From contig NZ_CP094494.1 of assembly GCF_022810765.1 (NCBI RefSeq), positions 434,001 through 498,000 on the forward strand: a DNA stretch of 64,000 bases. Reading direction: 5' to 3'. Positions within the stretch are counted from its first letter, which is position 1. Every line of letters begins with the position of its first letter. The stretch comes from Winogradskyella sp. MH6 (GTDB lineage Bacteria > Bacteroidota > Bacteroidia > Flavobacteriales > Flavobacteriaceae). Below are positions 1 through 64,000 of this stretch, one piece after another. The position numbers and the translations under genes are program-made. A model generated the notes under the pieces. That model was not told where the DNA came from, searched no databases, and saw nothing but the letters and a program-made list of their open reading frames with translations.

Positions 1-1
1 A

Positions 2-1510
2 TGTGCTTCTGACAACGGTTTAATTATTACCAAGGAATTCGATGCTGAGTACGAAAGTTCGAGGCGAATCAATACCCAAAAGACTTTGAACGAGTTGTTG
101 AATGCTATTAAAACCACTCCTAAAGCACAAAGGCCCCAGATCATACTTATTTGGTCTCCCAGTCGGTTTGGACGTGCCGGATCGGAACATATTGAACTGT
201 TCGTCAGTCTTAGACGTAAGTACAATGTGTATCTGTATTCTGTGAGTACTGGCCATAATACGTTTACTGAGCGCAATGAAAACGAATTCTCTACGCAACT
301 ACTATATGCACAAAAAGAAAATTTTAACCGTCAAGATGTTATCATACCTGGAATGATCAACGTTCTTGAGAAAGGTACATTTCTCGGAAGAGCTCCAAGA
401 GGTTACGATCACTTTGGCCCTAGAGTTTCCGACCCATCTAAAGTACAAGCAAAGCAGGAGATTAAACTTAACGCTCACGGAAAACTGATTAAAGAAGCGT
501 TTAGACTAAAACTTTACAAAAATCATACTGATAAGGAAATTCAAGATCTCTTAAAGCTAGAAGGTCTGTACATCCCAAAACAGACGCTGAGTAAAATGTG
601 GTCTAACCTGTTTTATGCAGGATACTTTACGAACAGTTTAGTTCCCGATACCGAAATCAAAGGCCATTGGAAACCAATCATTACAAGAAAGGAATTTGAT
701 CTGCTTCAAAAGAAGCTAAATAATTCAAACCAAATAGGAATCCCTAAAATAAATGGCAATACCGAAACCCCTTTGGTGCCAAAGTTTCTGGTCTGTGATG
801 ATTGCGACACCAACATGACCTCATATAAAAACAAACGAAAGCAGATCTTATATTATAAATGTTCATCATGTAATAAAACTGTAAATGCAAATACAAGAAT
901 GAAATCACTTTCAGCTGGTATGCATCAGCAGTTTTCTGAAGTATTAGAATCATTGAAGTTATCAAAAGCATTTCAAAATCTGTTCTCAAAGCAACTTGAG
1001 AAGATTATTGAAAATGAAATATCATCCAGTACGAATAAAAAAAGACAACTAAGCTCTGAAATCAATAAGCTTCAGGAACAATTTGACAAAATAGAATTCA
1101 GGTACGCTACAGATGAAATATCGAAAGAAATTTTTGAAAGACATGGATTAAAACTTAAACAACAAATTGAAAAGAAAAAACAATTTCTTCTGAATCTGCC
1201 ATCAAAAATATCGAACCACAAAAAAGTAATGAAATTCTTTCTTAAAATTGCCGAAAACCCAAGTCAATTCTACGAATCACTAGATTACCATAATAAAAGG
1301 TTACTACAAAATATCCTTTTTCCTGAGGGTTTCCGTTTTTCCATGAAAAACAAGGAATGTCGAACCAGTAAAATGAACCTATTATTTGAACTAACTAATT
1401 CATTTTTAACACAATATGACCAAAAAAAAGAAAAGACCCAAACAGAAAAACTGCTTGAGTCTCATTTAGTAGCGGGAACTGGACTCGAACCAGTGACCTT
1501 CGGGTTATGA
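2..1510 (+). CDS. Large serine recombinase, 5' end cut by window
   Basis: The reading frame is open from base 2, so the N-terminal start of the resolvase domain with the catalytic serine lies outside the window. What remains shows the end of the resolvase domain (IILIWSPSRFGRAG), a Recombinase-type domain (GTFLGRAPRGYDHFGP onward), a zinc ribbon with CDDC and CSSC pairs, then a charged coiled coil and C-terminal tail. This is the architecture of large serine integrases of mobile elements. The last 14 or so residues (GTGLEPVTFGL) are encoded antisense to a copy of the 3' half of tRNA-Met, so the stop codon comes from the att repeat. It lies outside the 26.7-kb element and probably belongs to an older neighbouring insertion at the same tRNA. 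A TTG at 86 is open but would truncate the catalytic domain, so it is not the start. Confidence 0.85.
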   Translation, partial: CASDNGLIITKEFDAEYESSRRINTQKTLNELLNAIKTTPKAQRPQIILIWSPSRFGRAGSEHIELFVSLRRKYNVYLYSVSTGHNTFTERNENEFSTQLLYAQKENFNRQDVIIPGMINVLEKGTFLGRAPRGYDHFGPRVSDPSKVQAKQEIKLNAHGKLIKEAFRLKLYKNHTDKEIQDLLKLEGLYIPKQTLSKMWSNLFYAGYFTNSLVPDTEIKGHWKPIITRKEFDLLQKKLNNSNQIGIPKINGNTETPLVPKFLVCDDCDTNMTSYKNKRKQILYYKCSSCNKTVNANTRMKSLSAGMHQQFSEVLESLKLSKAFQNLFSKQLEKIIENEISSSTNKKRQLSSEINKLQEQFDKIEFRYATDEISKEIFERHGLKLKQQIEKKKQFLLNLPSKISNHKKVMKFFLKIAENPSQFYESLDYHNKRLLQNILFPEGFRFSMKNKECRTSKMNLLFELTNSFLTQYDQKKEKTQTEKLLESHLVAGTGLEPVTFGL

Positions 1511-1511
1511 G
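1469..1511. repeat. attL: 43-bp copy of tRNA-Met 3' half
   Basis: Identical base for base to 28136-28178. It covers the 3' 42 nt of the initiator tRNA gene, from the anticodon to the discriminator base, plus one flanking base. It also encodes the C-terminus of the serine recombinase on the left. Confidence 0.93.
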
Positions 1512-1572
1512 TTCTAATTTTATCTCAAAAACACCCTAAATCAACTATTATTCCGCCTTAATTAGCTTAAAT

Positions 1573-1603
1573 CGTGTTCCAAAACGTGTTCAGTTTCGTG
1601 TTC
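1573..1603 (+). promoter_or_regulatory. Left arm-type repeats (CGTGTTC x3)
   Basis: The heptamer CGTGTTC occurs at 1573, 1585 and 1597, a strict 12-bp period. The same motif with 11-12 bp spacing recurs at the other end of the element (28010-28039). Evenly spaced short direct repeats near both att sites are typical of arm sites bound by the N-terminal domain of tyrosine integrases. The role is inferred from position. Confidence 0.65.
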
Positions 1604-1670
1604 ACTTTGTTAAGGTATAAATATATTCTTTTTTTAGAAGACATAAAAAGTAATTTCAGTTTAATCCATT

Positions 1671-2054
1671 TCAATAGTTCATGTAATCCTGCCACTTAAT
1701 TAGTACAAATTTATCATTACTATTCTCCTTTTTTCTCAAAAAGCCAAATTCATATACAAACAAATAAACATCTCCCTTTTTGTTCTTCCAATAATGTGTA
1801 AAGAAGTTAGGATCAAAACCTTCTTTAATCAAAACCGACTGTCTAACTATAGCTTTACCTGCCCTATTGTATTGCTTCAACAACCTTCTGTTCAAACGTA
1901 ATTTGTTATCTACCTTATTGTAAAATCGCTCTGGGCGTTCCCTCTCGATCTTATACTGATTTGCGCTCTTGCACCTCGCATCACAATACTTTTTATCTAT
2001 TCTTCCCTTAAGTTTCTTTCCGCAGTTTAGGCAATGTTCCTGTAATCTCTTCAT
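1671..2054 (-). CDS. Small zinc-ribbon-like protein
   Basis: 127 residues. The N-terminus has a four-cysteine pattern (CLNCGKK, then KKYCDARCKSANQYK) that resembles a treble-clef or zinc-ribbon nucleic-acid-binding module. The rest is basic, with a predicted alpha/beta tail. It is divergent from the array recombinase, sharing a 90-bp intergenic region that contains an inverted repeat. A second small protein with a similar N-terminal Cys pattern is encoded at the far end of the element (25609-26025). No named family is recognised. It could be an accessory factor or regulator of either recombinase, but nothing in the sequence proves this. Confidence 0.7.
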   Translation of the reverse strand: MKRLQEHCLNCGKKLKGRIDKKYCDARCKSANQYKIERERPERFYNKVDNKLRLNRRLLKQYNRAGKAIVRQSVLIKEGFDPNFFTHYWKNKKGDVYLFVYEFGFLRKKENSNDKFVLIKWQDYMNY

Positions 2055-2074
2055 ATTATCAACTTAAATGTATT

Positions 2075-2097
2075 TTATTCGTAAGTTATGCGAATAA
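2075..2097. promoter_or_regulatory. Inverted repeat between divergent genes
   Basis: TTATTCG and CGAATAA form perfect 7-bp arms around a 9-bp centre. The repeat lies 21 bp upstream of the zinc-ribbon gene start and about 46 bp upstream of the array recombinase ATG. It is placed to act as an operator on either promoter. The regulator is unknown. Confidence 0.45.
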
Positions 2098-2143
2098 TAT
2101 ATGGGTTTTGTTTTTTTAGTTTCATAATTTGAAAAAAAAACAG

Positions 2144-3271
2144 ATGGAACTACGAAAAAACATAACCTTAAAGCACTTATTTCTCGACCAGAAAAAATGT
2201 ATAGGTATTCAATTTAAGTCCGACAAAATATTACAGGTTCTCATCGAGAGTCTGCCTAATGTGGATTGGAGCGATAAATTTGAAATGTATTACGTACCAA
2301 ACACAAAGTTGAACTTAGACCTGATTTTCAAAACTTTCAATGGTGTAGCATGGATAAATGGCAATTATTTCTTTCATGAAAAGGTAGTGAACGTAAATAA
2401 CCCAGTATTAAAATTAGATAGCTATAGAAAGAGAAAACCAATGGAAGGCTACAAAACATGTCCTGAGTCGTATTTACTTAAACTGGAGCTTAAAAGATAC
2501 TCTTTCAACACCGTAAAAAACTATATTTCGAGTTTCGAATCTTTCATAAACCATTTCAAAGAGAAGGAACTGAACGAAATCAATGAAATGGATATACGAA
2601 CATACCTTCAATTATTGATTCAGAAGGGGCTCTCTAATTCCCAAGTAAATCTCACAATAAACAGTATAAAGTTTTATTACGAAACAGTGCTGGGTATGCC
2701 AAACCGTTTTTATTCGATTGAACGTCCAAGAAAAAAAAAGTCACTACCTGAGGTATTGTCCAAAAAAGAAGTTCTCCGTATTATTGACTGTACCAGCAAT
2801 TTAAAGCACAGGTGTATAGTTGGGCTACTCTACTCTTCTGGTCTGCGACGCAGTGAGCTTTTGAACCTTAAAATTAAGGATATTGATAGTAAACGGATGG
2901 TGGTTGTGGTTAAAGATGCAAAGGGAAACAAAGATAGGGTTACGGTCTTGAGCCCAAAGCTTCTGAAGAATCTTCAAGAATATTACAAAGAGTATAGACC
3001 TGAAACCTATCTTTTTGAAGGACAGAAAGGTGGTAAATATAGTGTATCAAGTGTCTTGAACATTGTAAAATCAGCTTCCCAAAAAGCAGGTATCTATAAA
3101 AAGGTTACGCCCCATGTGCTTAGGCACAGTTTTGCAACTCATCTTTTGGAAAATGGCACAGATCTCAGACATATACAACTTCTCCTAGGACACAGTTCTA
3201 CAAAGACTACAGAAATTTATACGCACGTTGCTAACAGTTCCTTTTCGGATATAAAAGATTTATTATCTTAG
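2144..3271 (+). CDS. Non-IntI tyrosine recombinase heading the cassette array
   Basis: Tyrosine recombinase by motif: box I arginine in SSGLRRSELL, beta-hairpin lysine in NKDRVTVL, HVLRH (H324/R327), GHSS (H350) and EIYTHV (nucleophile Y359). An N-terminal core-binding domain (about 105-185) precedes the catalytic domain, and a further ~100 residues of unrecognised sequence precede that. Between the lysine hairpin and box II there is no room for the extra helix insert (I2) that defines integron IntI proteins; the spacing is that of XerC/D-like enzymes. It is codirectional with the cassettes and sits immediately upstream of the first one, whereas intI usually diverges from its array. An upstream TTG at 2129 would add five residues. 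By position it is the obvious candidate for moving the cassettes; this is inference. Confidence 0.85.
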   Translation: MELRKNITLKHLFLDQKKCIGIQFKSDKILQVLIESLPNVDWSDKFEMYYVPNTKLNLDLIFKTFNGVAWINGNYFFHEKVVNVNNPVLKLDSYRKRKPMEGYKTCPESYLLKLELKRYSFNTVKNYISSFESFINHFKEKELNEINEMDIRTYLQLLIQKGLSNSQVNLTINSIKFYYETVLGMPNRFYSIERPRKKKSLPEVLSKKEVLRIIDCTSNLKHRCIVGLLYSSGLRRSELLNLKIKDIDSKRMVVVVKDAKGNKDRVTVLSPKLLKNLQEYYKEYRPETYLFEGQKGGKYSVSSVLNIVKSASQKAGIYKKVTPHVLRHSFATHLLENGTDLRHIQLLLGHSSTKTTEIYTHVANSSFSDIKDLLS

Positions 3272-3283
3272 TCAACATATAAG

Positions 3284-3310
3284 TTGGATATAGTTAATAA
3301 CTATATCCAA
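3284..3310. repeat. 27-bp perfect palindrome at array head (candidate attI or terminator)
   Basis: TTGGATATAGTTA and TAACTATATCCAA are perfect 13-bp arms around a single A. The palindrome begins 12 bp after the recombinase stop codon and ends two bases before GTTAGCAT, the first cassette's start. There is no U-run on the + side, which weakens a terminator reading. Position suggests the primary insertion site (attI equivalent). Confidence 0.5.
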
Positions 3311-3325
3311 TTGTTAGCATCAATA

Positions 3326-3565
3326 CTAAACTGTGTATTCATCATGCTCTTCCTCTGTTAGCTTATTTTTTGCAGTTTTACCATTCAAGCAATTTAGTGT
3401 CGCTACATTACTTGTATCTTCATTTAAAACTAAGTGTCCATCACCCGCACACCAAGTTAGTACCGCATTAAAATCACACACTTCTTTTAATTTGTCATTT
3501 ACCTTTTCAACAGCACATTCATACTTTTCATGTGTGCTAAAAACCTTATTTAATAATGCTTTCAT
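3326..3565 (-). CDS. Cassette 1 protein, reversed orientation
   Basis: 79 residues, preceded by an A-rich leader (about ten A before the ATG) as is common for Bacteroidota translation starts. The sequence is hydrophilic and acidic with several cysteines, and no family is recognised. It is the only cassette gene pointing against the array, so it needs its own promoter. The opposite-strand frame over the same bases is Ser/Phe/Cys-rich and looks like a shadow. Cassette 1 begins GTTAGCAT at 3313, and its attC left arm (ATGCTAAC, 3602) matches. Confidence 0.55.
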   Translation of the reverse strand: MKALLNKVFSTHEKYECAVEKVNDKLKEVCDFNAVLTWCAGDGHLVLNEDTSNVATLNCLNGKTAKNKLTEEEHDEYTV

Positions 3566-3601
3566 TTTTTTTTTTGTTTATTGCTTGCTAACACCGTACT
3601 A

Positions 3602-3698
3602 ATGCTAACAATGTGTATAAAAAATAGCCTAATTAAGTTTTGTAATAATTCCGAACGTCTGTGTATGGGCTACTTTTCATACACTCGTCCGTTGTGCG
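3602..3698. repeat. attC-like site 1 (cassette 1/2)
   Basis: Left arm ATGCTAAC at 3602 complements the cassette 1 start GTTAGCAT. Inner arms TGTATAAAAAATAGCC and GGCTACTTTTCATACA pair imperfectly. The right arm ends CCGTTGTGCG, the start of cassette 2. It is the shortest site (97 bp). A second GCTAACACCG at 3586 duplicates the left box. Confidence 0.75.
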
Positions 3699-3713
3699 TA
3701 ATTTGGAAAAAAT

Positions 3714-4205
3714 ATGAGCCAATATTATAAAGTCGTTAATCTAGACAAAAAACAATTCTTTTCACCTGACATTTTTAATGACGGTGTGAAACTGGGAGCG
3801 GTAATGAATGGAATCCATCCCTATGTAATTGGACGACTTTTATTGTCTGACTTCAACTTAACCGAAGAAAAGTTCGGAACTGGATATTGGTTCGGTGATA
3901 AAATAGCAATTATAGGTGATGAAAGCGCAAATGAATTTAATGACCGACAAGTAGAATTTGAAAATGTTGGAGCCGAACTATTATTCTCTTTTATCAATGA
4001 TGAAAATTTTCAAAAATTGATTTTAAATGAGCTTAAATCTGACAGCAATTACTACGCTCGAATCGGATTTTTAGTGCTTCAATACGCAGGTAAAGCTGAC
4101 GAATTAAAAAGGTTTCTTATTCAAAATTTTGGCAATGATTGGGAGAAAAAAGCAAAAGAAGTCTGGGAAGATAAAAAAACTACTTTTATCGAACTGGATG
4201 TTTAA
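3714..4205 (+). CDS. Cassette 2 protein of unknown function
   Basis: 163 residues, soluble, acidic, with no signal peptide or membrane segment and no recognised family. The second half (YYARIGFLVLQYAGKADELKRFLIQ) looks helical. The start ATG follows an A-rich stretch (GGAAAAAATATG), 24 bp after the cassette boundary. The stop codon is 9 bp before the attC left arm, so the cassette is tightly packed with no room for other genes. An alternative frame at 4129-4332 runs through the attC site and is rejected. Confidence 0.7.
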   Translation: MSQYYKVVNLDKKQFFSPDIFNDGVKLGAVMNGIHPYVIGRLLLSDFNLTEEKFGTGYWFGDKIAIIGDESANEFNDRQVEFENVGAELLFSFINDENFQKLILNELKSDSNYYARIGFLVLQYAGKADELKRFLIQNFGNDWEKKAKEVWEDKKTTFIELDV

Positions 4206-4213
4206 AAAAACTA

Positions 4214-4349
4214 CGCACAACAAGGGCTATAGTTCATTGCGGCGGAATTTCCTCTCGGAAATTCCTGCGTGTTTGCTAACTTTGGTTTACGGCGGAATAG
4301 TTCTGCCGAACCATTCCGCAACGAAACCATAGCCAAGACCGTTGCCCAC
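4214..4349. repeat. attC-like site 2
   Basis: Left arm CGCACAAC complements the cassette 2 start GTTGTGCG (3691). GGCTATAG pairs with the CATAGCC of the right half. The right arm ends ACCGTTGCCCAC, the start of cassette 3. The centre has the GGAAATTCCT / GGCGGAA type hairpins shared with sites 8 and 11. Confidence 0.85.
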
Positions 4350-4377
4350 AATATTGAAAAACTAAACGCAAAAATTA

Positions 4378-4818
4378 ATGAAAAGAAATATTTCGAGAAT
4401 TATCGGAGTTGGAATTATTATGCTGACCCTGTCTTGTAAAACCTATACGATTCCAGTTGAAAGTTTTAAAGAACAAATGAAAAATACAAATTCGTCAAAT
4501 ATGAAAGATGTGACCGTAAATAATCCTCTTACATATGGAAGTATTTCATATTCTGCAAATAATATTGACCGAATTATTGTTGTGGACAAAAACGGAAACA
4601 GTTCCTATCTTAATAATTCTGGTTCAATAGAAATGAGAGTTACTCATAAGAACGGAAAAAAATATCATATGTATTTCGATACCGTAATTTTAGAAAACGA
4701 TACTCTGAAAGGTGGACGTTCAAGATTTGTTCAGAGTTTGGAAAGACAAATCCCAATAGATAGCATTGTGAAAATTGAAATCCAAGATGGCGGAAAGAAA
4801 TTTAATTATCAAAACTAA
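4378..4818 (+). CDS. Cassette 3 putative lipoprotein
   Basis: 146 residues. The N-terminus is a lipoprotein-type signal (hydrophobic stretch ending LTLSCKTY, Cys20 as the likely lipidated residue). The mature part is polar with beta-rich sequence and no recognised domain; the segment GSISYSANNIDRIIVVDKNG is hydrophilic and probably exposed. The gene fills its cassette. Function unknown; probably displayed on the periplasmic side of a membrane. Confidence 0.7.
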   Translation: MKRNISRIIGVGIIMLTLSCKTYTIPVESFKEQMKNTNSSNMKDVTVNNPLTYGSISYSANNIDRIIVVDKNGNSSYLNNSGSIEMRVTHKNGKKYHMYFDTVILENDTLKGGRSRFVQSLERQIPIDSIVKIEIQDGGKKFNYQN

Positions 4819-4825
4819 AAATACT

Positions 4826-4961
4826 GTGGGCAACAATGTATAACCGCAATTACGGCGGATTCGACTACGTCCGAATCCACTCGGAATTGCTAACGTCAGT
4901 TCTTAACCGAAAATTAAAACATATAAACCCGTAACTGACGGTTATACGAACCGTTAGCCAC
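4826..4961. repeat. attC-like site 3
   Basis: Left arm GTGGGCAAC is the exact complement of the cassette 3 start GTTGCCCAC (4341). TATAACCG pairs with CGGTTATA, and TTACGG with CCGTAA, around a central GGATTCG/CGAATCC hairpin. The right arm ends CCGTTAGCCAC, the start of cassette 4. Sites 5, 6, 10 and 12 are near-identical in the centre. Confidence 0.88.
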
Positions 4962-4976
4962 AAATTACCAGAAACT

Positions 4977-5942
4977 ATGAAGAACAATGGAAAATCGTTA
5001 GAAAAAACTATCCGACTTATCCAAGAGACTTTAAAAGATTCTGAAAACACAAAAATTTTCAATAATTATAAAATCGAAAACGAAAGTGGTCAGAAGCGAG
5101 AAATTGACATATTAATCGTTTCCTCAATAAATGACTTTGATATTAAGATTGCGATTGAATGTAAAGATTATAATAAAAAAGTTCCTGTTAAAGAAATTGA
5201 AGCATTCGAATCGAAATGTGATAGGATTAAACAAATTAATAAGAAAGTTTTTGTTAGTACAAACGGATATCAGGCTGACGCAATAAATACAGCAAAATAT
5301 TACGGAATTGAATTACATACCGCAAATAAACTCAAAAAAGAAGATATTCAAAGTTGGTTTCCAATAAAACAAATGGGACTTCAAATTGAGTCAAAATTTA
5401 TCGCACCAACTTTATATTTAGATACTACACAGGAAATATTAGATACTATTTTAAAAGAGTTTAATGGAATTGTTTACAGAGAGAACATTAATGAACCTAT
5501 TAAAATAGAAACGCTTTTAATTGAGGCTATTGAAAATAATAAAAGGGTAATGATGAACCTTGCTATTGTTGAATGGATAAAATTGGAAGAATCGAAAAAA
5601 GACGAATCTTTCCCTATACAATTCAAACTTGACTTTAATGATTATTATATAAAATCAACAGATATAAAAAAAATCAAACTTTTGGGATTAACATCAAGTG
5701 TATATGTAAAATTCGTGAAAAGAGATGCTACAATTTTAAGCGGGAGAATTGTTAAAGGTTCAAAAGAAAATGATATTACAAAATTTATAACAATAGACGT
5801 TGGAGGAAATATAAAAAGTGACATTATAATAGACAAAAATGAGGAATTAACATTTTTCGCAACAAATAAAAAAGGGGAATCTGAAAAATTGAAATCTTTA
5901 TTTACTTACAATCCGAAAACAAAAAAATTTAGCGGTAAATAA
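4977..5942 (+). CDS. Cassette 4 Mrr-like restriction endonuclease
   Basis: 321 residues. The first ~115 residues carry a PD-(D/E)XK nuclease fold of the Mrr_cat type: KREIDILIV supplies the acidic residue, IAIECKDY the E-x-K pair, and FVSTNGYQADAINTAKYYGIEL the conserved helix. The remaining ~200 residues are unrecognised and could read a DNA or effector signal. Mrr enzymes cut DNA, often methylated, and act as restriction or anti-phage factors; no partner methylase is in the cassette. Soluble. The start ATG is 24 bp after the cassette boundary and the stop is 4 bp before the next attC arm. Confidence 0.8.
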   Translation: MKNNGKSLEKTIRLIQETLKDSENTKIFNNYKIENESGQKREIDILIVSSINDFDIKIAIECKDYNKKVPVKEIEAFESKCDRIKQINKKVFVSTNGYQADAINTAKYYGIELHTANKLKKEDIQSWFPIKQMGLQIESKFIAPTLYLDTTQEILDTILKEFNGIVYRENINEPIKIETLLIEAIENNKRVMMNLAIVEWIKLEESKKDESFPIQFKLDFNDYYIKSTDIKKIKLLGLTSSVYVKFVKRDATILSGRIVKGSKENDITKFITIDVGGNIKSDIIIDKNEELTFFATNKKGESEKLKSLFTYNPKTKKFSGK

Positions 5943-5945
5943 TCA

Positions 5946-6080
5946 GTGGCTAACAACGTATATAATTTATTGCTAGTTCTAGCCTACTTACGAAAATCCT
6001 CGCGGATTTTCTATTCAGTTTTTATTTGCTAAATTACGTGCTAAACCACGCAACAAACCATATACGAACACGTTGTAAGC
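5946..6080. repeat. attC-like site 4
   Basis: Left arm GTGGCTAAC is the exact complement of the cassette 4 start GTTAGCCAC (4953). The right arm ends CACGTTGTAAGC, the start of cassette 5. The centre contains the AAAATCCTCGCGGATTTT hairpin of the class shared with site 9. Confidence 0.87.
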
Positions 6081-6113
6081 AATTTGCGAAAACCGAAATC
6101 TAACTGAATTAAT

Positions 6114-6515
6114 ATGTTTAGTTTCTTAAAAAAGAAAAGAGATTTACCTGAATTTGATTTTATAAAATCATACTCTGAAAAGGAAAAATACTTTGTACGA
6201 ACAAAAAAATGGAATTGGTTAAATCCCGAACAAATCGCTTTGTTGGAAAAAGACTCTGACGGAAAAATTAAAATGACAACAATGGATTATTGGCATCAAG
6301 AAATGTTTTTAGATGCTGACGGACAAAAAACAATTTCGGAATATTTAAGTGTTTTAATTAATCAATTTAGAGACAGTAAAATGGAAATTCCATCCGACTT
6401 GGATAAGTTTATGGTGGAAACTCTTTTGAGCTTAAAAACGGACTTAAACGCAATAGAATTTAGCAAAAAACCGACTGAAATTAAAACTGAATTTAGGAAC
6501 CCTATAAAAGAATAA
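6114..6515 (+). CDS. Cassette 5 protein of unknown function
   Basis: 133 residues, hydrophilic, with a basic N-terminus (MFSFLKKKRDLPEF) and mixed-charge helices; no signal peptide, membrane segment or recognised domain. The start ATG is 34 bp after the cassette boundary and the stop is 5 bp before the attC left arm. No function can be assigned. Confidence 0.65.
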   Translation: MFSFLKKKRDLPEFDFIKSYSEKEKYFVRTKKWNWLNPEQIALLEKDSDGKIKMTTMDYWHQEMFLDADGQKTISEYLSVLINQFRDSKMEIPSDLDKFMVETLLSLKTDLNAIEFSKKPTEIKTEFRNPIKE

Positions 6516-6671
6516 AAACTGCTTACAACAATGTATAACCGCAATTACGGCGGATTCGACTACGTCCGAATCCACTCGGAATTGCTAACGTCAGTGCTAA
6601 ACCGAAAATTATTAACTTTAATCCCGTAACTGACGGTTATACGTATTCCAAGGTAAAAAACAAGTGTTTTT

Positions 6672-7664
6672 TTAATAATTTACAGCTGCTATATTTACAA
6701 AGGGCGTACCTCTTTTTATTACTGCAAAACTTCTTGCCAATATTTTGTTTCTAACATTGTTTAAGGCTATCATTTTGTGTTTACCTTCTTCGAGTTTTCT
6801 ATGGTAGTATTTCTTAAGTTCTTGGTCTGATTGAATAGCTGATACGGCTGCCATGCTCAATAGGGTCTTCATTTTTCTATCACCTATATAATGGCTCTGT
6901 TTTCGCCGTCTTATTGAGCTTCCTGAACTGTACTCGAACGGTGCTATACCACAATAACTTGAAAAGGTTCTCCATGTACTGAATTTAATAAAGTTAGAGG
7001 TGTGGTAGAGCAATTGGCAGCTAAGTATAAGACCTACGCCTTTTACCGAACGCAGCAACTCATAGTTTTGCCTTAAGGTATCATCGGTCTTTACCAATGT
7101 TTTCATCTGGCTTTCTAAGGCTTCTATTTGTTTGTCTATATGTTTTATAGATCGTTCTAAAATCTTGCAGCAAACATCTGTGGATGGGCTTGACAGCAAG
7201 TGCTTGTTTTCTTTTAATGTAGATTTTAACCCACTTCGATCTTTAACCAATTGGTCTCTTAATGAGAGTATTCTTCCCAGTTCTTGAAAGATCTGTGGTT
7301 TCATATGACTTGGCTGAAGCTCTTCTCTATACATCCATCCGAACCTGGCTATCATATAAGAGTCTAGCTTGTCTGTCTTCTCTCTTGTAAGACCTGTACT
7401 GCGCTTTATGCGCATAGGACTTTCTTCTACATAACAAACTCCACTTTCTGATAAAAAAACAGATAGCTTTAGTGAGTAATTGCCCGTATTTTCGAAACAT
7501 AAAAAATAAGAATCACTGCCAACTTGGTGATTTGCCCATTTAAGGAGTTTTGAATAACCTGCTCTATCATTGGTAAATACAGCATGATGCTCGCTTTGGT
7601 ATGCTGTAGCATCTATGGTTTTCTTGGATACATCTATCCCGATTACATCTCTAACATTTTTCAT
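6672..7664 (-). CDS. IS110-family DEDD transposase, copy 1
   Basis: 330 residues. The N-terminal DEDD RuvC-like domain has GIDVSKKTIDA (first Asp), CFENTGNYS (Glu) and TDKLDSYMIARFG (last acidic pair). A coiled-coil linker (about 140-200) is followed by the Transposase_20 domain (VKGVGLILSCQLL, then FSSYCGIAPFEYSSGSSIR with the serine-rich catalytic segment). In the family these act with a bridge RNA made from the element's non-coding end to pair donor and target. The length is full for the family, and the protein is identical in the three copies, so the element has spread recently and is probably active. Confidence 0.93.
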   Translation of the reverse strand: MKNVRDVIGIDVSKKTIDATAYQSEHHAVFTNDRAGYSKLLKWANHQVGSDSYFLCFENTGNYSLKLSVFLSESGVCYVEESPMRIKRSTGLTREKTDKLDSYMIARFGWMYREELQPSHMKPQIFQELGRILSLRDQLVKDRSGLKSTLKENKHLLSSPSTDVCCKILERSIKHIDKQIEALESQMKTLVKTDDTLRQNYELLRSVKGVGLILSCQLLYHTSNFIKFSTWRTFSSYCGIAPFEYSSGSSIRRRKQSHYIGDRKMKTLLSMAAVSAIQSDQELKKYYHRKLEEGKHKMIALNNVRNKILARSFAVIKRGTPFVNIAAVNY

Positions 7665-7863
7665 ATATTTAAAAAAATTATCATTAATGATGTTTTGTAA
7701 CTATTTCCTTTAATGAGCCTATAGGGCTAGGTATTCCAATTAGTTCTTCAAAACATCCTACAAGAGACAGAGAGGACTATTACGTGTAATGGATATTATC
7801 TAAAGACCGTTCGAGTTCTCCTCTCTTCTCTTGTTAAATTTAATGATATCAAAGTAAAGGAGA
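7665..7863 (-). ncRNA. Candidate IS110 bridge RNA region, copy 1
   Basis: 199 bp of non-coding leader between the transposase start and the IS end, on the same strand as the transposase. Two internal segments look like guides. On the + strand GTATTCCAA at 7731-7739 repeats the first 9 bases of the opposite IS end (6643). AGACCGTT at 7804-7811 repeats the IS/target junction, with TTATC(TAAAG)ACCGTT at 7796-7811 resembling intact targets such as TTATACTAACCGTT. Copies at 9529-9727 and 17626-17824 appear identical. RNA expression and fold are inferred. Confidence 0.6.
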
Positions 7864-7900
7864 CCGTTGGCTGTAATGTAAAACGACATTCCCGAAAACA

Positions 7901-8374
7901 ATGAAAATGACCCAATCTGAACTTATAATTTTAAATTTTACAGAAATAAGGAGAAGAAGTATAAAACTTTGGAATGGACTACCTGAGAAATATTATAATT
8001 GGAAACCTGACGAAAAAGCAATGAGTGCGTCAGAAATGATAAGACACGTTTTGGAGGCTGATTATGGATGGAATCTTATTATTAATCAAGGTGATATGAC
8101 AAATTATAAAACACCTTGGGAAAACCGAGCATTTATTAGCCTTACTGATGAACTTGAATTTGCCGAACCTTATAGAAAAACATTTATAGAAAGTATTAAA
8201 CATTTTTCGGATAAGGAATTAAACGAAACCGAAATCGTTCACCCTGGAAATGGAGACAAGAAAATCCTTGCAAAATATTTGTTACGGATTGGATATCACG
8301 AATCAGTTCACGCAGGACAATTTCTGTCGTATTTAAGAGCAATGAAAATTGATAGACCAAACATATGGGATTGA
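7901..8374 (+). CDS. Cassette 6 DinB-family four-helix protein
   Basis: 157 residues, DinB/YfiT-like putative metalloenzyme fold. The three expected metal-ligand histidines are in place: one in SEMIRHVLEADYGW (about residue 50) and two in GYHESVHAGQFLSYLR (about 131 and 135). Members of this family are small soluble thiol or metal-dependent transferases or proteins of unknown role. This is unrelated to the DNA polymerase also called DinB. It is the sole gene in its cassette. Confidence 0.85.
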   Translation: MKMTQSELIILNFTEIRRRSIKLWNGLPEKYYNWKPDEKAMSASEMIRHVLEADYGWNLIINQGDMTNYKTPWENRAFISLTDELEFAEPYRKTFIESIKHFSDKELNETEIVHPGNGDKKILAKYLLRIGYHESVHAGQFLSYLRAMKIDRPNIWD

Positions 8375-8506
8375 AAAAAACACTACAGCCAACAATGTAT
8401 AACCGCAATTACGGCGGATTCGACTGCGTCCGAATCCACTCGGAATTGCTAACGTCAGTATCAAACCGAAAATTAACGCATATTAACCCGTAACTGACGG
8501 TTATAC

Positions 8507-9727
8507 GTATTCCAAGGTAAAAAACAAGTGTTTTTTTAATAATTTACAGCTGCTATATTTACAAAGGGCGTACCTCTTTTTATTACTGCAAAACTTCTTG
8601 CCAATATTTTGTTTCTAACATTGTTTAAGGCTATCATTTTGTGTTTACCTTCTTCGAGTTTTCTATGGTAGTATTTCTTAAGTTCTTGGTCTGATTGAAT
8701 AGCTGATACGGCTGCCATGCTCAATAGGGTCTTCATTTTTCTATCACCTATATAATGGCTCTGTTTTCGCCGTCTTATTGAGCTTCCTGAACTGTACTCG
8801 AACGGTGCTATACCACAATAACTTGAAAAGGTTCTCCATGTACTGAATTTAATAAAGTTAGAGGTGTGGTAGAGCAATTGGCAGCTAAGTATAAGACCTA
8901 CGCCTTTTACCGAACGCAGCAACTCATAGTTTTGCCTTAAGGTATCATCGGTCTTTACCAATGTTTTCATCTGGCTTTCTAAGGCTTCTATTTGTTTGTC
9001 TATATGTTTTATAGATCGTTCTAAAATCTTGCAGCAAACATCTGTGGATGGGCTTGACAGCAAGTGCTTGTTTTCTTTTAATGTAGATTTTAACCCACTT
9101 CGATCTTTAACCAATTGGTCTCTTAATGAGAGTATTCTTCCCAGTTCTTGAAAGATCTGTGGTTTCATATGACTTGGCTGAAGCTCTTCTCTATACATCC
9201 ATCCGAACCTGGCTATCATATAAGAGTCTAGCTTGTCTGTCTTCTCTCTTGTAAGACCTGTACTGCGCTTTATGCGCATAGGACTTTCTTCTACATAACA
9301 AACTCCACTTTCTGATAAAAAAACAGATAGCTTTAGTGAGTAATTGCCCGTATTTTCGAAACATAAAAAATAAGAATCACTGCCAACTTGGTGATTTGCC
9401 CATTTAAGGAGTTTTGAATAACCTGCTCTATCATTGGTAAATACAGCATGATGCTCGCTTTGGTATGCTGTAGCATCTATGGTTTTCTTGGATACATCTA
9501 TCCCGATTACATCTCTAACATTTTTCATATATTTAAAAAAATTATCATTAATGATGTTTTGTAACTATTTCCTTTAATGAGCCTATAGGGCTAGGTATTC
9601 CAATTAGTTCTTCAAAACATCCTACAAGAGACAGAGAGGACTATTACGTGTAATGGATATTATCTAAAGACCGTTCGAGTTCTCCTCTCTTCTCTTGTTA
9701 AATTTAATGATATCAAAGTAAAGGAGA
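8507..9727 (-). mobile_element. IS110-family insertion sequence, copy 2
   Basis: 1221 bp, apparently identical to copy 1 and inserted at the same position of the attC palindrome (TATAC / CCGTT) in the same orientation. The leader at 9529-9727 is a second copy of the bridge-RNA region. Confidence 0.88.
8536..9528 (-). CDS. IS110-family DEDD transposase, copy 2
   Basis: 330 residues, identical in sequence to copy 1, with all DEDD and Transposase_20 motifs present. With copy 1 it brackets cassette 6, so the two direct IS copies could delete or amplify that cassette by homologous recombination. Confidence 0.93.
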   Translation of the reverse strand: MKNVRDVIGIDVSKKTIDATAYQSEHHAVFTNDRAGYSKLLKWANHQVGSDSYFLCFENTGNYSLKLSVFLSESGVCYVEESPMRIKRSTGLTREKTDKLDSYMIARFGWMYREELQPSHMKPQIFQELGRILSLRDQLVKDRSGLKSTLKENKHLLSSPSTDVCCKILERSIKHIDKQIEALESQMKTLVKTDDTLRQNYELLRSVKGVGLILSCQLLYHTSNFIKFSTWRTFSSYCGIAPFEYSSGSSIRRRKQSHYIGDRKMKTLLSMAAVSAIQSDQELKKYYHRKLEEGKHKMIALNNVRNKILARSFAVIKRGTPFVNIAAVNY

Positions 9728-9755
9728 CCGTTGTGCAACATACTGAACGAACAAT

Positions 9756-10280
9756 ATGCCAGAAAGTAAAATAGTTTTTGTTGGAGGAATTCACGGAGTT
9801 GGAAAAGGGACTTTCTGTAATGATATTTCTAAAAAATACAACTTGGAGCACCTAACTGCAAGTGAAGTCCTAAAATGGAATGAAATAAGTAATTTGAAAA
9901 ACAAAAAGGTTAAAGATATTAGCTCAACGCAAGAAAGATTAATTAATAATCTTGCCAAAATTGTAAAACCTAATCAAAACTACTTATTAGACGGACATTT
10001 TACTTTGTTGAATTCAAGCGGAATTCCGCTAAAAATTGAAGACGAAACTTTTGTCGGTATTAATCCAATCTCGATTATTCTATTAACTTGCGAAACAAGA
10101 ACTATTTTATCAAGATTAACTAACAGAGACGATTCGAAGTATGACTTGAGTACTATTCAGAAAATGCAAGAAATGGAAGTTGAACACGCAAATCATATTT
10201 CAAAAAAACTAAATATCCCTTTATTTGAGATTAAAGACAAGGACAGCCAGTTGGTTTATAATTATTTGAAAAACTTATGA
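9756..10280 (+). CDS. Cassette 7 P-loop nucleotide kinase-like protein
   Basis: 174 residues. A Walker A loop (GGIHGVGKGT, residues about 10-19) directly follows a beta strand, and a predicted LID-like arginine region (ETRTILSRLTNRDDSKYD) follows in the second half. This is the layout of AAA_18/AAA_33 or adenylate-kinase-like P-loop proteins. It is the first gene of a three-gene cassette; its stop codon overlaps the next ATG (ATGA), which implies translational coupling. The substrate is unknown. Confidence 0.75.
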   Translation: MPESKIVFVGGIHGVGKGTFCNDISKKYNLEHLTASEVLKWNEISNLKNKKVKDISSTQERLINNLAKIVKPNQNYLLDGHFTLLNSSGIPLKIEDETFVGINPISIILLTCETRTILSRLTNRDDSKYDLSTIQKMQEMEVEHANHISKKLNIPLFEIKDKDSQLVYNYLKNL

Positions 10281-11779
10281 GGATTCTGATTGACACAAAT
10301 ATCATTATTCATAGAGAAGCCAGCCGAATTGTAAATGAGGACATTGGTTTACTTTTCAATTGGTTAGATAGACTACGATATGAAAAATGTGTTCATCCAC
10401 TATCAATAGAAGAGATTTCTACTCATCAAGATGAACAGGTCGTCAATACAATGAAGATAAAGATTGCTAATTACAATCTTTTAAAAACTGAATCACCAGA
10501 TGATGCTCAAATTCAGCAAATTAGAGCAACTGATTCAACTCGGAATGATTTTATTGACACAAGTATTTTAAAAGAAGTATACAATAATCGAGTAGACTAC
10601 TTGATAACAGAAGATAGAGGAATTCACAGAAAAGCAAGAATACTTGGTTGCTCTGAAAAAATCTTCAAAATAGATGCTTTCCTAGAAAAATGTATTGCGG
10701 AAAATCCTGAATTAAAGGATTATAGAGTATTAGCTGTTAAAAAAGAATACTTTGGGAATATCAATTTAGATGACGAATTTTTTGATTCATTCAAGGAAGA
10801 CTATAATGAGTTTGCGGATTGGTTCAACAGAAAGGCGGACAATATTTCTTATATATGTGTTACTGATGATTCGGTAAAAGCATTTTTATATTTAAAACAA
10901 GAAGGACAGGAAGAGAATTACGATAACATCGCACCTCGTTTTCCAAGAAAAAATAGATTGAAAATTGGAACTTTTAAAGTCACTTCTACAGGTTATAAAT
11001 TGGGCGAAAGATTTTTAAAAATAATTTTTGATAACGCCTTACAATTTAATGTCGACGAAATATATGTGACAATCTTTAATAAACGAGATGAACAATTAAG
11101 ATTAATTTATCTATTAGAAGATTGGGGCTTTACACATTGGGGCGAAAAAACAACAGAGAACGGAACTGAACAAGTATATGTTAGAGAATGTAAACCTGCA
11201 CCAAATTTGACTGCACCAAAATTATCTTTTCCGTCAGTTTCCAGAAGAACGAGCAAATGGATTGTACCAATTTATCCTGAATATCATACAGAACTTTTCC
11301 CAGATTCTATTCTAAACAATGAGTCCCCAAATGATTTCACGGAAAACGAACCTTATAGAAATGCCATAAAAAAAGTCTATATCTCTCGTTCATTCAATAG
11401 AAATCTTTCTGGAGGAGACTTGGTATTATTTTATAGAACTGGTGGTCATTACGCAGGTGTAGTTTCTACAATTGGTGTTGTAGAAAATGTAGTGACTGAC
11501 ATAAGAGATGAAAATCACTTTATTGAAATATGCAGAAAAAGGAGCGTTTTTGATAATGCAGGCTTGAGAGCATTTTGGAATTATAGAAGAAACAATAGAC
11601 CTTTCATTGTTAATTTTTTGTATCTCGATTCTTTTCCAATGCCCAAAGTTAACTTGGCTCGATTAAGAGCTTTAAATATTATTCAAAACGCACCACGTGG
11701 CTTTGAACCACTAACTAATGAACAATTTAATGAAATTTTAAACCTAGCAAGAGCTAATGAAAGTTATATTATCGATTAA
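10277..11779 (+). CDS. Cassette 7 PIN - GNAT-like - PUA-like multidomain protein
   Basis: 500 residues, the longest cassette product. The N-terminal PIN domain (1 to about 135) has LIDTNIIIH, RNDFIDTSIL and LITEDRGIHRKA, supplying the acidic cluster of PIN ribonucleases. The middle (about 165-305) resembles a GNAT acetyltransferase (GTFKVTSTGYKLGERFL, LRLIYLLEDWGF). The C-terminal part (about 330-480) looks like an EVE/ASCH PUA-like fold (SGGDLVLFYRTGGHYAGVV). PIN domains cut RNA and are common in toxins; PUA-like folds bind RNA or modified bases. It is coupled to the genes on both sides. A role in RNA damage or phage defence is inference. Confidence 0.7.
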   Translation: MRILIDTNIIIHREASRIVNEDIGLLFNWLDRLRYEKCVHPLSIEEISTHQDEQVVNTMKIKIANYNLLKTESPDDAQIQQIRATDSTRNDFIDTSILKEVYNNRVDYLITEDRGIHRKARILGCSEKIFKIDAFLEKCIAENPELKDYRVLAVKKEYFGNINLDDEFFDSFKEDYNEFADWFNRKADNISYICVTDDSVKAFLYLKQEGQEENYDNIAPRFPRKNRLKIGTFKVTSTGYKLGERFLKIIFDNALQFNVDEIYVTIFNKRDEQLRLIYLLEDWGFTHWGEKTTENGTEQVYVRECKPAPNLTAPKLSFPSVSRRTSKWIVPIYPEYHTELFPDSILNNESPNDFTENEPYRNAIKKVYISRSFNRNLSGGDLVLFYRTGGHYAGVVSTIGVVENVVTDIRDENHFIEICRKRSVFDNAGLRAFWNYRRNNRPFIVNFLYLDSFPMPKVNLARLRALNIIQNAPRGFEPLTNEQFNEILNLARANESYIID

Positions 11780-12128
11780 ACCAGAGTTTGCAAATAAAAT
11801 ATTCAACGGAACAAAGAAGTTTGAGTTTAGGAGAACTCTTTTCAAGAAAAAAGAAGTTAACAAAATTGTTGTTTATGCTTCAGCACCAATCAGTAAAGTA
11901 ATTGGCGAATTTGAAATTGAAGATATAGTTCACGAAGATGTCGATACTCTTTGGAATAAAACATCTGATTATTCAGGAATATCATTTGACTACTATTTTG
12001 AGTATTTCCAAGGTAAAGAAGCTGGTTATGCGATTAAGGTAAAGAATCCGAAAAAATATGAAAAAGAACTTTGCATAATGCAGAATTTTGGAATTCGACC
12101 ACCTCAATCTTTTGCATACTTAAAATAA
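11757..12128 (+). CDS. Cassette 7 ASCH-domain protein
   Basis: 123 residues, a single ASCH (PUA-like) domain. It starts with the family pattern ILSIKPEFANKIFNGTKKFEFRR, where G-x-K-x-x-E-x-R forms the ligand-binding cleft. The family binds RNA or modified nucleosides. The start overlaps the preceding gene by 23 bp, so translation is probably coupled. The stop is 5 bp before the attC left arm, closing the three-gene cassette. Confidence 0.82.
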   Translation: MKVILSIKPEFANKIFNGTKKFEFRRTLFKKKEVNKIVVYASAPISKVIGEFEIEDIVHEDVDTLWNKTSDYSGISFDYYFEYFQGKEAGYAIKVKNPKKYEKELCIMQNFGIRPPQSFAYLK

Positions 12129-12133
12129 AGTAC

Positions 12134-12269
12134 GTTGCACAACAACGGCTATAATCAATTGGGGTTTAGGTACTTAATTAAAAAAACGTAAATAAAACAA
12201 AGGTCAGTGCTAAACTGAAAAGTTAGGTGTAAAATCCCCAACTGCTCATAGCCACGACCGTTGTAGCAC
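12134..12269. repeat. attC-like site 7
   Basis: Left arm GTTGCACAAC is the exact 10-bp complement of the cassette 7 start GTTGTGCAAC (9730), across a 2.4-kb cassette. AACGGCTAT pairs with ATAGCCACGACCGTT. The centre differs from the main classes. The right arm ends CCGTTGTAGCAC, the start of cassette 8. Confidence 0.88.
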
Positions 12270-12288
12270 ATTTACCAAAACCAACTAA

Positions 12289-12750
12289 ATGATTGAATTA
12301 ATACTTTCGACTTTAGCAGAATTTGGACTAATTCGGGAGGATTATAAACACCGAAAACGGATTAGTAAAAAAGAAAAAGAAGACGGAATTAAAAGACCGA
12401 TTCAGAAATATTTTCTACAACCGAGTTCAATAATGGTTCTTTCAGTTTTGATTATTGGAAGTTTAAGTGCATTTCTGTTCTTTAGCTACCAAAGGACTTC
12501 GATTTTCCCAGAAAAAACCAAAAAAGAAATAACGGAAATGAGTGACAGAATGGAAAAGTGGAATGAAAAATTTGGAAAATATCCAACTGACCTAAACGAA
12601 TTGATTGGAAATAGCCCAATAAGACAGGATTGGAAAAAAGATTCATGGAATCGACCTTATCAATACTCGGTTAAAGAAAATGGATTTTTAATTGTGTCAG
12701 CTGGTTCTGACGGACAATTTGGGACTAAAGATGACATTAAATCGGAATAA
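12289..12750 (+). CDS. Cassette 8 membrane protein with T2SSG-like C-terminus
   Basis: 153 residues. A basic N-terminal region (about 1-45) precedes one membrane segment (SSIMVLSVLIIGSLSAFLFF). The rest (about 90-150) matches the C-terminal pattern of GspG pseudopilins: PTDLNELIG, DSWNRPYQY and VSAGSDGQFGTKDDI, the last being the Asp-rich calcium site. There is no prepilin cleavage motif, so it is probably not a functional pseudopilin but a membrane-anchored relative. It overlaps the next gene by 20 bp. Confidence 0.72.
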   Translation: MIELILSTLAEFGLIREDYKHRKRISKKEKEDGIKRPIQKYFLQPSSIMVLSVLIIGSLSAFLFFSYQRTSIFPEKTKKEITEMSDRMEKWNEKFGKYPTDLNELIGNSPIRQDWKKDSWNRPYQYSVKENGFLIVSAGSDGQFGTKDDIKSE

Positions 12751-12991
12751 AAGAAATTTAAAAATTATAAGACTTTACATTGTTGGTTTATTATGTATTG
12801 TCTTTTTCTTTTTATTAGACAATTCTAATATCATACCCGAACTTGTTGAAAAATCAAGTAAACTTCGCTACAATGGATTTGCTACGTTTTTACTGACAGG
12901 GTTAATAAAATATGGATTATTTATAATTGGAATTTGTATTGTTCTAATTTTAAGTTTTATGTTAATTAGAGAAAAAATTAAAAACAAATAA
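12731..12991 (+). CDS. Cassette 8 small membrane protein
   Basis: 86 residues from ATG 12731. An upstream start at 12692 is possible but would deepen the overlap with the previous gene from 20 to 59 bp. Two hydrophobic segments (IVGLLCIVFFFLLD and YGLFIIGICIVLILSFMLI) predict a two-pass inner-membrane protein. No family is recognised. Probably co-translated with the T2SSG-like protein in the same cassette. Confidence 0.6.
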   Translation: MTLNRNKRNLKIIRLYIVGLLCIVFFFLLDNSNIIPELVEKSSKLRYNGFATFLLTGLIKYGLFIIGICIVLILSFMLIREKIKNK

Positions 12992-12996
12992 AAAAC

Positions 12997-13133
12997 GTGC
13001 TACAACACCGGCTATAGTTCATTGCTTCTGACTTTCCTCTCGGAAAGTCCTCGCAAATTTGCTATCTTCGGTTTACGGCGGAAAATCCTCGCGGATTTTC
13101 ACGCAACGAAACCATAGCCCAACCGTTACCTGT
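12997..13133. repeat. attC-like site 8
   Basis: Left arm GTGCTACAAC is the exact 10-bp complement of the cassette 8 start (12260). GGCTATAG pairs with CATAGCC. The centre has the CTTTCCTCTCGGAAAG and AAAATCCTCGCGGATTTT hairpins. The right arm ends CCGTTACCTGT, the start of cassette 9. Confidence 0.88.
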
Positions 13134-13150
13134 AATTTGAAAAACCAAAT

Positions 13151-13741
13151 TTGAGCATAAAACAAACCTTTCAAATCTTAACTATTATTTCTGTAATCGG
13201 AATGATATGTTGGAATATTACCGACTATTTTGGCGGAATGATTATTTATTTATTACAGTATTGGATTGTAATAATTCCAATTGTAATTCTTTATTTAATT
13301 ACGCTTATCGGAACAATAACCAAACTTTCGAAAAGCGGAATAAAAGCAAATAAATTGATTTTTGGAGCACATCTGATTTTCATAATTTTTGTTCTAACAA
13401 CGAATTTAATCGAATCTGAAATTTTTAAGTCAAAAACTGTTTTGAGTGGAACATTAAAAGATGACCTTTTTCATTATACCCTTGTATTTCGTGAAGACGG
13501 AACTTGTGAAAATGAAGTAAACGGATTTTTGGGGTTTAAAGATGAATATGACGGAAAATATAAAATGACTGGAGACACGATAATCTTTATTGTAAAACCT
13601 TATGACAATGATTTTATTCCTGACACATTATTGTTGGATAGGAAACAAAATGCGATTTTCTTGAATAAGAATAAAAATGGAGATTTTAACACCGAAAAAG
13701 AATGGTTGAATCATTTTGAACTGAAAAAAAACTACAGGTAA
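13151..13741 (+). CDS. Cassette 9 integral membrane protein
   Basis: 196 residues from TTG 13151; ATG 13205 is an alternative. Three hydrophobic segments in the first ~100 residues are followed by a soluble beta-rich C-terminal half (HYTLVFREDGTCENEVNGFLG, DEYDGKYKMTGDTIIF) resembling small periplasmic domains of unknown function in Bacteroidota. The stop codon TAA lies inside the attC left arm (ACAGGTAAC), so coding sequence and recombination site overlap. Confidence 0.65.
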   Translation: MSIKQTFQILTIISVIGMICWNITDYFGGMIIYLLQYWIVIIPIVILYLITLIGTITKLSKSGIKANKLIFGAHLIFIIFVLTTNLIESEIFKSKTVLSGTLKDDLFHYTLVFREDGTCENEVNGFLGFKDEYDGKYKMTGDTIIFIVKPYDNDFIPDTLLLDRKQNAIFLNKNKNGDFNTEKEWLNHFELKKNYR

Positions 13742-13870
13742 CACCGTGTATAATTCATTGCTAGTTATAGCCTACTTACGAAAGTCCTCGCGGACTTTCT
13801 ATCTGTGATTTATTTGCTAACTTTAATGCTTAAACACGCAACGAAATCATACACAAACACGTTGTGCATA
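13734..13870. repeat. attC-like site 9
   Basis: Left arm ACAGGTAAC complements the cassette 9 start GTTACCTGT (13125) and contains the stop codon of the cassette gene. The centre is nearly the same as site 4. The right arm ends CACGTTGTGCATA, the start of cassette 10. Confidence 0.87.
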
Positions 13871-13888
13871 ATTTAATCAAACCACAAA

Positions 13889-14329
13889 ATGCCGTTTCCA
13901 ATTGATATAAAATATATAATAGAAACTGAATCGGAATTAAATGTAAAATTCCCGACTGAATTTAAAAACCAAATGATTAAATCAAATGGTGGAGAATTAT
14001 TGATTTCGGACGAGTTTGGATTTGAATTGCATCCATTCTTTGATAAATCTGACCGAAAAAGAATAAGTCGGACTTGTAACCATATAGCACTTGAAACAAA
14101 AAATGCTCGAAAATGGAGTGGATTTCCTGACAATGGAATCGCAATTGGAGCGGACGGATTTGGGAATCAACTAATCTTGACTCATAACGGAAATGGAAAT
14201 TTAACCGATGAACTATATTTTTGGAATCACGAGACAAGACATATAGAAAAAATAGCTGAATCGATTAATAAACTTTACATCGACAAAGGCTCGTTTTGGG
14301 AGAAAATAAAATCAATATTTAATGCATAA
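13889..14329 (+). CDS. Cassette 10 SMI1/KNR4 (SUKH) family protein
   Basis: 146 residues. The SUKH fold is recognisable by the N-terminal helix with IIETESELNVKFPTEFKNQMIKSNGG, the DEFGFELHPF strand, the GFPDNGIAIGADGFGNQLIL core and the ELYFWNHET strand. Bacterial SUKH proteins are often immunity proteins against polymorphic toxins. No toxin is in the cassette, so this may be an orphan immunity gene. Soluble; the only gene in the cassette. Confidence 0.85.
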   Translation: MPFPIDIKYIIETESELNVKFPTEFKNQMIKSNGGELLISDEFGFELHPFFDKSDRKRISRTCNHIALETKNARKWSGFPDNGIAIGADGFGNQLILTHNGNGNLTDELYFWNHETRHIEKIAESINKLYIDKGSFWEKIKSIFNA

Positions 14330-14334
14330 AAAAC

Positions 14335-14472
14335 TATGCACAACATTATATAACCGCAATTACGGCGGATTCGACTACGTCCGAATCCACTCGGAATTGC
14401 TAAGACCAGTTCTTAACCGAAAAATACAGTAAACCAAACCGATAACTGACGGTTATACTAACCGTTATGTGC
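14335..14472. repeat. attC-like site 10
   Basis: Left arm TATGCACAAC is the exact 10-bp complement of the cassette 10 start GTTGTGCATA (13861). The centre is of the class of sites 3, 5, 6 and 12. The right arm ends CCGTTATGTGC, the start of cassette 11. Confidence 0.88.
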
Positions 14473-14489
14473 AATACTGAAAAGAACTT

Positions 14490-15134
14490 ATGAAAAAAAT
14501 TTTAGTCCCTGTTTTTCTAATGACAACACTGATTTCAATTGGACAAAGTGTTTACAGAAAAGACGCTGACCTGAAAAAACAGAATGGAATCAAGCAAACT
14601 GACATCTATATGCTAGATAAATCGAAATCAACTAATGCGATTTTGTTCCAGTCAAACCTTTATGACAGAAATGGTCGAACAATAGATACAAAAAGCTATA
14701 CTCTTGATGGAAAATTGGATTCTCATTCAAAATTTGAATATCCAAATGACACAATTAGAATCAAGATTTCAGTTGACTCAACCCAAACAGAATTAAAACG
14801 GATTGAACAAAAATTTGACTTATCTGATAAGAAAAGAGAAGCACAAAAAAATAAGAATCGGAATTTTGAATACGAATATGATTCCAGAGGCAACGCAACA
14901 AAAATCTACAGAATAGTAGGAAACGAAAAATCCTTGTTAACTGAAAAAGAATATAATCAAAATAATTATCTGACAAGAGAAGGAGCTTTCTCGTTTAGGT
15001 CAGATGGAACTAAAAGATGGAAAGTTAGAATTTACGAACGAGATGAATCTGACAACATTTTACGGATTACTACAATGGACGAAAGTGAAATTGAAAATGT
15101 TGTAATATATGTTCACAAAAAGTACAGCACATAA
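14490..15134 (+). CDS. Cassette 11 secreted YD-repeat-like protein
   Basis: 214 residues with a Sec signal peptide (MKKILVPVFLMTTLISIGQS). The mature part has short tyrosine-containing repeats (SNLYDRNGRTIDTKSYTLDG, FEYEYDSRGNATKIYRIVG, RIYERDESDNILRITTMD) like those of RHS/YD-type beta proteins found in many Bacteroidota secreted proteins. No catalytic domain is seen. The stop codon lies in the attC left arm (GCACATAAC). Confidence 0.68.
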   Translation: MKKILVPVFLMTTLISIGQSVYRKDADLKKQNGIKQTDIYMLDKSKSTNAILFQSNLYDRNGRTIDTKSYTLDGKLDSHSKFEYPNDTIRIKISVDSTQTELKRIEQKFDLSDKKREAQKNKNRNFEYEYDSRGNATKIYRIVGNEKSLLTEKEYNQNNYLTREGAFSFRSDGTKRWKVRIYERDESDNILRITTMDESEIENVVIYVHKKYST

Positions 15135-15261
15135 CAACGGCTATAGTTCATTGCTTCTGACTTTCCTCTCGGAAAGTCCTCGCAAATTTGCTATCTTCGG
15201 TTTACGGCGGAAAATCCTCGCGGATTTTCACGCAACGAAACCATAGCCCAACCGTTACCAC
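15127..15261. repeat. attC-like site 11
   Basis: Left arm GCACATAAC complements the cassette 11 start GTTATGTGC (14464) and holds the TAA stop. The centre is almost identical to site 8. The right arm ends CCGTTACCACC, the start of cassette 12. Confidence 0.88.
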
Positions 15262-15268
15262 CAATTTG

Positions 15269-15886
15269 ATGAACAACGCTGGAAACCAAATATTGAACTG
15301 GCTAATGATTGGAATTTCTCAATCGCCTAATAGTCTGAATGAAAGTTTCTACTTTGACAAAAAAGAAGAAAAGTTCTTTTCAATTGTTGTAACGGACTAT
15401 TTTATGTTAGATGATAATTTGGATTTAGCAAAAAACACAACGACAAGTTATTCTGAACAGAATCAAAATAAGTTAGTAACTCTAATAAAAAGAATTGATA
15501 AAGATGACAAGGATATTCTTTTTGTCCCACGTCTTACACATAAAGAAAGAAGAGACATTTTAAGCGAATTTTTGTCGTCAGTAGATAATCCGAAAGAAAA
15601 AGAAAAAATCGGAAATCTGTATTTTAAAATGGATGGTGAGCTTACGCATTTTGATAAAAAATTTGAGATTGAAAGTTCCCAAAAAATTGTGAATGAATGG
15701 AATGAATTTAAAGACAGAATCCTATTATCTAAAGCCGAATCTTTTCTCAATCTAAACGCAATTAATTTGAATAACGTCAGCATTATGGACTTTGATAATG
15801 AAGGAGGAATTACGATTGACTTAACAAAAGATGACAATGGTAATGAGATTGTGGATGAAAAAAGATGGTGGGAATTTTGGAAATAA
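15269..15886 (+). CDS. Cassette 12 protein, UPF0158-like
   Basis: 205 residues from ATG 15269. The frame is open further upstream (15188), but that would start inside the attC site, so the first ATG after the cassette boundary is chosen. The segment FVPRLTHKERRDILSEFLSSVDNPKEK through EWNEFKDRILLSKAESFL resembles UPF0158-type proteins, which share a proline-containing start and a helical body; this match is weak. The C-terminus is WWEFWK. Soluble, no signal peptide. Function unknown. Confidence 0.6.
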   Translation: MNNAGNQILNWLMIGISQSPNSLNESFYFDKKEEKFFSIVVTDYFMLDDNLDLAKNTTTSYSEQNQNKLVTLIKRIDKDDKDILFVPRLTHKERRDILSEFLSSVDNPKEKEKIGNLYFKMDGELTHFDKKFEIESSQKIVNEWNEFKDRILLSKAESFLNLNAINLNNVSIMDFDNEGGITIDLTKDDNGNEIVDEKRWWEFWK

Positions 15887-15891
15887 AAACT

Positions 15892-16028
15892 GGTGGTAAC
15901 AATGTATAACCGCAATTACGGCGGATTCGACTACGTCCGAATCCACTCGGAATTGCTAACGTCAGTTTTTAACCGAAAATAATTAACTTTAAAACCGTAA
16001 CTGACGGTTATACGAACCGTTGTAACAT
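15892..16028. repeat. attC-like site 12
   Basis: Left arm GGTGGTAAC complements the cassette 12 start GTTACCACC (15253). The centre is of the class of sites 3, 5, 6 and 10. The right arm ends CCGTTGTAACATA; the next gene's ATG begins at 16029, only 10 bases after the G of GTT. Confidence 0.87.
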
Positions 16029-16478
16029 ATGAAAAAACTCATCATAATATTAATTTTAGTTTTGATTAGCCAATTGAGTTTTTCACAGGCTTGTTGTGTT
16101 TTGGATTTTAAAATTAGTGGGAAAGTTACTTCGGACAAAATTAAGCTTGACCGAATTTATTTGCCTTCAACCACATTTTTAGTTGGATATGACAAATTTG
16201 ATTCACAAACTGGATTTTACTATGTTGAACTCGGATCTGACCTATTTTCAACCAAATTTCGTTCGCATTTGAGTTCTGATTTCTGTATGAATGCAGAATT
16301 GATAATTGAAAGAGTTTTTAAAAAAGTGAAAAAATATCCGATTCGCATTACGGAAGAAAAGAGAGACCACGCAGGAGAATTTAAATCTTATGAATTGGAA
16401 ATACCAACTGAACAAATCGAATTCTTGATAAATGAAAATGAAGAAATTGAAATTGTTTTGCCTGAAATTAAAATATAA
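16029..16478 (+). CDS. Cassette 13 secreted protein
   Basis: 149 residues with a clear Sec signal peptide (MKKLIIILILVLISQLSFSQA), followed by a polar, probably beta-rich domain with conserved-looking cysteines near the start (ACCVLDFKISG) and one later (DFCMNAEL). No family is recognised. The start codon is the closest to a cassette boundary in the array, with almost no leader. Confidence 0.66.
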   Translation: MKKLIIILILVLISQLSFSQACCVLDFKISGKVTSDKIKLDRIYLPSTTFLVGYDKFDSQTGFYYVELGSDLFSTKFRSHLSSDFCMNAELIIERVFKKVKKYPIRITEEKRDHAGEFKSYELEIPTEQIEFLINENEEIEIVLPEIKI

Positions 16479-16603
16479 AATACGTTGCACAACAACGTGT
16501 ATAATTCATTGCTTCTGATTTTCCTTCGGAAAATCCTCGCGCTGAATTATTGCCTATTATTTTTACTAAATTAGTTGCTGAAACACGCAACGAAATCATA
16601 CAC

Positions 16604-17824
16604 GTATTCCAAGGTAAAAAACAAGTGTTTTTTTAATAATTTACAGCTGCTATATTTACAAAGGGCGTACCTCTTTTTATTACTGCAAAACTTCTTGCCA
16701 ATATTTTGTTTCTAACATTGTTTAAGGCTATCATTTTGTGTTTACCTTCTTCGAGTTTTCTATGGTAGTATTTCTTAAGTTCTTGGTCTGATTGAATAGC
16801 TGATACGGCTGCCATGCTCAATAGGGTCTTCATTTTTCTATCACCTATATAATGGCTCTGTTTTCGCCGTCTTATTGAGCTTCCTGAACTGTACTCGAAC
16901 GGTGCTATACCACAATAACTTGAAAAGGTTCTCCATGTACTGAATTTAATAAAGTTAGAGGTGTGGTAGAGCAATTGGCAGCTAAGTATAAGACCTACGC
17001 CTTTTACCGAACGCAGCAACTCATAGTTTTGCCTTAAGGTATCATCGGTCTTTACCAATGTTTTCATCTGGCTTTCTAAGGCTTCTATTTGTTTGTCTAT
17101 ATGTTTTATAGATCGTTCTAAAATCTTGCAGCAAACATCTGTGGATGGGCTTGACAGCAAGTGCTTGTTTTCTTTTAATGTAGATTTTAACCCACTTCGA
17201 TCTTTAACCAATTGGTCTCTTAATGAGAGTATTCTTCCCAGTTCTTGAAAGATCTGTGGTTTCATATGACTTGGCTGAAGCTCTTCTCTATACATCCATC
17301 CGAACCTGGCTATCATATAAGAGTCTAGCTTGTCTGTCTTCTCTCTTGTAAGACCTGTACTGCGCTTTATGCGCATAGGACTTTCTTCTACATAACAAAC
17401 TCCACTTTCTGATAAAAAAACAGATAGCTTTAGTGAGTAATTGCCCGTATTTTCGAAACATAAAAAATAAGAATCACTGCCAACTTGGTGATTTGCCCAT
17501 TTAAGGAGTTTTGAATAACCTGCTCTATCATTGGTAAATACAGCATGATGCTCGCTTTGGTATGCTGTAGCATCTATGGTTTTCTTGGATACATCTATCC
17601 CGATTACATCTCTAACATTTTTCATATATTTAAAAAAATTATCATTAATGATGTTTTGTAACTATTTCCTTTAATGAGCCTATAGGGCTAGGTATTCCAA
17701 TTAGTTCTTCAAAACATCCTACAAGAGACAGAGAGGACTATTACGTGTAATGGATATTATCTAAAGACCGTTCGAGTTCTCCTCTCTTCTCTTGTTAAAT
17801 TTAATGATATCAAAGTAAAGGAGA
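16604..17824 (-). mobile_element. IS110-family insertion sequence, copy 3
   Basis: 1221 bp, apparently identical to copies 1 and 2, in the same orientation and at the homologous position of a different attC class (CATACAC left flank instead of GGTTATAC). This shows the target is the attC outer arm and not the central sequence. The bridge-RNA region is 17626-17824. Confidence 0.88.
16633..17625 (-). CDS. IS110-family DEDD transposase, copy 3
   Basis: 330 residues, identical in protein sequence to copies 1 and 2. All catalytic motifs are intact. Together with copy 2 it flanks cassettes 7-13, a further possible deletion or duplication unit. Confidence 0.93.
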   Translation of the reverse strand: MKNVRDVIGIDVSKKTIDATAYQSEHHAVFTNDRAGYSKLLKWANHQVGSDSYFLCFENTGNYSLKLSVFLSESGVCYVEESPMRIKRSTGLTREKTDKLDSYMIARFGWMYREELQPSHMKPQIFQELGRILSLRDQLVKDRSGLKSTLKENKHLLSSPSTDVCCKILERSIKHIDKQIEALESQMKTLVKTDDTLRQNYELLRSVKGVGLILSCQLLYHTSNFIKFSTWRTFSSYCGIAPFEYSSGSSIRRRKQSHYIGDRKMKTLLSMAAVSAIQSDQELKKYYHRKLEEGKHKMIALNNVRNKILARSFAVIKRGTPFVNIAAVNY

Positions 17825-17839
17825 CCGTTGCCAGTAATT

Positions 17840-18307
17840 ATGAAATCCAAGATTAAATTAATATTAAGTCAAATATGCTTATTATTTCTTTTGTTCTTGT
17901 CTAGTTGTAATCGAATGGAAGATACTATAACTTTAATTCCAGAAGGTTATACTGGAACTGTAGAAATTTGGTTTAATCAAGCTAATGGAGAACAAATTGA
18001 ATATGAAAACGACAAAAGAATCTATAGGATTCCAAAAAATGGTATTCTGAATACTCAGTTTTCTGAACAGTATGGAAGTAACTATCCAAAATTCTATTAC
18101 GTTAATGAATTGGACAATAGAACTGAAATAAAAATGCTACATGTTTTAAGTAAAACTGTTTTGGATTCAATAGATAAAAATAAGATTTATGCATATAAAT
18201 TTATGTTACCAGGAGGAGGATTTAAAATTGATTCTCTCGGAAATGAAACTATTCTAGAGCCTGGAATAATATTCACTGTAGATTATCCAACTTTTGAAAA
18301 TAACTAG
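17840..18307 (+). CDS. Cassette 14 lipoprotein, DUF6843-like
   Basis: 155 residues from ATG 17840. An in-frame TTG at 17828 lies within the GTT box and is not preferred. There is a lipoprotein signal (CLLFLLFLSSCNRMED, Cys about residue 21). The mature domain opens with TITLIPEGYTGTVEIWFNQANG, a pattern I associate with DUF6843-type proteins of Bacteroidota; this naming is tentative. Predicted beta sandwich. The TAG stop is inside the attC left arm. Confidence 0.68.
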   Translation: MKSKIKLILSQICLLFLLFLSSCNRMEDTITLIPEGYTGTVEIWFNQANGEQIEYENDKRIYRIPKNGILNTQFSEQYGSNYPKFYYVNELDNRTEIKMLHVLSKTVLDSIDKNKIYAYKFMLPGGGFKIDSLGNETILEPGIIFTVDYPTFENN

Positions 18308-18441
18308 TGCCAACAACGTGTATAATTCATTGCTTCTGATTTTCCTTTCGGAAAATCCTCGCGCCGAATTATCGCCTTTTATTTTTTATTAAATTAGTTG
18401 CTGAAACACGCAACGAAATCATACACAAAACCGTTGGGTAC
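18305..18441. repeat. attC-like site 14
   Basis: Left arm TAGTGCCAAC complements the cassette 14 start GTTGCCAGTA at 8 of 10 positions; the two differences are G/C swaps. The right arm ends CCGTTGGGTAC, the start of cassette 15. The centre is of the class of site 13. Confidence 0.8.
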
Positions 18442-18445
18442 AATT

Positions 18446-19033
18446 ATGACAAACAGTATTTTCCATAACAAAGAGTTTGAGTTGAACGGAATTTCTGTAC
18501 CTGAATTTGAACTGAAAAGCGGAAATCTAATTAGAATTTACATTCCAAATTTTGACTCTGAAAATCAACCTTTAGGTTTTGACTTGACAATTGAATTAAT
18601 AAAGCATTTTCAAAATATAAAGTCTGATTTCCCTTGGGCGAAAAACTACCGACAAAATTCAATTGTGGAATTACTAAATCCTCTGACCGTTGAAAAATAT
18701 CTGATTAATAAAATGCGGATTGAAAAACTCACAGCGGAAAAGATTGCGGACGAAATCGGAATTAAGCTAATAGATAAATTTGAATATTTGAATTTCACGA
18801 ATAAAAAGGCATTGATAATAAAAGCTCTTTTTGAGAAAAACGAATGTATAATGTTGGACTATTATGGTGTAGATGCAATTGGAATCGGATTTTTAGAAAA
18901 ATTAGTGAACTCGGAAATTAAAAAGAGTAAATCTGCTATCGCTTTCGACAGACTGGAATTTAAAGCTGATAATGAACCTTATGAAAATATTAAACCGATA
19001 AAAATAACTGTACCCAACACTGTGTATAATTAA
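18446..19033 (+). CDS. Cassette 15 protein, possible degenerate ABC-type ATPase
   Basis: 195 residues from ATG 18446; the longer frame would start inside attC. The N-terminus (FHNKEFELNGISVPEFELKSGNLIRIYIPNF) and the late segment MLDYYGVDAIGIGFLEKLVNSEIKKSKSAIAFDRLEF have the rhythm of an ABC ATPase N-strand and Walker B/D-loop region. No Walker A or signature motif is seen, so ATPase activity is unlikely. The last nine codons run into the attC left arm. Confidence 0.62.
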   Translation: MTNSIFHNKEFELNGISVPEFELKSGNLIRIYIPNFDSENQPLGFDLTIELIKHFQNIKSDFPWAKNYRQNSIVELLNPLTVEKYLINKMRIEKLTAEKIADEIGIKLIDKFEYLNFTNKKALIIKALFEKNECIMLDYYGVDAIGIGFLEKLVNSEIKKSKSAIAFDRLEFKADNEPYENIKPIKITVPNTVYN

Positions 19034-19146
19034 TTGCTTCTGAATTTCCTCTCGGAAAGTCAGAAGCAAATTTGCTATCTTCAGTTTACGGCGGAAAATC
19101 CTCGCGGATTTCCCGCAACGAGGCATACACAAAACCGTTGCCATCC
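19010..19146. repeat. attC-like site 15
   Basis: Left arm GTACCCAAC is the exact complement of the cassette 15 start GTTGGGTAC (18433) and lies inside the coding frame of that cassette. The right arm ends CCGTTGCCATCC, the start of cassette 16. Confidence 0.87.
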
Positions 19147-19169
19147 ATTGTGAACAAACAGAACTTTAA

Positions 19170-19493
19170 ATGAAAATCGGAAAACATTTATCCTTAATTT
19201 CAATATTAGTTGCGTCAATTTTTATAATCAAAAAAGCTTTTTTCGATATAGAAACTTACAGAATATTAACGACTGAATTGGAATCTGGAAATGGTGATAT
19301 ACAACCAACTTTAGTTGCAGGTGGAATTAAAGTTGCTATACTTTATTTAATCCCTATTTCAATATCATTAATTTTGAGCGTAATCGGAATGAGAAGAAAA
19401 AACAAATTTGGAAAAAGCGGAGTTATTTTAAATTTAATTGCTATTGTTTACCACTTAATTCCTTTGAGCTTGTTTTTTTTCGCAATAAAGTAA
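19170..19493 (+). CDS. Cassette 16 small membrane protein
   Basis: 107 residues with three hydrophobic segments (SLISILVASIFIIKKAFF, VAILYLIPISISLILSVIG, LNLIAIVYHLIPLSLFFFA), a likely inner-membrane protein. No family is recognised. About 100 bp of non-coding sequence follows before the last attC site, the longest tail of any cassette; nothing is recognised in it. Confidence 0.65.
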   Translation: MKIGKHLSLISILVASIFIIKKAFFDIETYRILTTELESGNGDIQPTLVAGGIKVAILYLIPISISLILSVIGMRRKNKFGKSGVILNLIAIVYHLIPLSLFFFAIK

Positions 19494-19597
19494 AAACTCA
19501 ATCGGAATTGAATAATAGAACGTGGAATGGATTACTCACTCAAATTCTGAATGAAAATCTGGAATTGAAAAAATATTAATCGAAATAAAACAACGAA

Positions 19598-19730
19598 ATG
19601 GCAACAATGTATAAATTCAATTGCGGCTGAATTTCCTGCGGAAATTCATTGCAATTTTCTATCTTTCAGTCACAATCGGAAAATCGTACCGATTTTCCAC
19701 AACTGAAATTTATACACAAACGTTATTCCA
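19598..19730. repeat. attC-like site 16 (end of array)
   Basis: Left arm ATGGCAAC complements the cassette 16 start GTTGCCAT (19137). The right arm ends ACGTTATTCC at 19722, and the TTA of this box is the stop codon of the repressor gene read from the other strand. The array therefore ends exactly at a coding boundary. Confidence 0.82.
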
Positions 19731-20496
19731 AAACTTTCTCCAAAGCCTTCAATTCAACTCCAAGTTCATTAAACATACTTAGAATACTACTTATTTTAAG
19801 TTCTTCCTCTGTGTATTCCTGTGTATTAATACTACAAGTGAATTCCCATATTTCTAGAACTTCATCAATGGGTACACTATAATCGTTGTAAGTTTTATTG
19901 TCTGACATTAATAGCAACGAGCCATTAAAATCTATGTTATTCATAACACGCTTATAAACCATCCCATCGTTTAGTGTAACCAAAACATAGGTTCTGCCTG
20001 TCTTAATCTCGTTTCTGTCTTCTATGAACCTACCTATAACAAAAGCACCATCTTTCATTGGCAACATGGAGTCTCCTTTTATTGGAAAAGCTCTATGCTT
20101 TCCAGTTGGTAAAAAAGGAAGTTTAATCTTTTGAAGTTGCTCAATGTATTCAGGATCATCATAACCATTAAGATAACCAGCGGATGCCTTTGCTGGAACT
20201 ATTTCAATTAAATCATCATTATCTGCATCCACTGTTATAGGGAACAGTACACGCTGTTTCCCTATTTCAATAAATGATGCATCTTTAGATTTTGTCAAAT
20301 CATTTCTTAACAAGATATCGATTGGTAATCTAAAAAAATCGGACAACTGAATAAGAAATTCAATAGTTGGTGCAGACCTACCCTCTTCATACGATCCAAT
20401 CCTAGATCTTGATACATTTAGGTTTTCTGCCAGTATTTCTTGCGTTAAGCCCTTGAGCTTTCTTAGATGACGAATGTTTTTTGCTACGATACTCAT
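19723..20496 (-). CDS. LexA-like repressor (HTH + S24 peptidase)
   Basis: 257 residues. The N-terminal XRE-type HTH (about 1-65, IRHLRKLKGLTQEILAENLNVSRSRIGSYEEG) is followed by an S24 peptidase domain with likely self-cleavage at Ala-Gly in KASAGYLNG, the catalytic serine in KGDSMLPMKDG and the lysine in VYKRVMNN. By analogy with LexA and phage CI-type repressors it should be inactivated by RecA filaments after DNA damage. It diverges from the polymerase operon across 52 bp with a palindrome and most likely represses both directions. Its stop codon is within the last attC box. Confidence 0.88.
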   Translation of the reverse strand: MSIVAKNIRHLRKLKGLTQEILAENLNVSRSRIGSYEEGRSAPTIEFLIQLSDFFRLPIDILLRNDLTKSKDASFIEIGKQRVLFPITVDADNDDLIEIVPAKASAGYLNGYDDPEYIEQLQKIKLPFLPTGKHRAFPIKGDSMLPMKDGAFVIGRFIEDRNEIKTGRTYVLVTLNDGMVYKRVMNNIDFNGSLLLMSDNKTYNDYSVPIDEVLEIWEFTCSINTQEYTEEELKISSILSMFNELGVELKALEKVLE

Positions 20497-20500
20497 AATA

Positions 20501-20535
20501 CTACAAATATAAGCAATAATTACTTTTATATGTAG
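20501..20535. promoter_or_regulatory. Operator palindrome and divergent promoters of the SOS block
   Basis: Arms CTACAAATATAAG (20501-20513) and CTTTTATATGTAG (20523-20535) match at 11 of 13 positions around a 9-bp centre. On the - strand the left arm contains TATATTTG (TAnnTTTG) for the repressor. On the + strand TAATTTTG (20537-20544) follows the right arm, directly before the polymerase ATG at 20549. Repressor bound here would block both promoters. Confidence 0.65.
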
Positions 20536-20548
20536 CTAATTTTGTATC

Positions 20549-21763
20549 ATGGAAAAGAATATTTTACACTTGGATTTAGACACTTTTTTTGTCTCTTGCG
20601 AACGTCTTATTGATAGACGTTTACAAAACAGACCTTTGTTGGTTGGTGGAACTGGTGATCGAGGTGTTGTAGCAGCTTGCAGTTATGAAACACGTCCTTT
20701 TGGTGTTCATTCTGGTATGTCCATGAAGGTTGCCAGAAGATTATGTCCCGAAGCAGTAGTTATTCGAGGTAATTCTTCCATATACACCAAATATTCCCAC
20801 TTGGTAACAGAGATTATAAAGGAAAGTGTTCCTGTTTTTGAAAAGGCCAGTGTCGACGAGTTTTATGCAGACCTTAGTGGTATGGATAAGTTTTATGGTT
20901 GCTATAAATATGCTTCAGAATTACGAAAGCGTATTATCAAGGAATCTGGACTGCCTATCTCTTTCGGTTTATCCGCAAACAAAATAGTTTCCAAGGTTGC
21001 TACTGGCGAAGCAAAACCTAATAACCAATTGAAAATAGACAATGGTTTTGAAAAAGACTTCTTAGCACCACTATCCATTAGAAAAATTCCATCAGTAGGC
21101 ACAAAAACATATCAGGTATTGCGGAACCTTGGTGTCGATACGGTAAAAGTAGTGCAAGAAATGCCATTGGAAATGATGATTAGTGCATTGGGTATCAACG
21201 GTAAAACAATATGGAAACGTGCCCATGGTATAGATAACCCACCACTTGTACCATTTCATGAACGAAAATCAATTTCAACCGAAAGAACTTTCAATAAGGA
21301 TACTATCGATCTACACGTTTTAAAGACCACAATTTTTGCAATGGCGGAAAATTTAGCTTTTCAACTTAGAAGAGGAAATAAATTGGCAGGAACGATAAGT
21401 GTTAAAATTAGATATTCGGATTTTAACACCTATAGCAAACAAGTAAAAATTCCATATTCAAGTGCGGATCATGTCATAATTCCTAGAGTACTTGAACTAT
21501 TTGAAAAATTGTACCATCGCCGTTTATTAATACGATTAGTTGGAGTTAAAATCAGTGATATAGTTAGTGGACATTATCAAATAAATCTATTTGATGATAC
21601 CGAAGAGATGATTAGCCTTTATAATGCCATGGACAAAGTACGGATGCGTTATGGAGAGTTGAGCATTATGAGAGCTTCATCAATGGGAGCAAAAACTATA
21701 GGGCGTTTTCAAAATCCTTTTAGTGGTGAACCACCAATATTATTGGCACATCGAAAACAGTAA
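20549..21763 (+). CDS. dinB: Y-family DNA polymerase (Pol IV-like)
   Basis: 404 residues, full length. Palm motifs are intact: HLDLDTFFVSCE (catalytic Asp and steric-gate region), AACSYETRPFGVHSGM, and KASVDEFYADLSG (S-x-D-E). The HhH region is IRKIPSVGTKTYQVLRNLGV, followed by the little-finger domain and a beta-clamp-binding motif QINLFDD near residue 350. It performs translesion synthesis. Its stop overlaps the dnaE-like start (TAATG), so the two are translated together. Damage induction through the neighbouring repressor is inferred. The symbol could equally be umuC-like. Confidence 0.88.
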   Translation: MEKNILHLDLDTFFVSCERLIDRRLQNRPLLVGGTGDRGVVAACSYETRPFGVHSGMSMKVARRLCPEAVVIRGNSSIYTKYSHLVTEIIKESVPVFEKASVDEFYADLSGMDKFYGCYKYASELRKRIIKESGLPISFGLSANKIVSKVATGEAKPNNQLKIDNGFEKDFLAPLSIRKIPSVGTKTYQVLRNLGVDTVKVVQEMPLEMMISALGINGKTIWKRAHGIDNPPLVPFHERKSISTERTFNKDTIDLHVLKTTIFAMAENLAFQLRRGNKLAGTISVKIRYSDFNTYSKQVKIPYSSADHVIIPRVLELFEKLYHRRLLIRLVGVKISDIVSGHYQINLFDDTEEMISLYNAMDKVRMRYGELSIMRASSMGAKTIGRFQNPFSGEPPILLAHRKQ

Positions 21764-24759
21764 TGTATCTGAATTGTCACACATATTATTCCTTACGATA
21801 CGGTACGTTTTCTGAAATTGAGTTATTAGAGCTTGCCAAGGAAAATGATATTGACGTTTTGGCTTTGACCGATATCAACAACACTTCAGCTTGTTTGAAC
21901 TTTATCAGGAAAGCAAAAGAGTTTGAAATTAAACCAGTAATTGGAATTGATTATAGAAACGGTAATGACCAATTATATGTTGGTTTAGCCAAAAATAATG
22001 AGGGTTTTAGGGAGTTAAATGAATACTTGTCGTATTATTCTGAAAAAGGAATAGAATTACCTGACATTCCTAATTTACCGCTTGAAAACTGTTATATAAT
22101 TTACCCTTTTGAAAAAGTTTTAGAACTAGAAAAAACGGTATTTAGGGATAACGAATTTATAGGTGTTTCTATTGAAGAACTCAGGAAATTACGCTTCTCT
22201 AAATTACTTTCACAAAAGAACAAATTAGTTATACAACAACAAGTAACGGTAAGAAATAAAAGAGATTTTAATGCGCATCGTTTACTTCGTGCTATTGATA
22301 AAAATTGCTTATTAAGCAAGTTAGATAAATCTGAAGAATGCTTATTTACAGATAAAATGTACTCAAAAGTGAATCTAGAAGAAGTCTTTAAAGATTTTCC
22401 ATTTATGCTAGATAACACAAAGCATATACTTGAAGATTGCAGAATTAACTTCTCATTTGGTAATAATAGAACATCACAAAACCTAAAACTCTATACGGAT
22501 TCTTCAGAAAATGATTATGCATTATTGGAGCGTTTATGCTATGAGAACATAAACAAACGCTATAAAAATCCATTACCGCCAGTCAAAAAACGGTTAAAAA
22601 CTGAGCTAAGCACAATAAAAACATTAGGGTTTGTATCCTTCTTTTTAATCAATTATGACATTATTTGTTATGCCAAAAGCAAAGGCTATTTTCATGTAGG
22701 TCGTGGTAGCGGTGCTAATAGCATAGTTGCCTACATTATTGGTATTACCGATGTTGACCCAATAGAACTAGACTTGTACTTTGAGCGGTTCATAAATCCG
22801 TTTAGGGCATCGCCACCAGATTTTGATATAGATTTTTCATGGAAAGATAGAGATGACGTAACCGCATATATTTTTAAACGGTTTAAAAATACCGCATTAA
22901 TGGCTACATACAATACGTTTAAGTATCGCGCTGTAGTTCGAGAATTGGGCAAAGTTTTCGGTCTACCAAAAGAAGAAATCGATAAGTTAAGTAAAGGCAG
23001 TTATTCATATTCTAATTTAGACGACCTATCAAAACTGGTTTTACAGTACGGTAAATTGATAGAAGGATTCCCTAATTACCTAAGTGTACATTCCGCAGGT
23101 ATAATAATATTAGAGAAACCTGTACACTACTATTCTGCTACAGATTTACCGCCTAAAGGATTTCCGACGGTACAATTCGATATGATTATAGCTGAAGATG
23201 TTGGCATATTTAAGTTTGATATTTTAGGTCAACGAGGCTTAGCTAAAATTAAAGATGCCTTGGAAATAATTAAAACCAACAGACCTGAAGTTGGAGATAT
23301 AGATATTACGAACGTTGAAGCATTTAAGTCTGATAAAAACATCAATCAACTTTTAAAAACTGGTGGTGCAATAGGTGCCTATTATGTTGAATCACCAGCA
23401 ATGCGTGGTTTAATGCAACAATTACAAACTGATGACTATCTGGGTTTGGTAGCTGCAAGTTCAATTATTCGACCAGGAGTTTCTGGATCGGGAATGAAAG
23501 ATGAATTCATAAAACGTCATCGAAACCCAGAAAAACAAAAAGATGCACATCCTATATTAATGCAAATAATGCCAGAAACTTATGGAGTTATGGTTTATCA
23601 AGAAGATGTGCTAAAAGTAGCTAATCAGTTTGCAGGTCTTACACTTGGTGAAGCTGATATATTAAGACGTGGAATGAGCGGTAAATATCGGTCAAGAAAA
23701 GAGTTTTTAGAGGTGGAACAAAAGTTCATATCCAATTGTAGAAATAAAGGCTTTAATGATGATTTGATTTTTGAGGTGTGGAATCAGATTAAAAGTTTTG
23801 CAGGCTATGCCTTTGCGAAAGGTCATTCGGCTTCTTATGCTGTAGAAAGCTATCAGAGTTTGTTTTTGAAATGTTATTATCCATTAGAGTTTATGACTGC
23901 TGTTTTAAACAATGGTGGAGGTTTTTATAGCACAGAACATTATTTACATGAAGCTAAAAAACAAGGTGCAAATATTTGTTTGCCTTGTATCAATAAAAGC
24001 GACCATCCTAATAGGTTAATAGGAACTTCTATTTACTTAGGTTTCGGTTATCTTAAAAATTTGGAAACTTATACCATTCAAAGAATCATAAGTGAAAGGC
24101 AATTACATGGAATTTATAAATCCCTTGATGATTTTATAGACCGTTTAGCTATTAGCATTGAACAGTTAACGATTCTCATACGTATCAACGCATTTAGATT
24201 TACAAAAAAACATAAAACGGAATTGTTGTGGCAAGCCATTTTTAAAATCAATGCTAATGGATCTAAAAATAAACAGGCACAGCTTTTTAAAATCCAGCAT
24301 AGACAATTTAATCTTCCTAAACTTAAAACGAATTGGGTCGAAGATGCCTATGATGAAATGGAACTTTTAGGATTTCCTTTATGCAATTACTTTAACTTAA
24401 TCGATGAAGAAATAAACAGCGATGTTATGGCTAATGAGATGAAAGATTTTGTTGGTAAAAATGTACTTATTTATGGCAGTTTGGTAACCACAAGATTTAA
24501 TAAGACATCTCAAGGTAAACTTATGAGATTAAGTACATTTATTGATAAAATGGGTAATTATTTTGACGCAGTACACTTTACTGACGTCGTTGACAAATAT
24601 CCTATTAATGGTTTAGGCGTTTATGCATGTTATGGTACAATAAAGGATCGGTTTGGTTTTTACAGCATGGTAATAGTTAAGAGCAAAAAATTATCGATAA
24701 AGCCTGATCCAAGAAACACATCTCATCTTAATTTAAAAACTATCAACAGGATTTCTTAA
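21763..24759 (+). CDS. DnaE-type DNA polymerase III alpha subunit (error-prone type)
   Basis: 998 residues, shorter than replicative DnaE (about 1150 or more). The N-terminal PHP domain begins at residue 1 (NCHTYYSLRYGTFSEIELL, DVLALTDINN). The polymerase core has HVGRGSGANSIVAYIIGI and the catalytic SPPDFDIDFSW acidic triad. Later come the thumb/finger segments (PGVSGSGMKDEFIKRH, YGVMVYQEDVL, FAKGHSASYAVESYQ), an HhH-like region and a C-terminal OB-like part. Size and the Y-family partner fit DnaE2/ImuC-like mutagenic polymerases. No ImuA/ImuB homologue is present; the Pol IV-like protein takes that place. Confidence 0.87.
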   Translation: MYLNCHTYYSLRYGTFSEIELLELAKENDIDVLALTDINNTSACLNFIRKAKEFEIKPVIGIDYRNGNDQLYVGLAKNNEGFRELNEYLSYYSEKGIELPDIPNLPLENCYIIYPFEKVLELEKTVFRDNEFIGVSIEELRKLRFSKLLSQKNKLVIQQQVTVRNKRDFNAHRLLRAIDKNCLLSKLDKSEECLFTDKMYSKVNLEEVFKDFPFMLDNTKHILEDCRINFSFGNNRTSQNLKLYTDSSENDYALLERLCYENINKRYKNPLPPVKKRLKTELSTIKTLGFVSFFLINYDIICYAKSKGYFHVGRGSGANSIVAYIIGITDVDPIELDLYFERFINPFRASPPDFDIDFSWKDRDDVTAYIFKRFKNTALMATYNTFKYRAVVRELGKVFGLPKEEIDKLSKGSYSYSNLDDLSKLVLQYGKLIEGFPNYLSVHSAGIIILEKPVHYYSATDLPPKGFPTVQFDMIIAEDVGIFKFDILGQRGLAKIKDALEIIKTNRPEVGDIDITNVEAFKSDKNINQLLKTGGAIGAYYVESPAMRGLMQQLQTDDYLGLVAASSIIRPGVSGSGMKDEFIKRHRNPEKQKDAHPILMQIMPETYGVMVYQEDVLKVANQFAGLTLGEADILRRGMSGKYRSRKEFLEVEQKFISNCRNKGFNDDLIFEVWNQIKSFAGYAFAKGHSASYAVESYQSLFLKCYYPLEFMTAVLNNGGGFYSTEHYLHEAKKQGANICLPCINKSDHPNRLIGTSIYLGFGYLKNLETYTIQRIISERQLHGIYKSLDDFIDRLAISIEQLTILIRINAFRFTKKHKTELLWQAIFKINANGSKNKQAQLFKIQHRQFNLPKLKTNWVEDAYDEMELLGFPLCNYFNLIDEEINSDVMANEMKDFVGKNVLIYGSLVTTRFNKTSQGKLMRLSTFIDKMGNYFDAVHFTDVVDKYPINGLGVYACYGTIKDRFGFYSMVIVKSKKLSIKPDPRNTSHLNLKTINRIS

Positions 24760-24778
24760 TTTTAAGAAAAAATAGAAT

Positions 24779-25516
24779 ATGTGTTTTCACACTAGCACTA
24801 CTGATAAGGTTAAAAAATTAGAGAAGCATTTCAAAGTTGACATAGTTGACCCTTCATTGGAATCCTATTTTGATAAGCCTACTTATCATCACAACGGTTT
24901 TTCGCACCCAAATATGCTTGTTATACCTCAAGAGCGTTCAGACGTTCTGGCACCAGGAATTTGGGGAATAGTACCAAACTATAAAACTAAGGACGAAATA
25001 AAAGAATACCATAAAGAATCTGTGCGCTATGGTGGTGGTCTAAATGCACGGTCAGAAAAAGCATTTGATCACTTTATTTACAAGGAGGCGATTATGGACA
25101 ACCGTTGCATAATTCCAGTCTCAGGTTTTTTTGAGCCGCATGACCATAAAGGCAAAAAATATCCTTTTCATTTTAAAGACAAAGCTGATAAACCTCTAGC
25201 TTTAGCAGGACTTTATACTGTAATTGACACTTACATCACTTTTACCATTCTGACGAAAGAAGCGTCACCTTTATTTGCTAAAATTCATAATCAGAAGAAT
25301 AGACAACCTTTAATCCTAGATGAAGAGTTAACTCACAATTGGTTGTCCGTTGATTTAAAAGAAACAGATATAGAAGATATTCTTCACTTCAATTTTCCAG
25401 AAGTCGAATTGGAGACTTATTCGGTAAGCAAAGAATTGTTTAGTCCTAAAGTGAATAGTAACGCAGAATGGATTATAAATAAAGTTGAATACTCCGAACT
25501 TAAACAGTTTTCGTAA
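24779..25516 (+). CDS. SRAP/YedK-HMCES family DNA-protein crosslink protein
   Basis: 245 residues. It starts Met-Cys; Cys2 is the residue that crosslinks to abasic sites in single-stranded DNA once Met is removed. Other family marks are the GGGLNARSEKAFDHFIY segment (Asn-Ala-Arg-Ser-Glu), CIIPVSGFFEPHDHKGKKYPFHF with the active-site Glu, and FAKIHNQKNRQPLIL with the catalytic His. It protects abasic sites during replication. It is third in the operon, 19 bp after the DnaE-type gene, which fits the damage-tolerance theme. Confidence 0.92.
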   Translation: MCFHTSTTDKVKKLEKHFKVDIVDPSLESYFDKPTYHHNGFSHPNMLVIPQERSDVLAPGIWGIVPNYKTKDEIKEYHKESVRYGGGLNARSEKAFDHFIYKEAIMDNRCIIPVSGFFEPHDHKGKKYPFHFKDKADKPLALAGLYTVIDTYITFTILTKEASPLFAKIHNQKNRQPLILDEELTHNWLSVDLKETDIEDILHFNFPEVELETYSVSKELFSPKVNSNAEWIINKVEYSELKQFS

Positions 25517-25608
25517 AATGACAAATCGTATAAATTACACAAAATCAATTGTTATTACTTAATTAAAAAAGGTGGTAATTTTTAATTTCAAGATTATTTT
25601 TAATGATT

Positions 25609-26025
25609 TCATCTAAAAACTATTTCATTAGTCATTAAATCAAAATAAGGTAATTGTCCGAATGAATTAGGTGGTCTGTTATTAATAGGGTGGTATCGCA
25701 TTTCAAGTTTTTCAATTAATAAATGAATATCACCTACTCTAGCAGGTTTGTTTTTTTCTGAAGTAAAAAATGACTTAATCTCATTTGCTAATAAAGTCCC
25801 TGCTGTTGCATTACCAATACCAGCAATACTTATTTTTTCTGTACGTTTTGACTGTTCTACTATTTTAGGTAAAGCTTCCTTAGCAAAATCGGTAGTTTTA
25901 TTTGTATTCCTTGCATGAAAATCCTTCGAACGACAAGTATTACTGCAAAACTTCTGTACTCTTCGCCTTTTTGGCTCGAATTCCTTGTAACAATATTTAC
26001 AGATGTAATATTTATCATCTTTCAT
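25609..26025 (-). CDS. Small protein with N-terminal zinc ribbon
   Basis: 138 residues. Four cysteines (YICKYCYKEFEPKRRRVQKFCSNTCRSK) form a probable zinc site close to the N-terminus, followed by a basic linker and a helical region. It resembles the small zinc protein at the left end of the element (1671-2054) in its Cys layout only. No further domain is recognised. It has two TTTTACGYAAAA palindromes at and upstream of its start, suggesting autoregulation. Confidence 0.7.
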   Translation of the reverse strand: MKDDKYYICKYCYKEFEPKRRRVQKFCSNTCRSKDFHARNTNKTTDFAKEALPKIVEQSKRTEKISIAGIGNATAGTLLANEIKSFFTSEKNKPARVGDIHLLIEKLEMRYHPINNRPPNSFGQLPYFDLMTNEIVFR

Positions 26026-26058
26026 TTTACGTAAAATAAACGTTTGTTTTACGCAAAA
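26025..26058. promoter_or_regulatory. Two TTTTACGYAAAA operator-like boxes
   Basis: TTTTACGTAAAA (26025-26036, a perfect 12-bp palindrome touching the ATG) and TTTTACGCAAAA (26047-26058) are 22 bp apart, about two helical turns. They are placed to control the gene at 25609-26025. The binding protein is unknown. Confidence 0.5.
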
Positions 26059-26072
26059 TAATGATTTTTCTG

Positions 26073-26750
26073 TTAAGTTTTGTTATTAAGTGTTGTTAAA
26101 TCTATACCAAAAACAGTATTTAAAAGATAATAATCAACCTCTTTTTTTGTTAGTAATGGCATTTTGTTTGTTTTGGTTGCCATTTTGTCTGTTTTAATAG
26201 GTCTTCTAGTATCTAATAGCTTTTGGTCAATATTTATTTGTGGCTTTGGTGGAGGGTATCCGAAAACACGTTCAAGGTCAACGTTTAATTTCCATTTTCC
26301 AAAGTGTTCTTGGACTTCTTTTTTATGCTCTACTAAAACACGATACTGCATATCTAAAGCACTTTGTATTGCTGGTAAATAATTAACGGTTTCGAACCTA
26401 GCATGTTTTTTTACTAGTTCTGTCAACCTGATATAGGTATCTAGTTCAGTAAAATAATTATCTATTAAAAAACTTAATGCATTCTTTTCTTCAGAAGACT
26501 TCATTTTAAGTAATTCAAAAACATTAAGCTTTAACTCTCTTTCTTTTGATAATAATGCTATGGATCTAAAACCACTTGTGATATATTTTGGTTCACCACT
26601 ACTACTTATATGAACAAGATTACTTGTCATTCTTATCTCATCCAATACTCCTAAATCCTCACCTGATTGCTGTTCAAGTAATTTTCTGGATAAATAAAAT
26701 ATAATATTACAGTTAATGCGTTTTAATAATATTTCCATACTATTATTCAT
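26073..26750 (-). CDS. Element protein of unknown function
   Basis: 225 residues, largely helical and charged (KKHARFETVNYLPAIQSALDMQYRVLVEHKKEVQEHFGKWKL), with no signal peptide and no recognised domain. It lies 5 bp downstream of the integrase in the same direction, so it is probably co-transcribed with it. A role in integration or excision is possible by position only. Confidence 0.65.
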   Translation of the reverse strand: MNNSMEILLKRINCNIIFYLSRKLLEQQSGEDLGVLDEIRMTSNLVHISSSGEPKYITSGFRSIALLSKERELKLNVFELLKMKSSEEKNALSFLIDNYFTELDTYIRLTELVKKHARFETVNYLPAIQSALDMQYRVLVEHKKEVQEHFGKWKLNVDLERVFGYPPPKPQINIDQKLLDTRRPIKTDKMATKTNKMPLLTKKEVDYYLLNTVFGIDLTTLNNKT

Positions 26751-26755
26751 AGTTC

Positions 26756-28081
26756 TTACTTCAATAATTTAGAATAGTCTTCGGGTAATTCTGCATCAAT
26801 ATCTCTTAGATATTTATTCAATGCTGCCATTGTTGTATGACCCGTTATATCCATCAGTTTACTTTTAGCTTCATTAGTAGATAGCTCCTGTCTTAAACCT
26901 AGATAAAGTTTGGTAATAAAAGTATGTCTAAAACTGTAAAGTCCATAGTTTTCATTGTACCCGAATTGATCCTTGATGACCTTTTTGAAGCGTTTGCTAA
27001 AAAAATCTCTTCGATTGACCAATTTGGCATCCCAAGTACCACCAATTCCATCAGGCGTAAATAATAGATCATCTGGATTTAGACGATTGAGCTCAGGAAG
27101 CTCTTTGATTAATATATCTGGTATAATCTTAGTTTTTAGCACTTTGTTTTTAGCCTGAAAACTTAATTTACGTTCTTCAATATCAATGTCCTTTACCCTT
27201 AATCTGCAAACTTCGATTGGTCTTAACATATTGTAGGATATAAACTTTATATAGAGCAATAAAAGTTTATCGTGGTTTTCAAGGTAATCAAATATATCCT
27301 CTTGTTCCTTTGGTGAATATGTTTTATGTCGTTTGGGCATTGATCTAATTGCCTTTATCTGGCTAATGAAATTTTTGCTAATTATTTCATTGTCCTCAAG
27401 TACTTGAAAAATACTACTCAAAACCGTACGGTAATTATTTCGGTTTCTGGGTGATGTACTTAATTGCACGTGGTTTAAAAACTCAACAACCATTTTTTTA
27501 TTTATCTGGTTGATGTCATCAACCGTTTCATAGTGGTTGAGCAACCACTTTTGAAATTGGTTGATACGGCTCCTATAGTCACTAAGTGTAGTAGGGCTAA
27601 CAATATTGGTCTTTAATATAATCGCCTTATTTAAAGCTTCCTTTACGGAAAGAACGTTTTTAGTTGATTCATTTTTGGTCAATTCTACCTCAGCAACCAA
27701 AGATGTTGGTTGATCGGATTTTAAAATATTTGATTGTACATGTTTAGGATTTTGTTTGCTTTTATACAATTCTGTATTATCCTGAAAAGGACTATAGCCT
27801 TCCCTTAGTAGTTTTAAAAGACGTTTCCTATATAAATTTAAAGCAGCGTAGCGTTCTGCCTTGGTCTTAAAACCGTTGGTCTTTCCATAAATGTTCTTCA
27901 TCCGCTGAAGTTTGCCTGATTTAGGGTTACGGTACGAGAAATAAACATACCAACGCTTGGTAAGGTCACCGTCGGCATCGAAGATTTTTGGTTCTGAAAA
28001 TTGTTTCTTGTGTTCCAAATCGTGTTCTAAAACGTGTTCATTTTGACACTCTAAGGTAACTAATTTGTAAATAGTATGCAT
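26756..28081 (-). CDS. Tyrosine integrase of the tRNA-Met element
   Basis: 441 residues. There is an N-terminal arm-binding-like region (about 1-120), a core-binding SAM-like domain (about 145-245, SPTTLSDYRSRINQFQKWLL) and a catalytic domain with the box I arginine in NMLRPIEVCRLRVKDID, YSFRHTF (box II, Tyr replacing the usual His), GHTTMAALNKYL with the nucleophile Tyr. It sits next to the intact tRNA at attR, the standard place for an integrase using a tRNA gene. The first codons are written over the CGTGTTC arm repeats, giving EHVLEHDLEHK. The ATG follows directly on the T-tract of the tRNA terminator. Confidence 0.9.
   Translation of the reverse strand: MHTIYKLVTLECQNEHVLEHDLEHKKQFSEPKIFDADGDLTKRWYVYFSYRNPKSGKLQRMKNIYGKTNGFKTKAERYAALNLYRKRLLKLLREGYSPFQDNTELYKSKQNPKHVQSNILKSDQPTSLVAEVELTKNESTKNVLSVKEALNKAIILKTNIVSPTTLSDYRSRINQFQKWLLNHYETVDDINQINKKMVVEFLNHVQLSTSPRNRNNYRTVLSSIFQVLEDNEIISKNFISQIKAIRSMPKRHKTYSPKEQEDIFDYLENHDKLLLLYIKFISYNMLRPIEVCRLRVKDIDIEERKLSFQAKNKVLKTKIIPDILIKELPELNRLNPDDLLFTPDGIGGTWDAKLVNRRDFFSKRFKKVIKDQFGYNENYGLYSFRHTFITKLYLGLRQELSTNEAKSKLMDITGHTTMAALNKYLRDIDAELPEDYSKLLK
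28010..28039 (+). promoter_or_regulatory. Right arm-type repeats (TGTGTTC, CGTGTTC, CGTGTTC)
   Basis: Motifs at 28010, 28021 and 28033, matching the left cluster at 1573-1603 in sequence, strand and ~12-bp period. They lie inside the integrase coding region and so encode its repeated E-H residues. Probable integrase arm sites. Confidence 0.6.
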
Positions 28082-28082
28082 A

Positions 28083-28112
28083 AAAAAACGGTTTAGAGTG
28101 AACTAAACCGTT
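28083..28112 (-). terminator. Intrinsic terminator of tRNA-Met
   Basis: On the - strand ACGGTTTAG and CTAAACCGT form a 9-bp stem followed by seven T. The T-run is immediately followed by the integrase ATG at 28081. Confidence 0.7.
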
Positions 28113-28135
28113 GATTTTGTTGCGATTTGCATTTT

Positions 28136-28209
<74 letters not shown>

Positions 28210-28261
28210 ATATTGGACTGCAAATATACAACCCTTTTTAGTTCTCGCAAGTTTTTATAAT

Positions 28262-28297
28262 AAAAAAAAGTGTTCATTGTATTTGAACACTTTTTCT
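28262..28297 (-). terminator. Terminator after LRR gene
   Basis: GTGTTCA and TGAACAC form a stem extended by A/T runs, with a T-tract on the - strand downstream of the LRR gene stop. Confidence 0.7.
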
Positions 28298-28322
28298 TAA
28301 TCAATATTTATGGCAAAAAACA

Positions 28323-29165
28323 TTAATCATCCCCTTCTTCCGAATCTAATGTTGCTAATGCACCTTTCATGTTAACTTCATCTAAATCAAAGTCAACAAT
28401 ATTTGGTAATTTATCTTTTAAAGCCGCATAGTTTCCTTTAAAACCATTATTGCTAAGCAACAAGGTTTTAAGATTTGATAATTGCGCTAATTCACCTGGT
28501 AGGTTACCATAAAAAGCATTATTAGATAATACTAGCTCTTCTAATTGAGTTAACTCGCCAATTGCAGAAGGAATAGTTCCTAATAAGCTATTATCAAACA
28601 AACTCAATACTTTTAAAGATTTAAGATTAGAAATACTGGCTGGTAGCTTACCTATCAATTGGTTACTACTCAATATTAAGCTTTCCAATTTTGTTAAGTT
28701 ACCTATAGAACTTGGAATCTCTCCAAAAAAACTATTGTTATATAACTCTAGTGTTTTAAGATTTTCCATTCGACCTATATCTGTTGGTATAGCTCCTGAG
28801 AAATTGTTAGAGAATAACTGAAGTGTCTCTAAACTAGTCATCTCCGTTAAGGTTTTTGGCAACTTACCTTCTAATTTATTGAATGCTAAGTTTAGTGTTC
28901 TTAAAGACGTTAACTTAGATATTTCACTTGGTAAATTACCAGTAAGGTTGTTAAAACTAAGGTTAATAGCAACTATTTCGTCGTTCTCTATGGTTACACC
29001 ATACCATTCGGTTATTGGTTGGTCTAAATCCCAGGAAGTATTCCAGGAATCACCATTAGTTGTGTTGTAAAGTACTACTAGTGCGTCTTTTTGACTTTGA
29101 GAAACGTTGGCATATGTAAATACAGAAAGCAAGCAACATAGTAGGGTTAATTTTAAAGTTTTCAT
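28323..29165 (-). CDS. Secreted leucine-rich-repeat protein
   Basis: 280 residues from ATG 29165, where a signal peptide begins (MKTLKLTLLCCLLSVFTYA); an upstream in-frame ATG at 29192 would bury it. An LRR N-terminal cap (DALVVLYNTTNGDSWNTSWDL) is followed by about eight plant-type 24-residue repeats (LKTLELYNNSFFGEIPSSIGNL). No type IX C-terminal sorting domain is visible; the end is acidic (LDSEEGDD). Probably exported, with a protein-binding role that is not known. Confidence 0.88.
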   Translation of the reverse strand: MKTLKLTLLCCLLSVFTYANVSQSQKDALVVLYNTTNGDSWNTSWDLDQPITEWYGVTIENDEIVAINLSFNNLTGNLPSEISKLTSLRTLNLAFNKLEGKLPKTLTEMTSLETLQLFSNNFSGAIPTDIGRMENLKTLELYNNSFFGEIPSSIGNLTKLESLILSSNQLIGKLPASISNLKSLKVLSLFDNSLLGTIPSAIGELTQLEELVLSNNAFYGNLPGELAQLSNLKTLLLSNNGFKGNYAALKDKLPNIVDFDLDEVNMKGALATLDSEEGDD

Positions 29166-29295
29166 AATAGCAGATTTTGTGGAGGGGCACATAAACTATT
29201 CGAAAATAGATACTTATACTTTAAACTGCAAATTTTTTCGACGAACTACATAAGCTAAATTTTCAAATCGTTGATTATCAATGATTTATTCATTC

Positions 29296-29484
29296 TTACT
29301 GTTCTATACTTTCAGCCTGAAAATTGACTATTTGTTGTGATTCTATAACTAGCGAAATTTGAATAGGATTACAACAAATTTCACAATCCTCAATATAGGT
29401 TTGTTGACTTTGGGACACGTCTATGAGCATTGAAATTTGTTCCCAGCAGTATGGGCATTGAAAAAAATGTTCTTCCATATGCAT
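29296..29484 (-). CDS. CPXCG-motif cysteine-rich protein
   Basis: 62 residues. The family motif is present as CPYCWEQISM followed by DCEICCNP, four or more cysteines for one zinc. It is a small cytoplasmic protein of unknown function that is common in Proteobacteria and Bacteroidota. The start is 6 bp after the TolC-like gene's stop, the last gene of the efflux operon. Met3 is an alternative start. Confidence 0.85.
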   Translation of the reverse strand: MHMEEHFFQCPYCWEQISMLIDVSQSQQTYIEDCEICCNPIQISLVIESQQIVNFQAESIEQ

Positions 29485-29490
29485 TGCTTT

Positions 29491-30819
29491 TTAGAATTGA
29501 ACATTTAACAACTCACCACTTATTTGAAGTAAGGTAAGCTCAGCTAATTTTGCATCGTATTTTGCCTGATTTCTACTCAATTCTGCATTTAACAAATTAA
29601 TTTGAGCCTGTCTAAATTCAATTGAATTGACTTGCCCTATTTTGAATTTTTCCTGAGTTCTATCGAAGTTGTTTTGTGCTGTTGTAATGTTTTTATCTTG
29701 AATATTGTAAATTTCTAACTTATTCATATAATCATCCCAAGCATTGTTAAAGTCGCGCTCAATACTCAGTAGAATATTTTCTTTTTGAAGTTGCTGCGTT
29801 TCAAGATTAATCTTGGCATTTCTCACTCTATTGATGGTTGCTCCTCCATCAAAAAGATTCCAACTTAAATTTAAACCACCTGACAATCCTGTGTTTGTAG
29901 ATGTTGTTAAAAATGATGCTGCATTGTTGTTATTCTTGTTCCAACCGTACGAACCCGTTAACCCAACAGTTGGTAAATAGGCTGACTTACCAGAATTAAT
30001 GTCTAACTTACTGATTGCAATATTTTTTTCGGTTTGAAGTAAAGCTACATTTCGGCTTTTTGCCTGCTGAAAAAGACTATCTTTTTGAAATTGCAATGTA
30101 AAATCCACTTCTGTTTCTACATCATAATCCTCAGTAAATGTTTCTCCCAAAACCAATTTTAAATCGCGCTTAGCATTTTTTAATTGCTGCTTTGTATTGA
30201 TGATATTAATGCTATCGTTATTGATATCAACTTCGGCATTTAAAACTTCAAGTTTTGTGTTTTGCCCATATTCAAACTGATATTCTGCTCTTACCAATCT
30301 ATCTTTAGTAACTATCAGAGTCTCTTCTAAAGTATTTAAATTATCAGACAATTGTGCCACATTATAATACACAGAAAACATCTGAATAATTGTATTTTCG
30401 ATGGTTTCTCTTGCTTGTAACTCGGTTAATTGGTACTGTTCCTTCAAACGTTTGTAGTTGTAACGTCTTCCTAAACCATCAAACAAGGTGTAGTTAAGGT
30501 TAACACTAGCATTATATCTTGAACTTTCTGCCCCATTTAAAACCGTGACGTTACCATTAGAAAATTCGGCTTCTGTATTATCTAAATTGTAGGTAGCACC
30601 AGCATTTCCTGTAACTGTAGGTAAATATCCAGAATTTAAGATACTTGCGTTATTTTCAGCCACAGCAACATCATTCTTGGCTATTTGTACACCATAATTG
30701 TTTTCTAACGCTTTAGAAACAGCTTCTTCTTTTGTTAGTACATTTTGAGCTTGTAGATTTACGCAACACAAAACGCCCAAGACAATCAATATCTTCTTAG
30801 TGATCTTCATTACCTTCAT
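29491..30819 (-). CDS. TolC-family outer-membrane efflux protein
   Basis: 442 residues with a signal peptide (KKILIVLGVLCCVNLQAQ). Two OEP repeats with long coiled-coil helices are visible (ENTIIQMFSVYYNVAQLSDNLNTLEETLIVTKDRL and ERDFNNAWDDYMNKLEIYNIQDKN, QEKFKIGQVNSIEFRQAQINLLNAE). It forms the outer-membrane channel of the tripartite pump. The start overlaps the RND gene's end by 23 bp; ATG 30810 is an alternative. Confidence 0.9.
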   Translation of the reverse strand: MKVMKITKKILIVLGVLCCVNLQAQNVLTKEEAVSKALENNYGVQIAKNDVAVAENNASILNSGYLPTVTGNAGATYNLDNTEAEFSNGNVTVLNGAESSRYNASVNLNYTLFDGLGRRYNYKRLKEQYQLTELQARETIENTIIQMFSVYYNVAQLSDNLNTLEETLIVTKDRLVRAEYQFEYGQNTKLEVLNAEVDINNDSINIINTKQQLKNAKRDLKLVLGETFTEDYDVETEVDFTLQFQKDSLFQQAKSRNVALLQTEKNIAISKLDINSGKSAYLPTVGLTGSYGWNKNNNNAASFLTTSTNTGLSGGLNLSWNLFDGGATINRVRNAKINLETQQLQKENILLSIERDFNNAWDDYMNKLEIYNIQDKNITTAQNNFDRTQEKFKIGQVNSIEFRQAQINLLNAELSRNQAKYDAKLAELTLLQISGELLNVQF

Positions 30820-33800
30820 TTTTTTCTTTTATAGCGCGTTCTACTTCCTCTTTAGTGACATCATTACCTGTAGCTAACCATTTAGTATTCTTCTTAATAT
30901 TATTACTGAATGATAAAAATAATGGTAATACCAATAATGTTAAAATAGTAGCATAAGCAATACCAAAGGAAATGGAAATTGCCATTGGTTTTAAAAACTG
31001 AGCTTGTCTACTTTTCTCTAATAATAAAGGTGCTAAACCTGCAATAGTGGTTAATGAGGTTAGGAAGATAGCTCTAAAACGCGATTTACCAGCTTCGGAA
31101 AGTGCGTCGTCAAATTTCATTCCTTCTTTTAGATTACTGTTGAATTTTCCAATGAGCACCAATCCGTCATTGACCATAATACCAATTAAGGCAATGATAC
31201 CCAAAAGTGACAATATATTTACCGGAAAACCTAATAGCCAATGTCCCCAAGCTACAGCTGTTAGACTAAAAGGAATTAACAAAATCAACAATAAAGGTTG
31301 CGAATAACTTCTAAACGTAAATGCTATGGTAATATAAATTAACAGCAATATTATTGGACCTGCAACTGCCAATGAACTCGTTAATTTTCCAGCCTCTCTA
31401 TTTTGCCCTTCGTACGATGCATTTATAGTTGGATACTTTGATTGTAACTGTGGTATGAACTCAGTTTTAATATCTTCTAAAATATCAGTGTTGCTTGTAG
31501 TAGGATCTTTTAAATCTGCATAAACCTGAATTTCTCGTTTACCTTCTAAGTGATTGATAGCCACATCTCCACGCTCTATACTATAGGTTGCTATATCTTT
31601 TAAAGTTACACGCTCGCCTGTTGGTGTTACGATACGCATATCGTCTAAATCGTTAATAGAACTTCGGTTGGTTTTATCGTAACGTACCCAAACTCTAATT
31701 TCGTCTTGCCCACGTTGAAAACGTTGTGCCTGAGCACCAAAAAAACCCGAACGCACTTGAGACATAACCGTCCTTAAATCTAAGCCCAATAAGTAAGCAC
31801 TTTCCTTGAGTTCTAGTCGAATCTCCTTAATACCTGCAGGATCGTTATCACCAATATCTTTTAGTAAAGGATTAGACTGTAAGTATTTTTTAAGTGCTTC
31901 CTTAGATGCTTTTAGTTCTTCAATATTATTACTTAACAAAGAGACTGAAACAGGATTTCCTCCAAAGTTTCCACCAGAACCATATATCAATCGTTCTGTA
32001 CCAATAACAGGACCAACCAACTCTTCTAATCGTTTTGTAATTAGAAAAGATTGAATCTCATCTGGTCGTTCTTCACCTGGCAATAAGTTAATTCTTAAAT
32101 TGGCCGAAGAACTACTATTAATGGATACTATGGTATTTTCAAATAGCTGTTTTCCTGTGCCTTTTAGATACTTTTCTGTGAGTTCTTCATTAACGATGAA
32201 TGATTTTTCTTCAATCATAGAAATGATGGAATCGGTAATCTTAACATTGGTACCAGCTGGCATTACCAACTCTATATTTGCCGAATCGCTGGCTATTCTT
32301 GGAAAAAAGGTAATACCAATTATTCCACCTAAAAGCGAGCCAAAGGTTAAGACCAAAAGCGCTATAAAAATACCAAGTGCCAATAGCTTAAATTCCATAA
32401 TAAACTTTAAAGTTGGCGCATATACCCTATCCCGTAAGTAAGACATAAAACGATCTCCAGATCGGTTTAAACCACGCATAAAAGCAAAAAATCCGTTGGA
32501 CGATTTCTTATTGTGTAAGTCTTCTTTTTTTATCCTTAAAGCTTTAGAATGTGCCAAATGTGCAGGAAGGATAATCAATGCTTCAATAAGTGATACCACC
32601 AACGTTAATATTACAATGACCGAAACCTCACTAAAGAATTCACCTATTCTACTTTCTAAAAAGAAGAATAATGAAAAGGCTAAAACCGTTGTTGTAATTG
32701 CTGAAACCACAGGTGGAATTACTTCTAAAGTTCCGTCTATTGCAGCTTGTACTGGCTTCTTTCCTTTTTCGTAATGTTGATAAATATTTTCTGCAATAAC
32801 AATACCATCATCTACCAAAATACCAATAACGATAATCATCCCGAAAAGTGACAATACATTAATAGTAACATCGAATTGGCCAGCAAACATAAACATTCCT
32901 AAAAAGGAAATCGGTAAACCAAAGGCCACCCATAATGCTAATCTTGTATTTAAGAAAATAGACAAGAACAATAAAACCAACAGCATACCGACTATGGCAT
33001 TTTCTGTAAGCAATTGTGTTCTTTGGTTAAGCGTAATGGATAAGTCGCGCACTACACTAAGATGAACATTGGTGTACTTATGATTATACTCCTCTATGTA
33101 CTCTTTTACTTTATCCGCAGAACTTATTAAATCCTCATTGTTGGTGCTTGTAATAGATATGTTAACTGCCAATTCTTGATTAAAATAAGTAGCATTTGGT
33201 GTTTCTGAAAAACGGTCTCTAATAATTGCGACATCTTTAAGACGAATAACTTTTCCGTCTGCTGTAGCTCTAACAATGATGTTAGACAGCTCTTTACCGT
33301 AATACTCTCTATTATTGGCTCTAATTAAATATTCTTCGGCAACGGTTTTTACGTTTCCACCTGTTACCAGAATATTTGAATTGCTCACTGCAGTAGCAAC
33401 ATCGTTGAATGTTAAATTGTAAGCCAGCAAATCGGTTTCGTTGACTGCAATTTCGATTTCTTCTTCTGGGAAACCAGAGAGTTCTATCTGGGAAATGCCG
33501 TCAATGGCTCTCAAATCGGTTTCTACCTGTCTTGCTAATTGCTTTAGGGTCGCCAACGGAATATCTTTACCACTAATGGCAAAAGAAATGGTTTCTCTAA
33601 TCGCTTCTTGTTTTGAAACCACCAAAGGCTCCATTCCTGTCGGAAAAGATGGCACACGATCAACTGCATTCTTAACTTCTAGTAGCATAAAATCGAGGTT
33701 TTCACCTTTTTCAATCTCAACAGTAATTGTACCGCTGTTTTCTCTAGATATTGAAGTAACTCTATCAATGCCTTTTAATCCTTTGAGATTATCTTCAATT

Positions 33801-34000
33801 TGAAGCACGATACCTTCTTCAATCTCTTGTGGCGAAGCACCAGGATAAGTAATGGCTACATTAATTATCTTAGATTCGGTTAATGGGAAAAACGAAGATT
33901 TTAACGACAAAGCGCCAATAATACCAAACACAAAAAATGCAAGTATAAAAACGTTGACTGCAACGTGGTACCTTATAAAATATTCTATTATTTTTCTCAT
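30797..34000 (-). CDS. RND-family efflux transporter (AcrB/MdtB-like)
   Basis: 1067 residues, full length. There are twelve membrane segments in two sets, each preceded by a large periplasmic loop. The N-terminal pattern is FPLTESKIINVAITYPGASPQEIEEGIV, and TM4 carries the charged pair in GILVDDGIVIAENIYQHYEKG used for proton relay. The sequence GITFFPRIASDSANIEL is typical of multidrug or cation pumps. It works with the HlyD-type adaptor and TolC channel encoded next to it; the start overlaps the adaptor stop (TAATG). Substrate not predictable. Confidence 0.93.
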   Translation of the reverse strand: MRKIIEYFIRYHVAVNVFILAFFVFGIIGALSLKSSFFPLTESKIINVAITYPGASPQEIEEGIVLQIEDNLKGLKGIDRVTSISRENSGTITVEIEKGENLDFMLLEVKNAVDRVPSFPTGMEPLVVSKQEAIRETISFAISGKDIPLATLKQLARQVETDLRAIDGISQIELSGFPEEEIEIAVNETDLLAYNLTFNDVATAVSNSNILVTGGNVKTVAEEYLIRANNREYYGKELSNIIVRATADGKVIRLKDVAIIRDRFSETPNATYFNQELAVNISITSTNNEDLISSADKVKEYIEEYNHKYTNVHLSVVRDLSITLNQRTQLLTENAIVGMLLVLLFLSIFLNTRLALWVAFGLPISFLGMFMFAGQFDVTINVLSLFGMIIVIGILVDDGIVIAENIYQHYEKGKKPVQAAIDGTLEVIPPVVSAITTTVLAFSLFFFLESRIGEFFSEVSVIVILTLVVSLIEALIILPAHLAHSKALRIKKEDLHNKKSSNGFFAFMRGLNRSGDRFMSYLRDRVYAPTLKFIMEFKLLALGIFIALLVLTFGSLLGGIIGITFFPRIASDSANIELVMPAGTNVKITDSIISMIEEKSFIVNEELTEKYLKGTGKQLFENTIVSINSSSSANLRINLLPGEERPDEIQSFLITKRLEELVGPVIGTERLIYGSGGNFGGNPVSVSLLSNNIEELKASKEALKKYLQSNPLLKDIGDNDPAGIKEIRLELKESAYLLGLDLRTVMSQVRSGFFGAQAQRFQRGQDEIRVWVRYDKTNRSSINDLDDMRIVTPTGERVTLKDIATYSIERGDVAINHLEGKREIQVYADLKDPTTSNTDILEDIKTEFIPQLQSKYPTINASYEGQNREAGKLTSSLAVAGPIILLLIYITIAFTFRSYSQPLLLILLIPFSLTAVAWGHWLLGFPVNILSLLGIIALIGIMVNDGLVLIGKFNSNLKEGMKFDDALSEAGKSRFRAIFLTSLTTIAGLAPLLLEKSRQAQFLKPMAISISFGIAYATILTLLVLPLFLSFSNNIKKNTKWLATGNDVTKEEVERAIKEKNEGNEDH

Positions 34001-35124
34001 TACTCAGTAGAATCTGTAGTTGCAGCTTTAACTTGCATACCTGCATAAGCTCCTGGCACTGGTTTTCTTAGAATAATCGTTCCATTTGGCACGTCTTTTA
34101 AAACCACTGTGGCATCTGAAAAATGTGCAGGTTTTACTGGAATAACATCCAAAAGACTGTCTTTTACCACGTATATTTCTTGACTATCTAACAACAAATT
34201 CCTATCTATTTCTATAGCATCATTTACCTTTTCTGCATTAAGACTTGCTTCTAAGTACATTCCTTCTTTTAAATCATCGTGTTTTACTTCAACAAAAGCT
34301 GTGATGGTTTGGGTTGTGGCATCTATACTTCCGTTAACTCTAGAGACTGTTCCTTCGTATGTTTTTGTTTTTTCTAAATTGGTAAGTGTTACAGCTTCAC
34401 CTTCTTTTAGCACATCTGCATAAGATTTACTTACGGCAACCTGCATTTCGTAAACCAATGGATTAATAAATTCACCCAACTTTTGTCCACTTCTTACAAG
34501 TGTTCCTTCTGTAACTAGTGCTTCTGTTAATATCCCTGTAAATGGTGCTGTAATTCTATATTTTGCTAAGCGTTGCTCTAGATTTTTTACATTGTAATAT
34601 GCACTCACAATGCCACGACCTGTTATAAAATAGTTTTCCTTTTCACCAGACATTTCTGGTAATTGTGGTGTGCTTTTATTTAAATCGAAACCATTAAGAT
34701 AGGCTTGCCATTTAGGATATACATCTGTAAAATCTAATCTCAAATCTGGCATAATCGCAGCAATACTATTATAAAGATTGCTTTTTGCAGATTGTACACT
34801 TGCATAATATTCTGAAGCATCTAAACGAATAAGCGTTTCACCTTTATTGAATTTTTCACCAGCCTTAAAAAGTTTATTCCCGGTTTTAAACACACCTTGA
34901 ACCTCAGAATACAACTCTACACGTTGCTTCGCCATAAGATTTCCATTTGCTGAAATTACAATTGGTACTGTTGTATTTTTTACAGTATCTACCAAAACCG
35001 TCTTTACCACTTTTGGCACTACTGGCTTGGGTTTGTTTTTGTTAGCAATAAGATATTTTGCAAAAAGGAATGCACCAACGATTAGAGCAATACCTAAAAT
35101 GGAAAGAATAATTTTTCTTGTCAT
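34000..35124 (-). CDS. RND membrane-fusion (HlyD/AcrA) protein
   Basis: 374 residues from ATG 35124. Frames from 35139 (ATG) or 35142 (TTG) would add five or six residues before the membrane anchor IILSILGIALIVGAFLFAKYL. A barrel-sandwich half (VELYSEVQGVFKTGNKLFKAGEKFNKGETLIRLDASEY), a hairpin, and the return lipoyl half (RITAPFTGILTEALVTEGTLVRSGQKLGEFINP) are visible. It is the periplasmic adaptor between the RND pump and the TolC channel and the first gene of the four-gene operon. Confidence 0.92.
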   Translation of the reverse strand: MTRKIILSILGIALIVGAFLFAKYLIANKNKPKPVVPKVVKTVLVDTVKNTTVPIVISANGNLMAKQRVELYSEVQGVFKTGNKLFKAGEKFNKGETLIRLDASEYYASVQSAKSNLYNSIAAIMPDLRLDFTDVYPKWQAYLNGFDLNKSTPQLPEMSGEKENYFITGRGIVSAYYNVKNLEQRLAKYRITAPFTGILTEALVTEGTLVRSGQKLGEFINPLVYEMQVAVSKSYADVLKEGEAVTLTNLEKTKTYEGTVSRVNGSIDATTQTITAFVEVKHDDLKEGMYLEASLNAEKVNDAIEIDRNLLLDSQEIYVVKDSLLDVIPVKPAHFSDATVVLKDVPNGTIILRKPVPGAYAGMQVKAATTDSTE

Positions 35125-35199
35125 AATGAAAGCGGTCATCAATAACTTGCAAAGTTATTCTTATCATTATGCGCAATCGTTAAAATAATCTTAATGTTA

Positions 35200-37107
35200 C
35201 TATGAAATTTCCTCGATTTGAAGCGTTACCTCTTCCCAATCTTCCATCAATTGTTCTAAGCTTTTCTTCTTTTCTTGGTAGTGGTCAAAGAATTTTGGGT
35301 CAGAAGCGGTGTTATCGTAATCTGTTTCTAGCTTAAAATCATCTTCTTTTATAGCTTTTTCCAGCTGATTGATTTTAGCTTCAATATTACTTAGCTTATT
35401 ATTTAACGACTTTACTTTTTTCTGGTCTTCGTAGCTTTGTTTATTGCTTTCTTTAGGTTTATCCTCAATAACTGTACGCTTTTCGGCTTCTCTCAGGTTT
35501 TCAATATTGCGTTGCTCTAAATAATAATCGATGTCTCCAAGATATTCCTTGATGTTTTGATCCTTAAACTCATAAACCGTTTCGGTTAACCCTTGAAGAA
35601 AATCCCTGTCGTGAGATACCAAAATTAGAGTCCCTTCAAACTTTTTGAGCGCATCTTTAAGGACGTTTTTAGACTTAATATCTAAATGGTTTGTTGGCTC
35701 ATCCATTATTAAGACATTTAACGGTTGAAGCAACAATTTTGCCAATGCCAAACGGTTACGTTCACCACCAGACAAGACTTTAACGTATTTTTCTACTTCT
35801 TCTCCTCTAAATAAAAAGGCACCTAAAATATCGCGAACTTTACTTCGATTAGTTTCATTAGCAGCATCAATCATCGTATCCAAAACGGTTTTGTTACCGT
35901 CTAAATATTCCGCTTGATTTTGAGCAAAATAACCTATTTGAACATTATGCCCTAGATTGACGTTACCTTCGTGTTTTATTTCGCCAACAATAATTTTTGC
36001 TAATGTTGATTTTCCTTGACCATTCTGCCCAACAAAGGCTGTTTTCACATCTCTTGGTACGGTTAAATTTACATGGTTGAGCACTTGCAAATCTCCATAA
36101 TGTTTTGATACGTTTTCTATCTCAACTACAACCTTTCCAGGTGTAATAGACACCGGAAAATTTAGCGTCATTACACTATTGTCATCCTCATCGACTTCTA
36201 TGCGTTCAATTCTATCGAGCTTTTTAATAAGTGACTGTGCCATTGTAGCTTTTGAAGCTTTGGCTCTAAATTTTTCAATTAGCTTTTCGGTTTGCTGTAT
36301 TTGCTTTTCCTGATTTTTTTGTGCAGCTAATTGTTGTACCTTCATTTCCTTCCTTAACTCTAGAAACTTGCTATATGGCTTATTGTAATCGTAAATTCTA
36401 CCTAATGAAATTTCAATAGTTCTGTTGGTTACATTATCTAAAAACATCTTATCGTGCGACACGATGACTACTGCGCCTGGATAGATTTTCAAAAAGTTTT
36501 CTAACCAAATAATAGACTCAATATCTAAGTGGTTGGTAGGCTCATCTAACAATAACAAATCGTTATTTTGAAGTAATAACTTTGCCAACTCTATTCGCAT
36601 TCTCCAACCACCTGAAAAAGTGTCTGTGAGTTTATTAAAGTCTTCGCGCTTAAAACCTAAACCTTGAAGAATTTTTTCGGTGTCTCCTTGATAATTGTAA
36701 CCACCTAATATTTCGTACTGATGCTGAATGTCGTTTAAATCTACCATTAACTGATGGTAAGCTTCGCTTTCGTAATCTGAGCGTTCGGCTAGCTGAGTAT
36801 TAATTTTTTCCAACTTAGCTTCACACTCTTTTATTTCTTTGAAAGCTTCGTAAGACTCTTCTAGAACTGTTTTACCAAAATCGAAATCAATATCTTGCTT
36901 AAGAAATCCTATTTTAAGGTCTTTATCTGCTGCTATTTGCCCAGAATCAGACTCTTGTTCTTTGGCTAAAATTCTAAGCATAGTTGATTTACCTGCACCA
37001 TTTTTTCCTATTAAGCCAATGCGGTCTCCTAGACCTAGTTTAAACGTGATGTCCTCAAAAAGATATTCGCCTTGAAATGATATAGATAGGTTATGGATAT
37101 TTAGCAT
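35200..37107 (-). CDS. ABC-F family ATPase
   Basis: 635 residues with two ABC domains. The Walker A motifs are GLIGKNGAGKST and FVGQNGQGKST, the signatures FSGGWRMRIELAKLLL and LSGGERNRLALAKLLL, and both Walker B segments end DEPTNHLD. The linker (about 240-300) is highly charged, and a C-terminal coiled coil (NKLSNIEAKINQLEKAIKE) is present, as in Uup/YheS-type proteins. No membrane domain. These act on ribosomes or nucleic acids. Divergent from the DUF983 gene across a region with TTACAATTGTTA repeats. Confidence 0.92.
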   Translation of the reverse strand: MLNIHNLSISFQGEYLFEDITFKLGLGDRIGLIGKNGAGKSTMLRILAKEQESDSGQIAADKDLKIGFLKQDIDFDFGKTVLEESYEAFKEIKECEAKLEKINTQLAERSDYESEAYHQLMVDLNDIQHQYEILGGYNYQGDTEKILQGLGFKREDFNKLTDTFSGGWRMRIELAKLLLQNNDLLLLDEPTNHLDIESIIWLENFLKIYPGAVVIVSHDKMFLDNVTNRTIEISLGRIYDYNKPYSKFLELRKEMKVQQLAAQKNQEKQIQQTEKLIEKFRAKASKATMAQSLIKKLDRIERIEVDEDDNSVMTLNFPVSITPGKVVVEIENVSKHYGDLQVLNHVNLTVPRDVKTAFVGQNGQGKSTLAKIIVGEIKHEGNVNLGHNVQIGYFAQNQAEYLDGNKTVLDTMIDAANETNRSKVRDILGAFLFRGEEVEKYVKVLSGGERNRLALAKLLLQPLNVLIMDEPTNHLDIKSKNVLKDALKKFEGTLILVSHDRDFLQGLTETVYEFKDQNIKEYLGDIDYYLEQRNIENLREAEKRTVIEDKPKESNKQSYEDQKKVKSLNNKLSNIEAKINQLEKAIKEDDFKLETDYDNTASDPKFFDHYQEKKKSLEQLMEDWEEVTLQIEEIS

Positions 37108-37121
37108 AATTTGATTAAATA

Positions 37122-37160
37122 TTACAATTGTTATTATTGTTACAATTGTTACAATGGTTG
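37122..37160. promoter_or_regulatory. Direct repeats TTACAATTGTTA between divergent genes
   Basis: TTACAATTGTTA occurs at 37122-37133 and 37140-37151, with a variant TTACAATGGTTG at 37149-37160. Each 12-mer is itself an inverted repeat around AATT. It is 15 bp upstream of the ABC-F start and upstream of a TATCTTTG -7 box (37174-37181) for the DUF983 gene. A probable operator for one or both genes; the binding protein is unknown. Confidence 0.5.
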
Positions 37161-37216
37161 CATGGTAATGACTTATCTTTGTAAGCCTTAAAAACGCAAA
37201 AATAAAGGTTTTAGCT

Positions 37217-37618
37217 ATGATAAGAAAAGGAATGAAATTATATAGTATACTTTTTGGTGTTTGCCCAAAGTGTCACCAAGAATCTATGTACGTTAATAAA
37301 AATCCTTATGTTCTTTCTAAGGTTATAAAAATGCACGACCATTGTTCGCATTGCAAAACAAGATACCAAATGGAACCTTCGTTTTTTTACGGCTCTATGT
37401 ATGTGAGTTATGGTGTAGGTATTGCTTTTGCGGTAGCTGCATTTATAACAACTTATGTCATTTTTGAAACTTCAGTTACTACTGCATTTATCAGTATTGT
37501 TTTAACCTTGGTGCTTTTATTTCCTGTAATTATGAGGCTTTCGCGTAATATTTGGATAAACATCTTTATGAAATACGATAAAGAACTAGCTAATAAAGTG
37601 ACAAAGTCACAAAGTTAA
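37217..37618 (+). CDS. DUF983 family membrane protein
   Basis: 133 residues. Two CxxC pairs (GVCPKCHQESMY and DHCSHCKTRYQMEPSFFYGSMYVSYG) give the DUF983 zinc-ribbon pattern, followed by two membrane segments (GIAFAVAAFITTYVIF and AFISIVLTLVLLFPVIM). Function unknown in the family. Preceded by a TAnnTTTG box (37174-37181). Confidence 0.9.
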   Translation: MIRKGMKLYSILFGVCPKCHQESMYVNKNPYVLSKVIKMHDHCSHCKTRYQMEPSFFYGSMYVSYGVGIAFAVAAFITTYVIFETSVTTAFISIVLTLVLLFPVIMRLSRNIWINIFMKYDKELANKVTKSQS

Positions 37619-37655
37619 TACCTGTATCTTATTGAGTTTTGTATTAAACTCTAAT

Positions 37656-38699
37656 CTAAGCAAATCTATTTACATCAATTTCAGAATCTAAAGGCTCATT
37701 ATTTTCAATGAATTGATAGAGTTTTTCTGACACATAAGGTGCAATCATTACTCCTCTAGTTCCTAATCCGTTTAAAACATATAAATTTTTATGTTCGAGA
37801 TGCCTGCCAACTAAAGGCCTTCTATCTTTTACTGTTGGACGTATGCCTGCCAAGTGCTGAACAACTTCAAATTCACAACTTAAAAACGTTTTGAGCTTAC
37901 TCATCAATTCTTCTTTTCCTTCCTTTGTTGGTTGATTGGTTTTGTCTTTCCAATTATATGTTGCACCGACAGCATACATATCATTTTCTAATGGAATAAT
38001 AAAGACTGAAGACTTTATACCATAATTAATATTAAGGTTTGGAGCTTTGATAATTAATACTTCTCCTTTTGTTCCGTTTAATGGAATGTGATTGAAATAA
38101 GGATTTTTCTTAACGCCAAAACCTTCTGCAAAAATTATTTGTTTGGCTTCAATATTTCCATATCTAATTAGAGTAGATTCTATTTGAAGCTTTTGATGAA
38201 CAAAACTATCTTCTATTAAACTTTGATTTTGTTTTAAAAAGTCTTTGTAGGAACTTATAAGTTTTTCAGTATCTAATCGACCAGCATGCAATACTTCACC
38301 AAAACCAAATGGAGCGTCTATTGCATCATTAGTATTTTTAACTAACTGTGTTGAAAGATAAGGTTCTAGTTTAGGCTTATCGGAAGCATTAAACCAAAGA
38401 TTTTGTTCTTCGATTGATGAAAACCTTCTTAATAAACAAAGCTTATAATCTATTTTAATATTTAAATCGTCTTCTATTTTTTTATAGACAGGTAAAGCAA
38501 TATCTAATTGTTCTTTAGCTTTCCAAACCTCCGAAAATCGTTTTAAAATAACAGGATTGTACAAACCAGCTGCAACAATAGATGACTGTTGTGAGCTGTC
38601 ATCAAAAACAACAAATGTTTTATTGTTAGTCCTTAATTGCTCACAAAAGGCAATACTAGCTAAACCACAACCAACAACTATGTAATCAATACTTTTCAT
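37656..38699 (-). CDS. FAD-dependent oxidoreductase (DAO family)
   Basis: 347 residues from the second of two adjacent ATGs at 38702/38699; an earlier in-frame Met (38726) would place extra residues before the dinucleotide fold. The Rossmann motif is DYIVVGCGLASIAFCEQL (GxGxxG-like) with a following acidic VVFDD. The C-terminal FAD-binding segment is RPTVKDRRPLVGRHLEHKNLYVLNGLGTRGVMIAPYVS. It resembles glycine/D-amino-acid oxidases (ThiO-type). Substrate unknown. The gene is downstream of gldN, separated by a terminator. Confidence 0.85.
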   Translation of the reverse strand: MKSIDYIVVGCGLASIAFCEQLRTNNKTFVVFDDSSQQSSIVAAGLYNPVILKRFSEVWKAKEQLDIALPVYKKIEDDLNIKIDYKLCLLRRFSSIEEQNLWFNASDKPKLEPYLSTQLVKNTNDAIDAPFGFGEVLHAGRLDTEKLISSYKDFLKQNQSLIEDSFVHQKLQIESTLIRYGNIEAKQIIFAEGFGVKKNPYFNHIPLNGTKGEVLIIKAPNLNINYGIKSSVFIIPLENDMYAVGATYNWKDKTNQPTKEGKEELMSKLKTFLSCEFEVVQHLAGIRPTVKDRRPLVGRHLEHKNLYVLNGLGTRGVMIAPYVSEKLYQFIENNEPLDSEIDVNRFA

Positions 38700-38714
38700 C
38701 ATTATACAAAAATA

Positions 38715-38745
38715 AAAAACGCCCACTTAAAAGTGAGCGTTTTTT
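38715..38745 (-). terminator. Terminator after gldN
   Basis: AACGCCCACTT and AAGTGAGCGTT form an 11-bp stem with one mismatch and an AA loop; A/T runs on both sides make it effective on the - strand after gldN. Confidence 0.75.
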
Positions 38746-38762
38746 GTATTGTTTGAGAGTTA

Positions 38763-39671
38763 TTAGTAACTCCACATATCTTGTTCAAAATCTCTGATCT
38801 TATCTTTGATACGTTCAGATTCTAATAACTGCATTAAAGCATTCTCAGCTACATATTCTTTAATCTCTCTATCACCATAAACGTTCTCTTCCTTGTATAT
38901 AATACCGTGAAAACGACGACTGTTTAGTAAGTGATCAAAAGAAATTGGAGAAGAGCTATTTTTGTTGTTAAAAGCTTTAGCTTCATGAAGTATCTCTCTT
39001 ACTTCTGGGAAGAATACCCAAAACATCGCTATAGGTTCTTTCTGGGTTTCATCTTCAGAATCAATGAAGTTAACATCTGGCGCTGCAGGTGCTATACCAA
39101 GTATTCTGTACTTTAATTCGCCTTGACGCTTATCAAAGTACCACAACCCTTTTATAAGGTAAGAGCTAATATCTGCAGGTTCAATGTTTCTTTCGATAAC
39201 ATATTCTTCTGGCACTTCATCTTCACCTACGCCATTTTCATTCATGTAATCAATACCAGCATTAGTGATTTTTCTCATTTTTAAAGCCGCTTCAATATCC
39301 TTAAGCGTACGCTCCTCAGTAAAATAAGAATCACCATAAATTCTGGAAATCATACCGCTTTCGATATTCTCCATCAAAACCTTGTATAAAGACTTACGAT
39401 CATCTCCCAAGTTTCCTTCTACAGGGAAATATAATGGAAAATTTACACGCTCGTCTAATACAACTTTTTCCCAAATCATTTTTGAGAATAAGATGTCTCT
39501 ATCGCCTACATAACCATATTCTAAAGGCTTATCATTGTCTAAAAGCAATTCAGCTTCAGTCTTCATACCTATTTCTTCAGGTATTTTTGCGTTTAGGATA
39601 TTAGCTTGAGCTAAAACACTATTTGCAGCTAAAACCATTAATCCTGTGTATATAAAGCTTTTAAATTTCAT
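38763..39671 (-). CDS. gldN: Gliding motility / T9SS protein GldN
   Basis: 302 residues with a signal peptide (GLMVLAANSVLAQA). The body matches GldN/PorN: FSKMIWEKVVLDERVNFPLYFP, FTEERTLKDIEAALKMRKI, RGELKYRILGIAPAAPD-like core. GldN is periplasmic and forms the ring with GldK beneath the outer membrane in the type IX secretion machine. It is the last gene of the gldKLMN operon. Ends DFEQDMWSY. Confidence 0.95.
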   Translation of the reverse strand: MKFKSFIYTGLMVLAANSVLAQANILNAKIPEEIGMKTEAELLLDNDKPLEYGYVGDRDILFSKMIWEKVVLDERVNFPLYFPVEGNLGDDRKSLYKVLMENIESGMISRIYGDSYFTEERTLKDIEAALKMRKITNAGIDYMNENGVGEDEVPEEYVIERNIEPADISSYLIKGLWYFDKRQGELKYRILGIAPAAPDVNFIDSEDETQKEPIAMFWVFFPEVREILHEAKAFNNKNSSSPISFDHLLNSRRFHGIIYKEENVYGDREIKEYVAENALMQLLESERIKDKIRDFEQDMWSY

Positions 39672-39734
39672 CTTATTATTTATTTGGGTTTCTTTCTTTT
39701 TTAAACGTTACTAATATTGATTAATTGTCTTTGA

Positions 39735-41321
39735 TTAGTTACTAGTAACTTCAACAATTACAGGTGAAACGTTTTTAAGATTGTATTTTGAATTACCTTG
39801 GATTTTTGCTTTTATATCAAAAATTGTAATGTTATCACCTCGTCTAGCTTTACTTATAGCAGACTTAGCTTGCGCATTCATTTTTGTACCAACAACACTA
39901 ATTGTAGGTTGACCTGGCACTCTCATTTTGAATGAAGTAACTACAATCGGTAAATCAAAAACAAAATCGTCTAACTTGGCAGATACAGTACCTATCTCAA
40001 CGTTACGCTTAGGTAATTTTACAACACCTGTCTGACCAGCTATAACACCTGTTGGCGCAGGAATATCTTTAATTCTAAACGTTTTACGATCGCTTACTTT
40101 TGAACCATCATCTAAAGTACCTGTTACATTGATTGTTACTTCGCTACCAGTTCCTGGATTCATTACATATTTACCTGCTCCACCAACTGGTTTTAATCCT
40201 GTTCCACTAGCTTGTACTTTATTGTCTGCTATACCTGCAAATGAAATAGTCATTGGGTTTTCTACACCACGATATACAACATTCATTTTATCTGCTGAAA
40301 TTGTAGCAGAGTTTGGTCTTGGTACAACTACATACTTACCATTGAAATTAATAGGCAGTTCTTCACCTTTTTCTAAGAATGTAAACTGTCCGTTAATATC
40401 GTGCTCACCAACGTTACCTACTGTAAACTCAATTCTTGCAGCACCAGTTGAGTCAATCGCACCTTCTCTGTTCATATCTAAATCAGTATCCCCAACTTTT
40501 AATTTTGTTGGTGTTACATTAGCATATTTTCCTAAAACTACAGAACCTGTAAACTTCTCTCCAGCAAAAAATGCATTTTTGTCTGGTATAACGATTGCAG
40601 TATAGTTTTTTAAAGACGTTGCTTCATCAACAGTATTTCCTAAGAATACATTATAAAGGTTAGCTTCAGTTGCTTTAATATCATTCTGCATTGCAGTTAA
40701 CTTGGTATAAGATGCTACAGCTGGAAATCCTTGAAAGTTATAATCTAACCAGCTTTGTTTTTTACCATCTTTATTAATTACTTCTGCAGTACTAAAACGA
40801 CGTTCTAAAGTCTCTTTAGCTGGGTTGTAAGCTACGTCGTCACCCAAAAGCTCATTTATATCAGCTTTGTATTTATTAATTCTATCAACAAATGCCTGAC
40901 CTTCTTTTGTTAGACGATCTCCTGTAAACCATAATTCATCTAATGCATCACCTTTGTCCATTTCCTCTGCCGGTAAACCACCTTCTTCTTTGAACTTTTC
41001 AGCATAGTTTCCTTTATTTAAAATCATTGATTTTTGTGATTCTAAATAAGTGAAAAATTCATTAGAAATAGAACTTACTTTTTGCGCATTGTTATAAGCA
41101 ACACCAAAATCCTTTGGTTTTTCACTAGCTTGCTTTTCTAAGCCTTTCAAAAGAGTAGTGTTTGAAGCAACAGCTAACTCATTTGCGTTTTCAAATTTTG
41201 TATTAAATAAACTGAAAGCAGATAATATCTCCTTACTCGTTGTCATTGCAATCATTGCAATAAACACCAAGTACATTAAGTTAATCATTTTCTGTCTTGC
41301 AGATAATTTTCCTCCTGCCAT
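39735..41321 (-). CDS. gldM: Gliding motility / T9SS motor protein GldM
   Basis: 528 residues. One N-terminal membrane helix (KMINLMYLVFIAMIAMTTSKEIL), with Arg nearby, packs with GldL to form the proton-driven motor. The long periplasmic part has the four D1-D4 domains known for GldM (SAFSLFNTKFENANELAV..., later VVPRPNSATISADKMNVVYRGVENPMTISFAG). It transmits rotation across the periplasm to the GldKN ring. Full length for the family. Confidence 0.96.
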   Translation of the reverse strand: MAGGKLSARQKMINLMYLVFIAMIAMTTSKEILSAFSLFNTKFENANELAVASNTTLLKGLEKQASEKPKDFGVAYNNAQKVSSISNEFFTYLESQKSMILNKGNYAEKFKEEGGLPAEEMDKGDALDELWFTGDRLTKEGQAFVDRINKYKADINELLGDDVAYNPAKETLERRFSTAEVINKDGKKQSWLDYNFQGFPAVASYTKLTAMQNDIKATEANLYNVFLGNTVDEATSLKNYTAIVIPDKNAFFAGEKFTGSVVLGKYANVTPTKLKVGDTDLDMNREGAIDSTGAARIEFTVGNVGEHDINGQFTFLEKGEELPINFNGKYVVVPRPNSATISADKMNVVYRGVENPMTISFAGIADNKVQASGTGLKPVGGAGKYVMNPGTGSEVTINVTGTLDDGSKVSDRKTFRIKDIPAPTGVIAGQTGVVKLPKRNVEIGTVSAKLDDFVFDLPIVVTSFKMRVPGQPTISVVGTKMNAQAKSAISKARRGDNITIFDIKAKIQGNSKYNLKNVSPVIVEVTSN

Positions 41322-41371
41322 TGTAAATTAGTTTTTAAATGTTAATTAATTAAATTGTTTATAAAAACTAA

Positions 41372-42007
41372 TTAGTTTTTGTTCATAGCAGATAACATTC
41401 CACCATATACACCATTTAATGATGAAAGGTTTGATGCTAAAGAAGCCATTTGCTCTTTTAATTTCTGTGCATTTTCTACAGCCTCTTCATTGATTGCTGC
41501 CTGACGATTTGCACTTTCCATTTGTACTTTGTAAAGGCTATTTAAAGATTCCATCTGAGCTGCTGCTAAAGACATTTCTTCGCTATATTTCTTTTGAGCT
41601 GCCATAGAATCAACTGTTGGGCTGATACCTTTAGCTGCACCTTCAAAGTTTTTAATGCTGTTACCTAAGCTTGCCATTAATTCACCATCAATTTTAGCTT
41701 CTTTTAATAAGTTATCTAATTTTTTAGATAATAATCCTTCAGCATCTTTTGGCTCTTCTTTTTTAGCTTTTTTGCCTGTAGACTGACCACCTGCTAATTC
41801 TGGATATACTAACGACCAATCTAAGTCTGATTGTTGCCTTTCAAACGCTGAGTAAGTAAATACCAATGCTTCAACAACCATACCTATTGTTAAGATTAGA
41901 GAACCGTAAGGCCAGTGCTGGATTTTGAATAATGCTCCAACAATTACGATTGCTGCTCCTAATCCGTAGACCATGTTTGTTACTGTGATTTTACCTTTCT
42001 GTGCCAT
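41372..42007 (-). CDS. gldL: Gliding motility / T9SS motor protein GldL
   Basis: 211 residues. Two membrane segments lie close to the N-terminus (MVYGLGAAIVIVGALFKIQHWPYG and LILTIGMVVEALVFTYSAF); the glutamate in VVEALVF is the proton-channel residue. A cytoplasmic helical tail (KKLDNLLKEAKIDGELMASLG, VENAQKLKEQMASLASN) follows. It pairs with GldM as the inner-membrane motor of the secretion/gliding machine. Confidence 0.96.
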   Translation of the reverse strand: MAQKGKITVTNMVYGLGAAIVIVGALFKIQHWPYGSLILTIGMVVEALVFTYSAFERQQSDLDWSLVYPELAGGQSTGKKAKKEEPKDAEGLLSKKLDNLLKEAKIDGELMASLGNSIKNFEGAAKGISPTVDSMAAQKKYSEEMSLAAAQMESLNSLYKVQMESANRQAAINEEAVENAQKLKEQMASLASNLSSLNGVYGGMLSAMNKN

Positions 42008-42093
42008 AATTTGTTTGTTTAGTTTTTTAGTTTAAGTTAAATGGATGATAACTTAAGTAGGTTAATTTATTTAGGTTATCGGTTTTGTTTATT

Positions 42094-43446
42094 TTAGTTA
42101 GTTGCTGCGTTTTTAGTTACCTCAGTTCCCATGTAATCTTGTACGGTTCTGAAACCAATATAACTTCTTGCTGAGTCCGCATACTCATAATCTCTAGAAC
42201 TTACTTGTAAGAAGTAAGCAACATCTTTCCAAGATCCACCTCTTACTACCTTGCGAGAGTTTTCAGGATCATTGACATTAGGATTGATTGTTGATGAAAA
42301 TTCATAAGAAGCAGGATCATAAGAACCGTTTACCCATTCTGAAACGTTACCTGCCATGTTATATAAATTAAAATCATTTGGATCATAAGCATCAGCCTCT
42401 ACAGTATATAATGCTTGGTCTGCTGCGTAATCTCCTCTTAATGGTTTGAAGTTAGCCATGAAGCATCCTCTATCATTCTTAGTGTAAGGTCCACCCCAAG
42501 GATATGAAGCACCTTGTAATCCTCCACGAGCAGCATATTCCCATTCTGCTTCTGAAGGTAATCTGTAGGAGTTTACTGCCTGTCTTCCTTTACTCTTTTG
42601 GTAACCATTATGATAAAGTGTTCTCCATTGACAAAATGCTTGTGCTTGTTTCCAAGACACACCTACAACAGGATAGTCTCCGTAAGCATCGTGCCAAAAA
42701 TAATCATTGTGCATTGGCTCATTATAAGAATACGCAAAGTCTCTAATCCAAGCTGTAGTATCTGGATATACCTCTACTTCTTCTTGCTGTATAACTTGAG
42801 AACGCTTAAGGCTTCTATCTTTTGCAGCCTTAGCTATATCCATATATGTATACTGAAATTTAAATTGCTTTACATCCCAAGTACGCTGTCCATTGTAAGA
42901 CTCTTCTAGTGGCAAGTACATACCATCCATAACCTCAGCATAAAGCTCATCTGGATAATCGTCAGTATCAAAATATAAATCTACATCATGATTAATTTTT
43001 CTTTGCTCGTTACCATAAGTATTTTGCATGTAACTCTCGTAAGCATTTAAATCCTCAGGATTAGCATCTAAATAAGCAAACTCACCAATATCGCCATTGC
43101 CTGGAGTTTTACCTTCTAAATCTGCCATCTCAGCTAATTTAAGCCTAAGAATAGAATCTCTTACCCAAAACACAAACTGTCTATACTCACTATTCGTAAT
43201 CTCAGTTTCATCCATATAAAATGCACGTACTGTAGCCGTTTTAGTTGGAGCATCTTGAACACCAGCAATGTCATCGTCTGATTTACCCATAATAAAAGCC
43301 CCTCCTGGAACTAAAGTCATGCCATAAGGCTTCTCTGGGTGCCATTTTTTACCTTTAACACCTACTAATTGTCCGCGGTCTCCAGAATTACAACTGGCAA
43401 CCAAAACCAATACAGTGGTAAGTAAAATAAATCTCTTAATATTCAT
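42094..43446 (-). CDS. gldK: Gliding motility / T9SS lipoprotein GldK
   Basis: 450 residues. Lipoprotein signal ends LVASCNSG (Cys19). The body is an FGE-sulfatase-type fold: MTLVPGGAFIMGKSDDDIAG at the start and GVSWKQAQAFCQWRT, YRLPSEAEWEYAARGG, NMAGNVSEWVNGSYDP, RVVRGGSWKD, YIGFRTVQDYMG toward the end. It is anchored in the outer membrane and forms the ring with GldN. First gene of the gldKLMN operon. Confidence 0.96.
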   Translation of the reverse strand: MNIKRFILLTTVLVLVASCNSGDRGQLVGVKGKKWHPEKPYGMTLVPGGAFIMGKSDDDIAGVQDAPTKTATVRAFYMDETEITNSEYRQFVFWVRDSILRLKLAEMADLEGKTPGNGDIGEFAYLDANPEDLNAYESYMQNTYGNEQRKINHDVDLYFDTDDYPDELYAEVMDGMYLPLEESYNGQRTWDVKQFKFQYTYMDIAKAAKDRSLKRSQVIQQEEVEVYPDTTAWIRDFAYSYNEPMHNDYFWHDAYGDYPVVGVSWKQAQAFCQWRTLYHNGYQKSKGRQAVNSYRLPSEAEWEYAARGGLQGASYPWGGPYTKNDRGCFMANFKPLRGDYAADQALYTVEADAYDPNDFNLYNMAGNVSEWVNGSYDPASYEFSSTINPNVNDPENSRKVVRGGSWKDVAYFLQVSSRDYEYADSARSYIGFRTVQDYMGTEVTKNAATN

Positions 43447-43606
43447 AGTAACTCGAGGTTAAATTAGTCGTCCTTAATTTTAAGGTCGTAAACATATTTA
43501 TATATTTTCTAAAAAACAACTTTTTTTGATTTTTTTTTGCATTTCGTCCTTAAAAAATGCATTTCATCGATAGTCTAAATGTTAAATTATCGACTAAGTG
43601 CTCCCT

Positions 43607-44773
43607 TTAAAAGCTGTTCTTCCTAAAGGCCTTATACCAACGTTCGGGTATTTCACCTTGAGTAGCAAGCACATAATCGGCATGCATGCATGGTAATAAC
43701 GTGTGCTTTTTTAATTTATTATTAACATCTGGTAAAAAAGGTATTTCTATCCACCAGCGACCTGTTTTTATACTTTTAAAAAATATGAGCTCATCATCTT
43801 CAACCAAAACATTATACTTCTGAAACTCATTTTCATTATTAAAGTTATCATCTTTGACTCTACAATTAACTCCTTCTATAAAATACCAGATCATTTGCGC
43901 TATTAGCATAGAAGACGCAGAATCATTTTTAGAATTAATATACTCATAAATCCCAAATGAAGATACTTTATTACTGATACCTGCATATCGAGTAATTGCG
44001 CAAATTTCTTTTCCTGAAAAACCGTTAGGAGAATATTTTAAACTATCACTTACCTCAGCTGCTCTAATAGATTTTAAATCTATTGAAACTATATGTGCAT
44101 CTCTTAACAATGGCTCTACCTTGTTTATATCTCCAGATATCTCACCTAAACGATATGACTCAAAGTACAACTTCTCCATAAGATCTATTTCTTCTTGAGA
44201 ATTGAAATACGTTTGGTATCCTATTGTAGAATAATTAAATAGGTTATAAGGTTCTTCTACAATTACTTTCCCTACATAACTATTATTCTTAATCGGTAAG
44301 TTGGCATCACCTAAATCGAAGTTGGTATCTATATTAACAATATTAACCATGGGCATCAAATTATCATATGCACGATAATTAGAGTAGGTTAAATCTTGAC
44401 TTCCCCCTAGAATAATTGGAATAATGTTTTTCTCTACTAAAACCGAAATAGCTGTACGAATAGCATAATAAGTATCTTCTACAGATTCTCCCGGAAGTAT
44501 ATCTCCTAAATCGGCAATATTTGAAATCCAATTTCCAGGAAATAGAGTATAGAGTGTTTTTCTAACAGAATCGAAATTGATATTGACTCCTATATAATTA
44601 ACATCATTTCTGTTTTCTAGAACACCAATGATAGCAATTTGGACATCTTCTAAATCTGGAATACCGTTTTGCTTAGAGTGAATTTTGATTTTTTTTCCCA
44701 GCGCTTGTTGCGCTAATAGTTCTGAATGAGCTAAAACCGCATCTGAAACAGGCGTTAGAAAATTAAAATTCAT
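43607..44773 (-). CDS. Arginase-fold protein lacking metal ligands
   Basis: 388 residues with the arginase/agmatinase/formiminoglutamase fold (NIIPIILGGSQDLTYSNYRAYD, VNIVNIDTNFDLGD, AHIVSIDLKSIRAAEVS). The three metal motifs are degenerate: GGxH is GGSQ, DxHxD is DTNFD, and SxDxDxxDP is SIDLKSIRA, so most manganese ligands are gone. Catalysis is unlikely despite the usual automatic label of formimidoylglutamase. It lies between topA and gldK. A structural or regulatory role is the natural reading but is inference. Confidence 0.85.
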   Translation of the reverse strand: MNFNFLTPVSDAVLAHSELLAQQALGKKIKIHSKQNGIPDLEDVQIAIIGVLENRNDVNYIGVNINFDSVRKTLYTLFPGNWISNIADLGDILPGESVEDTYYAIRTAISVLVEKNIIPIILGGSQDLTYSNYRAYDNLMPMVNIVNIDTNFDLGDANLPIKNNSYVGKVIVEEPYNLFNYSTIGYQTYFNSQEEIDLMEKLYFESYRLGEISGDINKVEPLLRDAHIVSIDLKSIRAAEVSDSLKYSPNGFSGKEICAITRYAGISNKVSSFGIYEYINSKNDSASSMLIAQMIWYFIEGVNCRVKDDNFNNENEFQKYNVLVEDDELIFFKSIKTGRWWIEIPFLPDVNNKLKKHTLLPCMHADYVLATQGEIPERWYKAFRKNSF

Positions 44774-44779
44774 AAAGTA

Positions 44780-47287
44780 TTACTTCTTTTTGGTAGTCGT
44801 TTTCTTCTTTGTGGTTTTTCTTGTTTTCTTTTTTGGAGCATTTTTTTCTAGAATAGCTTTAGCCTCTTCTAAGGTCATATCAGATACATCAACTGTCTTA
44901 GCCAGCTCAACTTTCTGCTTACCTTTTATAACATTGTGCCTTCCCCAACGTGCCTTTTCTACTCTAATGCCTTCCTCTTCCCAAACATGAATAAGCTTAT
45001 CTTTTTCCTTTTGGATTTTATCTTCGATCAAAGTTACGATGTCTTCTTCAGATAAATTGTCCCAATCGTATTTTTTATTCACATTTATAAACATATTGTT
45101 CCACTTAATAAATGGTCCAAAACGTCCTTTTCCTTTTGTAACTTCTAAACCTTGATACATATATATAGGAGCATTTGCTTTTTCTTTCTCCTTAATATAT
45201 ATAATAGCTTCATCTAGTTCTACACTAAGAGGATCTACTCCTTTAGGCAAAGAGACAAACTTTTTGCCGTATCTAACATAAGGCCCAAAACGTCCGTTGT
45301 TAACTTCTACCTCATCATCATTATAATGACCTAAAGCTTTTGGAAGCTTAAAAAGATCCATTGCTTCTTCGTAAGTTATGGTGTTGAGTTGCTGATCTGG
45401 TGATAAGCTAGCAAACTGTGGTTTCTCTTCCTCGTCTACTGTACCGATCTGAACCATTGGACCAAACTTACCTAAGCGCACACTAACTTGGCGACCTGTT
45501 TTAGGATCAGTACCTAGAATACGCTCTCCTGTTTCACGTTCTGCATTTTCTTGTACATCTTCAACTTGTGGATGAAAGCCTTTATAGAAATCTTTCATCA
45601 TAGCTTTCCAGTCTTCTTTACCTTCAGCTATATCATCAAAACTCTCCTCTACTTTTGCGGTAAAGTTATAGTCTAAAATGCTTTCAAAATGATTTACTAA
45701 AAAGTCGGTAACTATAATACCAACATCTGTCGGCACTAATTTTCCTTTGTTAGAACCTACTTTTTCTGTAAGATTGTTCTCTTTAATATTTTGGTTTTCA
45801 AAAACCAATTGTTTGTATGCTCTTTCATCACCTTCGTGTGAACCTTTTTCTATGTAATTTCTATTTTGAATTGTAGAAATTGTCGGCGCATATGTTGATG
45901 GTCTACCGATTCCTAATTCCTCTAATTGCTTTACCAAAGATGCCTCAGTATATCTTGACGGAGGTCTAGTAAAACGCTGTGTTGCCGTGATATAACTATT
46001 AGCTAACTCCTCACCTACCTTTAAGTCTGGCAAAATACCATCTTGTTCTGTATCCTCATCATCTGTTCCTTCTAGATACACTTTTAAGAATCCATCAAAC
46101 GTTATAATTTCTCCATTAGCAGTAAATTGTTCACTTACTTTTTGAGAGCTATTAATTTGAATTTTCAAATTGGTACGCTCTAGCTTAGCCTCACTCATTT
46201 GTGATGCAATTGCGCGTTTCCATATTAAATCGTAAAGCCTAGCCTGATCACGCTCTACGCTTACTGTATGATTAGAAAAATCTGTTGGCCTAATGGCTTC
46301 GTGAGCCTCTTGAGCACCTTTAGATTTTCCCTTGTAGTTTCTCGGTTTACTATATTCTGAACCATAAGCAGAGATAATCTCTTTCTCAGCACCTTGTCTT
46401 GCTTCATCAGACAAGTTAACACTATCTGTTCTCATATAAGTTATGAGACCAGCCTCATACAAGCGTTGTGCATTGCTCATCGTTCTACTCACAGAAAAAC
46501 CTAATTTTCTAGATGCCTCCTGTTGTAATGTAGATGTTGTAAATGGTGCTGCTGGTGATTTTTTTGCTGGTTTTTTTTGCAAGTCAGCAACCTCATAAGT
46601 TGCGCCTTTATTATTATTTAAAAACGTTAAAGCTTCTTCTTCTGAACTAAAATTCTTTGGTAATTTTGCTTTGAACGATTTTCCGTCTTCTGATGTAAAC
46701 TCCGCATCAATTCTATAGGATGCTTCTGCATTAAAATTTTGTATTTCGCGCTCACGTTCAACAATAAGTCGAACAGAAACGGACTGTACTCTACCAGCAG
46801 ATAAACCTCCTTTAACTTTTCGCCATAAAACTGGTGACAGCTCATAACCAACAATTCGGTCTAAAACACGTCTTGCCTGCTGAGCATCTACTAAATTATA
46901 ATCTATGCCGCGAGGATTTTCAATCGCTTTATTGATAGCACTTTTTGTAATCTCATGAAAAACAATGCGCTTTGTCTTTTCTTTATCTAAATCTAGTGCT
47001 TCTGCTAAATGCCATGCTATAGCTTCTCCCTCACGATCCTCATCACTTGCTAGCCATACTATTTCAGCTTTCTTAGCTAACTCTTTTAATTTTTTTACAA
47101 CATCGCGCTTGTCTTTTGACACCCTATATTTTGGATCAAAATCTCCCTCTACATCAACCCCTAATTCTTTGGAAGGTAAGTCTGAAACATGCCCAAAACT
47201 GGACTCAACTTTATAATCTTTTCCTAAAAACTTCTCTATGGTTTTTGCCTTTGCAGGAGACTCAACTATAACTAGATTCTTCGGCAT
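44780..47287 (-). CDS. topA: DNA topoisomerase I
   Basis: 835 residues. Toprim domain at the N-terminus (NLVIVESPAKAKTIEKFLG and WLASDEDREGEAIAWHL), catalytic tyrosine in GLITYMRTDSVNLSDEA, and hinge motif RPSTYAPTISTIQNRNYIEK. The C-terminus lacks Cys4 zinc fingers and has instead several Gly-Arg-Phe-Gly-Pro repeats (KTGRQVSVRLGKFGPMV, NNGRFGPYVRYGKKF, GKGRFGPFIKW) and a lysine-rich tail. It relaxes negative supercoils. Starts 7 bp upstream of the arginase-fold gene in the same direction, so probably one transcript. Confidence 0.96.
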   Translation of the reverse strand: MPKNLVIVESPAKAKTIEKFLGKDYKVESSFGHVSDLPSKELGVDVEGDFDPKYRVSKDKRDVVKKLKELAKKAEIVWLASDEDREGEAIAWHLAEALDLDKEKTKRIVFHEITKSAINKAIENPRGIDYNLVDAQQARRVLDRIVGYELSPVLWRKVKGGLSAGRVQSVSVRLIVEREREIQNFNAEASYRIDAEFTSEDGKSFKAKLPKNFSSEEEALTFLNNNKGATYEVADLQKKPAKKSPAAPFTTSTLQQEASRKLGFSVSRTMSNAQRLYEAGLITYMRTDSVNLSDEARQGAEKEIISAYGSEYSKPRNYKGKSKGAQEAHEAIRPTDFSNHTVSVERDQARLYDLIWKRAIASQMSEAKLERTNLKIQINSSQKVSEQFTANGEIITFDGFLKVYLEGTDDEDTEQDGILPDLKVGEELANSYITATQRFTRPPSRYTEASLVKQLEELGIGRPSTYAPTISTIQNRNYIEKGSHEGDERAYKQLVFENQNIKENNLTEKVGSNKGKLVPTDVGIIVTDFLVNHFESILDYNFTAKVEESFDDIAEGKEDWKAMMKDFYKGFHPQVEDVQENAERETGERILGTDPKTGRQVSVRLGKFGPMVQIGTVDEEEKPQFASLSPDQQLNTITYEEAMDLFKLPKALGHYNDDEVEVNNGRFGPYVRYGKKFVSLPKGVDPLSVELDEAIIYIKEKEKANAPIYMYQGLEVTKGKGRFGPFIKWNNMFINVNKKYDWDNLSEEDIVTLIEDKIQKEKDKLIHVWEEEGIRVEKARWGRHNVIKGKQKVELAKTVDVSDMTLEEAKAILEKNAPKKKTRKTTKKKTTTKKK

Positions 47288-47442
47288 TCTTCTTTTTTTT
47301 GAGGTTACAAATGTAGGCGAAAATAAATTTACAATCCTAATTTGGTTTTAAATAGCATCTATTTTATTGCGGCATTAACTGTTTGAAACTAAAAAAAGCC
47401 TTGCAAAAACAAGACTCTAATTTTAGTATTCAAATGTAATGG

Positions 47443-47883
47443 TTAATATGTATAAATAACAGGATCAGAATAGTCATCTACATTTATAATAATTTCATTT
47501 TCACCTTCAATTTGCAACGACGTAAGGTCAAATGAACGAGCTCTATCAACAACAGCTAAACAATCTTCAGTATTTATTAAAAAGAATTTTACATTGCGTT
47601 GAGGTGGATTGGACTCTGAAACCGATCCTGAATCTATTAATTGCATTTCCCAAGTATTACCATCGCAACCAGAAGCAGAAACATCAATCACTAAACAGTC
47701 GCCATTAATTGACACACTATTTATAGAATATGGACTCGTAGCAGAATTTGCATAAGTAAAGCTATCAATAACAGTAAAACCAGCACAGTTGCTTTCGGGC
47801 AAAGACATGCCATCATCATCGCACTGCATATTTAAAAATAAAGCAACACACAGCACAGACATTATAATTTTTGAAAATTTCAT
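47443..47883 (-). CDS. Putative lipoprotein of unknown function
   Basis: 146 residues. The signal peptide ends LFLNMQCDDDG, with Cys20 as a likely lipid site. Four further cysteines (SNCAGF, NGDCLVI, SASGCDGN, TEDCLAV) suggest disulphides in a small beta-rich domain. No family is recognised; similar short proteins are common in marine Flavobacteriaceae. Stands alone. Confidence 0.75.
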   Translation of the reverse strand: MKFSKIIMSVLCVALFLNMQCDDDGMSLPESNCAGFTVIDSFTYANSATSPYSINSVSINGDCLVIDVSASGCDGNTWEMQLIDSGSVSESNPPQRNVKFFLINTEDCLAVVDRARSFDLTSLQIEGENEIIINVDDYSDPVIYTY

Positions 47884-47998
47884 AGATTTAGTTTTATATA
47901 TAAGATGTAATTAAACGAAATGGTTGCTCAGTAAAATAAAAAAACTTTGTAAAAATAATAATTTGAAGCAATTATAAATTACTTTTAACAACTGCCAC

Positions 47999-48031
47999 TT
48001 TGTCACAATCTATAAAATAATACTATCTTTG
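47999..48031 (+). promoter_or_regulatory. Bacteroidota-type promoter of miaB
   Basis: TTTG at 47999-48002 and TATCTTTG (TAnnTTTG) at 48024-48031, with 21 bp between them, fit the -33/-7 consensus of the primary sigma factor in Bacteroidota. It lies 57 bp upstream of the miaB start. Confidence 0.75.
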
Positions 48032-48088
48032 CATGCTTATTGACTATTAGAGAAAACAATTACTTCTCATGCAAGTGAGTTTGAATAG

Positions 48089-49537
48089 ATGGAAAAAATA
48101 ATCGACGAAAACAAACAAGGTGAAGCCTTAATTTTAGACCAAAAAGACGGTAACACCAAAAAGCTATTTATTGAAAGTTACGGTTGCCAAATGAATTTTA
48201 GCGACAGTGAAATTGTAGCTTCAATCTTATCTAATCAAGGATATAATACAACTCAAAACCTAGAAGATGCTGATTTGGTTTTGGTGAATACCTGCTCTAT
48301 TAGAGACAAAGCAGAGCAAACTGTTAGAAAACGCCTTAAATATTACGACAAAATCAAGGATAAAAACCCTTCAATGAAAGTTGGCGTGCTAGGTTGTATG
48401 GCAGAGCGTCTTAAAACTAAGTTCCTAGATGAAGAAAAAATCGTTGATTTAGTTGTTGGTCCTGATGCCTATAAAGATTTACCTAATCTTTTAGCTGATG
48501 TAGATGAAGGAAGAGATGCCATCAATGTTATTTTATCTAAAGAGGAAACTTACGGAGATATATCTCCTGTAAGATTAAACAGCAATGGTGTTAGTGCTTT
48601 TGTATCTATAACCAGAGGTTGTGACAATATGTGTACATTCTGCGTTGTTCCGTTTACAAGAGGAAGAGAACGTAGTAGAGATCCTCAAAGTATTATTGAA
48701 GAAGTTAACGATTTATGGAACAAAGGTTATAAGGAAGTAACGCTTTTAGGACAAAATGTAGATAGCTACTTATGGTATGGTGGTGGACTTAAAAAGGATT
48801 ATGAAAAAGCTTCAGAATTACAAAAAGCTACAGCCGTAAACTTTGCTAAACTATTAGAATTGTGCGCAAAAGCGCAACCAAAAATGCGTTTTAGATTCTC
48901 GACATCTAACCCTCAAGATATGACTTTAGATGTTATTGAAACTATGTCTATGTTTGAAAACATTTGTAATTATATACACCTGCCTGTGCAAAGCGGAAGC
49001 AACCGTATTCTTAAAGAAATGAATCGTTTGCATACTCGCGAGGAATATTTTGAACTTATAGACAATATTAAAAGAATCATTCCAGATGTAGCGATTAGCC
49101 AAGATATGATTGCTGGTTTCCCAACAGAGACTGAAGAAGACCATCAAGATACCCTAACGCTTATGGAATACGTAAAATACGATTACGGTTTTATGTTTGC
49201 CTATTCTGAGCGTCCAGGCACACTTGCTGGCAGAAAAATGGAGGATGATGTACCTGCAGATGTAAAACAAAGACGACTTAACGAAATACAAGCCTTACAA
49301 CGCAGACATAGTTTACACAATACCCAAAAACATGTTGGTAATATTGAAGAAATTTTAATAGAAAAAGCTTCTAAAAAATCTGACGAGCATTGGTCTGGTA
49401 GAAACAGTCAAAATATGGTTGCTGTTTTTCCAAAAGAACACTACAAACCTGGTGACTTTGTTAACGTAAAAATATTAGACTGTACAAGCGCCACACTTAT
49501 TGGTGAAGCTGTAGGCTATTCAAAAAACAACTCTTAA
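48089..49537 (+). CDS. miaB: tRNA-2-methylthio-N6-adenosine methylthiotransferase
   Basis: 482 residues. The N-terminal MTTase domain has its three cysteines ([29 protein letters not shown]). The radical-SAM domain carries CDNMCTFC, followed by TRGRERSR; a TRAM domain is at the C-terminus ([11 protein letters not shown]...[11 protein letters not shown]). It converts i6A37 to ms2i6A37 in tRNAs using SAM and iron-sulphur clusters. Preceded by a good TAnnTTTG promoter. Confidence 0.96.
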
Positions 49538-49548
49538 TTAATCTATCG

Positions 49549-50487
49549 ATGAAAAAAATCTTATTACTACTTTGTGCATTTACTTTAGTAACAGCTTGTG
49601 AAAACGAACCTTTAGACCCTGCCTTTACTGGTGGTGGAAATAATAATGGTGGTGGTAACAATGGAGGTAGCAACAGTGCTGACCTTACACTATCTATGTA
49701 TGAGTTAGACACAGACACTTCTATTAATTTCTTTGGTCTTCCTATACGTACAATCACAAACTCTGATCTTAATATTTCGGATAATAAAGTTGTATCAAGT
49801 ACAACGGTTTTTGAATTTGAAGGAGCGCCAAGTGAAACAGAAAACCAAACCTTTACTCGTAATGCTCAAGGACAAATAACGAGTAATGTATCTGTAAACT
49901 CTAATGGTACAACTACCAATGAATATATCATTACGTACACCAACGGACAAATCTCACAAATTACATATGACTATTTTGAAGATGACTTTGAAGACTACGT
50001 TTACAACTTCACATATGACGGTAACTTAATTACAAGAACTGTTGAAGGCTCAAACATTTCTACAGTATTTACAATAGATGGGTTTGACAGAGTTATAAAA
50101 AAGGAATCTTTTGATGGTACTACTTCTATACAAGTAGAAACAATTACATATAATGGACTTGGCAATATTAACAACAGTGTAGGTACAGGTGAATTAGACA
50201 GCAACTATACCTATGATTTTGACGACAACACCAACCCATTACAAGTTGTATATAACGACAATTACTTATTAAACTTTTTAAGTGATGATTATTCTGACGA
50301 AATAGGACCTTTAATTGCTCAGTTTCACTCTACAAACAATTGGAATGGAGCTACATTTAACGGAGACACCTTCACTTTTGATTTATCATACAATACAGCC
50401 GGAAGAATTACAAGTCGTGATATTGCTTACGATTTTGGAGCTGACTTAATGATAGAAATTAACGAAAGATTTAACTACGTTAACTAG
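49549..50487 (+). CDS. Lipoprotein with YD-like repeats (1)
   Basis: 312 residues. The lipoprotein signal ends LVTACENE (Cys17), followed by a low-complexity Gly/Asn linker (about 25-45), then beta repeats of the YD type (NEYIITYTNGQISQITYDYF, VYNFTYDGNLITRTVEG, SNYTYDFDDNTNP). It probably lies on the outer membrane surface. It sits 11 bp after miaB, in the same direction, and is probably a paralogue of the next gene (same signal type, same length, same repeat style). Confidence 0.82.
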   Translation: MKKILLLLCAFTLVTACENEPLDPAFTGGGNNNGGGNNGGSNSADLTLSMYELDTDTSINFFGLPIRTITNSDLNISDNKVVSSTTVFEFEGAPSETENQTFTRNAQGQITSNVSVNSNGTTTNEYIITYTNGQISQITYDYFEDDFEDYVYNFTYDGNLITRTVEGSNISTVFTIDGFDRVIKKESFDGTTSIQVETITYNGLGNINNSVGTGELDSNYTYDFDDNTNPLQVVYNDNYLLNFLSDDYSDEIGPLIAQFHSTNNWNGATFNGDTFTFDLSYNTAGRITSRDIAYDFGADLMIEINERFNYVN

Positions 50488-50507
50488 GTATTTAATATTA
50501 CTTTATT

Positions 50508-51449
50508 ATGAAAACACTAATAAAAATTTTATTTCTATCATTTATAATTTGCTCATGCAGTAATAATGATGACTCGAATAATCAAAATGATTCTGAATTA
50601 ATTTTAAAAGAAGTTTCTCAACTTAGAGAATCTACATCAACTAGTGATTTTTCATTTGAAAAATATCACTATCGTGAAGATGGGAATCCAATACGTTATG
50701 AACAATTTTATGAGAATTCAACAACCAATATTCGAGACACTCAGAGGATTTATTATAATTCTGATAATTCTATTGACAGTATATATATAGCTACATCTAA
50801 TTTTCCTGGACATGTAAAGTACAACTATCAAAACACTGAACTACAGTCTTTTGATGTCTTGTGGTTTCAATTACAACCAGGAACATACAGTTTCACTTAT
50901 AATGATAATGAAATTATAATGACATTTGATAGTTTTTATGAATTTGATAATTCTTTTGAGCAAACTAAATATACGTTCAACAATAGCAACTATGATTTAC
51001 TTATATCTTTGGTAGAAAATAAAAATAATTTCACAATTAAAAGAGATTTTACTTATGATTCAAATTCTAATGTAACTTCTATAGTTGAATCAAAATATAT
51101 TGCCGACATAGACGATTATGTAATCTGGCGTACTAAAAATTTCACTTATGATGATAAAATCAACCCATATAAAAACAATACTGTAAGTGTACCTGCAATT
51201 CTAAATAATTTTGGTGTACAACTATTTTCCTTTATTTTACAAGACAATAAAATTTCTTCCAATAATATTCTTAATATAACGAGTAATATACCATCTTCAA
51301 ATACAATTAATGTTATTGAATATGAATATGAATATAATGATTTAGACTACCCAATATCTTCTGTTGAGACTGTGTCAAATATTAATAATGACAATGGATC
51401 ACAGGATTTTTATTCAACCGTAGTTTACAAAACCTACACCTATTATTAA
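50508..51449 (+). CDS. Lipoprotein with YD-like repeats (2)
   Basis: 313 residues. The lipoprotein signal ends FIICSCSNND (Cys about 15-17), followed by YD-like strands (FEKYHYREDGNPIRYEQFY, RDFTYDSNSNVTSIVES, NFTYDDKINPY). Related in architecture to the preceding gene, 20 bp upstream. The stop overlaps the ATG of the sigma54 activator (TAATGG), so transcription and translation are joined to it. Confidence 0.82.
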   Translation: MKTLIKILFLSFIICSCSNNDDSNNQNDSELILKEVSQLRESTSTSDFSFEKYHYREDGNPIRYEQFYENSTTNIRDTQRIYYNSDNSIDSIYIATSNFPGHVKYNYQNTELQSFDVLWFQLQPGTYSFTYNDNEIIMTFDSFYEFDNSFEQTKYTFNNSNYDLLISLVENKNNFTIKRDFTYDSNSNVTSIVESKYIADIDDYVIWRTKNFTYDDKINPYKNNTVSVPAILNNFGVQLFSFILQDNKISSNNILNITSNIPSSNTINVIEYEYEYNDLDYPISSVETVSNINNDNGSQDFYSTVVYKTYTYY

Positions 51450-52720
51450 TGGAATCAGTACAAGCCATAAAACAACGCTTCGGCATTATTGGTAACGACC
51501 CTAAACTCAATCGTGCCATAGAAAAAGCCATTCAGGTTGCTGCTACAGATATTTCTGTTTTGGTTACTGGTGAAAGTGGTGTTGGTAAAGAGAGTATTCC
51601 AAAAATCATACACCAACTTTCTCACAGAAAACACGGCAAATACATTGCTGTAAACTGTGGTGCTATACCAGAAGGTACCATAGACAGTGAGCTGTTTGGT
51701 CACGAAAAAGGTGCGTTTACAGGAGCTACACAAACACGTTCTGGTTATTTTGAAGTTGCTGATGGCGGAACCATCTTTTTAGATGAAGTTGGTGAGTTGC
51801 CATTAACAACACAAGTACGCTTGCTTCGTGTTTTAGAAAATGGAGAGTTTATTAAAGTAGGTTCTAGTAAGGTTCAAAAAACCAACGTAAGAATCGTGGC
51901 TGCTACAAACGTTAACATGTTTGAAGCCATTAAGAAAGAAAAGTTTAGAGAGGATCTTTACTACCGCTTGAGCACTATAGAAATTAATCTTCCTGCTTTA
52001 AGAGAGCGCAAAGAGGATATTCATTTATTGTTTAGAAAATTTGCAAGTGACTTTGCTTTAAAATATAAAATGCCAACAGTAAAATTAACTGATGATGCTG
52101 TTGCTTTACTTTTAAAATACCGTTGGAATGGTAACATTCGCCAATTACGAAATGTTGCTGAGCAAGTTTCGGTTTTGGAGCATAATCGTACTATTAATGC
52201 AGTTACACTTCAGAATTATTTACCAAATACAGGTTCAAATTTACCTGCAGTAATAAATAACACTAAATCTGAAAGTGACTTTAGCAGTGAAAGAGAAATA
52301 CTTTACAAAGTGTTATTCGACATGAAAAGTGATTTGAATGACCTTAAAAAGTTAACTATGGAACTAATGAAGTCTGGCAGTGTTTCTGATGTTAAAAAGG
52401 AAAATGAACACCTAATACAAAAGATCTATGGCGATGATGATGGTGACGATTACGAAACTGCATCAGAAGTAGAGAATTTAGAAGTACTATCTATACCTCA
52501 GCATACTGAAGATAATGACTCAGATATCATAGATGTAGACGATAAATATCACTTTGCTGAAGAGATTGAAGAAGAAGAAACCTTATCTTTACAGGACAAG
52601 GAACTAGAACTTATAAAAAAATCCTTGGAACGTCACAACGGTAAAAGAAAACTTGCCGCTGCAGAATTGGGTATAAGTGAACGTACACTTTACAGAAAAA
52701 TTAAGCAATACGATCTTTAA
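51449..52720 (+). CDS. Sigma54-dependent transcriptional activator
   Basis: 423 residues. The AAA+ domain starts close to the N-terminus (Walker A GESGVGKES, the sigma54-contact loop GAFTGA, Walker B IFLDEVGEL, second region of homology FREDLYYRLS). There is no receiver or sensor domain in front. A long acidic linker (about 260-375) precedes a Fis-type HTH (NGKRKLAAAELGISERTLYRKIKQY). It remodels RpoN holoenzyme at enhancer-dependent promoters. Sits in a run conserved in Flavobacteriaceae with lptE and secG. Confidence 0.94.
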   Translation: MESVQAIKQRFGIIGNDPKLNRAIEKAIQVAATDISVLVTGESGVGKESIPKIIHQLSHRKHGKYIAVNCGAIPEGTIDSELFGHEKGAFTGATQTRSGYFEVADGGTIFLDEVGELPLTTQVRLLRVLENGEFIKVGSSKVQKTNVRIVAATNVNMFEAIKKEKFREDLYYRLSTIEINLPALRERKEDIHLLFRKFASDFALKYKMPTVKLTDDAVALLLKYRWNGNIRQLRNVAEQVSVLEHNRTINAVTLQNYLPNTGSNLPAVINNTKSESDFSSEREILYKVLFDMKSDLNDLKKLTMELMKSGSVSDVKKENEHLIQKIYGDDDGDDYETASEVENLEVLSIPQHTEDNDSDIIDVDDKYHFAEEIEEEETLSLQDKELELIKKSLERHNGKRKLAAAELGISERTLYRKIKQYDL

Positions 52721-52784
52721 GAAAAGATTAGCACAACACAAGTACTATTAAAAAAGCTAAGACGTTCAGATAAAAAAACGCTTC

Positions 52785-53285
52785 ATGAGATTATTAAAAT
52801 ATATTGGCATACTGTTTCTCACAATAACCCTTACTGGTTGTGGCATTTATTCTTTTACAGGTCTTACTGAAACACCTGATAGCTTTCAGGTAAATTTCTT
52901 TCAAAACAATGCTGATTTAGTCGAGCCTGGTTTAGATATTCAATTTACCAATGCACTTCAAGATTTAATTCAAAATCAAACAAGTGCGCAATTAGTAACC
53001 TCTGGAGGTGAAGTTATTTATGAAGGTGAAATTGTTGAGTATAGAATTGCTCCCATGACAGCAACTTCTGATAACAGAGCTGCACAAAACCGACTTACAA
53101 TTAGTATTAATGTAAGATATATCAACACCCTTGACTCAGAAAAAGACATTGAGCAACGCTTTTCATTTTTCTTTGATTATGGAGCAGATGAACAATTAGT
53201 TGGAGGGCTTAAAGATGAAGCCCATGAGGTTATTTTTGAGCGTCTAACGCAAGATATTATTAACGCCACCTTAGCCGATTGGTAA
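52785..53285 (+). CDS. lptE: LPS assembly lipoprotein LptE
   Basis: 166 residues. The lipoprotein signal ends LTGCGIYSFTG (Cys19). The rest matches the Bacteroidota LptE type (DSFQVNFFQNNADLVEPGLDIQFTNALQDLI, ERLTQDIINATLADW at the end). It plugs the LptD barrel in the outer membrane and helps LPS insertion. Follows the sigma54 activator and precedes the TPR-like gene by 3 bp. Confidence 0.88.
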   Translation: MRLLKYIGILFLTITLTGCGIYSFTGLTETPDSFQVNFFQNNADLVEPGLDIQFTNALQDLIQNQTSAQLVTSGGEVIYEGEIVEYRIAPMTATSDNRAAQNRLTISINVRYINTLDSEKDIEQRFSFFFDYGADEQLVGGLKDEAHEVIFERLTQDIINATLADW

Positions 53286-53288
53286 TAT

Positions 53289-54215
53289 ATGCAACTAAAA
53301 GAATTGACATATTTACTTCAGCATCCTGAGGCTGTTACAGCGTCTCAAACCGATGCGCTCTTGGCTAAAATTAGCGAGTATCCTTACTTTCAGCCCTTAC
53401 GCGCTTTATACTTAAAAGGGCTTAAGCAAAAAGAAAGTTACAAGTATAATAATGCGCTAAAGGTAACCGCTGCTCATACCGCAGATCGTAGCGTTTTGTT
53501 TGATTATATCACATCTGAAGTATTTAATCAGAATGAAATTTCTAATCAAATAAAACAAAACTCGGAGCACATTAAATCTTTGGAGGTCAATGAAGCTGAT
53601 GATATTTCAATTAATAAAAGCGTTACCATTGATGATGCTTTAAAAGAACACATTAAAGCTACTGAAGGTGTTTTAGACCCAAACTTATTTGAAGCTAAAC
53701 CGCAACAGCAACAGACCATAAAAGAAGAAACACCAAAAATTGAAGATTCTATAATATCGGTTGATGTTAAAAACATTACTACAGAAGAAAAACTTAACAT
53801 TGGCAAACCTTTAGAATTCGACAAAAACGAAAATCACTCGTTTACAGAATGGTTAAAAATTACAAGTTTTAAACCCATTGAAAGGGAAACAGAGACTAAA
53901 AACGAAGAAGTTAAAAAAGAGGACACTTCGCAGCCACTTGCTGATAAGTTAGACATCATTGATAAATTTATAAGCGAAAATCCTAAGATAAAGCCTGTTG
54001 CCAGTCATACGCCAAAACCTAAATTGGTAAACAATGACGATGATGTTTCTGACAGCTTAATGACCGAAACTTTGGCAAGGATTTATTTAGAACAAAAAAA
54101 CTATGACAAGGCTATTCAATCTTATAAAATTTTAAGTTTGAAATATCCAGAAAAAAGTAGTTTCTTTGCAGACCAAATAAAATTGGTAGAAGAATTAAAA
54201 GATAATACTATATAA
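53289..54215 (+). CDS. TPR-containing protein
   Basis: 308 residues. The N-terminal conserved region (LKELTYLLQHPEAVTASQTDALLAKISEYPYFQPLRALYLKGLK) is typical of the uncharacterised protein found between lptE and secG in Flavobacteriaceae. A charged middle part with low complexity follows, and one TPR unit at the end (MTETLARIYLEQKNYDKAIQSYKILSLKYPEKSSFFADQ). Soluble, no signal peptide. Probably a scaffold; function unknown. Confidence 0.8.
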   Translation: MQLKELTYLLQHPEAVTASQTDALLAKISEYPYFQPLRALYLKGLKQKESYKYNNALKVTAAHTADRSVLFDYITSEVFNQNEISNQIKQNSEHIKSLEVNEADDISINKSVTIDDALKEHIKATEGVLDPNLFEAKPQQQQTIKEETPKIEDSIISVDVKNITTEEKLNIGKPLEFDKNENHSFTEWLKITSFKPIERETETKNEEVKKEDTSQPLADKLDIIDKFISENPKIKPVASHTPKPKLVNNDDDVSDSLMTETLARIYLEQKNYDKAIQSYKILSLKYPEKSSFFADQIKLVEELKDNTI

Positions 54216-54216
54216 A

Positions 54217-54549
54217 ATGTTTACAATATTTTTAATCTTAATCGTAGCAGTAGCCTTTCTATTGGTAGTAGTAATTATGGTACAGAATCCTAAAGGAGGA
54301 GGTTTATCATCTTCTTTTGGTGGTGGAGGCACACAACAATTAGGTGGTGTTAAGAAGACAGGAGATTTCTTAGATAAGAGTACTTGGTTTTTAGGTACAG
54401 CATTAATTGTTTTAATCCTTGCTTCTAACTTAACCATAGATTCTGGTAACGATATTGACTCTAAAGCTTTAGATGAAAAAGAAGCTATTGAGATACCTGC
54501 ATCAACTCCAACCAACACAGAAGATGCTGGTACTACTGACGGGAACTAA
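54217..54549 (+). CDS. secG: Preprotein translocase subunit SecG
   Basis: 110 residues. Two membrane helices (IFLILIVAVAFLLVVVIMVQNPKGGGLS and FLGTALIVLILASNL) flank the conserved NPKGGGLSSSFGGGG loop. SecG is a non-essential subunit of the SecYEG channel in the inner membrane. The gene starts one base after the TPR gene's stop. The acidic, Thr-rich C-terminal tail is an extension common in Bacteroidota. Confidence 0.95.
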   Translation: MFTIFLILIVAVAFLLVVVIMVQNPKGGGLSSSFGGGGTQQLGGVKKTGDFLDKSTWFLGTALIVLILASNLTIDSGNDIDSKALDEKEAIEIPASTPTNTEDAGTTDGN

Positions 54550-54576
54550 ATAATTTCCTTCATTAACAAAACAACT

Positions 54577-54606
54577 AAGCCAACTTTTATAAAGTTGGCT
54601 TTTTTA
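54577..54606 (+). terminator. Terminator after secG
   Basis: AAGCCAACTTT and AAAGTTGGCTT form an 11-bp stem with a TATA loop, followed by a T-run. It separates the secG run from groES. Confidence 0.9.
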
Positions 54607-54725
54607 TTTCTAAATAGTTTGAACACGTTTATCTGAAAGTTTGTCAGTCTGTTTGTCTTGGCATAATTTTCGAATAACGCTAAAGCGTTAAAACAAATTT
54701 TAATTAATCAAAAATATTATAACAA

Positions 54726-55001
54726 ATGGCTTTAAACATTAAACCTTTAGCAGACAGAGTTCTTGTAGAACCAATGGAAGCTGAGACAAAAACAGCTTCT
54801 GGTATTATTATTCCAGATAATGCAAAAGAAAAACCGCAAAAGGGAACTGTTGTTGCTGTTGGCAATGGCAAAAAAGACGAACCTTTAACTGTTAAAGTTG
54901 GCGATACTGTACTTTATGGAAAGTATGGTGGTACAGAATTAAAGTTAGAAGGTAAAGACTATTTAATGATGCGCGAAAGCGACATATTAGCAATTGTTTA
55001 A
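54726..55001 (+). CDS. groS: Co-chaperonin GroES
   Basis: 91 residues, full length. Family marks: [27 protein letters not shown], the mobile-loop region [13 protein letters not shown], and [32 protein letters not shown] at the end. It caps the GroEL ring in the cytoplasm. It lies 101 bp upstream of groEL in one operon. No CIRCE-type inverted repeat is seen upstream. Confidence 0.97.
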
Positions 55002-55096
55002 TCTATTCTGTAATTCCGTAAATCATACGGAATCGCATTCAAACAAAAACTAACATTAATAAGATTCTTGCATTCGCAGGACAAACAAAAACATAA

Positions 55097-56734
<1,638 letters not shown>

Positions 56735-56782
56735 TGGCGAATCGCCATAGATAAAACATTGACTATGGTCAGTGAGAAAACA

Positions 56783-56818
56783 AAAGCCTTTGATCAAAAT
56801 CAAGGGCTTTTGTTTTTT
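56783..56818. terminator. Terminator after groEL
   Basis: AAAGCCTTTGAT and ATCAAGGGCTTT form a stem with two mismatches and a short loop, followed by TTTTGTTTTTT. It may also serve the convergent permease gene. Confidence 0.8.
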
Positions 56819-56820
56819 AT

Positions 56821-57567
56821 CTATTTTAATGCAACATTCATTAATGTTATAAGTCCTATTAATAAAATTAAGCTTAGTGATATTTTTTTAAACTTATTTT
56901 GTGGAATATAATTCAATATCTTTTTCCCTATTGCTGTCCCAATAAAACCAATAACTATTAAAAATGGAATATAAATTAAATCATGATTATGAATAAATCC
57001 ATTATAGTAATACACAAATGTTCTTGAGAAGTCAATTAAAAAATCTATAAAAGCTGATGTTGCAATAAAGGCACTTTTTTCTAGATTGAAAGCTGCCATT
57101 GTCAATCCTCTAATTGCACCTCCTGTTCCCAAGAGTCCAGCAGAGAACCCAGACAAGCCACCACCAATTAAAGCATTTCGTTTGTTTGGACTTATTATTA
57201 AATCTTTTTTAATTAAAAACACAATCGCCAAAACAACTAAGAATAGACCAAGAAACAATTCGAGATAATGACTATTAAAAGCCTTTGCAAGTAAGCCACC
57301 TACAACAACAAAAATCACAGAAGGCACTCCTATATTAATAAGCAGTTTTTTATCCAGACCTTTTTTGAACAAAACAATTTTACTCAAGTTACTTGATAAA
57401 TGGTAGATAGCCGTAAGACCTAAAACCGATTCAAAATCGAAATAAAAGTTTGCAATTGGAACAAAGAAAACAGATGACCCAAATCCACCTATTGTTCCTA
57501 AAACCTCAGCAATCAAGGCTAAAAACAGAAATACATAGCTTAGGTCTCTCATTTTTAATGTTTTCAA
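56821..57567 (-). CDS. TauE/SafE (TSUP) family permease
   Basis: 248 residues with about eight hydrophobic segments and the family marks GTIGGFGSSVFFVPIANFYF near the start and GGGLSGFSAGLLGTGGAIRGLTMAAFNL in the second half. Inner-membrane transporter, usually for sulphur-containing or small organic anions. It is convergent with groEL and separated by a terminator from the metal-related genes that follow. Met6 is an alternative start. Confidence 0.88.
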   Translation of the reverse strand: MKTLKMRDLSYVFLFLALIAEVLGTIGGFGSSVFFVPIANFYFDFESVLGLTAIYHLSSNLSKIVLFKKGLDKKLLINIGVPSVIFVVVGGLLAKAFNSHYLELFLGLFLVVLAIVFLIKKDLIISPNKRNALIGGGLSGFSAGLLGTGGAIRGLTMAAFNLEKSAFIATSAFIDFLIDFSRTFVYYYNGFIHNHDLIYIPFLIVIGFIGTAIGKKILNYIPQNKFKKISLSLILLIGLITLMNVALK

Positions 57568-57621
57568 TTACATGCTAACCAAGTTCGATTAAAATTTTAA
57601 AACATTCAAATTAAAGCCATA

Positions 57622-57650
57622 AAAAAACCTGAATTAGCATTCAGGTTTTT
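57622..57650 (-). terminator. Terminator after HMA-domain gene
   Basis: AAAACCTGAAT and ATTCAGGTTTT form an 11-bp stem with a TAGC loop between A and T runs; it lies just downstream of the HMA gene stop on the - strand. Confidence 0.8.
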
Positions 57651-57653
57651 ATC

Positions 57654-58031
57654 TTAATTTTTATTCTCTTTTTTCTTTTCTCCTTCATGGTCTTTAACCG
57701 TTTCCTTATCACGATACTTACAGCAAGGATGAACAGAATCGTAAGCTTCATCCGTTGCTTTTACTTCTTTGGTATCATGGCCAACAGCAGCGATATTCTT
57801 AGAAATAGCCTCAAGATTCGTTTTGTTTTCATCATAAATTAATTTCAATTCATGCGTCTCAATACTCCAAACCGCAGACTTTACACCTTTGGTTTTTATA
57901 GCTGCTTTTTCTATACGCTCTTTACACATTCCGCAAACTCCGTCAACTTCCATTGAAGCTTTGGCATTCTTGTTTTGTGCAAATGTTAAAGTGGTTACTA
58001 ATAATGCTAAAATTAAAGTTACTCGTTTCAT
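57654..58031 (-). CDS. Secreted heavy-metal-associated (HMA) protein
   Basis: 125 residues. A signal peptide (MKRVTLILALLVTTLTFAQ) is followed by one HMA domain with the metal-binding pair GVCGMCKERIEKAA. A C-terminal CC pair (SVHPCCKYRDKE) and a lysine/glutamate-rich tail follow. It is probably a periplasmic soft-metal binder. It lies 40 bp downstream of the TonB receptor in the same direction. Confidence 0.88.
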   Translation of the reverse strand: MKRVTLILALLVTTLTFAQNKNAKASMEVDGVCGMCKERIEKAAIKTKGVKSAVWSIETHELKLIYDENKTNLEAISKNIAAVGHDTKEVKATDEAYDSVHPCCKYRDKETVKDHEGEKKKENKN

Positions 58032-58071
58032 TTTAATATTGTTTTTTAATTCCTGTAAACAGGAATTGTTA

Positions 58072-60306
58072 TTAATTTATTCTAAATCGTAATCCTGCGT
58101 AATACATACTTCCAAATATTGGACCATATACAAAGTTAGTATCAAAATTTGAACCAAACGGATTGTCTGCACTAACTATTGGATTATCTTGTTTTACATT
58201 GGTTACATTTTCTCCTCCTAAATATACTTCAAACTTAGGAGAAAAGACTTTTGTGACCTGAAGGTTAAGTGTTCCTACGGTTGGAGAATATTCATCTAAT
58301 TGATATTCTACATCACTTAAATTTGTGCTCGGAAAGCGCTGAGAGTCTAACCAATTATATGTTGCATCAAACTTCCATTGTGCACCGTTATCGTTCTTTT
58401 CGGTTTCATAAGCTGCGTTAGCAAATAAACGATGTTTTGGCACTAACGGTTTTTCTAATTCCCCAGAGTTGTAGTCGGTTTTGACATCATAAAACTTATA
58501 AGCTGTACGCAAATCAAAATTTTCAAAAAGATTATAGTTGAACTCAAATTGAAAACTATTAGCATAGCTATCTCCTTCAAGATTATAAAAATTGACTTGA
58601 TAAGGATTTTCCCAATCAACAACAACCTGATTTTGAAAGTCTGTTCTGTAAAAATCAAACGTGATATCAGCCTTTCTATCAAAAAGATTAAATCCTTGGA
58701 GATAACTTACACCATAATTCCATGCAATTTCAGGATCTAAACCGTAGATTTTTCCACCTGAATTTAAAATATTAATTTGCCTTGAGCTGGCAAACATATT
58801 TTGATTTTCAGCAAAAACATTAGCACTTCGCTTTCCTCTTCCTACAGAAAATCTAAAAGCTGATTTTTCCCAAGGAGTATAACGCACATGAAATCTTGGC
58901 GTAATAAAAAAGCCTAATCTATTATGTTGATCTGCTCTAATACCAGCTGTCATTGTCAGCTTATCCAAATTGTCGTACGAGTATTCAAAAAAGCCACCAA
59001 ACGAATTTTCCACACGTTCAAATGAATCAACATTTACCAATTCATCATAATGGTCATAAGTAAAACTTAGACCTGTTTTTATCTTATGGCGCGAATCTGA
59101 AATTATACTATTGTAAACCAAATTAGAATAAAAGCTATTATGTGTTATATCATAGTCATTCAACCCATAATAAGAATCTTGTTTATGATAACTATATGCC
59201 GTCTGTACACCCAAACTTTGATACGGAATTTCAGGATTTACATAGCCTAGTTTAGTAGTGACTTCAAAACGTTGGGTATCAATTTCACTTCCCCAAAAAT
59301 TGGTTGTACCTCTATCTCTATCTGGATCAAAATTCATCTGTCCTGACTGCGTATTGTCATTAAGATATCTTAGGTTGATAAAGCTTACCAAACCTTTTTC
59401 TCCATTAGTATACTGCCAACGATTCATCACATTAATTTGCTGTTTTAATGGCACATCTAGAAAAGAATCATCATTTCTATCAAATTTTTGATCTCTTAAA
59501 TTACCATGCACATACAAACCTGTACTCCACTTATCCGATACTTTTTGGTTAATGTGTGTGTTAAGTTCATATCTACCATTAAGACCAGCATAAGCGTTTA
59601 CAAACAACTTATCGTCTGTTACAGGTTTTACTAATTCTGTGTTTATTTGACCTGCAATACTTTCAAATCCGTTGACTACACTACCTGCTCCCTTAGTAAT
59701 CTGGATACTTTCCACCCAAGTACCAGGAATAAAACTTAATCCATAAGCTTGCGATGCTCCTCGAATGGCTGGAATGTTTTCGGTAGTTATTAAAATGTAT
59801 GGACTTGTAAGGCCTAGCATTTTTATTTGCTTTGTTCCTGAAACTGCATCAGCAAAATTCACATCAATAGATGGGTTAGTTTCAAAACTCTCAGACAAAT
59901 TACAACAAGCCGCCTTCAACAGTTCATCACTACTGACTATTAGTGTATTTGTAGCTTTTAAATACGATTTAGCTGTTGCCACTTTTCGTGAGGTCACCGT
60001 AACAGCATCTAATTCTTCAGAAGCTTGTAATACATGTTTGATGTATCTGTTTTCAGCAACCTCTATAGTATCAGTTTTAAAACCTACATAACTTATCACC
60101 AATTTGTTGAATGAGAATTTATAAGGTAACGTAAATGTACCGTCATCATTAGAAATTGTTCCAACTGTAGAACCTAGCCAATACACATTGGCACCAGGCA
60201 ACGGCATTTCTTTACCTGTGCTTGATTCTAAAACCATACCTTCTAATTGATCTTGAGATGATCCTATAAAAGGTAAAAACAACATTATAATTAAAAACTT
60301 TTTCAT
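58072..60306 (-). CDS. TonB-dependent outer-membrane receptor
   Basis: 744 residues. Signal peptide (IMLFLPFIGSSQ), carboxypeptidase-like beta domain (GMVLESSTGKEMPLPGANVYWLGS, DGTFTLPYKFSFNKLVISYVGF), plug domain (ESFETNPSIDVNFADAVSGTKQIKMLGL, KGAGSVVNGFESIAGQINTEL), then a 22-strand barrel ending in FGSMYYAGLRFRIN. Clustered with HMA-domain genes, so the likely cargo is a copper or other soft-metal compound. The gene overlaps the upstream HMA-MauE gene by 4 bp (ATGA). Confidence 0.92.
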   Translation of the reverse strand: MKKFLIIMLFLPFIGSSQDQLEGMVLESSTGKEMPLPGANVYWLGSTVGTISNDDGTFTLPYKFSFNKLVISYVGFKTDTIEVAENRYIKHVLQASEELDAVTVTSRKVATAKSYLKATNTLIVSSDELLKAACCNLSESFETNPSIDVNFADAVSGTKQIKMLGLTSPYILITTENIPAIRGASQAYGLSFIPGTWVESIQITKGAGSVVNGFESIAGQINTELVKPVTDDKLFVNAYAGLNGRYELNTHINQKVSDKWSTGLYVHGNLRDQKFDRNDDSFLDVPLKQQINVMNRWQYTNGEKGLVSFINLRYLNDNTQSGQMNFDPDRDRGTTNFWGSEIDTQRFEVTTKLGYVNPEIPYQSLGVQTAYSYHKQDSYYGLNDYDITHNSFYSNLVYNSIISDSRHKIKTGLSFTYDHYDELVNVDSFERVENSFGGFFEYSYDNLDKLTMTAGIRADQHNRLGFFITPRFHVRYTPWEKSAFRFSVGRGKRSANVFAENQNMFASSRQINILNSGGKIYGLDPEIAWNYGVSYLQGFNLFDRKADITFDFYRTDFQNQVVVDWENPYQVNFYNLEGDSYANSFQFEFNYNLFENFDLRTAYKFYDVKTDYNSGELEKPLVPKHRLFANAAYETEKNDNGAQWKFDATYNWLDSQRFPSTNLSDVEYQLDEYSPTVGTLNLQVTKVFSPKFEVYLGGENVTNVKQDNPIVSADNPFGSNFDTNFVYGPIFGSMYYAGLRFRIN

Positions 60307-61034
60307 ACATCAAAAGTTTTAATAATCATAAATATGGCCATAACTATCATTATGGCATTTTCAATAAAGGTTGCTTTGGTCATTGGCAAATTTAATGCTG
60401 TACCCAAACAAGCACATTGAATAGATTTTTTATCTAACAACGTTTTGGTAACACCAAAAGTTGTGATACCTAAAATCACCAAAGTAACTATCAAAGCAAT
60501 ATCTGTTTGAAAGCGCACAAGAAACATTAAGCCTAGTACAACTTCAATAAATGGGTATATCCAGCCGTAAGCAGGAATAGCTTTTGCCAATGGGTCGTAC
60601 ATTCTAAAGCTTTCTGGAAACCCTTTAAGATCTAGAAGTTTGAAAAAGCTAAAAACAATATAAAATAGACCCATAAAATCTAGCATAAAACCATCAATAT
60701 TCCATGGTTTTATATTCAAAAGGGTCGAGGCTATCAATATATAACCAAGAATTAAAAATAGTGGAAACAGCTGTTTCAGTTCACTTTTTTCCTCTTTAAC
60801 AGTTTGAGTTGAACTAAAAACATTTTTAGCTTCTTGTTCTGAAATCGTGTATTTATCAGATAAGGCATTTTGAAGTGTATCTACTTCAATATGCTTGTTC
60901 ATTTTTATGGTTGCAGTATTACTATTGAGGTTCACCTCAACGCTTTCAATATGTTGTAATTCAGACAACGATTTTTCAACTGAAGCCTTGCAACCGTTAC
61001 AGGTCATTCCCGTAACATTATATGTATGTGTCAT
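60303..61034 (-). CDS. HMA domain fused to MauE/DoxX-like membrane protein
   Basis: 243 residues. The N-terminal HMA domain has the metal pair in TGMTCNGCKASVEKSL. Four or five membrane segments from about residue 88 match the MauE/DoxX type (FMGLFYIVFSFFKLLDLKGFPESFRMYDPLAKAIPAYGWIYPFIEVVLG). CACLGTALNLPMTKATFIEN is a cysteine-containing loop that could be redox active. Inner membrane. First gene of the metal block after the HYC_CC_PP gene. Confidence 0.88.
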   Translation of the reverse strand: MTHTYNVTGMTCNGCKASVEKSLSELQHIESVEVNLNSNTATIKMNKHIEVDTLQNALSDKYTISEQEAKNVFSSTQTVKEEKSELKQLFPLFLILGYILIASTLLNIKPWNIDGFMLDFMGLFYIVFSFFKLLDLKGFPESFRMYDPLAKAIPAYGWIYPFIEVVLGLMFLVRFQTDIALIVTLVILGITTFGVTKTLLDKKSIQCACLGTALNLPMTKATFIENAIMIVMAIFMIIKTFDV

Positions 61035-61108
61035 GATTTATTTAATTTGAAATTTTTTAATTATATGGCATCAATAATTGGTGCCAATTTTTCTGAAATT
61101 TCAAAATA

Positions 61109-61522
61109 TTAAATAAGGTAAGTTTCGTCCAAAACGTGTATGTCTTTCACTATTTCGGGAGGTGAGTAATCTCTGTTTGGTATGGTTTTTTTAGGTAAAC
61201 CTTCAAACAGGTTGATATAGCTAAAATTAAAAGCAACAAGTATTTGCTTTTGTATGCTTGACAAATCATCAAATGAATTAATTTTTAATTCATCCTGTCC
61301 ATTAATGATTTCTGTTTCATCTTTACAACAAGACTTTTTTACGATTTCCGATTGATTCATGTCTTGCATCTCGGTACCGCATTTTTTTACGTTAGTGAAA
61401 ATAGCAACGTCGACTAAAGTATCACCACAAAAATGTTTTTCTATCGCTAAAGAAAGCGTAGAAAATAGCACTAAAAAAGATAGTGTTACAGCAATGGTTC
61501 TATTTAGAAATGAAAATTTCAC
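61109..61522 (-). CDS. HYC_CC_PP family protein
   Basis: 137 residues. Family marks in order: a signal or membrane segment, EKHFCGDTLVD (HxC), KKSCCKDETEI (CC), and DYSPPEIVKDIHVLDETYLI (PP). The family is found next to HMA and TonB receptor genes in Bacteroidota, as here. The cysteines and the company suggest metal binding or sensing; the exact role is unknown. Confidence 0.85.
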   Translation of the reverse strand: MKFSFLNRTIAVTLSFLVLFSTLSLAIEKHFCGDTLVDVAIFTNVKKCGTEMQDMNQSEIVKKSCCKDETEIINGQDELKINSFDDLSSIQKQILVAFNFSYINLFEGLPKKTIPNRDYSPPEIVKDIHVLDETYLI

Positions 61523-61571
61523 AATGCAAAGTTACAAAATTGACACAAACAGAAATGATTTTATAAAATCC

Positions 61572-62000
61572 TTAACGATTAAGCTTATAATAGTAAAATG
61601 CTGGTAATAGCAGTATTAAACCTATAGGCTGAATTAAAAACCGTCTTACATTAAAGAATAAATAATAATCTTCTTGCCTAGGGTTGATGACAAAATATAG
61701 AAAAGGAATCAGTAATAGTACATAAGCGATAACATACAATAATGTAGTAAATTTTATCATCACTTTATCATTAAAAACAAAGTAAAGGATTCCTAATGAT
61801 GCGAAAGTATTTAGCACATATCGAAGACTGGTGTAGAATACTAATTTAGCAACTTCTCGTCTTGGATTATCCATATAGAGATAGTCATTTTCAAAAAATG
61901 TGAGATAAGGGTCATAAAACAAATAATCCTCAAAGCCTCTAATTGCTACCAAAACAAGTAACAATAGAACAGCTAATATGTAACGCGTAAGTTTAGGCAT
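61572..62000 (-). CDS. Exosortase F-associated membrane protein
   Basis: 142 residues with four hydrophobic segments and the conserved early sequence LVAIRGFEDYLFYDPYLTFFENDYL and late sequence FNVRRFLIQPIGLILLLPAFYYYKL. It is the partner that always follows the Bacteroidota exosortase XrtF. It overlaps xrtF by 8 bp, so the two are translated together. Inner membrane; role in surface-protein processing unknown. Confidence 0.9.
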   Translation of the reverse strand: MPKLTRYILAVLLLLVLVAIRGFEDYLFYDPYLTFFENDYLYMDNPRREVAKLVFYTSLRYVLNTFASLGILYFVFNDKVMIKFTTLLYVIAYVLLLIPFLYFVINPRQEDYYLFFNVRRFLIQPIGLILLLPAFYYYKLNR

Positions 62001-62544
62001 TTGCTTTTACATTTTTAGAAAACCTGTTCACCCAAAACATCCAAAGTAAAAACACTGTACTATAAATCAACATTGGGAAAATAACATTGTGCAATACCTC
62101 ACGTCTCCATGGGTAATGGTAAAGTCCTGCTGATAAAATAACTATTCGAATAAGATTAAAGGCATATATGATTATACTACCAGCAAAACAATAAAATAAT
62201 GTTGTTTTAAACTTTCCTGCAAAAGCAACAATAAATGATAGAAACAAAATGATAATGCTCACAGCATTACAACCTTCTATAACTCTGGCAACAAATTTTC
62301 CATTAATAATAATTTTCATCGAAGCCTCATCTGGATGTGGCAAAATCTTAGCTTCATAGCCAATAGTATTAAGTAAGGAATTGGTCTGTCTAGCAACCAA
62401 ATTGGTCATATAATCTGGATAGTATTTAGAACCATCTGATAATTTTAAATACACATTATAACCAATGGTTAATACACCATAAACCAATAAAAAGGTGATA
62501 ATAAATCTTATAACGAGTTTATATTTTGTTAAGAGCTCTCTCAA
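61993..62544 (-). CDS. xrtF: Exosortase family protein XrtF
   Basis: 183 residues with about five membrane segments. The exosortase catalytic residues are in place: Cys in RVIEGCNAVSIIIL, Arg in AFNLIRIVILSAGLY and His in REVLHNVIFPM. It is a small single-domain member, a putative transpeptidase for proteins with a matching C-terminal signal. The only nearby partner is the exosortase F-associated protein. Confidence 0.93.
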   Translation of the reverse strand: MRELLTKYKLVIRFIITFLLVYGVLTIGYNVYLKLSDGSKYYPDYMTNLVARQTNSLLNTIGYEAKILPHPDEASMKIIINGKFVARVIEGCNAVSIIILFLSFIVAFAGKFKTTLFYCFAGSIIIYAFNLIRIVILSAGLYHYPWRREVLHNVIFPMLIYSTVFLLWMFWVNRFSKNVKANA

Positions 62545-62611
62545 ATAAAATTTGTTATTAGTACGCTGTTAAATTTATGAAAACCCTAATTTAAAAGTTC
62601 ACGCTTTTGGA

Positions 62612-62619
62612 TATTTTTG
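62612..62619 (+). promoter_or_regulatory. -7 box before the GAF-domain gene
   Basis: TATTTTTG fits TAnnTTTG and lies 18 bp before the ATG at 62638. It overlaps an in-frame upstream TTG, which is why the ATG is taken as the start. No clear -33 TTTG is seen. Confidence 0.55.
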
Positions 62620-62637
62620 CCAAAAACACTTGCAATT

Positions 62638-63093
62638 ATGACTTTTGAAACCCTAAAACCTAAAATAAAATCAATAGTATCAAACACAAACTTTAATATA
62701 GACGAGCGTCTTTTAAAAATTTGTGAGTTTCTTGAAGCTAATATAGACTATTACAATTGGGTTGGTTTCTATTTTAAAAATGGTGATAAAAACGAATTAA
62801 AACTAGGGCCTTATGTTGGTGAACCAACAGACCACACTATTATTCCATTCGGAAAAGGGATTTGCGGACAAGTTGCCGTGAGTAACAAAAACTTTGTAGT
62901 GCCAGATGTCTCTGCACAAGATAATTACATAGCATGTAGCATTACGGTAAAAGCTGAGATTGTAATCCCAATTTTTGTAAACGGTGAAAATATCGGACAA
63001 ATAGATATAGATTCTAATACTCCAGATCCATTTTCTGAAGCTGATGAACGCTTTTTAGAATTTGTTTGTGAGGAAGTTGCAAAAATTATTTAG
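62638..63093 (+). CDS. GAF-type free methionine-(R)-sulfoxide reductase
   Basis: 151 residues, one GAF domain. It has the fRMsr pattern: GKGICGQVAVSNKNFVVPDVSAQDNYIACSITVKAEIVIPIFVNG, with cysteines in GICG and IACS at the usual catalytic positions, and FSEADERFLEFVCEEVAKII at the end. It reduces free methionine-R-sulfoxide in the cytoplasm. Start at ATG 62638. Its 3' end overlaps a small broken gene on the other strand. Confidence 0.88.
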   Translation: MTFETLKPKIKSIVSNTNFNIDERLLKICEFLEANIDYYNWVGFYFKNGDKNELKLGPYVGEPTDHTIIPFGKGICGQVAVSNKNFVVPDVSAQDNYIACSITVKAEIVIPIFVNGENIGQIDIDSNTPDPFSEADERFLEFVCEEVAKII

Positions 63094-63325
63094 TAAAGTA
63101 ATTGATGATGTAAACCAATATTTTGGTAAGTATATATACCATTAGAAATATAATGGTTAAATATATTATTAGTTCTAACCAAAAAACAAAATTGGTTAAA
63201 TCTCAAGCCCAGTTTACAGTTTTATTTATCCCTATTACCTCTTCAGAGAAGTAGAAATAACTAAATAATATCAGGATTAAGGTTATAAATACAGAAAAAT
63301 AGTATTTCCAAAACTGTTGCTTCAT
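63086..63325 (-). pseudogene. Small two-helix membrane protein broken by an in-frame TGA
   Basis: Reading from ATG 63325 gives MKQQFWKYYFSVFITLILIL... with one membrane helix, then TGA at 63205-63203 after KTVNWA. The same frame continues with DLTNFVFWLELIIYLTIIFLM and a second helix to a TAA at 63086. If TGA were TGG the product would be a normal 79-residue two-helix protein. A nonsense mutation or sequencing error is the likely cause. It overlaps the reductase gene's 3' end by 8 bp. Confidence 0.6.
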
Positions 63326-63332
63326 AAAACTA

Positions 63333-64000
63333 TTACATTCCAGTTCTAATAGCCTCAACAGGATCTAAACGGGATGCTGAAAACGCAGGTATCACTCCAG
63401 AAATCAAACCAATAAGTGTAGAAAGTGCAAAACCTAAGAACATGTTTCCGAAGGAAAGTACAAACTCAAAACTATCTCCTACTACACCATTCATTATTAA
63501 AGCTGTTATATAAACAAGAAACAATCCTATTAAGCCACCAACAACTGCTAAGATTACAGCTTCAAATAAAAATTGAAATAAAATAAAACGGTTCTTAGCT
63601 CCTAAAGATTTCTGAATTCCGATAAGATTAGTACGTTCTTTTACACTCACAAACATAATATTGGCAATACCAAAGCCACCAACTAATAGTGAGAATCCAC
63701 TTATAACCCAACCTACAAGATTAAGTGTACCTATAATCGCATCAACGAAAGACACTAAACCTGATAATTTATTGACAAAGAAGTCGTCATCCTCATCAGC
63801 TTTAAGCCCTCTGTAAGCTCTGAATTTTTGTTTTAAAACACTTTCAAAAGCACCAATATCAACACCAGCTTTTGGTTTAATAACTATGGCACCAGGCAAA
63901 CCATCTACTCCTCCGTTTCTAAATTGTCTCACAAAATTTGCTGGAACATAGGCCTTTCCATCAGGAGAGTCTCCTAAACCCGATCCATATTTTTTTAATA
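63333..64000 (-). CDS. ABC transporter permease, FtsX/MacB type (5' end outside window)
   Basis: The frame stays open through position 64000, so the N-terminus is missing. The visible part holds the end of the periplasmic MacB-type domain (GAIVIKPKAGVDIGAFESVLKQKFRAYRGL) and the FtsX domain with three membrane segments (ISGFSLLVGGFGIANIMFVSVKERTNLIGIQKSLGAKN, AVILAVVGGLIGLFLVYI, LSTLIGLISGVIPAFSASRLDPVEAIR). It is typical of the MacB-like permeases that export lipoproteins or peptides. Its start would be beyond the right edge. Confidence 0.93.
   Translation of the reverse strand, partial: LKKYGSGLGDSPDGKAYVPANFVRQFRNGGVDGLPGAIVIKPKAGVDIGAFESVLKQKFRAYRGLKADEDDDFFVNKLSGLVSFVDAIIGTLNLVGWVISGFSLLVGGFGIANIMFVSVKERTNLIGIQKSLGAKNRFILFQFLFEAVILAVVGGLIGLFLVYITALIMNGVVGDSFEFVLSFGNMFLGFALSTLIGLISGVIPAFSASRLDPVEAIRTGM

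Follow-up and report, generated by a model that had tools for sequence, protein, structure and literature searches.

For adaptive gene capture, integrons are the classic platform. The locus described here raises the question of whether an array of gene cassettes in a flavobacterium, lying next to a recombinase without the IntI insert, is an integron and, if so, of which kind. That insert is described as essential to integrons in passages of one article (PMC8138268), and, according to the IntegronFinder 2.0 report, Salinibacter ruber M1 has a complete integron among the Bacteroidetes, with Chlorobi and Ignavibacteriae named as well (PMC9024848). The window, that is, the whole stretch of 64,000 nucleotides that was analysed, comes from Winogradskyella sp. 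MH6 (contig NZ_CP094494.1, positions 434,001 to 498,000), and all coordinates below refer to it. With a probability of a little under 0.9, the locus belongs to a distinct Bacteroidia integron lineage, in which an XerA-like recombinase, lacking the IntI insert and carrying an additional N-terminal domain, acts on an attI-like site and on cassette sites. Literature searches found no published description of this system.

The cassette array

The array consists of 16 consecutive plus-strand cassettes at 3313-19721, each closed by a foldable site; a preliminary description had already counted sixteen at 3284..19730. In cassette 1 (3313..3690) the body occupies 3313-3609 and the site centre 3610-3690, and a 79-aa ORF lies on the minus strand. 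Cassettes 2 (3691..4340, body to 4221) and 3 (4341..4952, body to 4834) carry ORFs of 163 and 146 aa without a Pfam family, the latter lipoprotein-like by eye, while cassette 4 (4953..6071, body to 5954) carries a Mrr-type restriction endonuclease domain. Cassette 5 (6072..7865, body to 6529) is followed by cassette 6 (7866..9729, body to 8393), with a DinB-superfamily protein, and by cassette 7 (9730..12259, body to 12143), where an AAA kinase-like gene, PDC-M11A and PDC-M11B are candidate phage-defence genes. Next come cassettes 8 (12260..13124, body to 13006), 9 (13125..13860, body to 13742), 10 (13861..14463, body to 14344; a SMI1/KNR4 (SUKH) protein), 11 (14464..15253, body to 15135) and 12 (15254..16018, body to 15900). 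The last four are cassettes 13 (16019..17826, body to 16493), 14 (17827..18432, body to 18314; a DUF6843 protein), 15 (18433..19136, body to 19018) and 16 (19137..19721, body to 19605, last site to 19721). An XRE-S24-like regulator gene has its 3′ end at the terminal GTT of the array (19722).

Sites 5, 6 and 13 are interrupted by near-identical 1.2-kb IS110-family copies. From AAC to the next GTT, the centre measures 81 nt in site 1 and 116-119 nt in the other 12 uninterrupted sites, which fits, within a few bases, the palindromes of 97 and 133-138 bp reported earlier.

Own-start arms and the folded site

The left arm of each site was compared with the start of its own cassette over 9 nt in the 16 units. 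The two agree at 137 of 144 positions, whereas agreement with the start of the next cassette is 74; random arm-start pairing averaged 84.1 and peaked at 113, and none of 100,000 reshuffles attained 137. Fourteen of the 16 arms agree with their own start at 8 or 9 of 9 positions, the exceptions being unit 13, with 6/9 and an arm identical to the unit 7 start word, and unit 14, with 7/9. The own-start rule put forward in the preliminary description is therefore borne out, and was even understated, since the pairing covers 14 nt, position 11 being mismatched in all 16 window units. Its extension across the three IS insertions holds for units 5 and 6; the third copy sits in the anomalous unit 13.

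The same architecture recurs elsewhere. Among 297 units from 36 array loci, selected by requiring the first six positions and allowing at most 2 mismatches elsewhere with position 11 left free, positions 7-9 agree in 98-99% and positions 12-14 in 245-283 units, while position 11 matches in a single unit and is A/G in 273, i.e. a conserved G.T wobble on the bottom strand. As a control, the 14-nt detector was run on both strands of 200 kb of non-array sequence from the same genome, where it returned 0 linked units and 40 single matches.

In a cassette site, the two ends of the cassette itself, AAACNNNNNNYAAC / GTTRNNNNNNATTT, thus pair into a 14-nt stem whose position 11 is the bottom-strand G.T wobble. 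Spacers of 3 nt and 5-6 nt set off a 6-bp inner stem, which is unbroken in 168 of 221 sites, and the foldable centre measures about 118 nt. Predicted fold energy is lower for the bottom strand in 217 of these 221 sites, and lower for the circular (own-start) form than for the linear one in 211. The sites therefore share with attC a palindromic fold whose predicted energy favours the bottom strand. They do not share its core (RYYYAAC / GTTRRRY): unit starts read GTTR in 424 of 435 cases and GTTRRRY in only 15 (a count that leaves out L098 and L109, from the same genomes as L260 and L050). Rfam contains two matches (E up to 1), and each falls far under its gathering score.

The platform and its recombinase

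The attI-like site (3282..3312, plus strand) is a palindrome, AGTTGGATATAGTTAATAACTATATCCAATT, that adjoins the recombinase gene and ends at the first GTT, so that a primary site lies beside the integrase gene as in integrons. Palindrome arms of at least 8 bp occur in 65 of 81 platforms, as against 261 of 1620 shuffles, and the palindrome ends at the first GTT or, usually, 3-6 nt short of it. Divergent from the recombinase lies p127 (1671..2054, minus strand), a 127-aa gene with CxxC and YCxxxC zinc-ribbon-like motifs (by eye), no Pfam family and a single NCBIfam match far under the cut-off (E 0.0095). A homologue is found upstream on the opposite strand at 75 of 92 recombinase loci (some of the 92 being one genome fetched twice), and p127 is possibly an accessory factor. 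In Winogradskyella relatives, homology spans p127, the recombinase and attI and stops at 3315-3330, in the first cassette.

The tyrosine recombinase (2147..3271, plus strand; 374 aa) comprises an extra N-terminal domain of about 80 aa, a SAM-like core-binding domain and a catalytic domain without the IntI insert. The best sequence and structure matches of its catalytic core are the simple recombinases XerA/XerC/XerD (NF040815; PDB 5hxy, 4a8e), from which it differs by the N-terminal domain and by being linked to cassette arrays rather than known at a dif-like chromosome dimer site. Against the IntI model TIGR02249 it reaches 202.3 bits in two stretches, below the cut-off of 265, and, in the region of the IntI-specific insert near patch III, alignment to PDB 2a3v leaves 25 aa instead of 68 aa between matched blocks. 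For the N-terminal domain, Foldseek yielded no match at E <= 0.001. A HARP domain (PF07443) was considered and rejected: matches to it, as to the XPB damage-recognition domain, are all weak (for HARP, 18.3 bits at best, cut-off 25), and the HARP match is absent from the window protein, from L129, L130 and L136 and from the G614 recombinase.

It could be argued that the integron is an ordinary one and its recombinase an IntI that diverged and shed the insert, in which case the system descends directly from canonical integrons and amounts to a further IntI class. Cassettes, own arms and a bottom-strand bias follow the same logic in both, own arms of about 11 nt are seen in canonical arrays of this GTDB phylum as well, and an AU test does not reject a single clade of IntI, the window-recombinase clade and its sister (p 0.389). 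On the other hand, canonical IntI forms one clade (100/100) separate from the window-recombinase clade (100/99). (Of the two trees built, both leave out L092, which has a stop inside, and the own-genome fragments L004-L006; the careful one also leaves out eight near-identical IntI rows and L164.) The distance between catalytic boxes is 93-95 in all 22 rows of the window-recombinase clade. Of 42 Bacteroidia-type recombinases, 39 were measurable, a few of them side rows without a shown array, and every one falls at 93-99, versus 128-136 in all 17 IntI measured (of 20); the distance was not measurable in 3/20 distant rows, 3/20 IntI rows and 1/2 XerA rows. Besides the scarcity of GTTRRRY starts noted above, position 11 is A/G in 363 of 380 linked units here and in 2 of 8 at canonical loci, which were scanned on both strands. 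Direct descent from IntI is accordingly an explanation to be taken seriously, with roughly one chance in three.

The system is not a canonical IntI integron. It resembles chromosomal integrons (IntI/attC) in its integrase beside an attI-like site, mostly single-ORF cassettes, own-start folded sites, bottom-strand preference, large arrays and isolated sites elsewhere; it departs from them in the missing insert, in the core GTTR, in 14-nt own arms with a fixed G.T wobble, in a palindromic attI and in window-type arrays located 3′ of the integrase gene.

Occurrence in related genomes

Arrays are found next to the recombinase at 35 of 39 orthologue loci. Three of the four loci without a unit by the selection rules given above have less than 1 kb of downstream sequence, and at the fourth (L071) two linked units do occur, but only 11.8 kb downstream. 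One related genome holds 106 linked units across about 116 kb, and the same arms and wobble are seen downstream of several recombinases at the 43-54% level, in Cytophagales and other orders. The supposed rarity of such arrays in Bacteroidota does not survive these surveys, as a close recombinase is present in 50 of 299 family genomes (counted by eye) and site-model matches in 67 of 68 genomes of the genus. Since 48 of these 68 genomes lack the recombinase at E <= 1e-100, other recombinases must serve many arrays. Canonical IntI scores above the cut-off in 84 of 296 genomes of the GTDB phylum, and none of the 85 matching genomes is from this family, the share of family members in that sample not being given.

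Within the MH6 genome itself, 17 of 33 site-model matches lie outside the main array. Palindromes scattered without any link to cassettes had been named as evidence that would count against an integron, and the picture is mixed: seven of the 17 have an own start at 1-2 mismatches, five have a 3-mismatch candidate that is perhaps due to chance, and five have none. No clean empty site was seen for two solitary cassettes, one at 2,399 kb and the other at 2,649 kb; in the relatives examined, the corresponding stretch is variable. Nor is site orientation patterned by replication: GC skew of the sampled stretches reverses near 1.4 Mb and again between 2.87 and 3.05 Mb, and the strand of the sites does not track it.

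Such abundance of similar repeats, also outside the array, is what would be expected if the hairpins were terminators or REP-like repeats and genes were turned over by ordinary homologous recombination between them; block duplications, e.g. L053 units 4-5 / 10-11, could come about in the same way. Yet this would leave the covariation of own arms with a fixed wobble and the breakpoints at GTT unexplained, the arms differ between cassettes, and the arrays adjoin a recombinase at nearly all orthologue loci, so that we hold the explanation to be most improbable.

Genes named xerD beside tet(X) on plasmids offer no more than a lead towards the window-recombinase clade; the 69 plasmid records at E <= 1e-50 all have less than 60% identity. 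The Acinetobacter xerD copy clusters with a Chryseobacterium MAG in the sister clade. In Empedobacter, part of one report describes the xerD gene as oriented away from tet(X14) (PMC7473080).

Cassette turnover

Duplicated cassettes allow the ends of the mobile unit to be located. Of 15 same-array pairs, 11 have an exact identity that stops within 1-5 nt on the left side of GTT, and six of these continue to the right of AAC over just the centre plus 3-6 nt; both ends are thus exact in six of 15 pairs, where a gene and its site were copied as one unit. Because the remaining four pairs reach further left, two of them by at least 400 nt as block copies, homologous recombination may also act. Whole cassettes are common to different genomes; Maribacter sp. 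PR1, for instance, shares an 851-nt body, at 99.9% identity, with a genome of the genus Winogradskyella (G610).

The exact copies of body plus centre also bear on the idea that the units are small transposons with their own terminal inverted repeats, lying in tandem, and that the sites are the gaps between them. Each body does have 14-nt inverted terminal arms, and one body in L104 has no recognisable centre after it. Nevertheless, a single transposase could not recognise ends that vary from unit to unit; the centres have structure, are nearly of one length and are common to several genomes; and the scanned ORFs of the window cassettes contain no transposase family, the IS110 copies being separate elements. 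We give this idea very little credence.

The system is organised as an integron, and most likely works as one, since a conserved platform is combined with changing cargo, arrays adjoin the recombinase, cassette ends are exact and cassettes are shared between genomes. The distinct integron-like system of the preliminary description has in this way gained support, from the recombinase and attI-like site, from own-start arms in hundreds of units across genera and from the exact boundaries of duplicated and shared cassettes. An unchanged gene order among relatives, which would have spoken against it, is not what was found.

Shared bodies do not always have the same centre. The hairpin centre differs in 3 of 7 shared-cassette body families, and in the pair L053_18 / L064_1 a 616-nt body at 96% stops precisely at AAC, where it meets two intact, bounded centres of different classes. 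Centres may sometimes be exchanged between cassettes, though the differences in these three families could have other causes. In particular, the original centre may have been lost or replaced by deletion or mutation rather than by a second crossover: in the 851-nt family some centres are unbounded or missing, and all 11 same-array pairs retain a similar centre. The intact centres of both L053_18 and L064_1 argue against such an origin, to which we nonetheless assign a chance only somewhat short of even.

A proposed mechanism

In the integron reading, cassettes would circularise at GTT, the bottom strand of the cassette would fold, and the window tyrosine recombinase, as the putative catalyst, would insert the folded strand at attI or swap it at other sites. 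On its AAC side, the hairpin may sometimes undergo a second crossover that trades the centre between cassettes.

A bolder version, which we consider rather unlikely, is a second integron lineage independent of IntI, in which a Xer-type recombinase has a structure-recognising (HARP/XPB-like) N-terminal domain in place of the insert, polarity comes from the G.T wobble in the 14-nt stem, and recombination on both sides of the hairpin reassorts bodies and centres across Bacteroidia. If true, this would supply a mechanism for the old puzzle of why the cassettes of a host share one site type. A widespread lineage that apparently works without the IntI insert bears in any case on the recognition of folded single-strand sites and on the origins of integrons. 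It could account for part of the gene turnover in marine Flavobacteriaceae, and a large stock of unknown cassettes, candidate phage-defence genes included, appears to have been overlooked by surveys based on IntI/attC.

IS110-family insertions

The insertions that split three of the window sites are all on the minus strand. Copy 1 (6640..7865) is a 1226-nt repeated block in the site of cassette 5, with a 330-aa DEDD transposase at 6672-7664; copies 2 (8504..9729) and 3 (16602..17826) lie in the sites of cassettes 6 and 13. Assignment to the IS110 family follows from NF033542 (166.7 bits, cut-off 140). The copies probably resemble the IS1111-attC elements, IS110-family elements that lie in cassette sites, while the target of the window copies differs in being a new site class. 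All five IS110-family copies found in the genome lie in cassette sites, one of them showing only the right part of the site.

The own-start rule in the window

In the window, which spans 434001-498000 of the 3.5-Mb, single-contig genome (G000:C1) of Winogradskyella sp. MH6, the gene of a 374-aa tyrosine recombinase (2147-3271) is separated by an attI-like palindrome ending at 3312 from an array of 16 cassettes, which begins directly after the palindrome and extends up to 19721. All 16 units have a GTTR start and a body closing in AAC, followed by a centre (the foldable stretch before the following GTT). The preliminary description had held that the left arm of each site matches the start of its own unit and not that of the next one, and this is borne out: reverse-complemented left arms are identical to their own starts at 137 of 144 positions and to the next unit's starts at 74, while random pairing of arms and starts (100,000 trials) gave a mean of 84.1 and a maximum of 113. 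The own-arm pairing reaches 14 nt in these units, with position 11 identical in none of the 16.

Recurrence across the family

A close recombinase (E <= 5e-114) was found in 50 of 299 genomes of the family, own genome included, as counted by eye from the search listing without fragments, for example those in G018 and G086; apart from the own protein, identities are 56-73%, and the next matches fall to 45%. Forty recombinase loci were fetched, namely 39 orthologues and L076, a 42% relative, and were scanned with a 14-nt own-arm detector that requires the first six positions, tolerates up to two mismatches in the remainder and ignores position 11. Own-arm units are present at 35 of the 39 orthologue loci, and none was detected at L076. 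Three orthologue loci without units by this detector (L040, L068 and L073) each have less than 1 kb of sequence downstream; L071, also unitless by it, carries two linked units 11.8 kb downstream under other detector settings. Linked units lie downstream of the recombinase, with one upstream call besides at both L054 and L057.

Counting the window, 36 array loci hold 297 units. At position 11, left free by the detector, the start has A and the arm G in 273 units, and the two are identical in one; this A/G combination gives the bottom strand a G.T wobble and the top strand an A.C mismatch. Scanned on both strands, 200 kb of the own genome without arrays served as a control and gave 40 single matches and no linked units; the array loci (905 kb, integrase strand) gave 561 matches, 364 of them linked. 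When 221 sites bounded at both ends were folded with DNA energy parameters, the predicted energy was lower for the bottom than for the top strand in 217 (means -28.2 vs -24.0 kcal/mol), and in 211 the form carrying the cassette's own start had a lower predicted energy than the linear one. In 168 sites there is a perfect 6-bp inner stem, flanked by spacers of 3 nt on the left and 5 or 6 nt on the right.

The platform is kept and the cargo varies. Homology of the window to four Winogradskyella-type loci (L097, L098, L100, L101) runs from 1467 or 1678-1680 to 3315-3330, at 68.9-88.7% identity, and comprises a conserved 127-aa gene (p127), the recombinase and attI; past this point there are only a few homologous stretches of ~150-640 nt, some of them site repeats and the others segments at 26.7-28.2 kb, past the array. 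At 75 of the 92 loci (the 92 include a few genomes fetched twice), a p127 homologue lies upstream of, and divergent from, the recombinase. An inverted repeat with arms of at least 8 bp precedes the first GTT in 65 of 81 platforms vs 261 of 1620 shuffles; its sequence differs among genomes and its symmetry is kept.

Contrast with canonical integrons

Of 296 genomes sampled from the GTDB phylum, 84 score above the cut-off of the IntI model TIGR02249, and none of the 85 genomes matching it in the phylum sample belongs to this family. Seven canonical loci with clear arrays (L179, L180, L183, L188-L191) have own arms of ~11 nt and carry the array on the 5' side of intI. The 14-nt detector, applied to both strands of 18 canonical loci, returned 116 matches and eight linked units, only two with A/G at position 11, whereas 363 of 380 linked units at flavobacterial loci have it. 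A literature search outside subscription journals and preprints found no published description of such a system; background was drawn from PMC9024848, PMC9668308, PMC8618304, PMC8138268, PMC3414803, PMC3053210, PMC3409536 and PMC7473080.

Copying of cassettes and possible exchange of centres

Among 441 units, 46 pairs have a whole body in common (at least 80% of the longer one, 66-100% identity), and sorting by eye assigns six of these pairs to a genome fetched twice, 22 to the same array and 18 to different loci; of the 18, the pair L057/L069 belongs to a single genome. Fifteen same-array pairs were examined. In 11 of them the stretch of exact identity begins 1-5 nt before GTT, and in six of those 11 it continues past AAC through the centre and a further 3-6 nt; in the remaining pairs the right end is unbounded, the copy is longer or the run is halted by centre mismatches. 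The copied unit therefore runs from GTT to the far edge of the centre, like an integron cassette. Some of the same-array duplicates are block copies. Between loci, one 851-nt body recurs in four (L262, L104, L038, L266) at 91-99.9% identity, in at least two genera.

Seven body families with at least 88% identity between loci were compared for their centres. In three (the 851-nt body, L053_18/L064_1 and L059_1/L064_11) the bodies are alike up to AAC and the centre is of another class, at an identity of 0.46-0.68, comparable to that between unlike centres, although in the 851-nt family two centres have no bounding next unit and L104 has no recognisable centre; the other four families have the same centre (0.86-0.98). 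In four further families (75-83% body identity) the centre differs in three and agrees in one, and with bounded centres and 85% bodies only, it differs in two of four. In the 11 same-array pairs the centre always stays similar. Of 2011 between-genome unit pairs with centres at least 80% alike, only two also have the body in common. Our reading is that a second crossover may occasionally take place on the AAC side.

At the search threshold, the own genome has five copies of an IS110-family element; three lie in the window, the other two outside it. Each occupies the identical point of a site, flanked by the right inner stem on one side and ACC-GTT on the other; the copy at 750 kb shows just the right part of its site. 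Site-targeting insertion sequences of the IS1111-attC kind exist.

Scattered sites and more distant recombinases

A site model built on the window has matches in 67 of the 68 genus genomes (at most 52 candidates scored per genome) and in 35 of 196 genomes of the order. Since a close recombinase is present in only 20 of the 68, the sites in the remaining genomes must be served by other recombinases. The own genome has 33 matches, of which 17 lie away from the main array, either singly or a few together (G000:C1:69240-70047, 752191, 1195032, 2002643-2005790, 2346598-2347523, 2399435, 2649608, 3133908, 3244170-3245850 and 3429416-3436516); seven have an own start at 1-2 mismatches, five only a 3-mismatch candidate and five none.

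Of 32 loci scanned from the sister clade and similar recombinases, 16 have at least one own-arm unit with A/G at position 11; several of these, at 43-54% identity, come from Arundinibacter, Algoriphagus, a Sphingobacteriaceae and a Bacteroidales MAG and others. In a further genome, G614, a 39%-identical recombinase (TIGR02249 score 187.7, under the cut-off) adjoins 106 linked units, 91 with A/G, over ~116 kb (L312-L318; C1, starting at 3335820, passing the contig end and reaching roughly 102614). By its size this array is a superintegron, and its position relative to the recombinase gene, on the 5' side, is the one seen in canonical integrons. Recombinases ~54% identical over a 232-aa stretch occur on many Acinetobacter plasmids (L166-L168 and plasmid matches). 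In PMC7473080, xerD genes are described as adjoining tet(X) genes.

Cargo and flanks of the array

Cassette 7 carries, at 9756-12128, a PADLOC candidate defence pair, PDC-M11A/B, together with an AAA kinase-like gene, and cassette 13 (16019-16493) has the arm word of cassette 7 at its right end, as though it were the product of two fused cassettes. Upstream, a serine recombinase-like ORF (86-1510, by eye) overlaps a tRNA-like sequence with its 3' end, which suggests that an island border lies upstream of the integron. At its other end the array meets a regulator gene, XRE-S24-like by eye, at this gene's 3' end; the gene is divergent from those for DNA polymerase IV and an error-prone-like DNA polymerase III alpha subunit, an SOS-mutagenesis-like cluster (19723-24759, SOS by eye) that adjoins the array.
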